A stretch of DNA of 41,690 bases from a bacterium (lineage in GTDB: Bacteria; Fibrobacterota; Chitinivibrionia; Chitinivibrionales; Chitinivibrionaceae): positions 1 through 41,690 of the forward strand of contig JAIFMU010000013.1 of assembly GCA_020048285.1 (NCBI GenBank). The letters run 5' to 3'. Numbering within the stretch: position 1 is the stretch's first letter; each line of letters opens with the position of its first letter. Below the pieces are notes generated by a model that was given only the letters and a program-made list of their open reading frames with translations, did no database searches and had not been told where the DNA came from. A program made the translations under genes and the position numbers. Shown here piece by piece: positions 1 to 41,690 of this stretch.

Positions 1-1
1 C

Positions 2-85
2 GCTTGCGACCAAGAAAGCCGCTGGGACAGGAAGCGGTTTGGAAGGAAGACCGGCACCGGCCGCGAACTGCGGCATTGGTTTTAA
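2..85 (+). CDS. Possible C-terminal fragment of a gene cut by the window edge
   Basis: Reading from base 2 gives 27 residues ending in RKRFGRKTGTGRELRHWF and a TAA at 83-85. The stretch has the balanced base composition of the coding regions here, and composition drops abruptly to very AT-rich just after this stop, which is why I favour a coding end at this point. A second frame is also open to 225 but runs into AT-rich sequence encoding only I/F/L/Y/K, so it is less credible. The product cannot be named from so few residues. Confidence 0.25.
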   Translation, partial: ACDQESRWDRKRFGRKTGTGRELRHWF

Positions 86-449
86 CTGCGGTAAATAGGA
101 TTATCAGCACAATTTTCCATAAAAATAACTATTACCTATTTATATTCTTATTTTTCACTATAAAATTTGTATTATTCTCTATAAAATTTTTAAAATACTT
201 ATATAGAAGTCAGAATTACTTTTAATAATAATTAGAATAGATATACATATTTTATTTTTTCATAATGAAATAATATAGATTCACTCTACTTTTTTTAGTA
301 TTGTCGAGAATTATCTAAATAGTATATTCAAGATATAGAGAATATTGCGAATAGTAAAAGAGCATAATTACTTTATATATTGAAGTTTCAGATTTATTAG
401 ATTTTATTCATTCTATTTAAATATCATCAGAATTAAAAATGGAGTATCG
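86..449. other. AT-rich intergenic region without a recognisable gene
   Basis: About 360 bases of very AT-rich sequence sit between the putative gene end at 85 and the gene at 450. I see no conserved ORF, no tRNA-like cloverleaf and no clear hairpin with a T-run. It probably carries the promoter of the gene at 450 (a weak TTGAAG / TTTATT pair with 17-base spacing lies at 380-408), but the base composition makes chance matches likely. Confidence 0.6.
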
Positions 450-1094
450 ATGAAAGATAAGAAAAGAGAAACAGTATGTATTACATTTCAAGCGATTGTA
501 AATCAATTAGAGTGTAATCAGGTCATGCGCGATCTCTTGATTCCCTTTGGATACACCCCTGAAACGATTGCTGCTGCGCGATTGCAAATGGAAACATTGG
601 AGCAGCTCATTACGCGAGGACAGTTTCACAGCGGCATTTCGAAAACGGCAACTCAGACGGTGCAGCAACTGATCGGCGACGCCACGTTCCGCTACCGGGG
701 ACATAGAACATTGGCCAAAGCGGTGCTAAAGGGAAACAGCGAGACGCGGGCCCGACTGGGGCTCAACGGCAAGCTTTCACTGTCGTATCCGCTCTTTATC
801 GACACGGTGGAACGCCTGTACCGGGCAATTCAGGAAGACCGTGCGGTGGAACAGATTCTTTCGCCGGTGTCGCTGACAAAACGCGAAGCCGATTCGATGA
901 TGGTCGCCATAGATCGCATAAAAGCAGAACGAGCCAATCAACTTCGGGTTCAGGAACAACTGCGCCAGAGCCAACACGAACAACAAAAAGCTCAGGCAGA
1001 AGCGCAGGCGTGGATCGAACGGTTCATGTCGATCTCCTCAGTGGCACTGGGCAAGGATTCCCCGCTGTTTGGGTTGCTCAAGGGCCTTTCCTGA
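450..1094 (+). CDS. Hypothetical alpha-helical protein with C-terminal coiled coil
   Basis: The 214-residue product has no signal peptide or membrane segment, so it should be cytoplasmic. The N-terminal 130 residues look helical; residues about 135-190 (the stretch around KREADSMMVAIDRIKAE and the following Gln/Glu/Ala-rich run) look like a coiled coil. ATG at 450 has GGAG about 8 bases upstream. It ends 56 bases before the damaged acyltransferase gene and has the same strand and composition, so it may be the first gene of that operon. I do not recognise a family; a helical-bundle scaffold is all the sequence suggests. Confidence 0.75.
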   Translation: MKDKKRETVCITFQAIVNQLECNQVMRDLLIPFGYTPETIAAARLQMETLEQLITRGQFHSGISKTATQTVQQLIGDATFRYRGHRTLAKAVLKGNSETRARLGLNGKLSLSYPLFIDTVERLYRAIQEDRAVEQILSPVSLTKREADSMMVAIDRIKAERANQLRVQEQLRQSQHEQQKAQAEAQAWIERFMSISSVALGKDSPLFGLLKGLS

Positions 1095-1150
1095 TCCGAC
1101 AATAACCTATATTTCCGCTCTTTTGCGACATCCAACCAAGCAGGAACTCT

Positions 1151-1863
1151 ATGGAACGAACAAGCCGCCTACCTCACCTTGTGCGCCAAGCAATTTGCCT
1201 GTTCGGCTATTCGTTCTATTTTTCGTTTGCTCTGATTTTTGCGGGAATGATGATTCCCTTGTCGCTCATTGCACTTCCCTTTGGAAAATCGGCGGCCCTG
1301 TTTCACTTTGGCATGAATCGCGCTCTGTCGCTCCTAGTCAATCAGTTTCTTCCGCTCATTCGCGTCTGTCGGATCATCTCTTTTGAAAATCGCGAACGGC
1401 TCGAGACCGCCGGGCCGATGATCGTCATCGGCAATCACCGCAGTTGGCTCGACGGGCCAGTGATTATTTCGCACTGTCGGGGCATTACGCCGATTATGAA
1501 AGAGGGGTATGCGAACAACCCGTTTTATCAGATTTTCACGCGGTGGTTTGACTTTATCAGCGTCAACGCTTTCCCGAGGGGAGTCGCAGTTCAACCAGCA
1601 AGCTTCTTCCCTTTCGCAAGTTGGCATTTCAGCTTTCTGTGGAAAACAACACCCCTCTCGTGCCGGTATTGCAGAGTGGCGACACGCCGTTTATGACCAA
1701 AGGGGAACGGGGCTCCTATTTTCCCCGCCGCGAAGTTCACCTTCGGGTTCGCGTCCTCGAACCGATCATGCCGGAAAAGAACGAAACGGTAAATCAGTTC
1801 ACCGCGCGGGTCGAACGCCACATCGCTCAAGAACTCAAGACATTTGATCAGGAGATATCCTAA
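1151..1863 (+). pseudogene. 1-acyl-glycerol-3-phosphate acyltransferase (PlsC) family gene, broken
   Basis: PlsC-type enzymes transfer an acyl chain to lysophosphatidate at the inner membrane. The first frame (1151 to about 1575) encodes a hydrophobic N-terminus and acyltransferase motif I as NHRSWLDGP (H-x4-D), ending near FDFISVN. The family's motif FPEGSRS, followed by LLPFRKLAF and NTPLVPV, is present but in the +2 frame from about 1572 to the TAA at 1861-1863. The roughly 26 residues that family members carry between motif II and FPEG (for example in E. coli PlsC) are missing, so the lesion is a deletion of about 70-85 bases that also shifts the frame. A simple homopolymer error would not do this. 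Its stop overlaps the ATG of the next gene (TAATG), so it still sits in a tight operon. It could also be an assembly error. Confidence 0.8.
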
Positions 1864-2333
1864 TGGCCGCAATTGTGTTTACTCAGGAAGATATTTGCAC
1901 CCTTCTCCCCCATCGCGATCCCTTTCTCTTTGTGAATCGCGTGGTTCGGTTTCGCCCGGGACGAACTATAACCGCGGAATACGATGTCGATCCCGAATCG
2001 TGGTACTTTCGCGGTCATTTCCCCGGTCACCCCATCGTTCCGGGGGTGGTACTCACGGACGCACTAGCGCAAACAGCAGGACTTCTCTGGGGATTCACGA
2101 AACGCGAACAGGAGAGCGGAGAAACGCCGGACAAACCGGAGCTGTTCTACCTCGCCGCCGATTCAATGAAATATGTAGAGACTGTTCGGCCCGGCGAAAC
2201 GGTGACGCTCACCGCAACGGCGGAGAGTTCGTTCGGGGGATTGTTTAAGTATCAGGTCGAAGCGTCGTGTGGTCGCAAAATCGTGGCGCGCGGGGACATG
2301 ACCCTGGCGATTCAGGAAGGCGGGCTGGAATGA
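1863..2333 (+). CDS. FabZ/FabA-like 3-hydroxyacyl-ACP dehydratase (hotdog fold)
   Basis: The 156-residue protein is the usual length for FabZ. It has the FabZ start (LLPHRDPFLFVNRV, residues 14-27) and the hotdog active-site segment GHFPGHPIVPGVVLTDALAQ (51-70). His52 is the expected catalytic histidine. The second catalytic residue, Glu in ordinary FabZ, is Asp66 here, as in FabA. The enzyme should remove water from 3-hydroxyacyl chains on ACP. Its start overlaps the stop of the broken acyltransferase by one base, and its TGA overlaps the ATG of the next gene (ATGA at 2330-2333). This suggests translational coupling. An operon with an acyltransferase points to a specialised lipid or polyene path rather than housekeeping fatty acid synthesis; that is inference. 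Confidence 0.85.
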   Translation: MAAIVFTQEDICTLLPHRDPFLFVNRVVRFRPGRTITAEYDVDPESWYFRGHFPGHPIVPGVVLTDALAQTAGLLWGFTKREQESGETPDKPELFYLAADSMKYVETVRPGETVTLTATAESSFGGLFKYQVEASCGRKIVARGDMTLAIQEGGLE

Positions 2334-3418
2334 ACGTACTTCTTCTGCGATCGAATCCGCGCAAATCTGGTTTTACACAAAAAGCCACCGACCTGGTTCT
2401 CGAAGGGCTCAAATCCGGTGGCGCCGAAGTGATCGAAGTGGATCTCTGTCGAAAAACAATCGAATCTTGTACCGGTTGCTACCACTGCTGGACGGCGAAT
2501 CCGGGGGTCTGCATATTCGACGACGACATGAAACTACTGCTTGAACAGATCCTGGCGGCGGATCTGATTCTCTGTGCCACGCCGCTCTACCACTACACAG
2601 TGTCCGCAGCTCTTCTCACCTGTTTGGAACGAACACTACCGCTCTTCTACCCCGCCTTTGAGACATCGCGGCAGGGTTTGTTCAGAAATGGCGCACGATT
2701 CCCGGATCAATGGAAAAACAAGAAACTCGCCTATCTTGCCGTGGGAGGAATGCGGGAACAGGAGAACTTTTCAGCACTTCAGGAGACGTTCCGCCGCATT
2801 GCCGACGGGATAGATCTCGAACTTACCGCGGAACTGATCCGGCCGGAGTCATTTCTTATGCCCTATAGTCAGGCGCACCCAAAAACGATCAAGACAATCG
2901 AAAACGCGCTGGAAACTGCGGGAAGAGAATTGGCGATGACCGGGAAGGTCACGGAAGAGACCACCGCGAAAGTTGCCACGCCAATTTCAGGGAATCGCGA
3001 CAATTTCAAGGTTCACTCCACGATTTTCTGGGAATACATTGCGGAAACGCAGGAGAGCGGCTTGGATCAAAAGCGAGCAGAACAGATGGTGGTTCGCGAT
3101 GTGCGAGTACTGATGCACGAAATTGTCACCTATGTCGACCCCGAAGCGACAAAGCGGATCAGGGCAACGATTCAGTTTGTGTTCCCCGATGTGAAACGCG
3201 ATTACTACATATTCATCGATAAAGGAACAGCAAGTCTTGGCGAAGGCGTCTCGGCGAAAGCGGATCTAACAATCACGGTGAACCAATCCGATTGGGCGGC
3301 GATGTTCCTTCGCGAAACGACGCCAATGGCCTGTCTTAGTTCAGGAAAGATCGAACTCAAAGGGGACAAATCGCTTTTTACCCGATTTGACAGACTTTTT
3401 CCGCCACCTCGTGAATAA
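2330..3418 (+). CDS. Iron-sulfur flavoprotein / NADPH-dependent FMN reductase fused to an SCP2 domain
   Basis: The 362-residue protein starts at the ATG overlapping the dehydratase stop; an upstream in-frame ATG at 2267 lies inside the dehydratase gene and is not needed. Residues 1-190 are a flavodoxin-like reductase: NVLLLRSNPRKSG at the N-terminus, then Cys47, Cys50, Cys53 and Cys61 in a C-x2-C-x2-C-x7-C pattern like the compact cluster motif of iron-sulfur flavoproteins, then LCATPLYHYTVSA. Residues about 265-358 resemble the SCP2 sterol/lipid-carrier fold (ADLTITVNQSDW, then LSSGKIELKGD). The combination suggests redox chemistry on, or sensing of, a lipid-like substrate. It is the last gene of the 450-3418 operon. 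Confidence 0.8.
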   Translation: MNVLLLRSNPRKSGFTQKATDLVLEGLKSGGAEVIEVDLCRKTIESCTGCYHCWTANPGVCIFDDDMKLLLEQILAADLILCATPLYHYTVSAALLTCLERTLPLFYPAFETSRQGLFRNGARFPDQWKNKKLAYLAVGGMREQENFSALQETFRRIADGIDLELTAELIRPESFLMPYSQAHPKTIKTIENALETAGRELAMTGKVTEETTAKVATPISGNRDNFKVHSTIFWEYIAETQESGLDQKRAEQMVVRDVRVLMHEIVTYVDPEATKRIRATIQFVFPDVKRDYYIFIDKGTASLGEGVSAKADLTITVNQSDWAAMFLRETTPMACLSSGKIELKGDKSLFTRFDRLFPPPRE

Positions 3419-3591
3419 AACAATTTTGTTCAGTTTTCCACAGCACCTAAACCGGTGATTCAACGATCGCGATAACAGCAGATTACTCAAAAGAGCACCG
3501 TTCGTGAAGCTGTTTGGCCACTCTTTACGGTTGATTGAGGGCTTTATTACTCTTTTTTAGCAATTTTTGCAGTTTTTTTTTATTTGTTTTA

Positions 3592-3619
3592 TTCTTTCTT
3601 TCTGTAAAACATCTATATT
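3592..3619 (+). promoter_or_regulatory. Possible promoter of the small lipoprotein gene
   Basis: TTCTTT (3592-3597) and TATATT (3614-3619) are separated by 16 bases, about 55 bases ahead of the lipoprotein ATG, in a T-rich stretch. The rest of the gap 3419-3673 shows nothing else that I can support. The match is weak. Confidence 0.3.
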
Positions 3620-3673
3620 TACTCCATCGTTCGAATGAACGGAAGTTAAACTATTAATCCAAAGGGTTAAAAA

Positions 3674-3898
3674 ATGAAACAGTTCCTTATGGCTGCCGCT
3701 GCTCTTGCTCTCCTTACCGTTGCTTGCAAAAAACAGGAAGCTGCTCCTGCAACAACCGAAACTGACACAACTGTTGTTGAAGCAACTGTTGACACAGCTG
3801 CAGTTGATACTGCTGCTGCAACTGACTCTGCTGCAACTGACACAGCTGCTGCTGCTACCGATTCTGCTGCTGCAACTGATACAGCTGCTGCAAAATAA
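3674..3898 (+). CDS. Small lipoprotein with Ala/Thr/Asp repeat tail
   Basis: The product has 74 residues. A short signal peptide ends in the lipobox LTVAC with Cys18 as the acylated residue, followed by KKQEAAP. The remainder (about residues 27-74) is low complexity, built from variants of DTAA, TDSAA and TDTAAA. It carries acidic residues but almost no bulky ones, so it should be an extended, unfolded chain tethered to the membrane by its lipid. AAAGGG precedes the ATG, and a strong terminator follows at 3944, so it is monocistronic. Its exact role is unknown; Ala/Thr/Ser/Asp-rich tails are commonly spacers or surface-exposed segments. Confidence 0.8.
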   Translation: MKQFLMAAAALALLTVACKKQEAAPATTETDTTVVEATVDTAAVDTAAATDSAATDTAAAATDSAAATDTAAAK

Positions 3899-3943
3899 TC
3901 AAGCGATACAGCCCGAACAGGTAACTGTTCAAACTGACGTTTG

Positions 3944-3972
3944 GGGATGGTGTAACAACCATCCCTTTTTTT
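3944..3972 (+). terminator. Rho-independent terminator of the small lipoprotein gene
   Basis: GGGATGG (3944-3950) pairs with CCATCCC (3959-3965) around an 8-base loop and is followed by a run of seven T. Confidence 0.9.
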
Positions 3973-4087
3973 ATCCTCACCTCTCGCCGAGTTATTGATT
4001 CAAAAAACCAGCCTTCATTTCACCGCTGACATTATTCTCTATAAATCTTCACCACAGATCGAAATAAGCACAGCCAGAGATCCAAAG

Positions 4088-4126
4088 ACAAAAAAAATCG
4101 TCAACACCTAAGGGCGTCAACGATTT
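4088..4126 (-). terminator. Terminator of the HTH/HAD operon
   Basis: Read on the minus strand, AAATCGT (4126-4120) pairs with ACGATTT (4101-4095), with imperfect pairing inside, and runs into eight T (A-run 4090-4097 on the plus strand). It lies just beyond the 3' end of the HAD gene. Confidence 0.7.
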
Positions 4127-4150
4127 CAAGAAGTACAGTAGAAAAAGTGC

Positions 4151-4840
4151 CTACAACGGTAACAACTCGTTCACTTTCGCGATCAGTTCCGATGGAGAGT
4201 CGATAACAGTCCCCTCTTGCGAAACTTGTGCAAGGCGGCGATGTGAATCCCATCCCCACGCCACAGCAATCACAGGAACTCGAACGCGGCGACATGCTAA
4301 GACATCGCGCCCCTCATCGCCGACATAGACCATCTGCTCGTGATATAGGCGCTGGTCTTTGAGGAACTTTTTGATTGTTTTGTGCTTCACAAAAAGAGAT
4401 CGTCCTTTATCACAGCACACTAATTCAAACTCTTCAATCCCGTGAAATCCAAGATAGTGGACGATATTTTTTTTGCGATTACTTGAAATGATCGCCAATT
4501 TATACCCTTGTGATTTCAGAGAAGACAATTGCTCCTTTAATCCTTCGACCATTGGAAGATCGACCAAGGAGGTGCGAAATTTCTTTCGGCACCGACGAAT
4601 CAACGAGGGAAGCTCAAACATGGGAATCTGAAGATATTTCAATTTTTCCATAATATTGAGGTCGCGGAGCTTGTCAATATCACCATTTTCCATTTTGCGA
4701 CATTTAAAATGCGTGTAGATGTGCTCGTTGTAAAAGGCAACTAAATGATGATTCGTCTCTGCAATGGTCCCATCGAAATCGAACACCACCCATTTATCTG
4801 CAGAATATTCCCGACGGATAAATCTTTTCAACAATCCCAA
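4151..4840 (-). CDS. HAD-superfamily phosphatase (phosphoglycolate-phosphatase-like)
   Basis: The 229-residue protein carries all HAD motifs: motif I DFDGTIAE with nucleophile Asp21 and acid/base Asp23, motif II at IISSN (Ser119/Ser120), motif III Lys154, and motif IV GDEGRD (174-179). A helical cap domain of subclass I size lies between motifs I and II. It should hydrolyse a small phosphorylated metabolite, with Mg2+ bound by the two acidic clusters; the substrate cannot be told. Its ATG lies inside the 3' end of the HTH gene (13-base overlap), so the two are translationally coupled. A terminator follows at 4088-4126. Confidence 0.85.
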   Translation of the reverse strand: MGLLKRFIRREYSADKWVVFDFDGTIAETNHHLVAFYNEHIYTHFKCRKMENGDIDKLRDLNIMEKLKYLQIPMFELPSLIRRCRKKFRTSLVDLPMVEGLKEQLSSLKSQGYKLAIISSNRKKNIVHYLGFHGIEEFELVCCDKGRSLFVKHKTIKKFLKDQRLYHEQMVYVGDEGRDVLACRRVRVPVIAVAWGWDSHRRLAQVSQEGTVIDSPSELIAKVNELLPL

Positions 4841-5229
4841 TGTGACACCCCGTTTTTTTCGATCTGAGCTTTGACGATACGAATTTCCCCTTCGTTAAAT
4901 CGCCCAGCGCTTGCTGTTACGATTCGGGAGATAGAACTGGTATTGCAACTCAAAATCAGTGACTCAATTTCTGTAATTTTTGATGGATCAATCAATTTCT
5001 CTGCAGTGAGCGTTGAAGAGCGTTTCAAAGCACGGGCGATCATTTTCGCCGCTGAAGGTATTGAAACACCACACTCTTGCGCCGCCTGTACTAACCCAAG
5101 GCGCTCTGCTAGTGACACAACATCTTCAACGACTTCGCGCTCTACGGCACGCTTTTCCGCTTTTCGTTCGCGAAGCCCTTGTCCAGGAGAAACGTCAGAA
5201 CCGCGCTTGAGATGTTGATCAATATCCAT
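4828..5229 (-). CDS. Helix-turn-helix-like small protein of unknown role
   Basis: The 133-residue protein begins with a charged stretch (GLRERKAEKRAVEREVVEDV). Residues about 43-67 (ERLGLVQAAQECGVSIPSAAKMIA) look like a helix-turn-helix in which AAQECGVS is the turn. The C-terminal half (ITEIESLILSCNTSSISRIV) is helical and could be a second small helical domain. No membrane segment is present. It is the first gene of a two-gene operon with the HAD phosphatase and is divergent from the ammonia-lyase gene, a common position for a regulator. I do not recognise a named family and DNA binding is inferred only. Confidence 0.65.
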   Translation of the reverse strand: MDIDQHLKRGSDVSPGQGLRERKAEKRAVEREVVEDVVSLAERLGLVQAAQECGVSIPSAAKMIARALKRSSTLTAEKLIDPSKITEIESLILSCNTSSISRIVTASAGRFNEGEIRIVKAQIEKNGVSHWDC

Positions 5230-5334
5230 AGAGAAATCCGTTCCGAAAGTATATATTTCAGTAACTTAACCCGAGCTTCCGGACGACATTCATTCCGGAG
5301 AGCATCTTTGTAAAATAGTATCGGAGCATGAGCA

Positions 5335-6897
5335 ATGAATGGTAAAATAGTAGAACTAACGGGGAACACCCTTACAATAGAGCAAGTTGTCGAGACTATC
5401 CGCCATGGAAACTCAATTTCTTTAAATGAAAACTCGCTCGCCCGTTGCCGCGCGAGTCGCAAAGTTCTCGATGACAAAATTGCCGAAGGTCAGGTGATCT
5501 ACGGTGTTAATACATCGTTTGGACCGATGTGCAACAAAATTATTCATATCGAAGAGATTGAACGACTGCAAATTAATCTCATCCGCAGTCACGCCGCTGG
5601 TCTCGGCGACCTTTTTCCCGAAGAGATCGCCCGCGCAACTCTGCTGATTCGACTAAACACTTTGGTCAAGGGATACTCTGGCGTACGTATCGAACTGCTC
5701 GAGTTCATGGCAAAAATGTTCAATGCCGGCGTTTCGCCAGTGATTCCATCGCAGGGATCGGTGGGCGCTTCAGGCGACCTGATCCATCTCGCTCACCTTG
5801 GATTGGGATTCATTGGCGAAGGCACACTCATTTGTAACGGCGAAGAAAAACCTGCCGCGGAAGTTCTTGCGTCAGTAGGGCTGGAACCATTCCACCTCTC
5901 ATACAAAGAGGGCTTAGCAATAATGAATGGCACATCCGCCATGACCGCATGCGCCTGCTTTGCACTCTACGATTCTCAACAACTTCTCACCGCTTCAATA
6001 GCGACGGCATCATTCGCCATGGAGATATTTGGAGGTATCGATGATGCATTCGACCCCGATCTTCACGGACTGAAACCACATCCGGGACAAGTGGCAATTG
6101 CCGAAGCGGTAGAAAACATGATTGCAGGATCAAAAAACATAACCTTCCGCCACGAAGTTCACGACGCTGTGCGCAAGGATGAACAGAGCGGCGTTGTCTA
6201 TGAAACCGAAACCACTGTTCAGGATGTTTATTCACTCCGCTGTACGCCGCAGATTCTTGCACCGGTGTATGAAACAATTCGATACAATCGAACAGTGATC
6301 GAATGCGAAATGAACTCATCCAACGACAACCCTTTAATCATTCCTGAAAAAAACAAAATTATTCACGGCGGAAATTTTCACGGACAATCGATCTCTTTTG
6401 CCATGGATTCTCTGCGAATTGCCATTTCTACACTGTGCAATCTCTCAGAACGCAGACTGAACAAACTGCTCGATCGCAATCTCAACGAAGGGCTACCGGA
6501 AAATCTGATTCCGGAAAATGCAGGTCTGACCATGGGATTCATGGGATCTCAATACTTGGCCACGTCTACCACAGCGGAAAACCGTCAACTGGCATCACCG
6601 ATGTCGGTGAATACAATTTCGAGCAACGAGTCAAATCAAGATGTTGTTTCCATGGGAACTGTTTCCGCGAGACTTGCACTTCGATCTGTAGAAAATGCAA
6701 AACACGTGATTACACTTGAATTTCTTGCTGATCTTCAGGCGTTGACGTTTCGGCACAGCGGCGGATTAGGCGAAGGAACGGGAAAAGTATACGCCAAGGC
6801 ATCAAAAGAGTACGTTCAGTACAACAACGAACGTGTGTTTCGCAACGATCTTCTCAAATTTCGCAAACTACTCTTTGAAACAGATCTACTCGGCTAG
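5335..6897 (+). CDS. MIO-type aromatic amino acid ammonia-lyase (HAL/PAL/TAL family)
   Basis: This 520-residue enzyme removes ammonia from an aromatic amino acid, using an MIO cofactor formed from its own Ala-Ser-Gly. That triad is at 145-147 within GSVGASGDL. Tyr56 in VIYGVNTSFGP is the catalytic tyrosine. An SH pair at 85-86 (NLIRSHAAG) lies in the substrate-selectivity loop. The C-terminal motif is NQDVVSMG (434-441). In true histidine ammonia-lyase this reads NQEDHVSM, with a Glu that contacts the substrate; here the matching residue is Gln435, as in PAL, TAL and aminomutases. Several stretches (YSLRCTPQIL, HGGNFHG, ATSTTAE) resemble Flavobacterium-type tyrosine ammonia-lyase as I remember it. 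No hutU, hutI or hutG is nearby. Tyrosine or histidine remain candidate substrates; I favour tyrosine. GGAG lies 8 bases before ATG. Confidence 0.85.
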   Translation: MNGKIVELTGNTLTIEQVVETIRHGNSISLNENSLARCRASRKVLDDKIAEGQVIYGVNTSFGPMCNKIIHIEEIERLQINLIRSHAAGLGDLFPEEIARATLLIRLNTLVKGYSGVRIELLEFMAKMFNAGVSPVIPSQGSVGASGDLIHLAHLGLGFIGEGTLICNGEEKPAAEVLASVGLEPFHLSYKEGLAIMNGTSAMTACACFALYDSQQLLTASIATASFAMEIFGGIDDAFDPDLHGLKPHPGQVAIAEAVENMIAGSKNITFRHEVHDAVRKDEQSGVVYETETTVQDVYSLRCTPQILAPVYETIRYNRTVIECEMNSSNDNPLIIPEKNKIIHGGNFHGQSISFAMDSLRIAISTLCNLSERRLNKLLDRNLNEGLPENLIPENAGLTMGFMGSQYLATSTTAENRQLASPMSVNTISSNESNQDVVSMGTVSARLALRSVENAKHVITLEFLADLQALTFRHSGGLGEGTGKVYAKASKEYVQYNNERVFRNDLLKFRKLLFETDLLG

Positions 6898-8478
6898 TTA
6901 GATTACCATAGCCTTTATTTCAGAGCGAATCGATTGTAGATAATCGGTTCGCTCTTTTTGACTTGTTTCAATAAGTTCGCGTTCATTTTCAATTACATGT
7001 TTTTTTGCACGCAACTCGTCGATAACTTCAGTGAGCGTTTCAGCTACCGAGGTTGCAGTTTCCGCACCGAATTGATTGAGAAGCAGTGTTATTTTCTCGT
7101 AGAACAACCGTGCGTTCTGTTCTGTTGCACGAGCCAAGGATTCGTGAATGGCAATGCGCTTCGACTCTTTGGATCTCCATATTGACGGCGTGGTAAGTAG
7201 CGCGATCCCTTCAGCAAAAAGTGCCAATGGCACAGCCGGAAGAGCAATTGTAGTGACTCCGAAATCGTGAACTGTGCGATCGTGAATTCGTATCAGTGAA
7301 TCAACAGCCAACTGACCTGCACTACTCAAGAGTTCGCGTTCAAGCTGATGTTGCAATGGTTGTAGATCTGAACTCCGAAAACCTGTCAAATTGTTAATCT
7401 GTGCTCCCAACCGTTCTGACACCGCTCGAACAACAGACGACACCATTTCGTGAGAAACAACGACACTTTCCATGAGAATCGCAACTGCCCCCATTTTTTC
7501 AACGACTTCTGCAATTGCTAGATCCAACTGTTCAATTTTGCATGTCAGTGGCTCGAGTATTGCCGCAAGTCTACAAATTTCATTTTGAATCAGTGAAAGC
7601 AATTCATCCTTCGCCACCAACAACTTAGAACGAATCGCTTCAGCTAAAGAGAAATACTTTTCGCGTTGGAGGAAATCTAAGACTTCACTTTCGATTGCAT
7701 GAAGGCCACTTTCTTCACGAGAATCCTGTGCAATTTTTGCTGAAACTGGAAAAAATCTGCTCTCTACCAAGATATTAGCCTGAGACTGAATTGTTTTTTT
7801 GATAAATTGCGAGGTGACATCGAGTTCATCGTCAGTTAGCAAATCTGTTTTGTTGTACACAAAAAAGATTCGTGAAAGATGTGGAGTGATTTGTTTGATA
7901 AAATCAAGTTCGATCTGTGTTATCGGCAGATCGGCACTGAGTAGAAACAGAACTGCATCGCACTCTTTCAATAGCTCCACAGTAGCTTTGGTATTGTGAA
8001 TGTGAGTCGAACCGAACCCAGGCGTATCTATAATCGTAGTACCGTGCGAGAGCAGGGAACTAGGTGCAGTCAACAGAACTCGCTCTACACCCGAACTATT
8101 TTCAGGATTTGCTTCCTCTGTAACATACAGTTCGAGGGCTTTACCAATTTCAGAGGTACCAGAAAACCGTTTCTCATCAGCAGTTGCAAATTGAATGATC
8201 AGTTCAGACTCTGCGCCATAGCGAATCTCAGTAGGAATCGCTGTGAGTGGAAGAACTGACACAGGAAGAAGATCAATGCCAATAAGGCGGTTGATAAATG
8301 TTGATTTACCGCGATTGAACTGTCCGATCACAGCGATGTGCATCTCTCCTTGAGCCAAACGAGAGTGAACTGCCTGTAATGAATGCGCAACCGTTTCAAT
8401 TCCAAAAAGATCTTCTAACTCTTCACATAGCAAGATAAGTCGTTCGATAGTGCTATCTATTGAAATGTCATCAGCCAC
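6898..8478 (-). CDS. Dynamin-family large GTPase
   Basis: The 526-residue protein has a complete GTPase domain: G1 GQFNRGKST (52-60), a G2 threonine in LTAIPTEIRYG (about 79-87), G3 DTPGFG (151-156), G4 NKTD (209-212) and G5 VSAK. A long helical region follows (about 280-520) with a hydrophobic segment near FGVTTIALPAVPLALFAEGIA that could be the membrane-inserting paddle of bacterial dynamin-like proteins. Such proteins bind and remodel membranes, for example in membrane repair. The start is GTG at 8478, preceded by AAAGGAG. The stop abuts the stop of the ammonia-lyase gene with no gap, so the two genes converge tail to tail. It is divergent from the V-ATPase operon. Confidence 0.85.
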   Translation of the reverse strand: MADDISIDSTIERLILLCEELEDLFGIETVAHSLQAVHSRLAQGEMHIAVIGQFNRGKSTFINRLIGIDLLPVSVLPLTAIPTEIRYGAESELIIQFATADEKRFSGTSEIGKALELYVTEEANPENSSGVERVLLTAPSSLLSHGTTIIDTPGFGSTHIHNTKATVELLKECDAVLFLLSADLPITQIELDFIKQITPHLSRIFFVYNKTDLLTDDELDVTSQFIKKTIQSQANILVESRFFPVSAKIAQDSREESGLHAIESEVLDFLQREKYFSLAEAIRSKLLVAKDELLSLIQNEICRLAAILEPLTCKIEQLDLAIAEVVEKMGAVAILMESVVVSHEMVSSVVRAVSERLGAQINNLTGFRSSDLQPLQHQLERELLSSAGQLAVDSLIRIHDRTVHDFGVTTIALPAVPLALFAEGIALLTTPSIWRSKESKRIAIHESLARATEQNARLFYEKITLLLNQFGAETATSVAETLTEVIDELRAKKHVIENERELIETSQKERTDYLQSIRSEIKAMVI

Positions 8479-8633
8479 AATACACTCCTTTCAAAGATCA
8501 ATCAATATACATTCCACCGAATTTCATCATGAATTGGAAACACCTTTCAACATTGAACAACAAAAAAGTTGCGTTCAATCACAAACCATGTTACGCTTTG
8601 TGTATAGTTTCTTGGCGAAAGCGCCCAACTAAA

Positions 8634-8684
8634 GTGTAGATTTAGCTACAAGAGAACTGTTCTCAAACTCTAGCTAAATTACAC
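8634..8684. repeat. Nested inverted repeat in the GTPase / V-ATPase divergent region
   Basis: GTGTAGATTTAGCTA (8634-8648) is the near-perfect reverse complement of TAGCTAAATTACAC (8671-8684), with one bulged base. Between the arms lies a second palindrome, GAGAAC-T-GTTCTC (8652-8664). A smaller hairpin, GGCG-AAAG-CGCC, starts at 8614. No T-run follows, so an operator or mRNA leader structure is more likely than a terminator. The whole gap 8479-8810 otherwise holds only promoter-like sequence. Confidence 0.7.
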
Positions 8685-8724
8685 ACATGTTTTTAGCATT
8701 TATCCAACTATCTGATAATTATAT

Positions 8725-8753
8725 TTGATAGTCTTAAATTAAGCCGATGATAC
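8725..8753 (+). promoter_or_regulatory. Candidate promoter of the V-ATPase operon
   Basis: TTGATA (8725-8730) and TGATAC (8748-8753) are spaced by 17 bases, about 58 bases before the first gene. The -35 match is good and the -10 match is moderate. Confidence 0.4.
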
Positions 8754-8810
8754 GTACTAGTAATACTACTATTGGGGAATTAATACAACATTATGATCCC
8801 GGGAGGGCTG

Positions 8811-9416
8811 ATGGAAAGTAAGGTTTCACAAATCGCCGAGAAACTGCTCAAAGAGGGCGTGGAACAGGGCGAAACAGAAAAAAAGAAGATTGTTGACAGT
8901 GCTCGTGAAGAGGCTTCATCGATCCTATCTGCTGCAGAATCAAAAGCAGCTTCGATTATTCAGGAAGCCGAGGCGAAAGCTGCGGAACTGAAGAAAAACG
9001 CAGAGTCGGAGATAAAACTCTCTGGTGAGCAGGCAGTAAGTGCGCTCAAGCAGAAAATCACTGATCTCGTCATTACGGAAACCGTTGAAAAGAGCGCCAC
9101 TGGTTCTCTGGCAGATCCAAAAGTTATGGGCGAGTATATTAATACGGCGCTTCAAAATTGGAAAGGTGAAGCGTCTTCAGTGGAAGTTCTTCTCCCTGAG
9201 GCTTCTCGTGCTTCAATGGAATCTGCACTTTCGGCGGCAGTCCAGAACACACTCTTTAATCAGGTAAAACTGACATTCTCGAAAGCGGTAAAAGGCGGTT
9301 TTCAGATTGCCCCAACGGGAAGTTCGTACAAGATCACTATGTCCGATGAAGATTTCTCTGGGTTTTTCAAAGAGTATCTCCGCCCACGTGTACGTTCAAT
9401 CCTGTTTGGTGAGTAA
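8811..9416 (+). CDS. atpE: V-type ATPase subunit E (peripheral stalk)
   Basis: The 201-residue protein begins MESKVSQIAEKLLKEG. Residues about 15-85 are an Ala/Glu/Lys-rich helix with heptad character, typical of the E stalk helix, followed by a compact C-terminal domain that binds the catalytic head. I chose ATG at 8811 because GGGAGG lies just upstream; the in-frame ATG at 8793 would put that Shine-Dalgarno sequence inside the gene. It is the first gene of the seven-gene operon and is separated from the next by three bases. Confidence 0.9.
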   Translation: MESKVSQIAEKLLKEGVEQGETEKKKIVDSAREEASSILSAAESKAASIIQEAEAKAAELKKNAESEIKLSGEQAVSALKQKITDLVITETVEKSATGSLADPKVMGEYINTALQNWKGEASSVEVLLPEASRASMESALSAAVQNTLFNQVKLTFSKAVKGGFQIAPTGSSYKITMSDEDFSGFFKEYLRPRVRSILFGE

Positions 9417-9419
9417 CTT

Positions 9420-10226
9420 ATGGCTCAATACTACTACCTTGTAGCGGGCCTTCCTGACATTCTTCAGGGAATACCGAAAAAGGGATTGCTCTACGATCAG
9501 GTTATCGATGAGATCAACGATGAATTAACAGAACAGGATCGTACGCTTCTCGAATTGATACGCTATCGATTCGACTGCGACAATCTTGCGTCAATCCTCG
9601 AAGGAAAGTCTGACTTTGACAATCGAGGAGTGTTCAATCGCCTTGAATTGGAACAGGAGATCAGTTCTCCCGATGAAGTGCCGGCATTTATGCAAGAGTT
9701 TTTGGAGTACAAAAAAGAGGGAAAAGAGTTTTTCCCTGGTCTTGGACTGAAAGAACAAATTCTTGTTGGATATTACGGCACTCTTCTTGAAAATGAAAAC
9801 CAGTTCGTTCAGGAATGGGCATCGTTTGAACTCGACTTACTCAATCTCATTGCAGCGAGAAGCGCAAAAGGATTGGGATTGTCGCCTGAAAAAAGTGTAA
9901 TCCCACTGAATGACAATGCAGAGAAATTTGCAAAGAGCAGTGCTGCTGATTTTGGAGTTTCCGGCCATATCAATTGGTTGGATGCAGTTCTTTCAAATTT
10001 CAGCACACCGAAAAAACTCGAAATGGCAATTGATACGATTCGTTGGCAAAAAGCCGATGAACTGTGCGATGGGTGTTGGTTTGGCGTCGAAGAGGTTCTC
10101 GCGTTTACGGTGAAATTTAATACCGTAGCTCGCTGGATGCAACTCGATCCTGAAACTGGTCTAACCAGACTGAATGACCTGCTTCAGAGCATGAAATCAA
10201 TGGCTTCAAAACAAAACAGTAACTAA
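9420..10226 (+). CDS. DUF2764 protein of the V-type ATPase operon
   Basis: This 268-residue soluble protein starts MAQYYYLVAGLPDIL and is rich in acidic and aromatic residues. Proteins of this type (DUF2764) are found between subunits E and A in bacterial V-ATPase operons of Bacteroidetes, spirochaetes and chlamydiae. No subunit C gene is present in this operon. The position and the largely helical composition make it a plausible stand-in for subunit C, which bridges the rotor to the membrane ring; that role is inference. It lies 3 bases after subunit E and 17 before subunit A. Confidence 0.8.
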   Translation: MAQYYYLVAGLPDILQGIPKKGLLYDQVIDEINDELTEQDRTLLELIRYRFDCDNLASILEGKSDFDNRGVFNRLELEQEISSPDEVPAFMQEFLEYKKEGKEFFPGLGLKEQILVGYYGTLLENENQFVQEWASFELDLLNLIAARSAKGLGLSPEKSVIPLNDNAEKFAKSSAADFGVSGHINWLDAVLSNFSTPKKLEMAIDTIRWQKADELCDGCWFGVEEVLAFTVKFNTVARWMQLDPETGLTRLNDLLQSMKSMASKQNSN

Positions 10227-10243
10227 CTGGAGGCAGACTGATA

Positions 10244-12076
10244 ATGAGCACGAAGGGTAAAGTTATCGGGGTTGTTGCCAACATGGTAACCCTCAAAGTA
10301 GATGGCCCAGTCGGACAAAACGAGATCTGTTTTATCGATCTCAAGGGCGAAAAGCTCATGGCCGAGGTTATCAAAATCACTGGTGATGCGGTGGCGGTGC
10401 AGGTATTTGAAAGTACCCGTGGTCTGTATGTCGGCTGTGAAGCGACATTTGAAGATCGCATGCTCGAAGTAACACTCGGGCCGGGAATGCTTTCGAAAAT
10501 TTACGATGGTCTTCAAAATGACCTCGAAAAAATGGAAGGTGTTTTCCTTAAACGCGGAGACTACACATACGCCCTTGATGCAGACAAAAAATGGGATTTT
10601 AAACCATTTGTTGCTGTGGGCGATGAAATTGAATCAGGCGCATGGCTCGGTGAAGTATTGGAAGGCTGGCTTCCTCACCGTATTATGGCTCCGTTCAATC
10701 TCAAAGGAACAGCAAAAGTAACTTCAATTGTCGCTGAAGGATCATATCTTTCATCTGATACAATTGCCGTTATTACTACCGCAGACGGCGAATCACTTTC
10801 TCTCACGATGGAAATGAAATGGCCGGTCAAAAAAGAGATTCGTGCGTACAAGCACAAGCCACGTCCGTTCAAACTGTTTGAAACGGGTGTTCGCACGCTT
10901 GATACACTGAATCCCATTGCCGAAGGCGGTACAGGATTTACTCCCGGTCCATTCGGAGCGGGAAAAACGGTTCTTCAGCACGCGTTGGCAAAAAATGCGG
11001 AAGCTGATATTATCGTGATGGTTGCCTGTGGTGAGCGCGCAAACGAAGTTGTGGAAATTTTCCACGAGTTCCCAGAACTGATCGACCCGCGCAGCGGACG
11101 TACCCTTATGGAACGTACCGTTATTATTGCGAACACGTCGAACATGCCTGTTGCAGCGCGTGAAGCATCAGTCTATACAGGAATGACAATTGCAGAGTAC
11201 TATCGTTCAATGGGCTTGAAAGTACTGCTTCTCGCGGACTCCACTTCACGTTGGGCGCAGGCTCTTCGCGAAATGTCAAACCGCATGGAAGAACTTCCTG
11301 GCCAAGATGCGTTCCCCATGGACCTTTCGGCGATTATCGCGAACTTCTATTCGCGAGCCGGATTTGTGGAACTGAACAACGGTAAAACCGGATCAATTAC
11401 CTTCCTCGGATCAGTATCACCAGCAGGTGGTAACTTGAAAGAGCCTGTGACCGAATCGACCCAAAAAGCGTCTCGCTGTTTCTACTCTCTCGACCAGGGA
11501 CGAGCGGACAGTAAACGCTATCCGTCGATTCATCCGCTTGATTCGTACTCGAAGTACTCTGAATATCCTGAAGTAATGGAGTATCTCAACAGCCGTCTTC
11601 AGCCAAACTGGTCGGATATGATTGTTGAAATGAAAGACATTTTGCTTCGCGGTAAAGAGGCGAAGGATCAGATCAACATTCTCGGTGATGACTCTGTTCC
11701 CGTTGAATACCACGTGATCTACAACAAATCAGAAGTAATTGACAGTTCGATTCTTCAGCAGGATGCGTTCGACGCAATCGACTCTTCCTGCCCGATGGAA
11801 CGTCAGCAGTACATGACTAATATCGTTATGGACATCTGCGGTCACTCTTTTGATTTCAGCGGATACGAAGAGATCGGCGGCTATTTCAGAAAGATCAACA
11901 ATATTATCCGCCAGATGAACTATCAGGAATTTAAGAGCGAGAAATTCCTCTCACTCGAAAAAGAACTGGCAGCGCTGGTAGATGAGAAAAAAATTGATCT
12001 TACTGCAGCAGAACGCAGAGCAGACGAACTTCTTGAACTTGTTGAAGAGCGTTCAGCAGAAAGGGTTGCTCAGTAA
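10244..12076 (+). CDS. atpA: V-type ATPase catalytic subunit A
   Basis: This 610-residue protein is the ATP-hydrolysing or synthesising subunit of the V1 head. The N-terminal beta-barrel begins KGKVIGVVANMVTLKVDG. The bulge or non-homologous domain that distinguishes A from F-type beta lies at about 110-190. The P-loop is GPFGAGKT at 235-242, followed by CGERANEVVE with the catalytic Glu, and LADSTSRWAQALREMSNRM (Walker B and switch region). The C-terminal helical domain reaches residue 610. Length and motifs are complete. GGAGG lies upstream. Its TAA overlaps the ATG of subunit B by one base (TAATG), consistent with the 1:1 assembly of A and B. Confidence 0.97.
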   Translation: MSTKGKVIGVVANMVTLKVDGPVGQNEICFIDLKGEKLMAEVIKITGDAVAVQVFESTRGLYVGCEATFEDRMLEVTLGPGMLSKIYDGLQNDLEKMEGVFLKRGDYTYALDADKKWDFKPFVAVGDEIESGAWLGEVLEGWLPHRIMAPFNLKGTAKVTSIVAEGSYLSSDTIAVITTADGESLSLTMEMKWPVKKEIRAYKHKPRPFKLFETGVRTLDTLNPIAEGGTGFTPGPFGAGKTVLQHALAKNAEADIIVMVACGERANEVVEIFHEFPELIDPRSGRTLMERTVIIANTSNMPVAAREASVYTGMTIAEYYRSMGLKVLLLADSTSRWAQALREMSNRMEELPGQDAFPMDLSAIIANFYSRAGFVELNNGKTGSITFLGSVSPAGGNLKEPVTESTQKASRCFYSLDQGRADSKRYPSIHPLDSYSKYSEYPEVMEYLNSRLQPNWSDMIVEMKDILLRGKEAKDQINILGDDSVPVEYHVIYNKSEVIDSSILQQDAFDAIDSSCPMERQQYMTNIVMDICGHSFDFSGYEEIGGYFRKINNIIRQMNYQEFKSEKFLSLEKELAALVDEKKIDLTAAERRADELLELVEERSAERVAQ

Positions 12077-13398
12077 TGAATACAAAAGCGTTTCAAAAGA
12101 TCTATACGAAAATTGAAAATATCACCAAAGCAACCTGCACTATCCATGCGGAAGGTGTAGCAAACGAAGAGATGGCATACGTTGATGGACGTCCAGCTCA
12201 GGTGGTAAAAATCAAAGGGAAAGAAGTGACTCTTCAGGTTTTCACCGGTACTGCCGGTATCAAAACCAATTCGGAAGTTGTTTTTACCGGCAAAGCGCCG
12301 ACGATCAAACTTTCCGACGATCTTCGCGGTCGTTTCTTCAATGCCTATGGTGATCCTATTGACGGCGGTGCCCCTGTCGAGGGTCGCGAAGTTGAAATTG
12401 GTGGCCCATCGGTTAATCCGGTTCGCCGTCAACAGCCTTCGCAGTTCATCCCGACCGGTATTGCTGGTATCGACTTGAACAATACGCTCGTGACTGGTCA
12501 GAAGATTCCGTTCTTTGCAGACCCGGATCAGCCGTTCAACCAGGTTATGGCCGACGTGGCACTTCGCGCAGAAGCGGATATGATTATCCTTGGTGGTATG
12601 GGACTGTCAAATGATGACTATCTCTACTACAAAGCGCGCTTTGACAACGCCGGTGCTCTCGACCGCATTATCAGTTTTATTAATACAACTGACGATGCTC
12701 CAGTTGAACGCCTTCTTGTTCCTGACATGGCGCTCACCACGGCAGAGTACTTTGCGGTGGAAAAACAGATGAAAGTTCTCGTGCTCCTTACGGATGTGAC
12801 ACTCTATGCCGATGCATTGGCGATCGTATCAAACCGTATGGACCAGATTCCTTCTAAGGACTCTATGCCGGGATCACTCTATTCAGACCTTGCGAAGATT
12901 TACGAAAAAGCGGTACAGTTCCCCGATGGCGGTTCAATTACCATTATCGCGGTAACAACCCTTTCCGGTGGAGATATTACCCATGCGATTCCGGATAACA
13001 CCGGGTATATCACAGAAGGTCAGCTCTATCTTCGTCGCGACTCTGACATTGGTAAGGTAATTGTCGATCCATTCCGTTCGCTCTCTCGCTTAAAACAGCT
13101 CGTTATTGGTAAGGTAACACGCGAAGACCATCCGCAAGTAATGAACACCTGTGTTCGTCTCTATGCTGATGCAGCTAACGCAAAAACCAAACAGGAAAAT
13201 GGATTTGACCTATCCGACTACGACGAACGCTGTATTTCCTATGCATCAGAGTATGCAAGAGAACTTTTGGCAATCGATATCGACATTAACGCGGTCAAAA
13301 TGCTTGATACCGCATGGGACATCCTCGGTAAATATTTCAAACCTGAAGAAGTGGGTATGAAACAGTCGCTGATGGATACATACTGGAAAGGCAACTAA
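12076..13398 (+). CDS. atpB: V-type ATPase regulatory subunit B
   Basis: The 440-residue protein has the fold of subunit A but lacks a P-loop: the corresponding stretch reads GQKIPFFADPDQPFNQV, as expected for the non-catalytic subunit B. Other family marks are SDDLRGRFFNAYGDPIDGG near the start, VLVLLTDVTLYADALAIVSNRMDQIPSKDSMPGSLYSDL in the middle (given as the span at about residues 234-272), and DITHAIPDNTGYITEGQLYL. It alternates with A in the hexameric head and contributes the arginine finger region. It overlaps A by one base and is followed 11 bases later by subunit D. Confidence 0.96.
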   Translation: MNTKAFQKIYTKIENITKATCTIHAEGVANEEMAYVDGRPAQVVKIKGKEVTLQVFTGTAGIKTNSEVVFTGKAPTIKLSDDLRGRFFNAYGDPIDGGAPVEGREVEIGGPSVNPVRRQQPSQFIPTGIAGIDLNNTLVTGQKIPFFADPDQPFNQVMADVALRAEADMIILGGMGLSNDDYLYYKARFDNAGALDRIISFINTTDDAPVERLLVPDMALTTAEYFAVEKQMKVLVLLTDVTLYADALAIVSNRMDQIPSKDSMPGSLYSDLAKIYEKAVQFPDGGSITIIAVTTLSGGDITHAIPDNTGYITEGQLYLRRDSDIGKVIVDPFRSLSRLKQLVIGKVTREDHPQVMNTCVRLYADAANAKTKQENGFDLSDYDERCISYASEYARELLAIDIDINAVKMLDTAWDILGKYFKPEEVGMKQSLMDTYWKGN

Positions 13399-13409
13399 GG
13401 CAGGCAATT

Positions 13410-14008
13410 GTGGCACTGAAATTTCAGTTTAACAAAACTGCTCTGCAGAAGCTGAAAAAGGATCTTAAGATTCGAGAAAAAGCTCTGCCGACCCTTAAAG
13501 CAAAGGAGACAGCTCTTCGCCTTGAGGTGAAAAAAGCACGGGATGAGCTCAAAGCTTCCCGTGAACTTTTCGCTCAGCACAAGACGAACATGAGCGAGTT
13601 TGATCTTCTCTGGGGAGAATTCCCCGAAGATTTGCTTCAGGTTGGTGACGTGCTGCTTCATTTCAGAAAAATAGCCGGGGTTAAAATCCCCGTATTGGAA
13701 GATGTGAAGTTTACTTTTGGAAGAGATTCGCTCTTTGGCCTCCCCGCGTGGTCGGCTACGGGCGTTGAACTTTTGAAAGAATCGTCGACTCTTGAGATTC
13801 AGATTTCCATTGCGGAACAGAAACTCGCCGTTCTTGAGTATGCCCGGAAAAAAACGACTCAGAAAGTGAACCTCTATGAAAAGGTTCAGATTCCTGAGTA
13901 CAACCAGGCGATTCTCAAAATTAAACGGTTCATGGAAGACCAGGCGAATCTGGAGAAATCATCCCAGAAGATCCTGAAAAACAAACTGGCAGCAGCGGAG
14001 GTAGCAGC

Positions 14009-14012
<4 letters not shown>
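13410..14012 (+). CDS. atpD: V-type ATPase subunit D (central rotor shaft)
   Basis: This 200-residue protein is dominated by two long helices, N-terminal (LKFQFNKTALQKLKKDLKI onwards to about residue 60) and C-terminal (about 130-195), which form the coiled-coil rotor shaft inside the A3B3 head. The start is GTG at 13410, preceded by AAGGCAGG. Its TGA overlaps the ATG of subunit I (ATGA at 14009-14012). No subunit F, which normally caps D, is encoded in the operon. Confidence 0.9.
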
Positions 14013-16376
<2,364 letters not shown>

Positions 16377-16399
16377 TTGACTTCCAAATATGCAAACGA

Positions 16400-16430
16400 A
16401 GGCGTTTCCCCATGGGAGACGCCTTTTTTT
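16400..16430 (+). terminator. Rho-independent terminator of the V-ATPase operon
   Basis: An 11-base-pair stem (AGGCGTTTCCC, 16400-16410, against GGGAGACGCCT, 16414-16424, with one G-T pair) has a 3-base loop and is followed by a run of T. Confidence 0.95.
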
Positions 16431-16435
16431 GTTCA

Positions 16436-16464
16436 TTGCATTCTAATCTGAACCGTGATATACT
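16436..16464 (+). promoter_or_regulatory. Sigma-70-type promoter of the beta-barrel gene
   Basis: TTGCAT (16436-16441) and TATACT (16459-16464) are separated by exactly 17 bases, 31 bases before the ATG at 16495. AGGGGGG serves as the ribosome binding site. Confidence 0.6.
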
Positions 16465-16494
16465 CAGTTTAATCGAAAGAGTAAGGGGGGTACC

Positions 16495-17373
16495 ATGAAA
16501 GGAATCAGTAGTGCAATTCTATGTACAACAGCAATGCTTATTGCAAATGAAGCAGATGACAGTTTGCAAAACTGGCAATGGGAAGGTCTTCACGCAATTA
16601 AATTCAATATCAAGGGAAGCGGGGTCGCTGAAGTTGACTCATCGGGAACAATTCAACAGCACCAAATTGATTTGTATTGTCAATTGCCAATACATATGGG
16701 CGAGAAGAATTACTTCGGAACAGGATTCATCTATCGCGGAACCATTCCCAACTTAGAAAGCGCGGGCGTTCTCTTTGATCCATCAATAGGGAACATGGGG
16801 CAATTCGTATTTGCCTATAACCGCACGTTTACGCCGAAATGGTCACTCTACGCTGAATACAACGGTGGAGTTTCCGGTGTGTGGAAAGATCCGGCATTTT
16901 CAAATTCTCATATGGCGTTTACCTATGGAACGTATAAACATTCTCCGCGATCACTATTCCGATTTGGTGGCGGTTTTGCCCACTCCTTTGGCGGATTGAC
17001 TATCCTGCCTATTCTCGGAGCATCATTTGGATTGACCGACCGCGTTGCTTTGGACATTCTTCTTCCAACCCACGCAAGCCTTCGCTATCGCATAAACAAT
17101 CGTTTTGAAATGGGAACGCGACTCAACTATCACTCAGGGGGAATGGGTTTTCGCGACTCAATTTCTGAAAACCCATTGTCATACAGTTGGTCACACTTTA
17201 CCGGATGTGGCTATACCGACATGAGACTCCACAAAAACATCATTCTTCGACTTGAAGGAGGTGCGGAACTGGCGCGTTCGATAACGATTAAGGATGAAAA
17301 TCACAACGAAATTCTTTCTACAACCGTTGAAAATGCTCCCTATATAGCAGGATCGATTCGACTCCAGATATAA
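16495..17373 (+). CDS. Predicted outer-membrane beta-barrel protein
   Basis: This 292-residue protein has a short hydrophobic N-terminus (ISSAILCTTAMLIANEA) that can act as a signal peptide. The rest has alternating polar and aromatic strands with Gly-rich turns (FGTGFIYRGTIPN, WSLYAEYNGGVSG, LFRFGGGFAHSFGG, MGTRLNYHSGG) and ends in an amphipathic strand, ITGSIRLQI-like, with a hydrophobic last residue, as in outer membrane barrels. It resembles the type of proteins annotated as DUF6268-like transporters or porins, but I cannot name it. It has its own promoter and is monocistronic, with a weak hairpin (17386-17405) after it. Confidence 0.65.
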   Translation: MKGISSAILCTTAMLIANEADDSLQNWQWEGLHAIKFNIKGSGVAEVDSSGTIQQHQIDLYCQLPIHMGEKNYFGTGFIYRGTIPNLESAGVLFDPSIGNMGQFVFAYNRTFTPKWSLYAEYNGGVSGVWKDPAFSNSHMAFTYGTYKHSPRSLFRFGGGFAHSFGGLTILPILGASFGLTDRVALDILLPTHASLRYRINNRFEMGTRLNYHSGGMGFRDSISENPLSYSWSHFTGCGYTDMRLHKNIILRLEGGAELARSITIKDENHNEILSTTVENAPYIAGSIRLQI

Positions 17374-17465
17374 GAACTAATGGTGGCAGTTCCCTCATGA
17401 ACTGCGGCAAATGTATTTTACGACATAATGTTTGTTTATTTTTTTCAACCTGTGAGGAAACGATA

Positions 17466-18551
17466 ATGGCTAAGTACAGCGTTATGGTAATCGGTCTTGG
17501 TAAACGTGGTGGACACCACGTACAGCATTTTAATGCACATCCTGATTTCGAAGTGGTTGCAGTATGCGATCTCAATACTGAAGTTATGGGAAATCTTATC
17601 AAAGAGCAGAAAATCGAAGGCGTAAAATTCGGAACAGATGCTCGTGCACTTGCTCTCGAAGTAAAACCTGACGTTCTTGCGTTCATGACCCTTCCAAATC
17701 TTCGTCTTCCTTTCGTAAAACTCGCTGTTGAATGCGGTGCAAAAATGGTGGCTTTCGAAAAACCAGTTGCGCTTACTTCTGAAGAAGGTTTTGAAATCAA
17801 AAAAATCGTTGAAGAGTCTGGCATCAAAGCGATTCTTTCATACCAGCACCGTTATGGTGTTCACTACCAGGCAGTAAAAGACGTTATCGATTCAGGTGAA
17901 ATCGGTGAAGTTACCGACGTGTACGCGAACGCAATGGGTTGGCCTGCTCACATGATCGAACACATGCTTCACTATTCGCGTTGGTACGCGGGTAATCCTA
18001 AAGCTGTATGGGCAATCGGAAACTCTGCTGGTAAGAACAAACTTACCGCTCCAGACCGTCACAACTCACCTGACTACACCGCTGGTATCGTTTGTTTCGA
18101 CAACGGTGTTCACGGAACATACGAAGTTGGCGCGGGCGCTCCTGACGTTAAACACGTTGGTAAATGGTTCGGTAAAAACCGTATCGGCGTAAAAGGAACC
18201 AAAGGATACGCGGAAGCGTACACCAATGGCGGATACAAAGTTGTTTCAGCAAATGGCGTTAAAGAAGATTTCTCTGGAGCAATGGATTATCATAAAGACA
18301 TGCCTGGTTACATCCAGGATATGGCTGACGATCTCGATGGCAAAAAAGAGCATCCATGTGGTTTTGTAAATGCGTATGAAAATTTCGAAATCTCTATGGC
18401 ACTCTACCAGTCTGGTATCAAAGGCGGACAGGTTGCACTTCCATTGACAGAATCAATGAACGAAGTCGCAGTTCTTAAAGCAGTACTTCCAAACAATCCC
18501 GTTCTTCCTTCTTTCGAACACGAAGAAACTAAGAAAGAATTCAAACTCTAA
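17466..18551 (+). CDS. Gfo/Idh/MocA-family NAD(P)-dependent oxidoreductase
   Basis: The 361-residue protein has an N-terminal Rossmann fold with GLGKRG (10-15) for NAD(P) binding and an acidic residue at the end of strand 2 (VVAVCDLN, Asp35). The family's EKP motif is at 98-100, with Lys99 as the catalytic lysine. The C-terminal alpha/beta domain carries GWPAHMIEHMLHYSRW with the expected histidines. Family members oxidise or reduce sugars, inositols and amino sugars. ATG 17466 is preceded by GAGGAAA; the upstream ATG at 17397 has no such site. nagB follows after 12 bases, so an amino-sugar or N-acetylglucosamine substrate is likely. The gene uses a strongly biased codon set, suggesting high expression. 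Confidence 0.9.
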   Translation: MAKYSVMVIGLGKRGGHHVQHFNAHPDFEVVAVCDLNTEVMGNLIKEQKIEGVKFGTDARALALEVKPDVLAFMTLPNLRLPFVKLAVECGAKMVAFEKPVALTSEEGFEIKKIVEESGIKAILSYQHRYGVHYQAVKDVIDSGEIGEVTDVYANAMGWPAHMIEHMLHYSRWYAGNPKAVWAIGNSAGKNKLTAPDRHNSPDYTAGIVCFDNGVHGTYEVGAGAPDVKHVGKWFGKNRIGVKGTKGYAEAYTNGGYKVVSANGVKEDFSGAMDYHKDMPGYIQDMADDLDGKKEHPCGFVNAYENFEISMALYQSGIKGGQVALPLTESMNEVAVLKAVLPNNPVLPSFEHEETKKEFKL

Positions 18552-18563
18552 GGGATTATTAAA

Positions 18564-19349
18564 ATGGAAGTTATCATTCAGAAAGATAAAGGATCGGCAA
18601 CAAAACTTGTTGCCCGTCTTTTGGCGAATCAGCTTAACGAAACCCCAACCATGACGCTTGGTCTTGCGACTGGCCGTACCATGGAAGCTCTCTATGACGA
18701 ACTTGTTCGTTTGTATGAAGCAAAGGAAGTTGACTTTTCGAAATGTGGAAGTTTCAATCTTGACGAATATGTCGGGTTGACTCCGGAAGATCCAAATTCG
18801 TACCGTTCGTATATGAACAAATGGCTTTTTGACCGCGTGAATATTCACAAAGCAAAAACTCACGTTCCGAACGGAAGTGCAGAAGATCTTGATGAAGAGT
18901 GTCGTAACTACGAAGCTCTCATTCGCGGAGCCGGTGGACTTGATTTTCAGCTTTTGGGAATTGGTTCTTCAGGACATATTGGTTTCAACGAACCACTTTC
19001 TGCACTTCGGTCATTGACTCGCGTAAAAGCGTTGACTCGTGATACGATTGAACAGAACAGTGGACTTTTCCCCGATCCATCAATGATGCCACGGCGAGCA
19101 ATCACCATGGGTGTTGACACGATCCTGAAAAGTAAACGCGCAGTTCTTTTGGCGACGGGTTCAAGCAAGGCTGACATTATTGCGAAAGCGGTTGAAGGTC
19201 CACTGACTGCGATCGTGACCGCTTCGGCACTTCAGCTTCACAGCCACTGTACAATCGTGGTTGATGAAGATGCGGCGGCAAAGCTTACGCATCGTGACTA
19301 TTACGACTGGATTTTCCAGAACGAACCGGAATGGGCGGCATATCGTTAA
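18564..19349 (+). CDS. nagB: Glucosamine-6-phosphate deaminase
   Basis: The 261-residue enzyme converts glucosamine 6-phosphate to fructose 6-phosphate and ammonia, linking amino-sugar breakdown to glycolysis. Family motifs are LGLATGRT (32-39), LDEYVGL with the active-site base Asp67 (E. coli Asp72), and LGIGSSGHIGFNEP with His138 and Glu143 (E. coli His143 and Glu148). The position of E. coli Asp141 is Ser136 here. It is co-transcribed with the preceding oxidoreductase and ends at a terminator at 19374-19402. The allosteric GlcNAc6P site cannot be judged by eye. Confidence 0.9.
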   Translation: MEVIIQKDKGSATKLVARLLANQLNETPTMTLGLATGRTMEALYDELVRLYEAKEVDFSKCGSFNLDEYVGLTPEDPNSYRSYMNKWLFDRVNIHKAKTHVPNGSAEDLDEECRNYEALIRGAGGLDFQLLGIGSSGHIGFNEPLSALRSLTRVKALTRDTIEQNSGLFPDPSMMPRRAITMGVDTILKSKRAVLLATGSSKADIIAKAVEGPLTAIVTASALQLHSHCTIVVDEDAAAKLTHRDYYDWIFQNEPEWAAYR

Positions 19350-19373
19350 TTTCTGAATGATCGGAAATTTTTT

Positions 19374-19402
19374 AAGGGGAACTGTGAAAACAGTTCCTTT
19401 TT
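19374..19402 (+). terminator. Terminator of the oxidoreductase/nagB operon
   Basis: AAGGGGAACTGT (19374-19385) pairs with ACAGTTCCTTTT across a GAAA tetraloop (19386-19389) and ends in a T-run. Confidence 0.92.
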
Positions 19403-19541
19403 CATTCAAAAGAGGCTGATTTCATTAGCATTTAATGAGCGCTCTATCATGATTGTAAAAAATCAGCAACAAGAAATCTTCAAATAGTATATTTCACGCG
19501 GAATTTTACTTACTTTTTTCAATAAACAAGAGGGATGGCTC

Positions 19542-21641
19542 ATGGCTGCTTTCGACATTACAAAATTGCGCAACATTGGTATTTCTGCGCACATCGACTC
19601 AGGTAAGACAACTCTTACCGAACGTATTCTTTTCTACACCGGACGTGTACACGCGATTCACGACGTAAAAGGTAAAGACGGTGTCGGCGCAAAAATGGAC
19701 TCCATGGAACTTGAAAGAGAACGTGGAATTACGATTCAGTCTGCTGCAACTCACGTGAACTGGCAGGGAACTCCGATCAACATTATCGATACCCCGGGAC
19801 ACGTTGACTTCACCGTTGAAGTAGAACGTTCACTCCGCGTACTCGATGGTGCGATCCTTGTACTGTGTGCAACTGCTGGTGTTCAGTCACAGTCGATCAC
19901 TGTTGACCGTCAGATGAAACGCTACGGTGTTCCACGTCTTGCATTCGTTAACAAATGTGACCGTGCCGGTGCTTCACCATTCCGCGTAACTGAACAGCTT
20001 AAAGACAAACTTGGTCTTAACGCTGTTATGATGCAGATCCCTATCGGTCTTGAAGACCAGCATCAGGGTTCTGTTGACCTTCTCACCATGAAAGCATATT
20101 ACTTCGACGGCGACAACGGTGAAACTATCCGCGAAGAAGAGATCCCTGCGGAACTTCTTGCTATGGCTGAAGAAAAACGCGAAATCATGCTTGAAGAGAT
20201 CTGTATGTTCGACGACGAACTTATGGAACTTCACCTTGAAGGCGCTGAACTTCCGATGGACAAACTCCACGCGGCAATCCGCAAAGGTGTAATCGCACTT
20301 CAACTTGTTCCAGTATTTATGGGATCAGCATACAAAAACAAAGGTGTTCAGCTTCTTCTTAATGCTGTTGAAAAATACCTCCCATGTCCAACAGACTTGG
20401 AAAACAAAGGGTTCAATGTTCGTACTGAAGAAGAAGTTATCATTCCTTCAGATGAATCTAAACCTGTTATCATGTATGCGTTCAAACTTACAGAAGACAA
20501 GTATGGACAGCTTACCTACGTTCGTATCTATCAGGGCGAACTGAAAAAAGGTGACGAAGTTGAAAATATGCGTACAGGCAAAAAGATCAAAATTGGTCGT
20601 CTTGTTCGTATGCACTCTGACGATATGGAACCGATCGAAGCTGCAACCTGTGGTGACATCGTAGCACTCTTCGGTGTTGACTGTGCATCTGGTGACACAT
20701 TCTGTGCTCCCGGCATCGGCATCTCAGTTGCTTCAATGCACGTTCCAAATCCGGTAATCTCGCTTGCGATTTCACCAAAAGATTCAAAATCTCAGGACAA
20801 CATGTCTAAAGCTCTCAACCGCTTTACCCGTGAAGACCCGACTTTCAAAACTTACGTTGATGATGAATCAAACGAAACCATCATTCAGGGTATGGGTGAA
20901 CTTCACCTTGAAGTATACGTTGAACGTATGAGCCGTGAATATGGCGTTCAACTGGCTGTTGGTGCTCCTCAGGTTGCGTACCGCGAAACCATTTCTGGAC
21001 AGGCTGATTTCAACTACACCCACAAAAAACAGACTGGTGGTAGTGGTCAGTACGGTCGTGTTGCAGGAACCATGTTCGCTATGGAAGCAGAAGGCGATGA
21101 AACATACGCATTCGACAACCAGATCAAAGGTGGATCGATTCCAACTGAGTACATCGGTGCGATCGACAAAGGATTCAAAGAAGCGATGGTTAAAGGTACC
21201 ATGATCGGTGCGACAATCGTAGGCGTGAAAATGATGATCAACGACGGTTCATACCATGCGGTTGACTCATCTGACCAGGCGTTCAAAACTGCTGCGATCG
21301 GTGCATTCCGTGAAGCGTATGGCAAGATCAAAAAACAGATCCTTGAGCCAATCATGAAAGTTTCTGTTGAAGGACCAACTGAGTTCCAGGGATCAATCAT
21401 CGGTACGCTCAACCAGCGTCGCGGTATGATCACCGGAACAAATGAACAGGATAACTACTGCTGTATCGATGCAGAAGTACCACTGTCAGAAATGTTCGGT
21501 TACTCAACTGACCTTCGTTCGCAGACTCAGGGTAAAGCAGAATTCTCTATGGAATTCGCAAAATATGGTCCTGTACCAAACTCTATCGGCGAAGAACTTC
21601 AGAAAAAATATCAGCTCGAACTCGCGGAATCTCGCAAGTAA
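19542..21641 (+). CDS. fusA: Translation elongation factor G, mitochondrial EFG1/spdEFG1 type
   Basis: The 699-residue GTPase moves tRNAs and mRNA through the ribosome after each peptide bond. Motifs are G1 AHIDSGKTT (16-24), G3 DTPGHVDFT with catalytic His87, and G4 NKCD (137-140). Domains II-V are complete; GGSGQYGR begins the domain IV region. The switch I segment [18 protein letters not shown] (42-59) carries the KGKDGVGA signature of mitochondrial EF-G1 and its bacterial relatives (spdEFG1), not the HDGAATMDWM form of ordinary EF-G. This type of translocase usually occurs with a second, divergent EF-G that does recycling. The gene is monocistronic, with AGAGGGA before the ATG, and its codon choice is highly biased. 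Confidence 0.93.
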
Positions 21642-21666
21642 TCGTTACCTGATTTTTTCAGAGTTG

Positions 21667-21697
21667 AGGGGAATCCATTTGGATTCCCCTTTTTTTT
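21667..21697 (+). terminator. Terminator of the EF-G gene
   Basis: AGGGGAATCC (21667-21676) pairs perfectly with GGATTCCCCT (21681-21690) across an ATTT loop and is followed by seven further T. Confidence 0.97.
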
Positions 21698-21720
21698 GGC
21701 GTGAGAAACATTAAAAATCG

Positions 21721-21867
21721 CTGATTTCACAAGAGTATTCGCTGATTATACAAGTGTTTTTACTGATTTTGCAAGTTGTTTTGCTGATTAAGAAAGTTCT
21801 TTTGCTGATTATACAAGCTTATTCGCTGATTTTATTAGATTGTCCGCTTGATTTATTTACTATTTTC
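21721..21867. repeat. 21-bp-period degenerate tandem array A (seven units)
   Basis: CTGATT recurs at 21721, 21742, 21763, 21784, 21805 and 21826, with CTTGATT at 21847: seven units with an exact 21-base period. The unit core is CTGATTATACAAGT, followed by a T-rich stretch ending TTTTCG. The array lies between the EF-G terminator and the ribosome binding site of the XRE regulator. A period of two helical turns puts every core on the same DNA face, as expected for cooperative binding sites. It is open in one frame as a hydrophobic heptapeptide repeat, but has no start site or composition to support coding. Confidence 0.85.
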
Positions 21868-21890
21868 TTCAGTCTTATTGAGGAGGGGCT

Positions 21891-22175
21891 ATGGAGTATG
21901 GGTACGAGAAGAGCAATCGAAAGAAACTCACTGATCGGGAACCGATTTGGTATGAAAACCAGGTGGCACTCTACCGAAAAATTCGCGGGATGAGTCAGGA
22001 AGAGCTAGGCAAAGCGGCACGAGTTTCTAAATCGACAATTTATCTAATTGAAAGTCGCCTGATCGAAGTAAAAATGAGTACGGCACTTCATCTGGCTCAA
22101 GCACTGGGAGTCGAGGTAGCGGATCTCTTTTTTTCTCCGGAAAAGAAACCGCCATTTCGCAGTGACGTTGTGTGA
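21891..22175 (+). CDS. XRE-family helix-turn-helix regulator
   Basis: The 94-residue protein has a Cro/CI-type DNA-binding domain at about residues 22-82: LYRKIRGMSQEELGKAARVS is helices 1-3 with the turn at GKAARVS, then KSTIYLIE (recognition helix) and ALHLAQALGVEVADLFF. The first 20 residues are charged, and the last 12 (PEKKPPFRSDVV) form a short tail. There is no effector domain, so any control depends on dimerisation or a partner. ATG 21891 has GAGGAGGGG upstream. The 21-bp array directly before the gene is the obvious candidate for its binding sites, i.e. autoregulation; this is inference. Confidence 0.88.
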   Translation: MEYGYEKSNRKKLTDREPIWYENQVALYRKIRGMSQEELGKAARVSKSTIYLIESRLIEVKMSTALHLAQALGVEVADLFFSPEKKPPFRSDVV

Positions 22176-22178
22176 TTA

Positions 22179-22353
22179 CACAACCTCTGCGCCACGGATC
22201 GCAACCAATCAATTCCAAATAAAAATCCGGCAGGATAATGCGTAGGGTTTTCACCCTACGTTATTATAAACCGCCCACTTCGGGGCTCAAATCCACACAA
22301 CCTCCCCGCCACGGATCACAACCAATCAATTCCAAATAAAAATCCGGCAGGAT
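22179..22353. repeat. Pair of 58-bp direct repeats around a hairpin
   Basis: The segments 22179-22236 and 22296-22353 are 58 bases each and differ at only about three positions; both contain CCACGGATC, then CAACCAATCAATTCC, then AAATCCGGCAGGAT. Between them CGTAGGGT-TTTC-ACCCTACG (22241-22260) forms a stable hairpin that could end transcription of the XRE gene. The repeats flank a 59-base spacer. They may be a small duplication or short mobile or regulatory elements. Confidence 0.9.
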
Positions 22354-22411
22354 TTATTTTTGACTTTATTAGCGATACAAAAATATTCCAATCATTCAAA
22401 GGATTTTTCTT

Positions 22412-23161
22412 ATGAAGACTACCAAATTACTGTTTCTCTTATTGGTTCTCTTTTCATTTGCAAATGCAGTGGTGTACCCTCTTGATACAGCAAATCTTAC
22501 GTGGGTAAATGGTGTTGCATATCAAAAAATGGAAAAGAATGGTATTACAATTTGGCTTGGATTTGATGATTTGACATCAGAAGAGTATTTGTACGCACGA
22601 GTTCTTCTAAAAAACAATACAGGAAGAACTATTAATATTGACTCTGATTGTATGCAAGGATATTCAATTTCTGAATATAGCAACTTTGCAAATTCCATAA
22701 AGGTAATTTCACCTGAAGAATTCATAACGAAAATTCGTAAACAAGCAAATGCCCTCGCAATTTTGGGTGGAATTTCAATCGGCTTACAAGGTGCATCTGG
22801 AATTATTAATGGATCTAACACATCAACATCAATTATGGCAATGAATAGTACTGCAAGTATGGTAGGTACTTCTGTAGACCGTTTAATTGTAAATGGGTAT
22901 TCCCGTGCCGATGGGCTTCTATATAAAACCAGTTTAGCTAATAATGAACAGATTTGTGGTACAGTTATTTTAGATAATGCACCAGAATCAGGCCAGTTAA
23001 ATATTCGGTTTTTAATAGGTAATATTGCGTTTTATTCTCGGAATTTTGCATCAAAATGGGAAACGGCCGATGTTAATACCGATGAGTTAGAGTCAGAATT
23101 CGCAAAACTTCCCCAATCGGTATTAACTGATACAACTGAATTTCAGAAGGTTTGGAAGTAA
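22412..23161 (+). CDS. Secreted protein of unknown function
   Basis: The 249-residue protein starts with a clear signal peptide (KTTKLLFLLLVLFSFANA, cleavage after about residue 19). The mature part begins VVYPLDTANLTWVNGVAYQK and looks beta-rich. A Gly/Ser/Ala-rich, weakly hydrophobic stretch lies at about 115-155 (ALAILGGISIGLQGASGIINGS), which might contact a membrane. Two cysteines (about 80 and 183) could form a disulfide. AAAGGA precedes the ATG. The gene is more AT-rich than metH next to it, as are the other unknown secreted proteins in this window, which hints at acquisition. I do not recognise a family. Confidence 0.7.
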   Translation: MKTTKLLFLLLVLFSFANAVVYPLDTANLTWVNGVAYQKMEKNGITIWLGFDDLTSEEYLYARVLLKNNTGRTINIDSDCMQGYSISEYSNFANSIKVISPEEFITKIRKQANALAILGGISIGLQGASGIINGSNTSTSIMAMNSTASMVGTSVDRLIVNGYSRADGLLYKTSLANNEQICGTVILDNAPESGQLNIRFLIGNIAFYSRNFASKWETADVNTDELESEFAKLPQSVLTDTTEFQKVWK

Positions 23162-23186
23162 TTGATGACTTCATCTTATATGAATT

Positions 23187-23232
23187 GAGGCAGGAGCCTC
23201 ACGACAGTCATTCCAAGGCAGTAGCCTTGGAA
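23187..23232. repeat. Twin REP-like hairpins upstream of metH
   Basis: GAGGC-AGGA-GCCTC (23187-23200) and TTCCAAGGC-AGTA-GCCTTGGAA (23211-23232) are two perfect stem-loops 10 bases apart, followed by AACGAG. No T-run follows. The shape is that of repetitive extragenic palindromes found in many copies in genomes with solo IS200-like transposases; one such transposase is at 27959-28402. From 23244 to 23273 the motif TCGTTG recurs at 8- and 16-base spacing. Confidence 0.75.
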
Positions 23233-23303
23233 CGAGAATTCATTCGTTGTGTCGTTGAATCATTGCATCGTTGAATCAGAAAAAATTACAAAAGGAATAG
23301 ATC

Positions 23304-26300
23304 ATGAAAAACCGTTACGACCTGCTTCGCGAAAAGCTTAAATCCGAAATCCTTGTGCTCGATGGAGCGATGGGGACGGAGATCCAGAAATACGGACTCA
23401 CCGAAGCGGACTATCGCGGGGAAAAGTTCAAGGAGAGCACGATTCTTCTCAAAGGGAACAACGACCTTCTCGTGTTCACTCGCCCCGATGTGATCGGCGG
23501 GATTCATACGGCCTATCTTGAAGCGGGCTCCGACATTATCGAAACCTGTACATTCAATTCAAACTCGGTGTCGCAGGAAGATTACAACCTTGAACACATC
23601 GTGGCAGAACTCAACTACGAAGGTGCGGTTCTGGCTCGTAAATGTTGTGACGCCATCGAAGCGAAAACTGGTCGTCCTCGTTTTGTTGCCGGAGTTGTGG
23701 GACCTACAAGCCGAACCGCTTCGATGTCGCCCGATGTGGAAAATCCCGCGTTTCGAAATGTGACCTTTGATCAGCTCGTGGAAACCTACTATGTTGCCGT
23801 GGAAAATTTGGTTCGCGGTGGGGTCGATGCGATTCTTATCGAAACCGTGTTCGACGGACTCAACGCAAAAGCGGCGGGATACGCGGTTCTCAAGTACAAC
23901 GAAGATAACAATGTGAATGTGCCGATCATGATCTCCGGAACGATCACCGATGCTTCGGGACGAACGCTCACCGGTCAGACCGCGGACGCGTTTTACAACT
24001 CGCTCATGCACCTCAAACCGATCACCTTTGGACTCAACTGTGCTCTCGGAACCGACGAAATGATTCCTCACCTTGAAAATCTCGACAAATGGGTTGAGTG
24101 CGGGATTTCGACTCACCCGAACGCGGGACTTCCCAACGAACTTGGTTCGTACGACGAACCGGCTTCGCACATGGCGGAAGTTCTCGGCAAGTGTGCGGAT
24201 CGTGGAATGTTCAATCTTGTGGGTGGATGTTGTGGAACCACGCCGGAACATATTCGCCTGATTTCTGAACAGGTTCGCGGGAAAAAACCGCGTGCGTATG
24301 GCGTTCGTTCTCCTTATATGAGACTTTCCGGCCTTGAAACCATGATCGTTTCGCCGGAAACGCTGTTCACCAATGTGGGCGAACGAACCAATGTTTCGGG
24401 ATCGCTGAAATTTGCTCGTCTCATTCGTGAAAAGAAATACGAAGAAGCTCTCTCGGTCGGTCAGGATCAGGTTGAAAACGGTGCTCAGATTATTGATGTG
24501 AACCTTGACGACGCGATGCTCGATGCAAAATCGGAAATGCGTCAGGTTCTCAACTATTTCGCCGTGGATCCAGCGGTTGCCCGCGTTCCGGTGATGGTGG
24601 ATAGTTCTCGCTGGGAAGTTATCGAAGAAGGACTCAAATCGATTCAGGGAAAAGGAGTTGTGAACTCAATTTCTCTCAAAGAGGGCGAAGAGATCTTTAT
24701 TCACCACGCCAAAACGATCATGAAATATGGTGCGGCGGTTGTGGTCATGGCGTTCGACGAGGTTGGTCAGGCGGACACGAAAGAGCGGAAAATCGAAATC
24801 TGTCACCGTTCGTATAAAATTCTGGTGGATCAGCTTGGATTCAATCCTCAGGACATCATTTTCGACCCGAACATTTTTGCCGTGGGAACCGGTCTCGAAG
24901 AGCATCGTCGCTACGCAATCGACTTTATCGAAGCGACCGCGGAAATCAAACGACTTATGCCTCAGGTACATATTTCCGGTGGTGTCAGTAATGTATCGTT
25001 CTCGTTCAGAGGAAATAATCCGGTTCGTGAAGCGATGCACAGCTGTTTCCTTTACGAAGCGATCAAAAACGGCATGGACATGGGGATCGTGAATCCGTCT
25101 ATGCTTCAGGTGTATTCCGACATCGATCCAGAACTGAAACTTCGCGTGGAAGATCTCCTGTTCGACCGTCGCGAAGATGCCACCGAACGCCTTTTGGACT
25201 TCGCTCAGAATGTTGAACAGACCGGCCCGAAAGAGGCGAAAACGCAGGAGTGGAGAAATGGAACTCCTTCAGAGAGAATCAAACACGCTCTCGTGAAAGG
25301 GATTACCGATTTCCTCAACGACGATGTGGAAGAGTTCCGTGCCAGCGTTCCGTCGAGCGTGCATGTGATCGAAGGTCCGCTCATGGACGGGATGAACTAT
25401 GTGGGCGAACTGTTCGGTTCCGGCCAGATGTTCCTTCCGCAGGTAGTGAAATCGGCTCGCGTGATGAAACAGGCGGTTGCGTACTTAGCTCCGTTCCTCG
25501 AAGCGGAAAAGGGCGACAACGAAACTTCGTCGGCGGGCAAGATTCTTTTGGCGACGGTCAAAGGCGATGTGCATGACATCGGTAAGAATATCGTCGGTAT
25601 CGTGTTGAAATGTAACAACTACGAAGTGATCGACCTCGGCGTGATGGTTCCTTCGGAGAAGATTTTCGAAGCGGCGATTGAACACAAGGTCGATGCGATC
25701 GGGCTTTCGGGACTGATCACGCCTTCGCTGGATGAAATGGTTCATATTGCTACCGTTATGGAAGAGAAAGGGATGACGATCCCGCTGATTCTCGGCGGAG
25801 CGACCACTTCGAAAGTTCACACGGCGGTGAAAATCGATCCGTGCTACTCCGGTCCGTCGGTTCATGTGAAAGACGCATCGCTCTGCCCCGGCGTGGTTCA
25901 GAAACTGCTCTCCAAAACCGAACGCGAAAGTTTTGTTAAAGAGATCAAGGCGGAATACGAACAGGTTCGCATCGATCGTCTCGGCAAAACCAAGTCGGAA
26001 AAAGTGTCGCTTTCGGAGGCTCGTGCGAACAAAATGGTTCCGTCGTTCGATTCGTACACGCCGACCACACCGTCGTTTGTGGGCACAAAAGTGTTTGACG
26101 ATTACGATCTTGCGGAAATTTCGAACTATATCGACTGGACATTCTTCTTTGCGGGATGGGAAATTCGCGGTGCATTCCCCGATCTTCTTACCGACGAAAA
26201 AACCGGTGCCGAAGCGACGAAGCTGTTCACGGACGCGAAAGCGATGCTGACCAAAATCATCGATGAAAAGTGGATCACGGCGAAAGCAGTTGTGGGTTTC

Positions 26301-26972
26301 TATCCGGCTCATTCGGTGGGCGATGACATTGTTCTCTTTGAAGATGATTCCAAAACCAATGTGATCGGAACTCTTCCGACCCTTCGCCAGCAGATGAAAA
26401 AGAATACCGCAAAACCGAACTTCGCTCTGGCGGATTTTATCGCTTCGAAAGATTCCGGCGTTGCTGACTACATCGGATTCTTTGCGGAATCAGCGGGATT
26501 CGGTGTGGAAACAAAAGTGCACGAGTTTGAATCTACCGGCGATGACTACTCGGCGATCATGATCAAACTACTTGCCGATCGTCTGGCCGAAGCGTTCTCG
26601 GAACTGCTTCACGAAAAAGTTCGCAAAGAGCTTTGGGGTTACGCGGCAGACGAATCGTTCACGCCGACGGAACTGTTCCGCGACAACTATCAGGGGATTC
26701 GTCCGGCGTCGGGCTATCCGGCAAATCCGTATCATCCGGAGAAAAAGTTCTATTTCGATCTGATGAAAGTAACCGAAACAATCAGCCTCGAACTGACCGA
26801 TTCGTTCATGATGAATCCGGTGGCGGCGGTGAGTGGTGTCTACTACGCTCACCCCGATTCTGCCTACTTCGCGGTGGGTAAGATCACGGATGAACAAATC
26901 GAAGAGTTCGCGGGCAGAGTCGGCGAGTCGGTAGAGTCGGCGAAGAGATGGTTGGAACCGAATCGGGAGTAA
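23304..26972 (+). CDS. metH: Cobalamin-dependent methionine synthase
   Basis: The 1222-residue enzyme transfers a methyl group from methyltetrahydrofolate through cob(I)alamin to homocysteine. All four modules are present. The homocysteine domain (1-325) has Zn ligands Cys246, Cys309 and Cys310 (GGCCGT). The pterin domain (about 345-630) starts [13 protein letters not shown]. The cobalamin module (about 640-880) has DVHDIGKN with the B12-coordinating His757, and [11 protein letters not shown]. The reactivation domain (about 890-1220) has [15 protein letters not shown] with Arg1133 for AdoMet binding. Residue numbers differ from E. coli MetH by one or two. Codon use is richer in C and G than in the flanking genes. 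I see no cobalamin riboswitch in the 142 bases upstream, which are filled by REP-like hairpins. Confidence 0.97.
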
Positions 26973-26983
26973 TTGCGATTTAA

Positions 26984-27041
26984 CGCTGCATCGACACACC
27001 GATGCAGCGAAACTCCGTAGGGGCGAACCTTGTGTTCGCCC
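26984..27041. repeat. Twin REP-like hairpins downstream of metH
   Basis: CGCTGCATCG-ACACAC-CGATGCAGCG (26984-27009) and GGGCGAAC-CTTGT-GTTCGCCC (27021-27041) are perfect stems of 10 and 8 base pairs, spaced 11 bases apart by AACTCCGTAGG. The first may end metH transcription, though no T-run follows. The second, with its CTCCGTAGGGGCGAAC start, looks like a widespread intergenic palindrome. Confidence 0.8.
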
Positions 27042-27094
27042 TGATTTAATATGAACTTACAATTTAAAATCACATGCAATTGTGAGGGTAACTG

Positions 27095-27607
27095 ATGGAT
27101 ACGGGTATTAAATCAAAAGCATTTCAGTTTTCGCTTGTGCTTATAAGTTTACTTCCACCCATACTTATTGCTCTTTATGTGTATTTTGAAATTAATTACG
27201 CCCTTAGCTTTATTTCCAGTGGATTACCATTGCGGCTACCGGTAAACCCCATTTTGGGAATGGCAATTATCGCCTTTGGGATAGCAGTTGCTGTAACCCC
27301 GCTTTATCTTCAATTTTGCATAATTGGGAGTAGTAGCATTAAGAAAATCTTACCATTCATACCACTTACTGGTTTAATACTGTGGATATGTCGGATTATC
27401 GTTGGACTGTTTCTATTGTCATTAAGTACACCCAGTGATTATTACTCTTGGGTTGATAGTAACGATTTGCCTATGAAATATCTTCAGGGACATTATTATG
27501 ATTTTTTTCTTGGAAGTGCATTTTTGATTTCATTTTTGGTTACATATGCGGCTACAAAACTACCGTGGGGTATCAGTACCAAAAAGAAACACAGCTATTT
27601 TGGATAA
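27095..27607 (+). CDS. Small integral membrane protein, unknown function
   Basis: The 170-residue protein has four predicted membrane helices: about 12-33 (FSLVLISLLPPILIALYVYF), 51-72 (ILGMAIIAFGIAVAVTPLYL), 85-108 (ILPFIPLTGLILWICRIIVG) and 137-155 (YDFFLGSAFLISFLVTYAA). No conserved charged residue lies within the helices, so transport is not indicated. It ends in a basic tail (STKKKHSYFG). GAGGGT lies before the ATG. It stands alone between REP-like elements and the transposase locus, and I recognise no family. Confidence 0.6.
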   Translation: MDTGIKSKAFQFSLVLISLLPPILIALYVYFEINYALSFISSGLPLRLPVNPILGMAIIAFGIAVAVTPLYLQFCIIGSSSIKKILPFIPLTGLILWICRIIVGLFLLSLSTPSDYYSWVDSNDLPMKYLQGHYYDFFLGSAFLISFLVTYAATKLPWGISTKKKHSYFG

Positions 27608-27651
27608 AAATGGTCGGTTCCATTTCTGTCCACCGGACAACCCGATCTCAG

Positions 27652-27680
27652 CCCACGGAGAATTCGTGGTGTTCGAATCA
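27652..27680. repeat. Dispersed CACGGAGAATC repeat, copy 1
   Basis: CCCACGGAGAATTCGTGG (27652-27669) recurs as CCCACGGAGAATCGGTGG at 28500-28517 and as CTCGTGGAGAATCGATGG at 37400-37417. Each is followed by TG and can fold as a small stem (CCAC...GTGG). All three lie in intergenic DNA. Confidence 0.65.
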
Positions 27681-27691
27681 AATCGGAAATC

Positions 27692-27955
27692 TTGTCCGAA
27701 GGACATCAGCATACCAGCCGTGGTCATCGGCCACGGGAGTCAACGGCCACGGGAGTCAACGGCCACGGGAGACATAACCCACGGAAGATTCACGCCCATG
27801 AAATTACGCGGCAACGCCGCACCGAACACGCCCCAACGGGGCATCGGATTCTTCGCCCCGTTGGGGCGTATTGATATCCCCGCTCCCCATTTCGTGGGCG
27901 ATGCCAATTCCGAGGGCGATGCCCACGGCTAGTATACATTCGTCCTTCGGACGAG
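27692..27955. repeat. REP-like inverted repeat cluster next to the transposase
   Basis: The left copy (27692-27738: TTGTCCGAAGGAC, then GCATACCAGCCGTGG) is matched in inverted orientation by the right copy (about 27919-27955: CCCACGGCTAGTATAC, then GTCCTTCGGACGAGG). Between them are a 16-base tandem repeat GGCCACGGGAGTCAAC starting at 27729, 27745 and 27761, a GCGGC-AAC-GCCGC hairpin (27808-27820), and a perfect 14-bp stem CGCCCCAACGGGGC / GCCCCGTTGGGGCG (27829-27842 and 27855-27868). Paired, inverted palindromes beside a RAYT-like gene are typical of REP/BIME clusters. No convincing ORF lies in 27608-27958. Confidence 0.8.
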
Positions 27956-27958
27956 GTT

Positions 27959-28402
27959 TCACGACCAGAGATACGCCTCATCATACGAAACCCCGTACCG
28001 ATCACAAATCCCGCGAAGTTCATCCTTAAAATCCAATTCTTTATGATGCACCTTCTGATTGTCGATATACCGAACCAGCTGATCCAAATGAGACTGACTG
28101 ATCGAAAAAATCCCGTACCCATCCTGCCAGTGGAAATTCGGATCGAACTGTTTCATCCATTTGGAACTGGGCCGTTTGATCTCTTCCAGAAGCATCGCCG
28201 CAGTAACGGTTCTCGGCAGTGAACAGGCGACATGCACATGATTCTCTGTTCCGCCAACCCGATATGCTTCGCACTTGACCACGCGAATACACTCGGCGAT
28301 ATACCTGTGAAGATGTTCCAGCTGATCAGCGGGAATCAGATTCTCTCGATTTTTGGTTGAAAAGACAATGTGGCAGATCATTTTTGAAAGTGATTGCGGC
28401 AT
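27959..28402 (-). CDS. Solo IS200/IS605-type Y1 transposase (RAYT-like)
   Basis: The 147-residue protein is a single-domain HUH/Y1 transposase. The metal-binding HUH pair is HVH at 55-57 (ENHVHVACSLPR), and the nucleophilic tyrosine is probably Tyr112 in LVRYIDNQKVHHKEL. The stretch HWQDGYGIFSIS (91-102) is typical of this group. I chose ATG at 28402, which has AAAGGGGAAATT before it; the in-frame ORF extends further upstream but without family similarity. No tnpB accessory gene and no IS ends are seen. The 3' side adjoins the inverted REP-like cluster, so the protein is more likely a REP-associated transposase than part of an active insertion sequence. The catalytic residues are intact. Confidence 0.88.
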   Translation of the reverse strand: MPQSLSKMICHIVFSTKNRENLIPADQLEHLHRYIAECIRVVKCEAYRVGGTENHVHVACSLPRTVTAAMLLEEIKRPSSKWMKQFDPNFHWQDGYGIFSISQSHLDQLVRYIDNQKVHHKELDFKDELRGICDRYGVSYDEAYLWS

Positions 28403-28499
28403 AATTTCCCCTTTGTTACCCCTTGTTTTGTTATCAAAGTGTACAGTAAGAACAACCGGATTTTCAACCCTGCCGATTCTTCCGTTCGCAACCAATCAT

Positions 28500-28517
28500 C
28501 CCACGGAGAATCGGTGG
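28500..28517. repeat. Dispersed CACGGAGAATC repeat, copy 2
   Basis: CCCACGGAGAATCGGTGG lies just before array B in the 28403-28881 gap. It matches the copies at 27652 and 37400, and is preceded by CAACCAATCAT, which also occurs in the 58-bp repeats at 22179 and 22296. Confidence 0.65.
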
Positions 28518-28544
28518 TGTTTGATCCGAGTCCTCCCATTTTTC

Positions 28545-28838
28545 AAACATGACCACCCAAACCTGAAGAATCCCCCAGCCCTTTCAAGAATGACCATTCA
28601 TTCATAAGGAATGAGTATCAAACCACAAAGAATGACCGGTAAATCGTTAAGAAAGGGTATCAAACGGTGAAGGATGACCGGTAAATCGTCAAGAATGAGC
28701 ATGAAATTCAATTGGTTATGGCATTTTTTGCGGAGATTCTCCGTCACACATGGAACAGGTATCTCAAATCGCTGAACACGACCGTATAATCGTTGAACAT
28801 GACGATGAAAGTCATCATGTTATGTGGCTTTTTCTGCC
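28545..28838. repeat. 21-bp-period degenerate array B (two sub-arrays with a repeated tail)
   Basis: Variants of AAGAATGACC recur at 28545, 28566, 28586, 28607, 28628, 28649, 28670 and 28691: spacing is 21 bases except for one of 20. A second set (GAACAGGT, GAACACGA, GAACATGA) starts at 28753, 28774 and 28795, again 21 apart. Both sets share AAATCG or ATCGT before the core. Each set ends with a similar tail: GGTTATGGCATTTTTTGC (28714-28731) and TGTTATGTGGCTTTTTCTGC (28819-28838). The array fills most of the 28403-28881 gap between the transposase start and the cysteine desulfurase 3' end. All frames carry stops, so it is not coding. Confidence 0.85.
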
Positions 28839-28881
28839 GTGTAGAGCAACCGTGCAATTCCGGTTCAACGTGCGATGTTTG

Positions 28882-30006
28882 TTAGCGTAGTTCCGCAATG
28901 GTCGATTCGAACTGATCCAAAAACTGTATAATTTCCGATTCGGTCGTCTTGGAAGAGAGGGAGATTCTGATCGCATGAGCGGCCCGATCTTCATCGCCGG
29001 TCATGGCGAGAATAATCGGGGAGAGTTCAGTTTTTTTCGAAGAACAGGCCGAGACCGTGGAGATATAAATCTCTTTTTTTACCAACCCGTGAAGGATCGT
29101 TTCGGGGCGAATTCCCGCTACGGAACAGTTGAGAATATAGGGCGACCCGGTTTCGGGCGAATTGATTATCACGCCGTCGATCCCGTTGAGTCGCTGGTGA
29201 ATGATCTGGTTGAGTCGCGTAACTTCGGCGTGTTGAACGGGGAGATTTTCTGTGGCAAGGCGAAGGGCTTTGGCAAAAGCGGCGGCGCGAGGTACATCGG
29301 CTGTTCCCGAGCGAAGATCAAACTCCTGCCCCCCGCCGATCATCTGAGATTGAATGATTTGTCGTTCGCGAAGAATCAGCGTACCCGATCCTTTAAGCCC
29401 GAAAAACTTATGCGCCGACAGGGAAAGAAAATCTACCGGGCACTCTTGTAATGAAAAAGGGATCTTTCCCACGCCCTGAACCGCATCGACATGGAACAGT
29501 GCCCGGTGATTTTTGAGCAGTTGTGCCAGTTCGCGGATTGGATTGATCGCTCCTGACTCATTGTTCACCATCATAATCGACACCAAAATCGTGTCGTCGG
29601 TGAGCACTTCGCGAACTTGTTCCACGGTTACCGCGCCATCGGCCCCGACCGGGAGTCGCGTGATTCGGAAGCCTCGCTGTTCGAGATACTCCATGACATT
29701 CGCCACAGAGGGATGTTCGCTGTTGGTGGTGATCAGGTGATTACCTCGACTGCGATACATTTCCGCAACTCCGCGAATTGCCAAATTGTTGCTTTCGGTT
29801 GCGCCAGAGGTGAAAATTGCTCGATATCCCGCGCCATCGAGGAGCGTCGTCACCTGTGATCGCGCCTGTTCGAGCAACTGTTCCGCTCGTTCACCGATTT
29901 TGTGAAGTGAATGAGGATTGGCCCAAAATGATTCGTACACTTTGGTATATGTTTCAAGAACAGATGGTTCCGGTGGGGTCGTGGCGGCATTATCAAGATA
30001 GATCAC
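28882..30006 (-). CDS. Cysteine desulfurase (NifS/IscS family)
   Basis: The 374-residue PLP enzyme takes sulfur from cysteine for Fe-S cluster or thio-cofactor assembly. It begins MIYLDNAATTPP. PLP contacts are His98 (NSEHPS), Asp174 and Gln177 (HVDAVQG), and the Schiff-base Lys200 in SLSAHKFFGLKG. The sulfur-accepting Cys321 lies in STVSACSSKK, a short loop of the NifS-like group II type rather than the long IscS loop. The start is GTG at 30004-30006, preceded by GGAGAA. The upstream gene on the same strand encodes a cysteine-cluster protein 54 bases away, probably in one operon. No iscU is present, so it is not a full ISC operon. Confidence 0.92.
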   Translation of the reverse strand: MIYLDNAATTPPEPSVLETYTKVYESFWANPHSLHKIGERAEQLLEQARSQVTTLLDGAGYRAIFTSGATESNNLAIRGVAEMYRSRGNHLITTNSEHPSVANVMEYLEQRGFRITRLPVGADGAVTVEQVREVLTDDTILVSIMMVNNESGAINPIRELAQLLKNHRALFHVDAVQGVGKIPFSLQECPVDFLSLSAHKFFGLKGSGTLILRERQIIQSQMIGGGQEFDLRSGTADVPRAAAFAKALRLATENLPVQHAEVTRLNQIIHQRLNGIDGVIINSPETGSPYILNCSVAGIRPETILHGLVKKEIYISTVSACSSKKTELSPIILAMTGDEDRAAHAIRISLSSKTTESEIIQFLDQFESTIAELR

Positions 30007-30060
30007 AGGTGTTCTCCGGGAAAAGTTCGGGCTGAAAATAGTTGCTGCCCCGCGCCTGTT

Positions 30061-30441
30061 TCACTTTTCTGAATGGCAAATGCCCGGGCAGGTGAGAAAT
30101 GGTCCATCTTTGATCAAAAGATACTCATCCCAAAAGGGAAAAGAACGGCACTGCTCGGGGCGAACGGGGTAGATTGAACACCCTTTTTTCTCATCGTCAA
30201 AGTAGATGCAGGCAAATGTACCGTCATCTCGTTCGTTTTCGGCAAGGGATTTTTGTCCGTTGTGACGACAGATTGCATAGGAAGTAAACTCTTCCACGTC
30301 GAGGTTGAGATAGTTCGCGATGGCGGCGATCTCCTCGTCGCTGACCCACACCCACGCCGATTCGCCGATACAGCACGAACCTTCGCAGGTTGCACAAGCC
30401 GAAGGTTCAAAGGAAAAATCATACGCGGAATTGGAAATCAC
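30061..30441 (-). CDS. YkgJ-family cysteine cluster protein
   Basis: The 126-residue protein has the YkgJ/UPF0153 zinc- or iron-chelating pattern: CATCEGSCC (17-25), then CRHNG, CIYFDDEKKGCSIYPVRPEQCRSFPFW and a final CPGIC. These eight or more cysteines should bind a metal or cluster. The start is GTG at 30441. It lies upstream of the cysteine desulfurase on the same strand. The pairing suggests a link to sulfur or metal handling, but the biochemical role of this family is not settled. Confidence 0.85.
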   Translation of the reverse strand: MISNSAYDFSFEPSACATCEGSCCIGESAWVWVSDEEIAAIANYLNLDVEEFTSYAICRHNGQKSLAENERDDGTFACIYFDDEKKGCSIYPVRPEQCRSFPFWDEYLLIKDGPFLTCPGICHSEK

Positions 30442-30507
30442 TGTGGACTCTTTTCAGATCTGGGTATTTTGCTTGCCGGAAGATACATTTTGTTCACCCA
30501 AAATATG

Positions 30508-30534
30508 AAAGGCGCTTCGGGGGAAAGCGCCTTT
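30508..30534 (-). terminator. Hairpin terminator, probably for the gene at 30561-30866
   Basis: AAAGGCGCTT (30508-30517) and AAGCGCCTTT (30525-30534) form a perfect 10-bp stem with a 7-base G-rich loop. It lies 27 bases beyond the 3' end of the minus-strand gene. The minus-strand tail is TTTCATATTTT, so it is only moderately T-rich. Confidence 0.7.
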
Positions 30535-30560
30535 GGGGGATAACGAGATTTGAGAAACGA

Positions 30561-30866
30561 TTATTCTTCGAGAAGGGCCAAGACAGCTTTCGGGTCGAGA
30601 TTGCCCTGCGCCGAGAGTGCTTTTTCTTCGTTCCCAAAAATATCGAGAGTCAGTTTTTCAAGGATTGATTGAAGATTGAACGAATCGAGCGGTGAAATTT
30701 CAATTGCGCCATTGGTGCGAATGTTCACACTGTCTTTGCTGAGTGCAACCTTTTCGGCGATTTCTGCATTTGCGCGATTCTGATCGGCAATTTTAGCGCG
30801 ATCTGCAATGGTCGTTGTTTTGCGTTCCTGAGCGGCGTAGAAGCCACTGTTGTCTGTTACTTTCAT
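30561..30866 (-). CDS. Small protein with a flagellin-like C-terminal motif
   Basis: The 101-residue protein has no signal peptide. Residues about 12-45 (QERKTTTIADRAKIADQNRANAEIAEKVALS) look helical. The C-terminus, ALSAQGNLDPKAVLALLEE, resembles the last D0 helix of flagellins (AxAQANxxPxxVLxLL). Such short proteins may be free-standing flagellin-end homologues or chaperone/export substrates. AAAGGAA precedes the ATG. The gene is monocistronic with a terminator after it. No other motility gene lies in the window, and the resemblance rests on about 15 residues, so it is tentative. Confidence 0.6.
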   Translation of the reverse strand: MKVTDNSGFYAAQERKTTTIADRAKIADQNRANAEIAEKVALSKDSVNIRTNGAIEISPLDSFNLQSILEKLTLDIFGNEEKALSAQGNLDPKAVLALLEE

Positions 30867-31100
30867 GAGAGATTCCTTTCTCAGAGTTCTTACCTATCCA
30901 TGCCAATGTCTACTCAAGATCTGTGCCAACATCAAAATGTTTTAGCAAGAGCCATTAAAATCATAGTGTTACAGAAACAGAGAGTCGGGCTACCTTTGAT
31001 ATTTGCTTTGGCGAGAGGAAAAAGATTCCCTGTGATGGAAAGAAATGGTCTAGTGAAATGAAAAATGTTCCGACCTTTGGGCCGGAACATCTAGCTGAGT

Positions 31101-31307
31101 TTACTCTCCCGGGAACTCCTTGAGAAGTTCTTCCACTGGGTCATCGCAGCGGGTTCCGTGACAGGCGCCGGTGCCGCATCCTGTTTTAATCGCCACATCG
31201 TCTAGAGTGTGAGCTCCTTTTTTAATCGCATCCACGATCGTTTTGCGAGTAATCCCCTTGCACATGCAAATTTTCTTATTATTTAAGATCCATTCATTCG
31301 TATCCAT
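31101..31307 (-). CDS. Bfd-like [2Fe-2S]-binding protein
   Basis: The 68-residue protein matches the BFD domain: CMC at about 14-16 (KKICMCKGITRKTIVDAIKKG), then helix ahead of TGCGTGACHGTRC with further cysteines at about 45, 50 and 54. These bind a [2Fe-2S] cluster in bacterioferritin-associated ferredoxin and in NirB/GltD-type subunits. I chose ATG at 31305-31307, preceded by AAGGA; the longer reading frame to 31466 would overlap the start of the divergent response regulator. The protein is freestanding. No bacterioferritin gene is adjacent, so its partner is unknown. Confidence 0.85.
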   Translation of the reverse strand: MDTNEWILNNKKICMCKGITRKTIVDAIKKGAHTLDDVAIKTGCGTGACHGTRCDDPVEELLKEFPGE

Positions 31308-31419
31308 CAAACCGTCCTTTCGATCGGATAAATATACAATTATGGTGTGATAAACACGACTCTCCACTTGAATCATTCGTAATAGAGTTGTAAAATGTGG
31401 GCAAAACAAGGAGAATCCT

Positions 31420-32727
31420 ATGGTGAAACGAATCTTATTCGTTGATGATAATGAGATGGTACTCAATATTTATCGTCAGGTATTCAGCCGAAAGGGGAAC
31501 GAGTGGCAATGCTTTTATTCCTCCGATGCGATGGGTGCAATCGATATACTTGAGTATTCGCAAATCGATATGATTATTACCGATCTCGATATGCCCATGT
31601 ACAACGGAGCACAACTGCTCAATCTTGTACGAGAAAAATACCCCGCAGTGACGCGCATCGTTTTTTCGGGAAGTCGCAGTGTTAAGAACAATATGCAAAC
31701 GGTAAATTGCGCTCACCGATTTGTTGCGAAACCGAACACTGTCGGTGACCTCGAGCGGATGATCGAAAAAATATTCCGCCTCTACCGCCAGTTAGTGGAT
31801 CCAAAAACACGGGCGGTCATCAACGGTATCGATCGCCTTCCCGCACTTCCGTCGGTCTACCTCGACCTTCTCGAAGAGTTCAGCCTTCCCAATTTTTCTT
31901 TGAAAAAGGTGGGAACACTGATCAGTGGCGATGTGGGTATGACGACAGAAATTTTAAAAATGGTTAACTCTGCCTATTTCGGACTCAACGAATCAGTCTC
32001 ATCGCCACAACAGGCAGTGACACTTCTCGGTGGAGATATCGTCAAAGGGTTAATACTCACGGCTCATATTTCGCGATCACTCACCAAAGAAGAGCAGGCG
32101 TTCTCGATCGAATCATGGGAAAACCATTCGCTTCTTTGCGGAATATTTTGTCAGGCGATTGCTCAATATGAAAAGAAAACACAACAGGAACAGGACACCG
32201 CTTTTGTCAGTGGTATCCTTCACGATGTGGGGCGAATCATTCTGGCAACCTCATTCGCTGAAAAATACCGCCGCGTACTCGATATTGCCACGTCGACGCA
32301 TCAGCCACTTCAGGATGTGGAACGTCAGGTGTTGAACACGACGCACAGTGCGGTAGGCGCCTATCTTCTTGGATTGTGGGGACTTCCTGATCAGATCGTC
32401 GAACTGACCGCGACTCACCATTCTCCTGATCAATATCAAGGTGAAAGCAATGATCTCGTGTATATGCTTCACGCCGCAGATATGTTGACCTATGAATTGG
32501 TTCCCGAGTTCAATCCCGGGTCGCTTCCAGTTCCTGAGCGGAAAGCCTATTCCCCAGAAATGGAAGCGCGTGTGAATGAATGGCGAGCCTATTGTGCAAA
32601 AGTGGGTGTCGAACGGGGGTATCTCGAATCAGGTTCAGTTGCTTCGGGGAGCTCCGACTTTGATCTGACCCCCCTTGGCGATGCCGACAAAGGGGTTTTT
32701 GTTCACGGCTACGACGAATTACACTAA
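31420..32727 (+). CDS. Response regulator with HDOD output domain
   Basis: The 435-residue protein has a receiver domain at 1-120: acidic pair Asp9/Asp10 (FVDDNE), phospho-acceptor Asp55 (ITDLDMP), Ser83 region (VFSGS) and Lys104 (VAKP). Residues about 128-330 form an HDOD domain: LPALPSVYLDLLEE, VNSAYFGL, and LHDVGRIIL, the degenerate HD-type motif. HDOD proteins act in signalling in many bacteria without a defined enzymatic product. The C-terminal 60 residues are low in conserved features. AAGGAG precedes the ATG. No histidine kinase is adjacent, so it is an orphan. It converges on the universal stress gene with a 10-base gap. Confidence 0.9.
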   Translation: MVKRILFVDDNEMVLNIYRQVFSRKGNEWQCFYSSDAMGAIDILEYSQIDMIITDLDMPMYNGAQLLNLVREKYPAVTRIVFSGSRSVKNNMQTVNCAHRFVAKPNTVGDLERMIEKIFRLYRQLVDPKTRAVINGIDRLPALPSVYLDLLEEFSLPNFSLKKVGTLISGDVGMTTEILKMVNSAYFGLNESVSSPQQAVTLLGGDIVKGLILTAHISRSLTKEEQAFSIESWENHSLLCGIFCQAIAQYEKKTQQEQDTAFVSGILHDVGRIILATSFAEKYRRVLDIATSTHQPLQDVERQVLNTTHSAVGAYLLGLWGLPDQIVELTATHHSPDQYQGESNDLVYMLHAADMLTYELVPEFNPGSLPVPERKAYSPEMEARVNEWRAYCAKVGVERGYLESGSVASGSSDFDLTPLGDADKGVFVHGYDELH

Positions 32728-32737
32728 ATGTGTCCGA

Positions 32738-33181
32738 TTAGGCCGGTTCTTTTACAACGAGAACTGGCCCCACGGCTTTATCCACAACCTTTTCGCTAAT
32801 ACTTCCCAATACTAAATGATAGAGTGCTCCGTGACCGTGAGATCCAATAACGGTCATGCGCGGTTCATTTGTTTTAATCCATTCGAGAATTTCGTAAGCA
32901 GGAGAACCATCGCGAAGACAAATTTCGCAGGAGAGTCCAGCGGTTTCAATGCGCTTCTGAGCTTCGCGAAGAAGTTTTTCGCTGTTCTCTTCGAGCATCT
33001 CCTGCATGGGAAGATCGGGAAGAATCATTTCTCCTTCGTATAGTGTCGTTTCCGGCATATATTGAACTACGTGCATCAGTGTCACGGTTGTGTTCAGAGC
33101 CCGAGCCATTTCGATTGTTTCCGACAGAACTGCCGGCGTAACTTCAGAAAAATCAATTGCAGCTAAAATTGTACGCGCCAT
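32738..33181 (-). CDS. Universal stress protein (UspA family)
   Basis: The 147-residue protein has the Usp fold: ARTILAAIDFSEVTPAVL at the start with Asp10, VTLMHVVQY, and the nucleotide-binding motif G-x2-G-x9-G-S in GSHGHGALYHLVLGSISEKV. This indicates an ATP-binding member. Residues 125-146 give the usual C-terminal strand (PVLVVKE). Usp proteins accumulate under starvation and energy stress. CAGGAGG precedes the ATG. It is followed by the BCAA aminotransferase on the same strand upstream, but the terminator between them separates the units. Confidence 0.92.
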   Translation of the reverse strand: MARTILAAIDFSEVTPAVLSETIEMARALNTTVTLMHVVQYMPETTLYEGEMILPDLPMQEMLEENSEKLLREAQKRIETAGLSCEICLRDGSPAYEILEWIKTNEPRMTVIGSHGHGALYHLVLGSISEKVVDKAVGPVLVVKEPA

Positions 33182-33238
33182 AGTAAGCCTCCTGGTTATG
33201 AGTCATTATACCACCGCTTTTTAGGGATTACAACACAC

Positions 33239-33263
33239 AAAAAAAGGGCTCCCGAAGGAACCC
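33239..33263 (-). terminator. Terminator of ilvE
   Basis: On the minus strand GGGTTCC (33263-33257) pairs with GGAGCCC (33252-33246) across a TTCG tetraloop and runs into seven T. Confidence 0.93.
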
Positions 33264-33289
33264 TCAATTCAAAACGGAACTGCACAGAC

Positions 33290-34312
33290 TTACGCCAGTG
33301 TAACCATCCAGTCGTGGCGGTCGTCGATATCGCCGTACTGAATCCCCTGAAGTTCTTTGTAGAGAGCTGAAAGTGTTGCGCCGGCAACTTTCGGATCACC
33401 GAAACTGAACTTTTTGTCGCCGTATACAATCGAAGCAACCGGCGTGATTACCGCAGCGGTTCCACAAGAACCAACTTCAACGAAATTCGCAAGCTCTTCA
33501 ACAGCGATCTGACGACGTTCAACCGTTAGTCCCAGATCTTCCGCAAGAGTCATAAGCGACTTGTTAGTGATCGACGGAAGAACTGATTTCGAATTTGGCG
33601 TTACATACTTTTTGTCCGCAGTAATTCCAATGAAATTTGACGTTCCGAACTCATCGATATACTTGTGTTCCGCCGAATCGAGGTAGAGAGATATTGGATA
33701 TCCCTTTTTCTTCCCTTCTTTGTCGCCCATAAGTCCGGCAGCGTAGTTTCCCCCAGCCTTTACACTTCCCAGCCCCTGAGGTGCAGCGCGGTCGTATTCG
33801 GTCTGAATCCACCCTTCGATAGGATTGAACCCATTTTTGTAGTAGGGACCTACAGGCATGCCGAGCATATAGAAATCGTACTCGTCCGCTGGCTGAACAC
33901 CAACGCGAGCGCCGGAACCGATCAGAAGCGGGCGAACATAGAGTGATGCGCCGGTTCCGTAAGGAGGAACAAAGTCGAGATTTTCGGTGACCAGAAGTTC
34001 AAGCGCTTCCATGAACAGATCTTCAGGAATAGTTTCCATCAGAAGGCGTTCTGCCGAGTCGTTGAGACGGCGAGCGTTCTCTTCAGGGCGGAATGCTGCA
34101 GTGGTACCATCTTTTTTGGTGAACACTTTAAGACCTTCGAATGCAGCCTGACCATAGTGAAGCGCTGTTGCTGCAACGTGAATCGTTACCATTGGATCGG
34201 TAAGCAGTTCCGGTTTCTGCCACGCGCCATCTTTGAACTGCGCGCGAACAAATGAGTTGGTCGCCATGTATGAAAATCCTAGTTCACTCCAATTGATATC
34301 CTTTTTCGCCAT
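33290..34312 (-). CDS. ilvE: Branched-chain amino acid aminotransferase
   Basis: The 340-residue PLP enzyme carries out the last step of valine, leucine and isoleucine synthesis. It has the type II (eukaryote-like, long) layout: TIHVAATALHYGQAAFEGLK near residues 43-62, the Schiff-base Lys185 in LGSVKAGGNYAAGL, TSNFIGI, and EVGSCGTAAVITPV near the C-terminus. ATG 34312 is preceded by AAGGAG; the longer frame to 34498 would include non-family sequence. cimA, the isoleucine-route entry enzyme, lies 1.4 kb away on the same strand but is separated by other genes. Confidence 0.95.
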   Translation of the reverse strand: MAKKDINWSELGFSYMATNSFVRAQFKDGAWQKPELLTDPMVTIHVAATALHYGQAAFEGLKVFTKKDGTTAAFRPEENARRLNDSAERLLMETIPEDLFMEALELLVTENLDFVPPYGTGASLYVRPLLIGSGARVGVQPADEYDFYMLGMPVGPYYKNGFNPIEGWIQTEYDRAAPQGLGSVKAGGNYAAGLMGDKEGKKKGYPISLYLDSAEHKYIDEFGTSNFIGITADKKYVTPNSKSVLPSITNKSLMTLAEDLGLTVERRQIAVEELANFVEVGSCGTAAVITPVASIVYGDKKFSFGDPKVAGATLSALYKELQGIQYGDIDDRHDWMVTLA

Positions 34313-34464
34313 GAATCTCTCCTTATTCTGAATTGAATTGTCTTCACAAAGAAAATAGATCCCGCCGAAAAGATCTGGATTTTGAAATATGAGAGAAATG
34401 AGGTTGAAAATCTCTGTGAAAATGGTGGTTACTCGTAAAACGGAACTTCGACAACCACGAAAAT

Positions 34465-34493
34465 GAAGAAAGGAGATGCGGTTGGGCATTTCT
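34465..34493 (-). terminator. Mobile terminator-like hairpin, degraded copy
   Basis: AAGGAGATGC (34470-34479), GTTGGG and GCATTTC (34486-34492) match the two intact copies at 39704 and 40399, with decay of the right arm. On the minus strand it follows the 3' end of the gene at 34514-35128 by about 20 bases. Confidence 0.65.
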
Positions 34494-34513
34494 ATCAAGT
34501 ATCGGTTAACTTT

Positions 34514-35128
34514 TTAAGGACACTCGAGATTGAGCCGAGCTTTAGTGACTCGAACATTGTGGTCCAACAATATTTCTTTAACAGACCTTTCCGGACGTTT
34601 GATCAGTGAGAATGGGAGACTTACTGTGAGTAGGGATGCCCCTGTGATCAGTAGTGGTGCAGTCACTTGCGAAGATCGTGTCACATTCTCTTTTTGTGAA
34701 ACAGAAGCAAAAAAGAGAGTAAAAAAGCCGACGCAAGCACCAGCCCCTACCAAAGAACCACCTGTTATTGCAAGCGTTGTTGCCGTAAATTTATATGGTT
34801 TTCTTTCGTTGTACTCTCGTAATTCACCCTCCGTAAAAACTTCAAATCGATCTTTGGAATTCCCATTTCCATCCGTTAAGGTATTCGATAATTTCGTATA
34901 TGTGTGAACATACAAATGAGATTTAAAAAGAGAGTCTGTAGAAATGTGTTCGTCCGGGAACATACTATCAAATTGTGTCATTGTTTGGTTAAAGCTATCC
35001 CATCTTTTATTCCCTGGAGAATTCAATAGAAATGACTTACCAAGAGAATTCTCAATTATGGCGCAGTTATGCTCTTCACCAAAAATGAACATTGCTAGAA
35101 ATAAAAGTACGAGTAGATCTCTTTTCAC
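34514..35128 (-). CDS. Secreted protein with two membrane segments, unknown function
   Basis: The 204-residue protein starts with a signal peptide (KRDLLVLLFLAMFIFG). Two hydrophobic stretches follow at about 115-140 (TLAITGGSLVGAGACVGFFTLFF) and 152-170 (VTAPLLITGASLLTVSLPF); the C-terminal 35 residues are charged. The start is GTG at 35126-35128, preceded by AAAGGAT. Base composition and codon use are more AT-rich than in ilvE and cimA on either side. I recognise no family. It ends in the same terminator sequence as the accessory loci at 39.8 and 40.5 kb. Confidence 0.65.
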   Translation of the reverse strand: MKRDLLVLLFLAMFIFGEEHNCAIIENSLGKSFLLNSPGNKRWDSFNQTMTQFDSMFPDEHISTDSLFKSHLYVHTYTKLSNTLTDGNGNSKDRFEVFTEGELREYNERKPYKFTATTLAITGGSLVGAGACVGFFTLFFASVSQKENVTRSSQVTAPLLITGASLLTVSLPFSLIKRPERSVKEILLDHNVRVTKARLNLECP

Positions 35129-35192
35129 GATTATCCTTTCACGAGAAACGGGCAGTTTCTAACACTGCTCACCATCAAATACATTCTTGTTA

Positions 35193-35723
35193 TCAGAAAA
35201 ATTCCTTGCGTATCGACCGTTTGAAACGGCGGACTACCCCCGCGGTTTCCCGTTCCTCTCTTAGATGGGATTTTCTGCCTACAAACGAATTGAACAGTGA
35301 TTCATGGCCGGAATGGGATCGCAAATCAGTGCGAGTATAGTATTCAGATGCCCACTGTATGAGGTTTGCAAGATTCGTTTCCGTTTGAATCCGATCATGG
35401 TGAATACGGTTTTCACTCCCGCGATCTATCAGCCGTTTTTTGCAGATTTCCCATGGGATATCGAGCCAGATCAGCGTTGTCGCCGAGAGAATAAACGATT
35501 GCGCCAGTTCACCGAAGACACCTTCCACAATCCACGATTCTGATGTGAGAGATTCCTGAATAAGTTGATCAACCGTTTCCGGCGATCGTTTGCGGTCAAA
35601 TCCATTCGGTTCCCAAAAGAGATTGTCGAGATGGGTAACAGGAAATCCGGTCTGATCATGGAGTGTATTAGCCAGCCATGTTTTACCGGATCCGCTGTTT
35701 CCAAGGATGATGATTTTGTTCAT
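35193..35723 (-). CDS. Small P-loop kinase-like NTPase (FlaR / adenylate-kinase-like)
   Basis: The 176-residue protein has Walker A GNSGSGKT at 8-15. LDNLFWEPNGFDRK and WIVEGVFGE (about 62-72) resemble the FlaR or topology-modulation group of adenylate-kinase-like NTPases. LIWLDIPWEICKKRLIDRG is the Walker B-like strand plus lid helix. A phosphate acceptor cannot be inferred. It lies 11 bases after cimA on the same strand, so it is probably co-transcribed, though no functional link is known. It ends with a basic tail (RRFKRSIRKEFF). Confidence 0.82.
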   Translation of the reverse strand: MNKIIILGNSGSGKTWLANTLHDQTGFPVTHLDNLFWEPNGFDRKRSPETVDQLIQESLTSESWIVEGVFGELAQSFILSATTLIWLDIPWEICKKRLIDRGSENRIHHDRIQTETNLANLIQWASEYYTRTDLRSHSGHESLFNSFVGRKSHLREERETAGVVRRFKRSIRKEFF

Positions 35724-35734
35724 TGGTGATTCTA

Positions 35735-37303
35735 CTATCCCCGCATCTGCTCTTTCAAAAGCTTATACTTGATCGAATCGAGAAGGGCAATCCACGACGC
35801 TTCGATAATATTGGTCGAAACGCCGATGGTTCCCCACCGTTCAAATCCGTCGGAACTTTCGATCAGCACGCGCACTTTTGCCGCTGTTCCCTGCGAACCT
35901 TCGAGCACGCGCACCTTGAAATCTTCGAGACGAACCTCTTTCATCACCGGATAGATCGCGCCCACCGCCTTATAGAGTGCATTGCTCAATGCATCAACGG
36001 GACCATCGCCTTCGGCCGCAGTGAACACTTCGAGATCGCCGTCGAACACCTTGATAGTCGCCTCGGAAACCGGCGGGTTAGTATCGTGTTTTTCTTCGAT
36101 AACCCGAAAACTCTTGATCGTGAACGGCTGAACAAAATCGCCCAGTTCTTCGTGAACAATCAGCTGGAACGAACCGTCCGCCGCTTCGAAATGGTAGCCG
36201 TCTTTCTCCATATCCTTGATTCGCGCCAGAAGGTTCTGGACGATCGGATCCTTTTTGTCGAGATCAGGGCGAATATCCTTGAGCTTTTCGAGAATCGTCC
36301 CCGATCCGGCCTGATCGGAAATGACGAAATTGCGCTTGTTGCCCACTTGTTCGGGCTGAATATGTTCGAAAGCGCGGCGAACCTTGCGCACGCCGTCCAC
36401 ATGAGCGCCCGCTTTGTGAGAAAACGCAGCTTCACCCACATAGGGCGCACGAATATTGAATCCCGTGTTTGCAATATCAGAGACATAGATCGCCGTTTCG
36501 GTGATCGAAGCGAGCTGTTCGTCCGTGATCAGCGGAATATTGAGTTTCAGCTGAAGAGCGGGAATGATCGTGCAGAGATTGGCGTTTCCGCACCGTTCGC
36601 CGAGCCCGTTGATCGTTCCCTGTACATGAACCGCTCCCAATTCCACGCCGTAAATCGAGTTCGCTTCGGCGCACCCTGTGTCATTATGAAGATGCAGTCC
36701 CAGAGGTGCGGTGATTTTGCTCTGTACATCGAGAAAGATCCGGCGAAAATCCCCGGTGAGCATGCCGCCGTTGGTATCGCAGAGAACAATGCAGTCCGCG
36801 CCCGCTTCTTGAGCCGCCAAAAGGGAACGAATCGCGTAGTCCGGATTGGCGCGGTATCCGTCAAAGAAGTGTTCCGCGTCGTAGACTACTTCGTCCTTGC
36901 GCGCCTTGAGATACGCCACCGATTCGGAAATCATGGTGAGATTTTCATCGAGAGAACAGCGGATAACATCGGTGACGTGAAGATCCCAGCTCTTGCCGAA
37001 AATGGTAGCCACCGGCGCGTTGGCTCGAACCACATCGGCGATAAACGGATCATCTTCGATCTTGGTTCCCGGCCGTTTCGTCGAACCGAACGCGGCGATC
37101 TTTGCCTTGAGATTCAGCTTGTGCACTTCCGGGTAGAATCTCGAATCGATTTCATTGGTCGGATTCGGCCAGCCCCCTTCTATGTAGTGAACTCCCAAAG
37201 CATCCAGTTTTTCTGCCACTTCGAGCTTGTCCCGAAGCGAAAGTCCGATGCCGATAGCCTGATTTCCGTCGCGCAGTGTTGTATCGTATATCTGAACGTT
37301 CAT
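35735..37303 (-). CDS. cimA: Citramalate synthase
   Basis: The 522-residue enzyme condenses pyruvate and acetyl-CoA to citramalate, the threonine-independent start of isoleucine synthesis. It has the isopropylmalate-synthase-type TIM barrel: YDTTLRDGNQAIGIGLS (6-22) with metal ligand Asp7, LHLHNDTGCAEANS, and the family signature GTINGLGERCGNAN. HKAGAHVDGV is the metal-binding and hinge region. A C-terminal regulatory domain (about 400-515) suggests feedback control by isoleucine. The length and DTTLRDGNQ form fit the TIGR00977 group rather than LeuA. A 541-residue ORF on the opposite strand is a shadow. Confidence 0.93.
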   Translation of the reverse strand: MNVQIYDTTLRDGNQAIGIGLSLRDKLEVAEKLDALGVHYIEGGWPNPTNEIDSRFYPEVHKLNLKAKIAAFGSTKRPGTKIEDDPFIADVVRANAPVATIFGKSWDLHVTDVIRCSLDENLTMISESVAYLKARKDEVVYDAEHFFDGYRANPDYAIRSLLAAQEAGADCIVLCDTNGGMLTGDFRRIFLDVQSKITAPLGLHLHNDTGCAEANSIYGVELGAVHVQGTINGLGERCGNANLCTIIPALQLKLNIPLITDEQLASITETAIYVSDIANTGFNIRAPYVGEAAFSHKAGAHVDGVRKVRRAFEHIQPEQVGNKRNFVISDQAGSGTILEKLKDIRPDLDKKDPIVQNLLARIKDMEKDGYHFEAADGSFQLIVHEELGDFVQPFTIKSFRVIEEKHDTNPPVSEATIKVFDGDLEVFTAAEGDGPVDALSNALYKAVGAIYPVMKEVRLEDFKVRVLEGSQGTAAKVRVLIESSDGFERWGTIGVSTNIIEASWIALLDSIKYKLLKEQMRG

Positions 37304-37399
37304 GGTTCCCCCAAATGGATTTGTTCTAACGATTCTAAAATAGATTGAAACTCAATCGTGCTATCGGTCGATTTTCGTCATTGGAACACCCGAATTCAG

Positions 37400-37417
37400 C
37401 TCGTGGAGAATCGATGG
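37400..37417. repeat. Dispersed CACGGAGAATC repeat, copy 3
   Basis: CTCGTGGAGAATCGATGG, preceded by CCGAATTCAG, lies between cimA and the small membrane gene. It is a diverged copy of the elements at 27652 and 28500. Confidence 0.5.
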
Positions 37418-37472
37418 TGCGCGGTGTATATTTACCGATCAAATGAATGTAGAAAACGTGTGAGGTGAATTC

Positions 37473-37727
37473 GTGAACATTTTCGCAGAAATTCTCGGTG
37501 TGATCGGTTCGATCTGTATCGTCTACAGCTATTTCGCCATTGAAAAAGGGTGGATGAATCGCGATGACCTTCGCTACTACGTGATCAATCTGGCCGGAGC
37601 AATTCTTCTGACAATCAGCCTGATTTTTAATTTCAATCTCGGCAGTTTTATGATTGAGATGTTCTGGATCTGGATCTCCGTGGCGGGATTGATTCGACTG
37701 CAGCGGGAAAAGAAGAGCCGCCTGTAG
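37473..37727 (+). CDS. Small membrane protein, CBU_0592-like
   Basis: The 84-residue protein has three hydrophobic segments: about 4-23 (FAEILGVIGSICIVYSYFAI), 35-55 (YYVINLAGAILLTISLIFNF) and 58-75 (LGSFMIEMFWIWISVAGLI). The arrangement, with NxxGAxLLxISLIxNFNLGSF, resembles the small CBU_0592-type membrane proteins. The start is GTG, with GAGGTG upstream. The function of the family is unknown. It stands alone, divergent from cimA. Confidence 0.7.
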   Translation: MNIFAEILGVIGSICIVYSYFAIEKGWMNRDDLRYYVINLAGAILLTISLIFNFNLGSFMIEMFWIWISVAGLIRLQREKKSRL

Positions 37728-37908
37728 AATCATTGCGGTCAAACACATTGTCATACACGCACATTTAGCCCCATAAAAATCTCTATCCAAAAACTTTTCA
37801 TTCTATCTTTAAAAAAAGATTCAACTTTCGGGAACTTTTGTCACTTCTGCTCTGTCACAGAGTTCGGAAGGGGAAATGCCCCGCAAATTCATTTATTAGG
37901 AGGATTCT

Positions 37909-39657
37909 ATGAAACCGATGAAACTGATCGCGTATACGACCTTGGCGGTGATCGTCATGAGTTGTGCAAAAAAAGCAGTGGTCACTGCGCCGGAACCGGT
38001 GAAAGAAGTTATGGCTGTAACAAAGCAAGATGTCTCTCAAGAACAGAAAAAACAGGAAATCCTTGAGAAGATTGAACAGGTTCGGAGCGCGAAGATGGCC
38101 ACTGAAGGAAAAAGCATGAATGTCACTTCCAGTGCTAATATCGCTGGCTATGCCGGAGTTCCGATGGTCGTGGGAGCCATGCCCACGCGTATGATGAAAC
38201 AGGAAGAGTCACTGCGCGATCTCAATCGCGGTGGTATTGCGCCGAACCAGGAGTTTAATACCGAAGAGTACAACCACATCACCGAAAACCAATTTCTTCG
38301 CGTCACTGATGAACCGCTTTCGACCTTTTCCATCGATGTTGATGGCGCATCGTTTAGCAATGCCCGCCGGTTCTTGATGCAACAGAGTCGTCGTCCTCCT
38401 GTTGATGCGGTTCGGATCGAAGAGTTTTTCAACTATTTCCGCTACAACTACCCCAATCCCACCGGTGAACATCCGTTCTCCATTACCACCGAACTAGGCG
38501 CCTGCCCGTGGAACGATTCGCACAAACTCGTGCATATCGGTATTCAGGGGAAAATGATTGATTTAAGTAAAGCGGCGCCGTCAAACCTCGTCTTTCTACT
38601 TGACGTATCGGGATCGATGAACGAATCGAACAAACTGCCCTTGGTGAAAAAATCGTTGGGGCTCCTTCTCGATGAAATGCGTCCCACCGATCGAATCGCA
38701 CTAGTAGTCTACGCCGGAGCTGCCGGAACCGTGCTTCCTTCCACGCCGGTGTCACAAAAAGAGTTAATCCTCACCGCCATCGATCGCCTCAGTGCCGGTG
38801 GTTCCACTGCGGGAGGTCAGGGAATTGAACTGGCGTATAAAACGGCAAAAGAGAATTTCATTCACAACGGAAACAACCGAGTCATTCTCGCCACCGATGG
38901 AGATTTCAACGTGGGCGTTTCCAGCGAATCAGAACTGGTGCGACTCATTGAAACGAAGAGAAATGAAAAGATATTTCTCACCGTGTTGGGATTCGGCACA
39001 GGGAACTACTCCGATGCGCGGATGGAACAGCTCGCCAATAAGGGGAACGGAAACTACGCCTATATCGACAATCTTCTCGAAGCAAAAAAGGTGTTGGTCA
39101 CCGAAATGGGCGGAACGCTGTTTACCATTGCCAAAGATGTAAAACTACAGATCGAGTTTAATCCTGCCGAAGTGGCTTCCTATCGATTGATCGGCTACGA
39201 AAACCGTCGACTCAACAACGAAGATTTCAACGACGACACCAAGGATGCGGGCGAACTGGGAGCGGGCCACACGGTGACCGCACTCTATGAAATTGTTCCA
39301 GTGGGCGCCGAAAAAGACACGCTGAGTAAAGTGGATCCACTGAAATATCAGTCAAAACCTGAAGTGAAACGTTCCGGCGATCTCTGCACGGTGAAATTTC
39401 GCTACAAGGCTCCCGAAGGCGATACGAGTAAACTGATCGAAAAGGTGCTGACGCCTTCGATGCGCGGCGGTTCTGATATGAACTGGGCGGTGTCGATGGC
39501 GGGATTTGGCATGCTCCTTCGCGAATCGAAACACGCCGGAACACTCACCTGGGAACAGTTGCTCTCCATGGCGCGCGACAGCCGCGGTGAAGATCGCGAT
39601 GGGTATCGGGCTGAAGCGATTCGCATGATCGAACAGGCGCAGATCCTGACGAAATAA
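37909..39657 (+). CDS. YfbK-like von Willebrand factor type A lipoprotein
   Basis: The 582-residue protein has a signal peptide ending in the lipobox VMSC (Cys19), so it is lipid-anchored. Residues 40-130 are a variable linker. LSTFSIDVDGASFSNARRFL (138-157) is the YfbK-type N-terminal domain. The VWA domain (about 225-400) carries the MIDAS motif DVSGSM (232-237), with TDGDFNVG as the later metal site. A DUF3520-like C-terminal domain (about 400-582) follows. VWA domains bind ligands or partners through Mg2+; the exact partner is unknown. AGGAGG precedes the ATG. The gene appears monocistronic. Confidence 0.93.
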   Translation: MKPMKLIAYTTLAVIVMSCAKKAVVTAPEPVKEVMAVTKQDVSQEQKKQEILEKIEQVRSAKMATEGKSMNVTSSANIAGYAGVPMVVGAMPTRMMKQEESLRDLNRGGIAPNQEFNTEEYNHITENQFLRVTDEPLSTFSIDVDGASFSNARRFLMQQSRRPPVDAVRIEEFFNYFRYNYPNPTGEHPFSITTELGACPWNDSHKLVHIGIQGKMIDLSKAAPSNLVFLLDVSGSMNESNKLPLVKKSLGLLLDEMRPTDRIALVVYAGAAGTVLPSTPVSQKELILTAIDRLSAGGSTAGGQGIELAYKTAKENFIHNGNNRVILATDGDFNVGVSSESELVRLIETKRNEKIFLTVLGFGTGNYSDARMEQLANKGNGNYAYIDNLLEAKKVLVTEMGGTLFTIAKDVKLQIEFNPAEVASYRLIGYENRRLNNEDFNDDTKDAGELGAGHTVTALYEIVPVGAEKDTLSKVDPLKYQSKPEVKRSGDLCTVKFRYKAPEGDTSKLIEKVLTPSMRGGSDMNWAVSMAGFGMLLRESKHAGTLTWEQLLSMARDSRGEDRDGYRAEAIRMIEQAQILTK

Positions 39658-39703
39658 AAAGGAATTCATTGCACACTATGTAGCTTGAGAATTGCGGGTC
39701 AGA

Positions 39704-39736
39704 TGAAAAAAGGAGATGCCGGTTGGGCATCTCCTT
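39704..39736 (-). terminator. Mobile terminator-like hairpin, intact copy 1
   Basis: AAGGAGATGCC (39710-39720) and GGCATCTCCTT (39726-39736) form a perfect 11-bp stem with loop GGTTG. On the minus strand it runs into six T. It follows the toxin gene. The identical hairpin recurs at 40399-40429. Confidence 0.9.
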
Positions 39737-39822
39737 GAAATATAGTCAGTTTCTGGTTCGGTGAGACGGAAACTTACGGGAGGGCTGACCAAACCGGATA
39801 CAGGTCAGGAGATAAGTACCTG

Positions 39823-40092
39823 TTATTTGTAAATGTCCCCTCGAGATCCTGCATCGTAGACATAGACAACAATCTGTTCATCCAGAACCCGATAGAGGAA
39901 TCGGTACTTGCCAATCCGAAGCCGGTAGTCATTTTCTGAACCTTGCATTTTTTTAATATCGACAATTTCTGACGTCCGTGGCGTACACTTAAGTTCATCA
40001 ATCGCTTCTTTGAATTTTCTCAAGAGAGTTGCATCGGTATGTTTTTGAAAGAATTTCTGCACTGTTTTGTGGAATTCGACTTTATAATTCAC
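39823..40092 (-). CDS. RelE/ParE-family toxin
   Basis: The 89-residue protein has the RelE/ParE pattern: VEFHKTVQKFFQKH near the start, KKMQGSENDYRLRIGKYRFLYRVLDEQIVVYVYDAGSRGDIY at the C-terminus, with the conserved Arg/Tyr set and the final GxRxxxY form (GSRGDIY). Such proteins cleave mRNA on the ribosome or poison gyrase. I chose GTG at 40090-40092, so it overlaps the antitoxin gene by 11 bases; the longer frame from 40149 reads through the antitoxin. The overlap is typical of toxin-antitoxin pairs. Protein order is antitoxin then toxin. Confidence 0.85.
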   Translation of the reverse strand: MNYKVEFHKTVQKFFQKHTDATLLRKFKEAIDELKCTPRTSEIVDIKKMQGSENDYRLRIGKYRFLYRVLDEQIVVYVYDAGSRGDIYK

Positions 40093-40297
40093 CAAAGAAC
40101 TCTTTTGCAAACTCCTCTTCAGATACTGTGTTTCCTTTTTTGAAATCATCCATTGCTGAATCGCGCAATTTCAGTTCGTTACTCGTAAAAACAGTGTCAT
40201 CTTCTTCTGAAAGAATTTTGACGCCTTTGTCAATATGAGTGAGAAGCCAAATAAGGTGATCCTTTACCTGCGGTTCAACATCAATAGTTAGAATCAT
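40082..40297 (-). CDS. Antitoxin of the RelE/ParE-type pair
   Basis: The 71-residue protein has an acidic, helical C-terminal half (VFTSNELKLRDSAMDDFKKGNTVSEEEFAKEFFGEL) that should wrap the toxin. The N-terminal half (ILTIDVEPQVKDHLIWLLTHIDKGVKIL) is less typical and is not a clear RHH or Phd domain, so DNA binding is uncertain. ATG 40297 is preceded by GGAGGAA. It overlaps the toxin by 11 bases. Confidence 0.75.
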   Translation of the reverse strand: MILTIDVEPQVKDHLIWLLTHIDKGVKILSEEDDTVFTSNELKLRDSAMDDFKKGNTVSEEEFAKEFFGEL

Positions 40298-40398
40298 ACC
40301 TGTTCCTCCGGTTTTCGTATTTGTCCCATGTCGGAAATATACACTTTTAACTCGAAACCTTAAACAGAAATAAAAGTTGGTAAATCGCGGGGCTGATG

Positions 40399-40429
40399 AA
40401 AAAAGGAGATGCCGGTTGGGCATCTCCTT
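40399..40429 (-). terminator. Mobile terminator-like hairpin, intact copy 2
   Basis: The same 11-bp stem and GGTTG loop as at 39710 lies here (AAGGAGATGCC 40403-40413, GGCATCTCCTT 40419-40429). The upstream flank GCGGGGCTGATGAAAAAA matches the other copy. It follows the 3' end of the gene at 40502-41425. Confidence 0.9.
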
Positions 40430-40501
40430 GAACAATTGAGTGGTGTGAGTCAGTCACCCCTCAGGTGTATGTTAGAAATCTTTGTTTGCGTCCAAAATGT
40501 G

Positions 40502-41425
40502 TTATTGCCCATTTTTTTTCATGCTTACATATCTTTCAAAAAAATCAACAAATTGTACACCCTGTTGGATTTTTGACAGGGCATCATATTCAGAGTATAG
40601 AGCAGGTATATCTTTGAAAATTGATCCATCTGGATAATAAGTTGGCACACTATTTACTATAGGGGTTAGACTTATTCTGGGAATCCTACTAGTTTTGGGA
40701 GGAGTTAGTGAAAATACCGACACCCATTCTATTGTTGAAGAAATTGAACTATTTGAATTAATCCCACCCATTGCACTCCCAACATTTACTTTTGAAGAAA
40801 TTGTAGTATGGTGCCAAATGAATGTTCCATCAAAATTTAGAGGAATAAAGTAAGAATTACAATCAAACATACGAGAATCATCTTCTTTTACATAGAATCG
40901 TGTACCATCATAACAACCCCATATTTTGCGTTTTTCCCAGATCTTTTTAGAATCAGATGGCACTTTAAAATTAAAGTGTTCAACATTCTTTATTTTATCA
41001 TCTGAAATTTTTGCATTGAACCGATTAACAGTATCTTCTTTCGCTCGTTCCATCACAATTTCATCACATCCATAAACCGGTGTGTTATAATAAAAGTCCA
41101 TCCAATGTCGATAGAATCCAACCTTTATTTTTTCTCGAGGCAATGTATAAATGGTTTTTGACGTATCCCAATCTGGCGTTATCAATTTCCCTCTATAAAA
41201 CTGATATGTTAGTGAATCAATGGAAATCGAACGAACACTATCAAGTAAAAACTCAACAGCAACATCCTTTATTCTTGCTGTTACATACTTTGTTGATTGA
41301 TCTAAAAGTTGATCTATGTTTGTTATGGTACATGAGCCTTTCTTTCCATTTAGTAATTCTATACGATCGAGCGGTTTTCCAACCAATACACTAAACATGA
41401 CAAGAACAGACATGAAGAACTTCAT
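40502..41425 (-). CDS. Secreted protein of unknown function
   Basis: The 307-residue protein starts with a signal peptide (KFFMSVLVMFSVLVG). The mature part is rich in Tyr, Ile, Ser and Lys, with TARIKDVAVEFLLDSVRSISI and SISIDSLTYQFYRGKL suggesting beta strands; a Gly/Ser/Asn-rich stretch lies at about 215-230 (VGSAMGGINSNSSISSTIEW). Cysteines at about 32, 120, 170 and 189 could pair. AAGGA precedes the ATG. It is AT-rich like the other unknown secreted proteins. I recognise no family. The mobile terminator copy follows it. Confidence 0.7.
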   Translation of the reverse strand: MKFFMSVLVMFSVLVGKPLDRIELLNGKKGSCTITNIDQLLDQSTKYVTARIKDVAVEFLLDSVRSISIDSLTYQFYRGKLITPDWDTSKTIYTLPREKIKVGFYRHWMDFYYNTPVYGCDEIVMERAKEDTVNRFNAKISDDKIKNVEHFNFKVPSDSKKIWEKRKIWGCYDGTRFYVKEDDSRMFDCNSYFIPLNFDGTFIWHHTTISSKVNVGSAMGGINSNSSISSTIEWVSVFSLTPPKTSRIPRISLTPIVNSVPTYYPDGSIFKDIPALYSEYDALSKIQQGVQFVDFFERYVSMKKNGQ

Positions 41426-41599
41426 TTTATACTAATCCTTAAAACAATTTTATTTATACTTTTCAACTATTATTCAAAAGGTAAAACCAAAAGTCAAACT
41501 AACAACTAGATAGTGTGGCGAGAATAACTAACCTAAATTATATCTTTTTGCGCCTTAACTGCCAGTTTCGCACACTACTCACTCTAAAAAGGTTGTTTT

Positions 41600-41690
41600 C
41601 CCCGTCATGACAATGATTCACCCCGTCATGACAATGATTCACCCCGTCATGACAATGATTCACCCCGTCATGACAATGATTCACCCCGTC
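41600..41690. repeat. Perfect 21-bp tandem array C, cut by the window edge
   Basis: Units starting CCCCGTCATGACAATG begin at 41600, 41621, 41642 and 41663, all identical and 21 bases long, with seven bases of a fifth unit at 41684-41690. The array continues beyond the window. Read on the minus strand, the unit shares the core CATGAC and the TTG and TCA ends with the array B unit at 28795, so C is probably the same family in the opposite orientation. At 41510-41576 an imperfect inverted repeat (TAGTGTGGCGA and TCGCACACTA) precedes it. Confidence 0.95.

Follow-up and report, generated by a model that had tools for sequence, protein, structure and literature searches.

The window, a stretch of 41,690 nt, raised the question of what three intergenic arrays of the same 21-base period and unequal decay represent. 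It corresponds to contig C199 of a metagenome assembly of 3.4 Mb (272 contigs, estimated to be ~70% complete), of which 1.28 Mb were sampled. As to its origin, a large paralogous family, TIGR02147, gave 24 matches in 24 places of this genome (G000), 23 of them above the cut-off, which suggests a Fibrobacterota-like genome, this family being named after Fibrobacter succinogenes. The EF-G-like protein of the window, in contrast, showed 65-69% identity to Desulfobulbales proteins among the matches listed. A sequence-only reading had taken the three arrays for one family of related units whose spacing is under selection; as a whole, this interpretation was partly supported.

To begin with, the three arrays were confirmed as real and non-random, as claimed. 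Their identities at lag 21 were 0.739 (array A), 0.418 (array B) and 1.000 (array C), and none of 1,000 dinucleotide shuffles reached the observed value in any of the three cases when all lags between 10 and 63 were considered, with concordant TRF results. Lag 21 was the best lag for all of them, tied with lag 42 in array C. Array A (21718-21849, plus strand; TRF score 91) comprised six 21-bp units with a TYGCTGATTWTACAAG core plus a variable 5 bp, and a seventh, decayed unit; its unit was not found as an array elsewhere in the genome. Between the EF-G-like gene and this array, a terminator-like hairpin with a T run was present (21666-21698, plus strand), the stretch from stop codon to array folding at -26.8 kcal/mol. 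Array B (28545-28838) was a degenerate and interrupted 21/42-bp array, best preserved at 28615-28698, with a second block at ~28760-28815 and a 105-bp higher-order repeat in register. Its blocks kept their register despite the interruption, one of them recurring at 105 bp (5 x 21). This array lay on the 3′ side of a class V aminotransferase gene (28882-30006, minus strand; Pfam Aminotran_5, 2.3e-71), and about 50 bp from the start of an IS200-like Y1 transposase gene (27959-28495, minus strand; Pfam Y1_Tnp, 2.3e-20; NCBIfam transpos_IS200, 2.4e-12, under its cut-off). The neighbouring gene differed at the orthologous locus of the same-genus genome G001, which therefore gave no empty-site comparison. 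Finally, array C (41600-41690) consisted of identical 21-bp units of CCCCGTCATGACAATGATTCA (100% in TRF) cut at the contig end. Since contig C5 terminates in the same unit on the opposite strand, it is very probable that array C extends into C5, the two forming a compound array.

The kinship that had been proposed between the units of these arrays did not hold, as their best-rotation alignments were matched by 3 to 24 of 40 shuffled units. The nearest case, array B against a variant of the array C family at C16, lay near the 99th percentile of the chance distribution for one pair. Furthermore, no Rfam match was found anywhere in the window.

A search of the sampled genome at lag 21, which the earlier reading had named as a check, was answered strongly. 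TRF found a total of 57 arrays in the 1.28 Mb whose period was 20-22, 40-43 or a higher multiple of ~21, which extrapolates to 150 arrays in the genome. The letters of the arrays varied between places, while the repeat length was almost always 21 or a multiple of it. Moreover, 53 of the 57 were intergenic when the ORFs made of repeats were set aside, with 88% of the DNA being genic according to rough gene calls. Thus, the class was set by period rather than by sequence, and was intergenic and neither CRISPR nor coding, as had been read from the window; the expected further arrays shared the period and lacked a universal core. Exact runs of at least 14 were found at 22 loci for lag 21, 28 for lag 42, 12 for lag 63, 14 for lag 84, 7 for lag 105 and 12 for lag 126, with side values at 20, 40, 41 and 82, while no locus of this genome appeared at lags 31, 32, 52 or 53. 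In a convenience control of 1.24 Mb, formed by 80 loci of other bacteria all around one conserved gene, the peaks at multiples of 21 were absent. As lags 31-32 and 52-53 were empty, the period is quantised in 21-bp units rather than in single helical turns, odd turn numbers beyond one being absent. These missing odd half-multiples argue against the helix face alone as what matters, so that, of the two helical turns invoked before, the 21-bp step stood and the helical phase by itself did not.

Periods of 20, 41 and 43 were also frequent, and the intergenic DNA still showed a residual autocorrelation peak at lag 21 (lags 8 to 109) once the called arrays had been removed. In several arrays of 41-42 bp (L078, L082, L090, L099 and others), the 21-bp halves had no similarity, opposite to L027, L056, L109 and array B, indicating that the length can be set or kept without visible homology at 21. 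Half-units were exchanged in register within arrays, and isolated two-copy duplications of 20-22 bp, the seeds one would expect, were few. Regarding position, 5 of 36 arrays lay between divergent genes, compared with 30% of the long intergenic gaps, a weak tendency towards fewer than expected; arrays were also found on the 3′ side of ordinary genes (EF-G, DnaA and class V aminotransferase). For instance, a 21-bp array was observed 63 bp past the 3′ end of dnaA (L068, 13194-13315). In close relatives, where the earlier reading had advised a comparison, the class was seen sparsely: few such arrays were present in two genomes of the same family (G002 and G003, ~0.2 Mb sampled in each), and one clear 41-bp array in G001 (0.11 Mb), densities that are based on 0.1-0.2 Mb per genome.

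The rate of indels per substitution within arrays was 0.077, equal to the 0.077 gap openings per mismatch of dispersed elements in the same genome, and since TRF favours indel-free arrays, the true ratio would be higher if anything. Selection on the spacing after the birth of an array, as had been suggested, is therefore not supported; what can safely be stated is that the 21-bp step is fixed when copies arise or become established.

Judged by sequence, the array units form families, as 31 pairs of units scored at least 20 compared with 8 expected when all units were considered. No core common to all arrays was found, with weak k-mer enrichment at most. In particular, the core GACGGGGTRAAHC (minus strand) had 18 exact matches genome-wide, all of them within four array loci. 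Two of these arrays (C218 and C272) were located behind genes of a protein family described below and referred to as A1, the core facing one way relative to the gene at C218 and the other way at C272, and two were away from A1 genes (C16 and the C199/C5 junction, i.e. array C). The flank of array C (41527-41598) was 78-83% identical to sequences beside four arrays with other units (L030, 8005-8073; L068, 13107-13180; L076, 2198-2287; L062, 9141-9201). This flank was considered as a leader and rejected, given that predicted genes lie downstream of it at four or more of its loci and that three loci were paralogous duplications, both of which point to a promoter-region or dispersed element. The conserved flank beside these five arrays carried TAGTGCG/CACCCTAAA motifs, possibly representing a promoter region or regulatory element.

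The comparison of flanks led to the A1 family, as the arrays at C218, C211 and C184 proved to sit behind paralogous genes. It is a fast-diverging, multi-copy family of ~255-aa proteins, and a search with one paralogue recovered distant relatives (17-25% identity) in the same genome and in G001, G005 and G008. A 21-bp array, mostly with unrelated units, was found directly 3′ of the A1 gene at 11 of the 12 loci examined, these 11 belonging to three genomes: 7 of 7 in the genome of the window, 2 of 2 in G001 and 2 of 2 in G005, from another family of the order, while the single locus of G008 (C401) had no array. TRF arrays were located behind the genes at C211, C218, C184, C194, C262 and C272, at C23 and C551 of G001, and at C300 of G005. 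At C112 a short array was present, interrupted where an insertion-like sequence closes the contig, and at C278 of G005 a degenerate array of ~11 units was seen by eye and partly by TRF. The array family of C112 also appeared at C212; this was considered as its continuation and rejected, as the C212 array is internal to its contig and thus a second locus of the family. An array within 150 bp 3′ was found for 2.5% of 1,150 sampled genes, a background that comes from TRF calls with that limit, whereas the arrays at C278 and C112 were recognised partly by eye. The binomial tail for 11 of 12 is ~3e-17, and still ~1e-12 when the three close paralogues enter as one, figures to be read as strength and not as exact probabilities, since 7 of the 12 loci come from one genome and kinship is partly accounted for. 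As a loose control, among the TIGR02147 copies in the sampled stretches only that at C10 had an adjacent TRF array.

The gap between stop codon and array at the A1 loci ranged from 6 to 139 bp, and in most of the 11 loci it contained a stable hairpin resembling an intrinsic terminator. The three paralogous loci had been duplicated together as gene, array and flank; overall, the neighbours of A1 loci differed, and no conserved border was found past the array. Of 40 genomes from the order, a profile search detected A1 in 19, with a maximum of 18 copies, and it gave no match in the other genomes of the phylum that were searched. Between 7 and 18 copies were present in each of G022, G025, G027 and G029. 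It was absent from G002-G004, where the sampled array density was low. In the genome of the window, ~12 A1 genes, five of them at C111, C129, C130, C226 and C231, compare with ~150 extrapolated arrays, most of which have no A1 neighbour. The proteins were acidic overall, had no Pfam match, no known DNA-binding domain and no transposase, nuclease or recombinase signature, and no relatives of them were found in plasmids and viral contigs. Comparison with solved structures gave no trustworthy match (the best was to a designed protein, with an E-value of 0.0043), and NCBIfam hinted weakly, under its cut-off, at the 'PQLLE family'.

The reading favoured here, with a probability of roughly 0.4, is that the arrays belong to the bacterial intergenic tandem repeats of constant period and variable sequence and act as multi-site binding arrays of double-stranded DNA, with A1 as the leading candidate binder in this order. 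Each 21-bp unit would hold one binding site at the level of double-stranded DNA; behind the terminator that ends each A1 gene would lie the array belonging to it, and related arrays elsewhere, such as array C, would be sites where the same paralogue could bind. The protein may load on the array, perhaps with its molecules next to one another, and its binding may serve local chromosome organisation or the control of neighbouring genes. A role of the double-stranded DNA is favoured by the order of gene, terminator and array, the core appearing in both orientations and the lack of RNA structure, while the many equal sites, two turns apart and adjoining a paralogue-specific gene, suggest that a protein loads on the array. 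Accordingly placed among the roles first listed, cooperative DNA-binding sites fit best, with the binding and the cooperativity themselves being what we infer. This reading is weakened by the acidity of the A1 proteins and their lack of a known DNA-binding domain, the few A1 genes per array, the want of a universal core and an indel rate that gives no sign of purifying selection on the spacing. That A1 and the 21-bp arrays form an undescribed chromosomal protein-DNA system, made up of arrays owned by each paralogue and of distant cognate arrays, is a bolder proposal, less probable than not.

The main rival, which we hold to be a real possibility though short of an even chance, is a mutational process in which a duplication step of ~21 bp (by template switching, repair synthesis or unequal exchange) generates satellites that then decay neutrally, the link to A1 arising from a site preference or from a mobile past in common. 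Neutral decay is explained well in this way, given the equal indel-to-substitution ratios of arrays and dispersed elements, and the arrays behind ordinary genes, their under-representation between divergent genes, the replacement of half-units in register and the lack of a universal core all agree with it. The scarcity of two-copy seeds speaks against such a process, which also leaves unexplained a near-universal link between A1 and arrays that persists at 17-25% identity, across two families and with each locus having its own units. Alternatively, the A1 gene and its array could be a selfish or mobile unit, the other arrays being gene-less remnants or copies scattered by recombination. This seems improbable: the high copy number and fast divergence of A1, the joint duplication of the three paralogous loci and the dispersal of arrays of one unit across contigs would suit it, while the missing enzyme signatures, the differing neighbours, the lack of a conserved border and the absence of plasmid or viral matches would not.

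Transcription of the arrays into repetitive small RNAs or sponges, proposed in the literature for the same repeat class (PMC8161180) and, as regards small RNAs, also for the window, is not supported and is considered very improbable. Over 50 units, neither palindromes nor RNA folding showed an excess of note (palindrome mean z of 0.29), the RNA structure being no higher than that of shuffled units; moreover, terminator-like hairpins precede most A1 arrays and array A, and the common core takes either orientation relative to the A1 gene. Least credible of all is that the arrays encode heptad repeats, 21 bp being seven codons. Some arrays are indeed open in one frame, as often happens by chance with units of 21 bp, but periods of 20, 41 and 43 are frequent, nearly all the arrays are intergenic, and the units of arrays A and B contain stop codons and drift at all positions.

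Constant-size, variable-sequence tandem repeats of 20-23 nt were reportedly described in bacteria by Subirana and Messeguer (J Bacteriol, 2020). A later study presents repeats that keep a constant size of 20-21 (or 52) nt while their sequence varies; its authors remark on the two helical turns and put forward nucleoid proteins or small RNAs as explanations, with evidence for neither (Int J Mol Sci 2021, PMC8161180). There, the class is described as non-coding, 20-23 nt long, with several families per genome, a species-specific sequence and unknown function (PMC8161180). The arrays found here share the constant size, with a strong additional 41-43 class, the sequence that differs between arrays, the several families and the intergenic location; the minimum of four copies per array used for detection in that class is reached by many of them, including A and C, while some of the 57 have fewer. 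In that class, most arrays of one species carry a short characteristic motif; the observation here was weak k-mer enrichment, with GACGGGGTRAAHC confined to its four array loci. The arrays differ from that class in their higher multiples, in having no short sequence common to all and in their linkage to a protein family. Hence, the repeat class itself was already known, catalogued in many bacteria without function or partner protein, and what is new here is the absence of odd-turn multiples, a 42-bp class without 21-bp substructure and the linked protein family. This makes A1 a first candidate protein for repeats that are otherwise unexplained, and turns its link to the arrays into a bench question: does the protein bind its own array, with the 21-bp period as its footprint? 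A1, found in this order only among the genomes searched, cannot account for the class outside it, as in Bacillus and others.

Other known arrays resembled these ones in part. In plasmid replication origins, iterons are direct repeats set in tandem at roughly two helical turns, with the Rep gene adjacent. The likeness, which is one of layout only, comprises the tandem direct repeats, the ~two-turn step and the position beside the gene of a candidate binder; in contrast, many chromosomal loci are involved here, there are no origin features, and no match to a Rep family or winged helix was found in A1, nor a Rep match in its neighbours. The sopC locus of F is a centromere-like partition array with 43-bp repeats. 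Arrays of that type are tandem sites beside a partition gene, whereas no ParA/ParB genes adjoined the arrays here and many arrays occur per genome. In RAYT/REP systems, palindromic repeats lie beside a Y1 transposase, and several protein paralogues have differing repeats. The latter is shared by A1, and a Y1 transposase gene adjoins array B; however, that gene was present at array B only, and the units here are tandem, of fixed period and not palindromic. Unlike CRISPR arrays, the units follow head-to-tail without spacers.

At array A, an alternative local binder could be the XRE-type (HTH_3) regulator encoded ~60 bp downstream (21891-22175, plus strand; Pfam HTH_3, 6e-10). Just two homologues of it were found in the sampled genome, each with a 20-21-bp array upstream, at 88 bp (C198) and 25 bp (C185) from the gene. 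With three cases, this link is weaker than that of A1 and suggestive only.

Furthermore, other repeats were observed in the window and around the arrays. At L082 (5733-5882), L089 (7029-7177), L097 (9036-9200) and L038, a MITE-like element was present whose terminal inverted repeats are near TATTGCTCCGCGGGGCAAA and whose interior holds a long palindrome, and a longer insertion-like sequence with similar ends closed contigs C22 and C112. Dispersed palindromes with CCTGAGCTTGTCGAAGG lay near several arrays (L071, L090, L075, L064, L088 and L056). In the window, an intergenic 16-bp array of GTCAACGGCCACGGGA units (27723-27784) was located ahead of the Y1 transposase gene, and a dispersed intergenic repeat (23180-23280) had many copies in G001. 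Finally, a 59-bp intergenic direct duplication (22178-22236 and 22295-22353) with 95% identity was found, which G001 also has (L241).

Follow-up and report, generated by a model that had tools for sequence, protein, structure and literature searches.

The repeat runs and their tails at the C199 locus

The stretch of DNA analyzed here (the window) is the whole of contig C199, 41,690 nt in length, from a 3.4 Mb genome of 272 contigs that is 70% complete. Judged by a V-ATPase subunit, the nearest named relatives of this uncultured bacterium are Chitinivibrionales and Chitinispirillaceae MAGs and a Fibrobacter sp. MAG, which places it in the Fibrobacterota. Within it an intergenic repeat site is found between a Y1 transposase gene and an aminotransferase gene. 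The genes and repeat features, with their coordinates in the window, are:

27959..28402, minus strand: IS200-like (Y1) transposase gene of the REP-associated (RAYT) type (Pfam PF01797, E 2.3e-20), a neighbour with no sign of belonging to the array
28543..28710, plus strand: array 1, eight 21-bp rows with a consensus near GAAGAATGACCGGTAAATCGT; reported by TRF with period 42 and 84% match
28708..28720, plus strand: tail 1 (edge module), TCA-ATTGG-TTATG; likeness to tail 2 reaches about 28731
28711..28752, plus strand: gap between the arrays, 42 bp, exactly two unit lengths
28753..28814, plus strand: array 2, three rows that keep the phase of array 1; related unit GAACATGACSATGAAA..
28812..28824, plus strand: tail 2 (edge module), TCA-TCATG-TTATG; likeness to tail 1 reaches about 28838
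28882..30006, minus strand: class-V aminotransferase (cysteine-desulfurase-like) gene (Pfam PF00266, E 2.3e-71), a neighbour

The 3' end of the aminotransferase gene faces tail 2, and its orthologue in a congeneric genome is 79% identical. The repeats run head-to-tail, are non-coding, lie between genes and exceed chance, as in an intergenic minisatellite. Identity at a lag of 21 bp is 0.48 in array 1 and 0.56 in array 2, compared to 0.26–0.28 in shuffled sequences, and the 21-bp period stands out from the shuffles with z 5.7 and z 4.7, respectively (overall range 4.7–6.1; 0 of 5000 shuffles reached these values). An earlier note had described two repeat runs at this site, of eight and three units, ending in the same tail. 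Both runs, the shared tail and the tail sequences quoted were borne out, as was the division into eight and three rows, but only about six of the eight rows in array 1 are clear and the two leftmost are badly degenerate. Two variants alternate within array 1 to form a 42-bp higher-order repeat, which is why TRF prefers a 42-bp unit there.

With the 21-bp rows counted back from the end, the two runs both close on ATGA..ATGAAANTCA, followed by five variable bases and TTATG. The best alignment of the two tails, GTTA--TGGCATTTTTTGC against GTTATGTGGCTTTTTCTGC, has 15 of 17 aligned bases identical with one 2-base gap. An equally good score was reached by 0.5% of random 25-mer pairs from the window, so the tail by itself matches better than 99.5% of such pairs, and the alignment of last unit and tail from one array to the other holds; against shuffles of the partner the tail pair gave p = 0.026. 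As judged by these sequence comparisons, the likeness of the tails beyond the last unit is real and modest by itself, and it is convincing once the second locus described below is added. A T-rich stretch of the tail (GGC-TTTTTT-GC) is found at the C199 locus only.

A second locus with the same layout

A search of the whole source genome revealed one related place (C197:22990-23310, L026), and a BLAST search with the C199 array across 61 related genomes gave matches in the source genome only. The C197 array sits between ATP-grasp-like and decarboxylase-like genes (names read from the translations, without a family search). The flanks of the two arrays are unrelated and the sites are non-orthologous. 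REP-like hairpins occur near the C197 array; a dispersed repeat of REP type, carrying the hairpins CACAGGCCTTCGACCTGTG and GCCCGCTTCGGGGC, is common to the source species (L026 8364-8420) and the congener G001 (contigs C242 and C468).

The order of parts at C197 is that of C199, namely array 1, tail, gap, array 2 and tail, with units like GAAGAATGACCGCGAAATCGT in the first array and like GAACATGACCATGAAACCGT in the second. The first arrays of the two loci share 19 of 21 unit positions, whereas first and second arrays share 13–14 of 21 (13 of 21 for C199 array 1 against its own array 2). Unit types therefore sort by position in the module and not by locus, which indicates that the two-part layout predates its presence at two loci. 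The four ends have (T/A)CA-N5-TTAYG in common, with identical spacing in the alignment. The C197 tails resemble one another as well (TTACGATTGATC and TTACGTTGGATC), and within each locus the tails are slightly alike past TTAYG (p about 0.03–0.05), an extra likeness that is not accounted for by descent of the module alone. This within-locus likeness would be expected if array 2 and its tail had been copied from array 1 and its tail at C199. The earlier note had named a recent local duplication of the segment as what would undo its reading, but the sorting of array types by position speaks against such copying, which would moreover need to have occurred twice with the same 42-bp spacing, and we consider it very improbable.

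An ungapped alignment of C199 and C197 runs from inside array 1 through tail 1 and the gap to where array 2 begins. At both loci the first core of array 2 comes exactly 42 bp after array 1 ends, and further cores follow at +63 and +84. The 30–33 bases between have no detectable similarity in the two gaps (p 0.84), although the gaps are equally long. The two sub-arrays are thus in register and can be read as one array in which the middle two units are degenerate. Array 2 differs in copy number, with three units at C199 and five or six at C197.

The tail is not a general feature of arrays. Among 80 sampled array edges, 5 carried CA-N5-TTAYG, with 0.45 expected; four of these are the C199 and C197 edges that defined the motif, leaving only the fifth as independent, and that one was itself derived from a search. 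The fifth edge (G001:C161) belongs to a different array in the congeneric species, which ends AAAATCA-GTTTG-TTATG and whose units are not significantly similar (12 of 21). It is a weak match (E 0.8) to a sequence model built on the four ends, and the model gave no further strong match in the source or congeneric genome. A strict two-unit-consensus pattern scanned against genome contigs and viral contigs returned 0 matches, phage and plasmid records contained no match to the array, and no described counterpart was found in the open-access literature, which does not prove that none exists. The directionality suggested by the earlier note is upheld, as the tail lies on one side only at both sub-arrays of C199, at C197 and probably once in the congener.

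As examples of such directionality the same note gave a fixed 3' boundary or a processing or termination signal, which at the RNA level would make the tails terminators or processing sites of a repeat transcript. Short T-runs, T6 and T5, in both C199 tails are compatible with such an RNA-level end, but they are absent at C197 and in the congener. No terminator-like site was detected in 28380-28900 (shuffles had a mean of 0.7), and there is no GC-rich stem-loop with a T-run at the tail. The five ends fold at z +1.2 to −1.35, no better than shuffles, and hairpin ends were ruled out on the same values. Orientation to the flanking genes is not constant either, the array running against both of them at C199 and with them at C197 and G001:C161. 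With no promoter-like site on the plus strand and no Rfam match in the window added to this, terminators or processing sites are the least probable explanation of the tails, and we regard them as extremely unlikely.

Tandem arrays elsewhere in the genome and lineage

Genome-wide statements made here are founded on targeted searches and on about 840 kb of sampled sequence, some stretches of which were chosen for holding arrays. Of the 56 array calls with periods of 12–60 in that sample, 22 had period 21 and seven had period 42, and periods of 20–22 or 41–43 bp dominate. Arrays first classed as intergenic had a period of 20–22 in 21 of 25 cases. Unit sequences vary from locus to locus, the more diverged arrays have their conservation clustered in a core, and several contigs end within arrays. 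Similar arrays are present in the congener, and at least one further family of the order (G025) has them too. The ATP-grasp-like gene of the C197 locus is likewise followed by a 21-bp array in the congener, but one built on a different unit, so an array can stay at a site even as its sequence changes.

Two further arrays lie in the window. A perfect 21-bp array of CCCCGTCATGACAATGATTCA closes the contig (41596-41690). It recurs at the end of contig C5, where it passes into another 21-bp array, of CGTTACATCGGCGTTTTGTGT. C199 and C5 are probably adjacent, with the arrays breaking the assembly, and arrays account for several contig breaks in this assembly. At 21708-21857 a degenerate 21-bp array (GCTGATTATACAAGTGTTTTT) directly follows the terminator-like hairpin of the EF-G gene. 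A segment of about 100 bp at 41501-41600 has 72% identity to one in C218 (L073 3006-3105) and partly matches C120 (L190 1130-1173), each near a tandem array. At L165 3532-3787 and L122 1-134, neighbouring sub-arrays are seemingly opposed around a short centre, as read by eye.

In G025 an array of about 25 units of 21 bp lies near a RAYT gene (L215 5207-5753). Because 21 is divisible by three, the array is crossed by long, repetitive reading frames that could be annotated as false proteins. An association of arrays with RAYT genes was considered and rejected, as arrays were present at 4 of 29 RAYT loci, a share that does not clearly exceed the density of arrays in the genomes examined.

Phasing, proposed descent and relation to known repeat systems

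Conservation within the units is clustered, in a core AAGAATGA and an AAA about 10 bp further on (p 0.024 for C199 array 1 and 0.038 for C197 array 1); C197 array 2 had no such clustering (p 0.77). Over 18 arrays the clustering combined to a Stouffer z of 5.3, an upper estimate because some sets were picked by their core. Constant spacing together with clustered conservation suggests, at the level of sequence, that the cores are candidate sites for a DNA-binding protein. The argument that spacing is selected draws on two loci, few for that purpose.

The explanation we favour, giving it an even chance of being correct, is that the C199 locus holds one helically phased, non-coding DNA repeat array whose tail is a conserved edge unit of a module shared by descent. 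With a unit of about 21 bp, equal to two helical turns, the conserved core of 8–9 bp would recur on one face of the DNA. The middle two units would have lost their core, making a single array look like two, and each run would close with a variant unit, the tail (T/A)CA-N5-TTAYG. The module as a whole, from array 1 across the 42-bp gap to the second tail, would be older than its two unrelated intergenic sites, so that the tails would be shared by descent, by whatever route the module was copied. Interior units may have been homogenised by slippage or unequal exchange that spared the edge units, and the edges would thus have stayed recognisable. The claim of the earlier note that simple slippage does not explain the repeated end stands in so far as recent slippage would not give a recurring edge. 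It does not stand against slippage or unequal exchange as such, because both make the inner units of an array alike without touching those at its edge, the pattern seen here.

The main rival is that slippage made and remade the arrays as neutral minisatellites, with the tail a decaying edge unit and with phase and clustering devoid of function. The difference in array 2 copy number between the loci, the greatest degeneracy in the edge units, sub-arrays at other loci with related but separately homogenised units, and the different array at the congener's orthologous site downstream of the ATP-grasp gene would all be expected of such a process. The concentration of periods at about 21 and 42 bp genome-wide in place of a spread, the exact 42-bp gap at both loci and the clustered conservation within units would not be, and we consider this rival possible though somewhat unlikely.

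Alternatively, the runs could be orphan transposon ends, their units bound by a DDE transposase of the Mu/Tn7/IS21 type (several direct repeats per end), with the element ending in ..CA and followed by 5 bp of target and then a preferred TTAYG. All five ends have CA, five unrelated bases and TTAYG, the phased direct repeats are multiple and end in CA, and the array family is found at non-orthologous sites. Ends of IS21 consist of multiple direct repeats at 23-bp spacing, whose two conserved blocks lie about 10 bp from each other, and they finish in a terminal CA; IS21 insertion gives 5-bp target duplications (PMC10122671). The arrays resemble these ends in their direct repeats, two blocks and terminal CA. 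The source genome, however, has no match to the IstA family (NF033546), an absence that is not final at 70% completeness, and its sole IstB_IS21 match is weak and falls in a 483-aa protein that is probably DnaA. The units of C199 and C197 have no inverted copy within 300 bp, and near both loci all strong genome-wide matches to the end model are on the plus strand, none on the reverse. The 5 bp after CA were not found beside a CRTAA partner within 3 kb, although a solo end would lack one. Arrays elsewhere differ in sequence and reach about 23 units. The only element with a Mu_transpos_C transposase and an AAA ATPase found in the genus, in the congener (L117 / L120, G001:C239), has no 21-bp array nearby on its 3.7-kb contig. 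Orphan transposon ends are in our estimation quite unlikely.

Small as the tail is, following it up brought to light a lineage with dozens of unrelated intergenic tandem arrays, most of which share a two-turn period. Extending the phased-array explanation, it is conceivable, if unlikely in this full form, that the lineage carries phased intergenic arrays of putative binding sites (about 21/42 bp) whose sequence turns over fast but whose spacing, position and edge modules persist. The DNA-binding proteins acting on them would then form an undescribed family. These might be nucleoid organisers, or transposon-end binders for which the arrays serve as target-immunity decoys. Selection on the spacing would mean that an undescribed DNA-binding system acts on the arrays; otherwise they would reflect a mutational process strongly biased in length.

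Compared with REP/RAYT systems, the likeness consists of a RAYT gene about 140 bp from the C199 array and REP-like hairpins near the C197 array, yet the units here are no hairpins, nor do the array ends fold, and RAYT genes have no clear excess of arrays beside them. Repeats with one constant side are also found in CRISPR-like arrays with a leader, whereas the units here are 21 bp, head-to-tail and without spacers, and no cas gene was seen beside the array. Like the arrays, the ends of IS21-family (IstA), Tn7 and Mu elements have several direct repeats spaced by about two helical turns, each with two conserved blocks, and a terminal CA; here there are many more units, and no inverted partner, transposase or target-site duplication was found. 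Bacterial intergenic minisatellites (VNTR) are likewise short non-coding tandem units of variable copy number with interiors more homogeneous than their edges. The arrays described here differ from them in that periods in the sampled genome are mostly about 21 or 42 bp, that one dispersed family has a conserved edge, and that phase is kept across a non-repeated gap.
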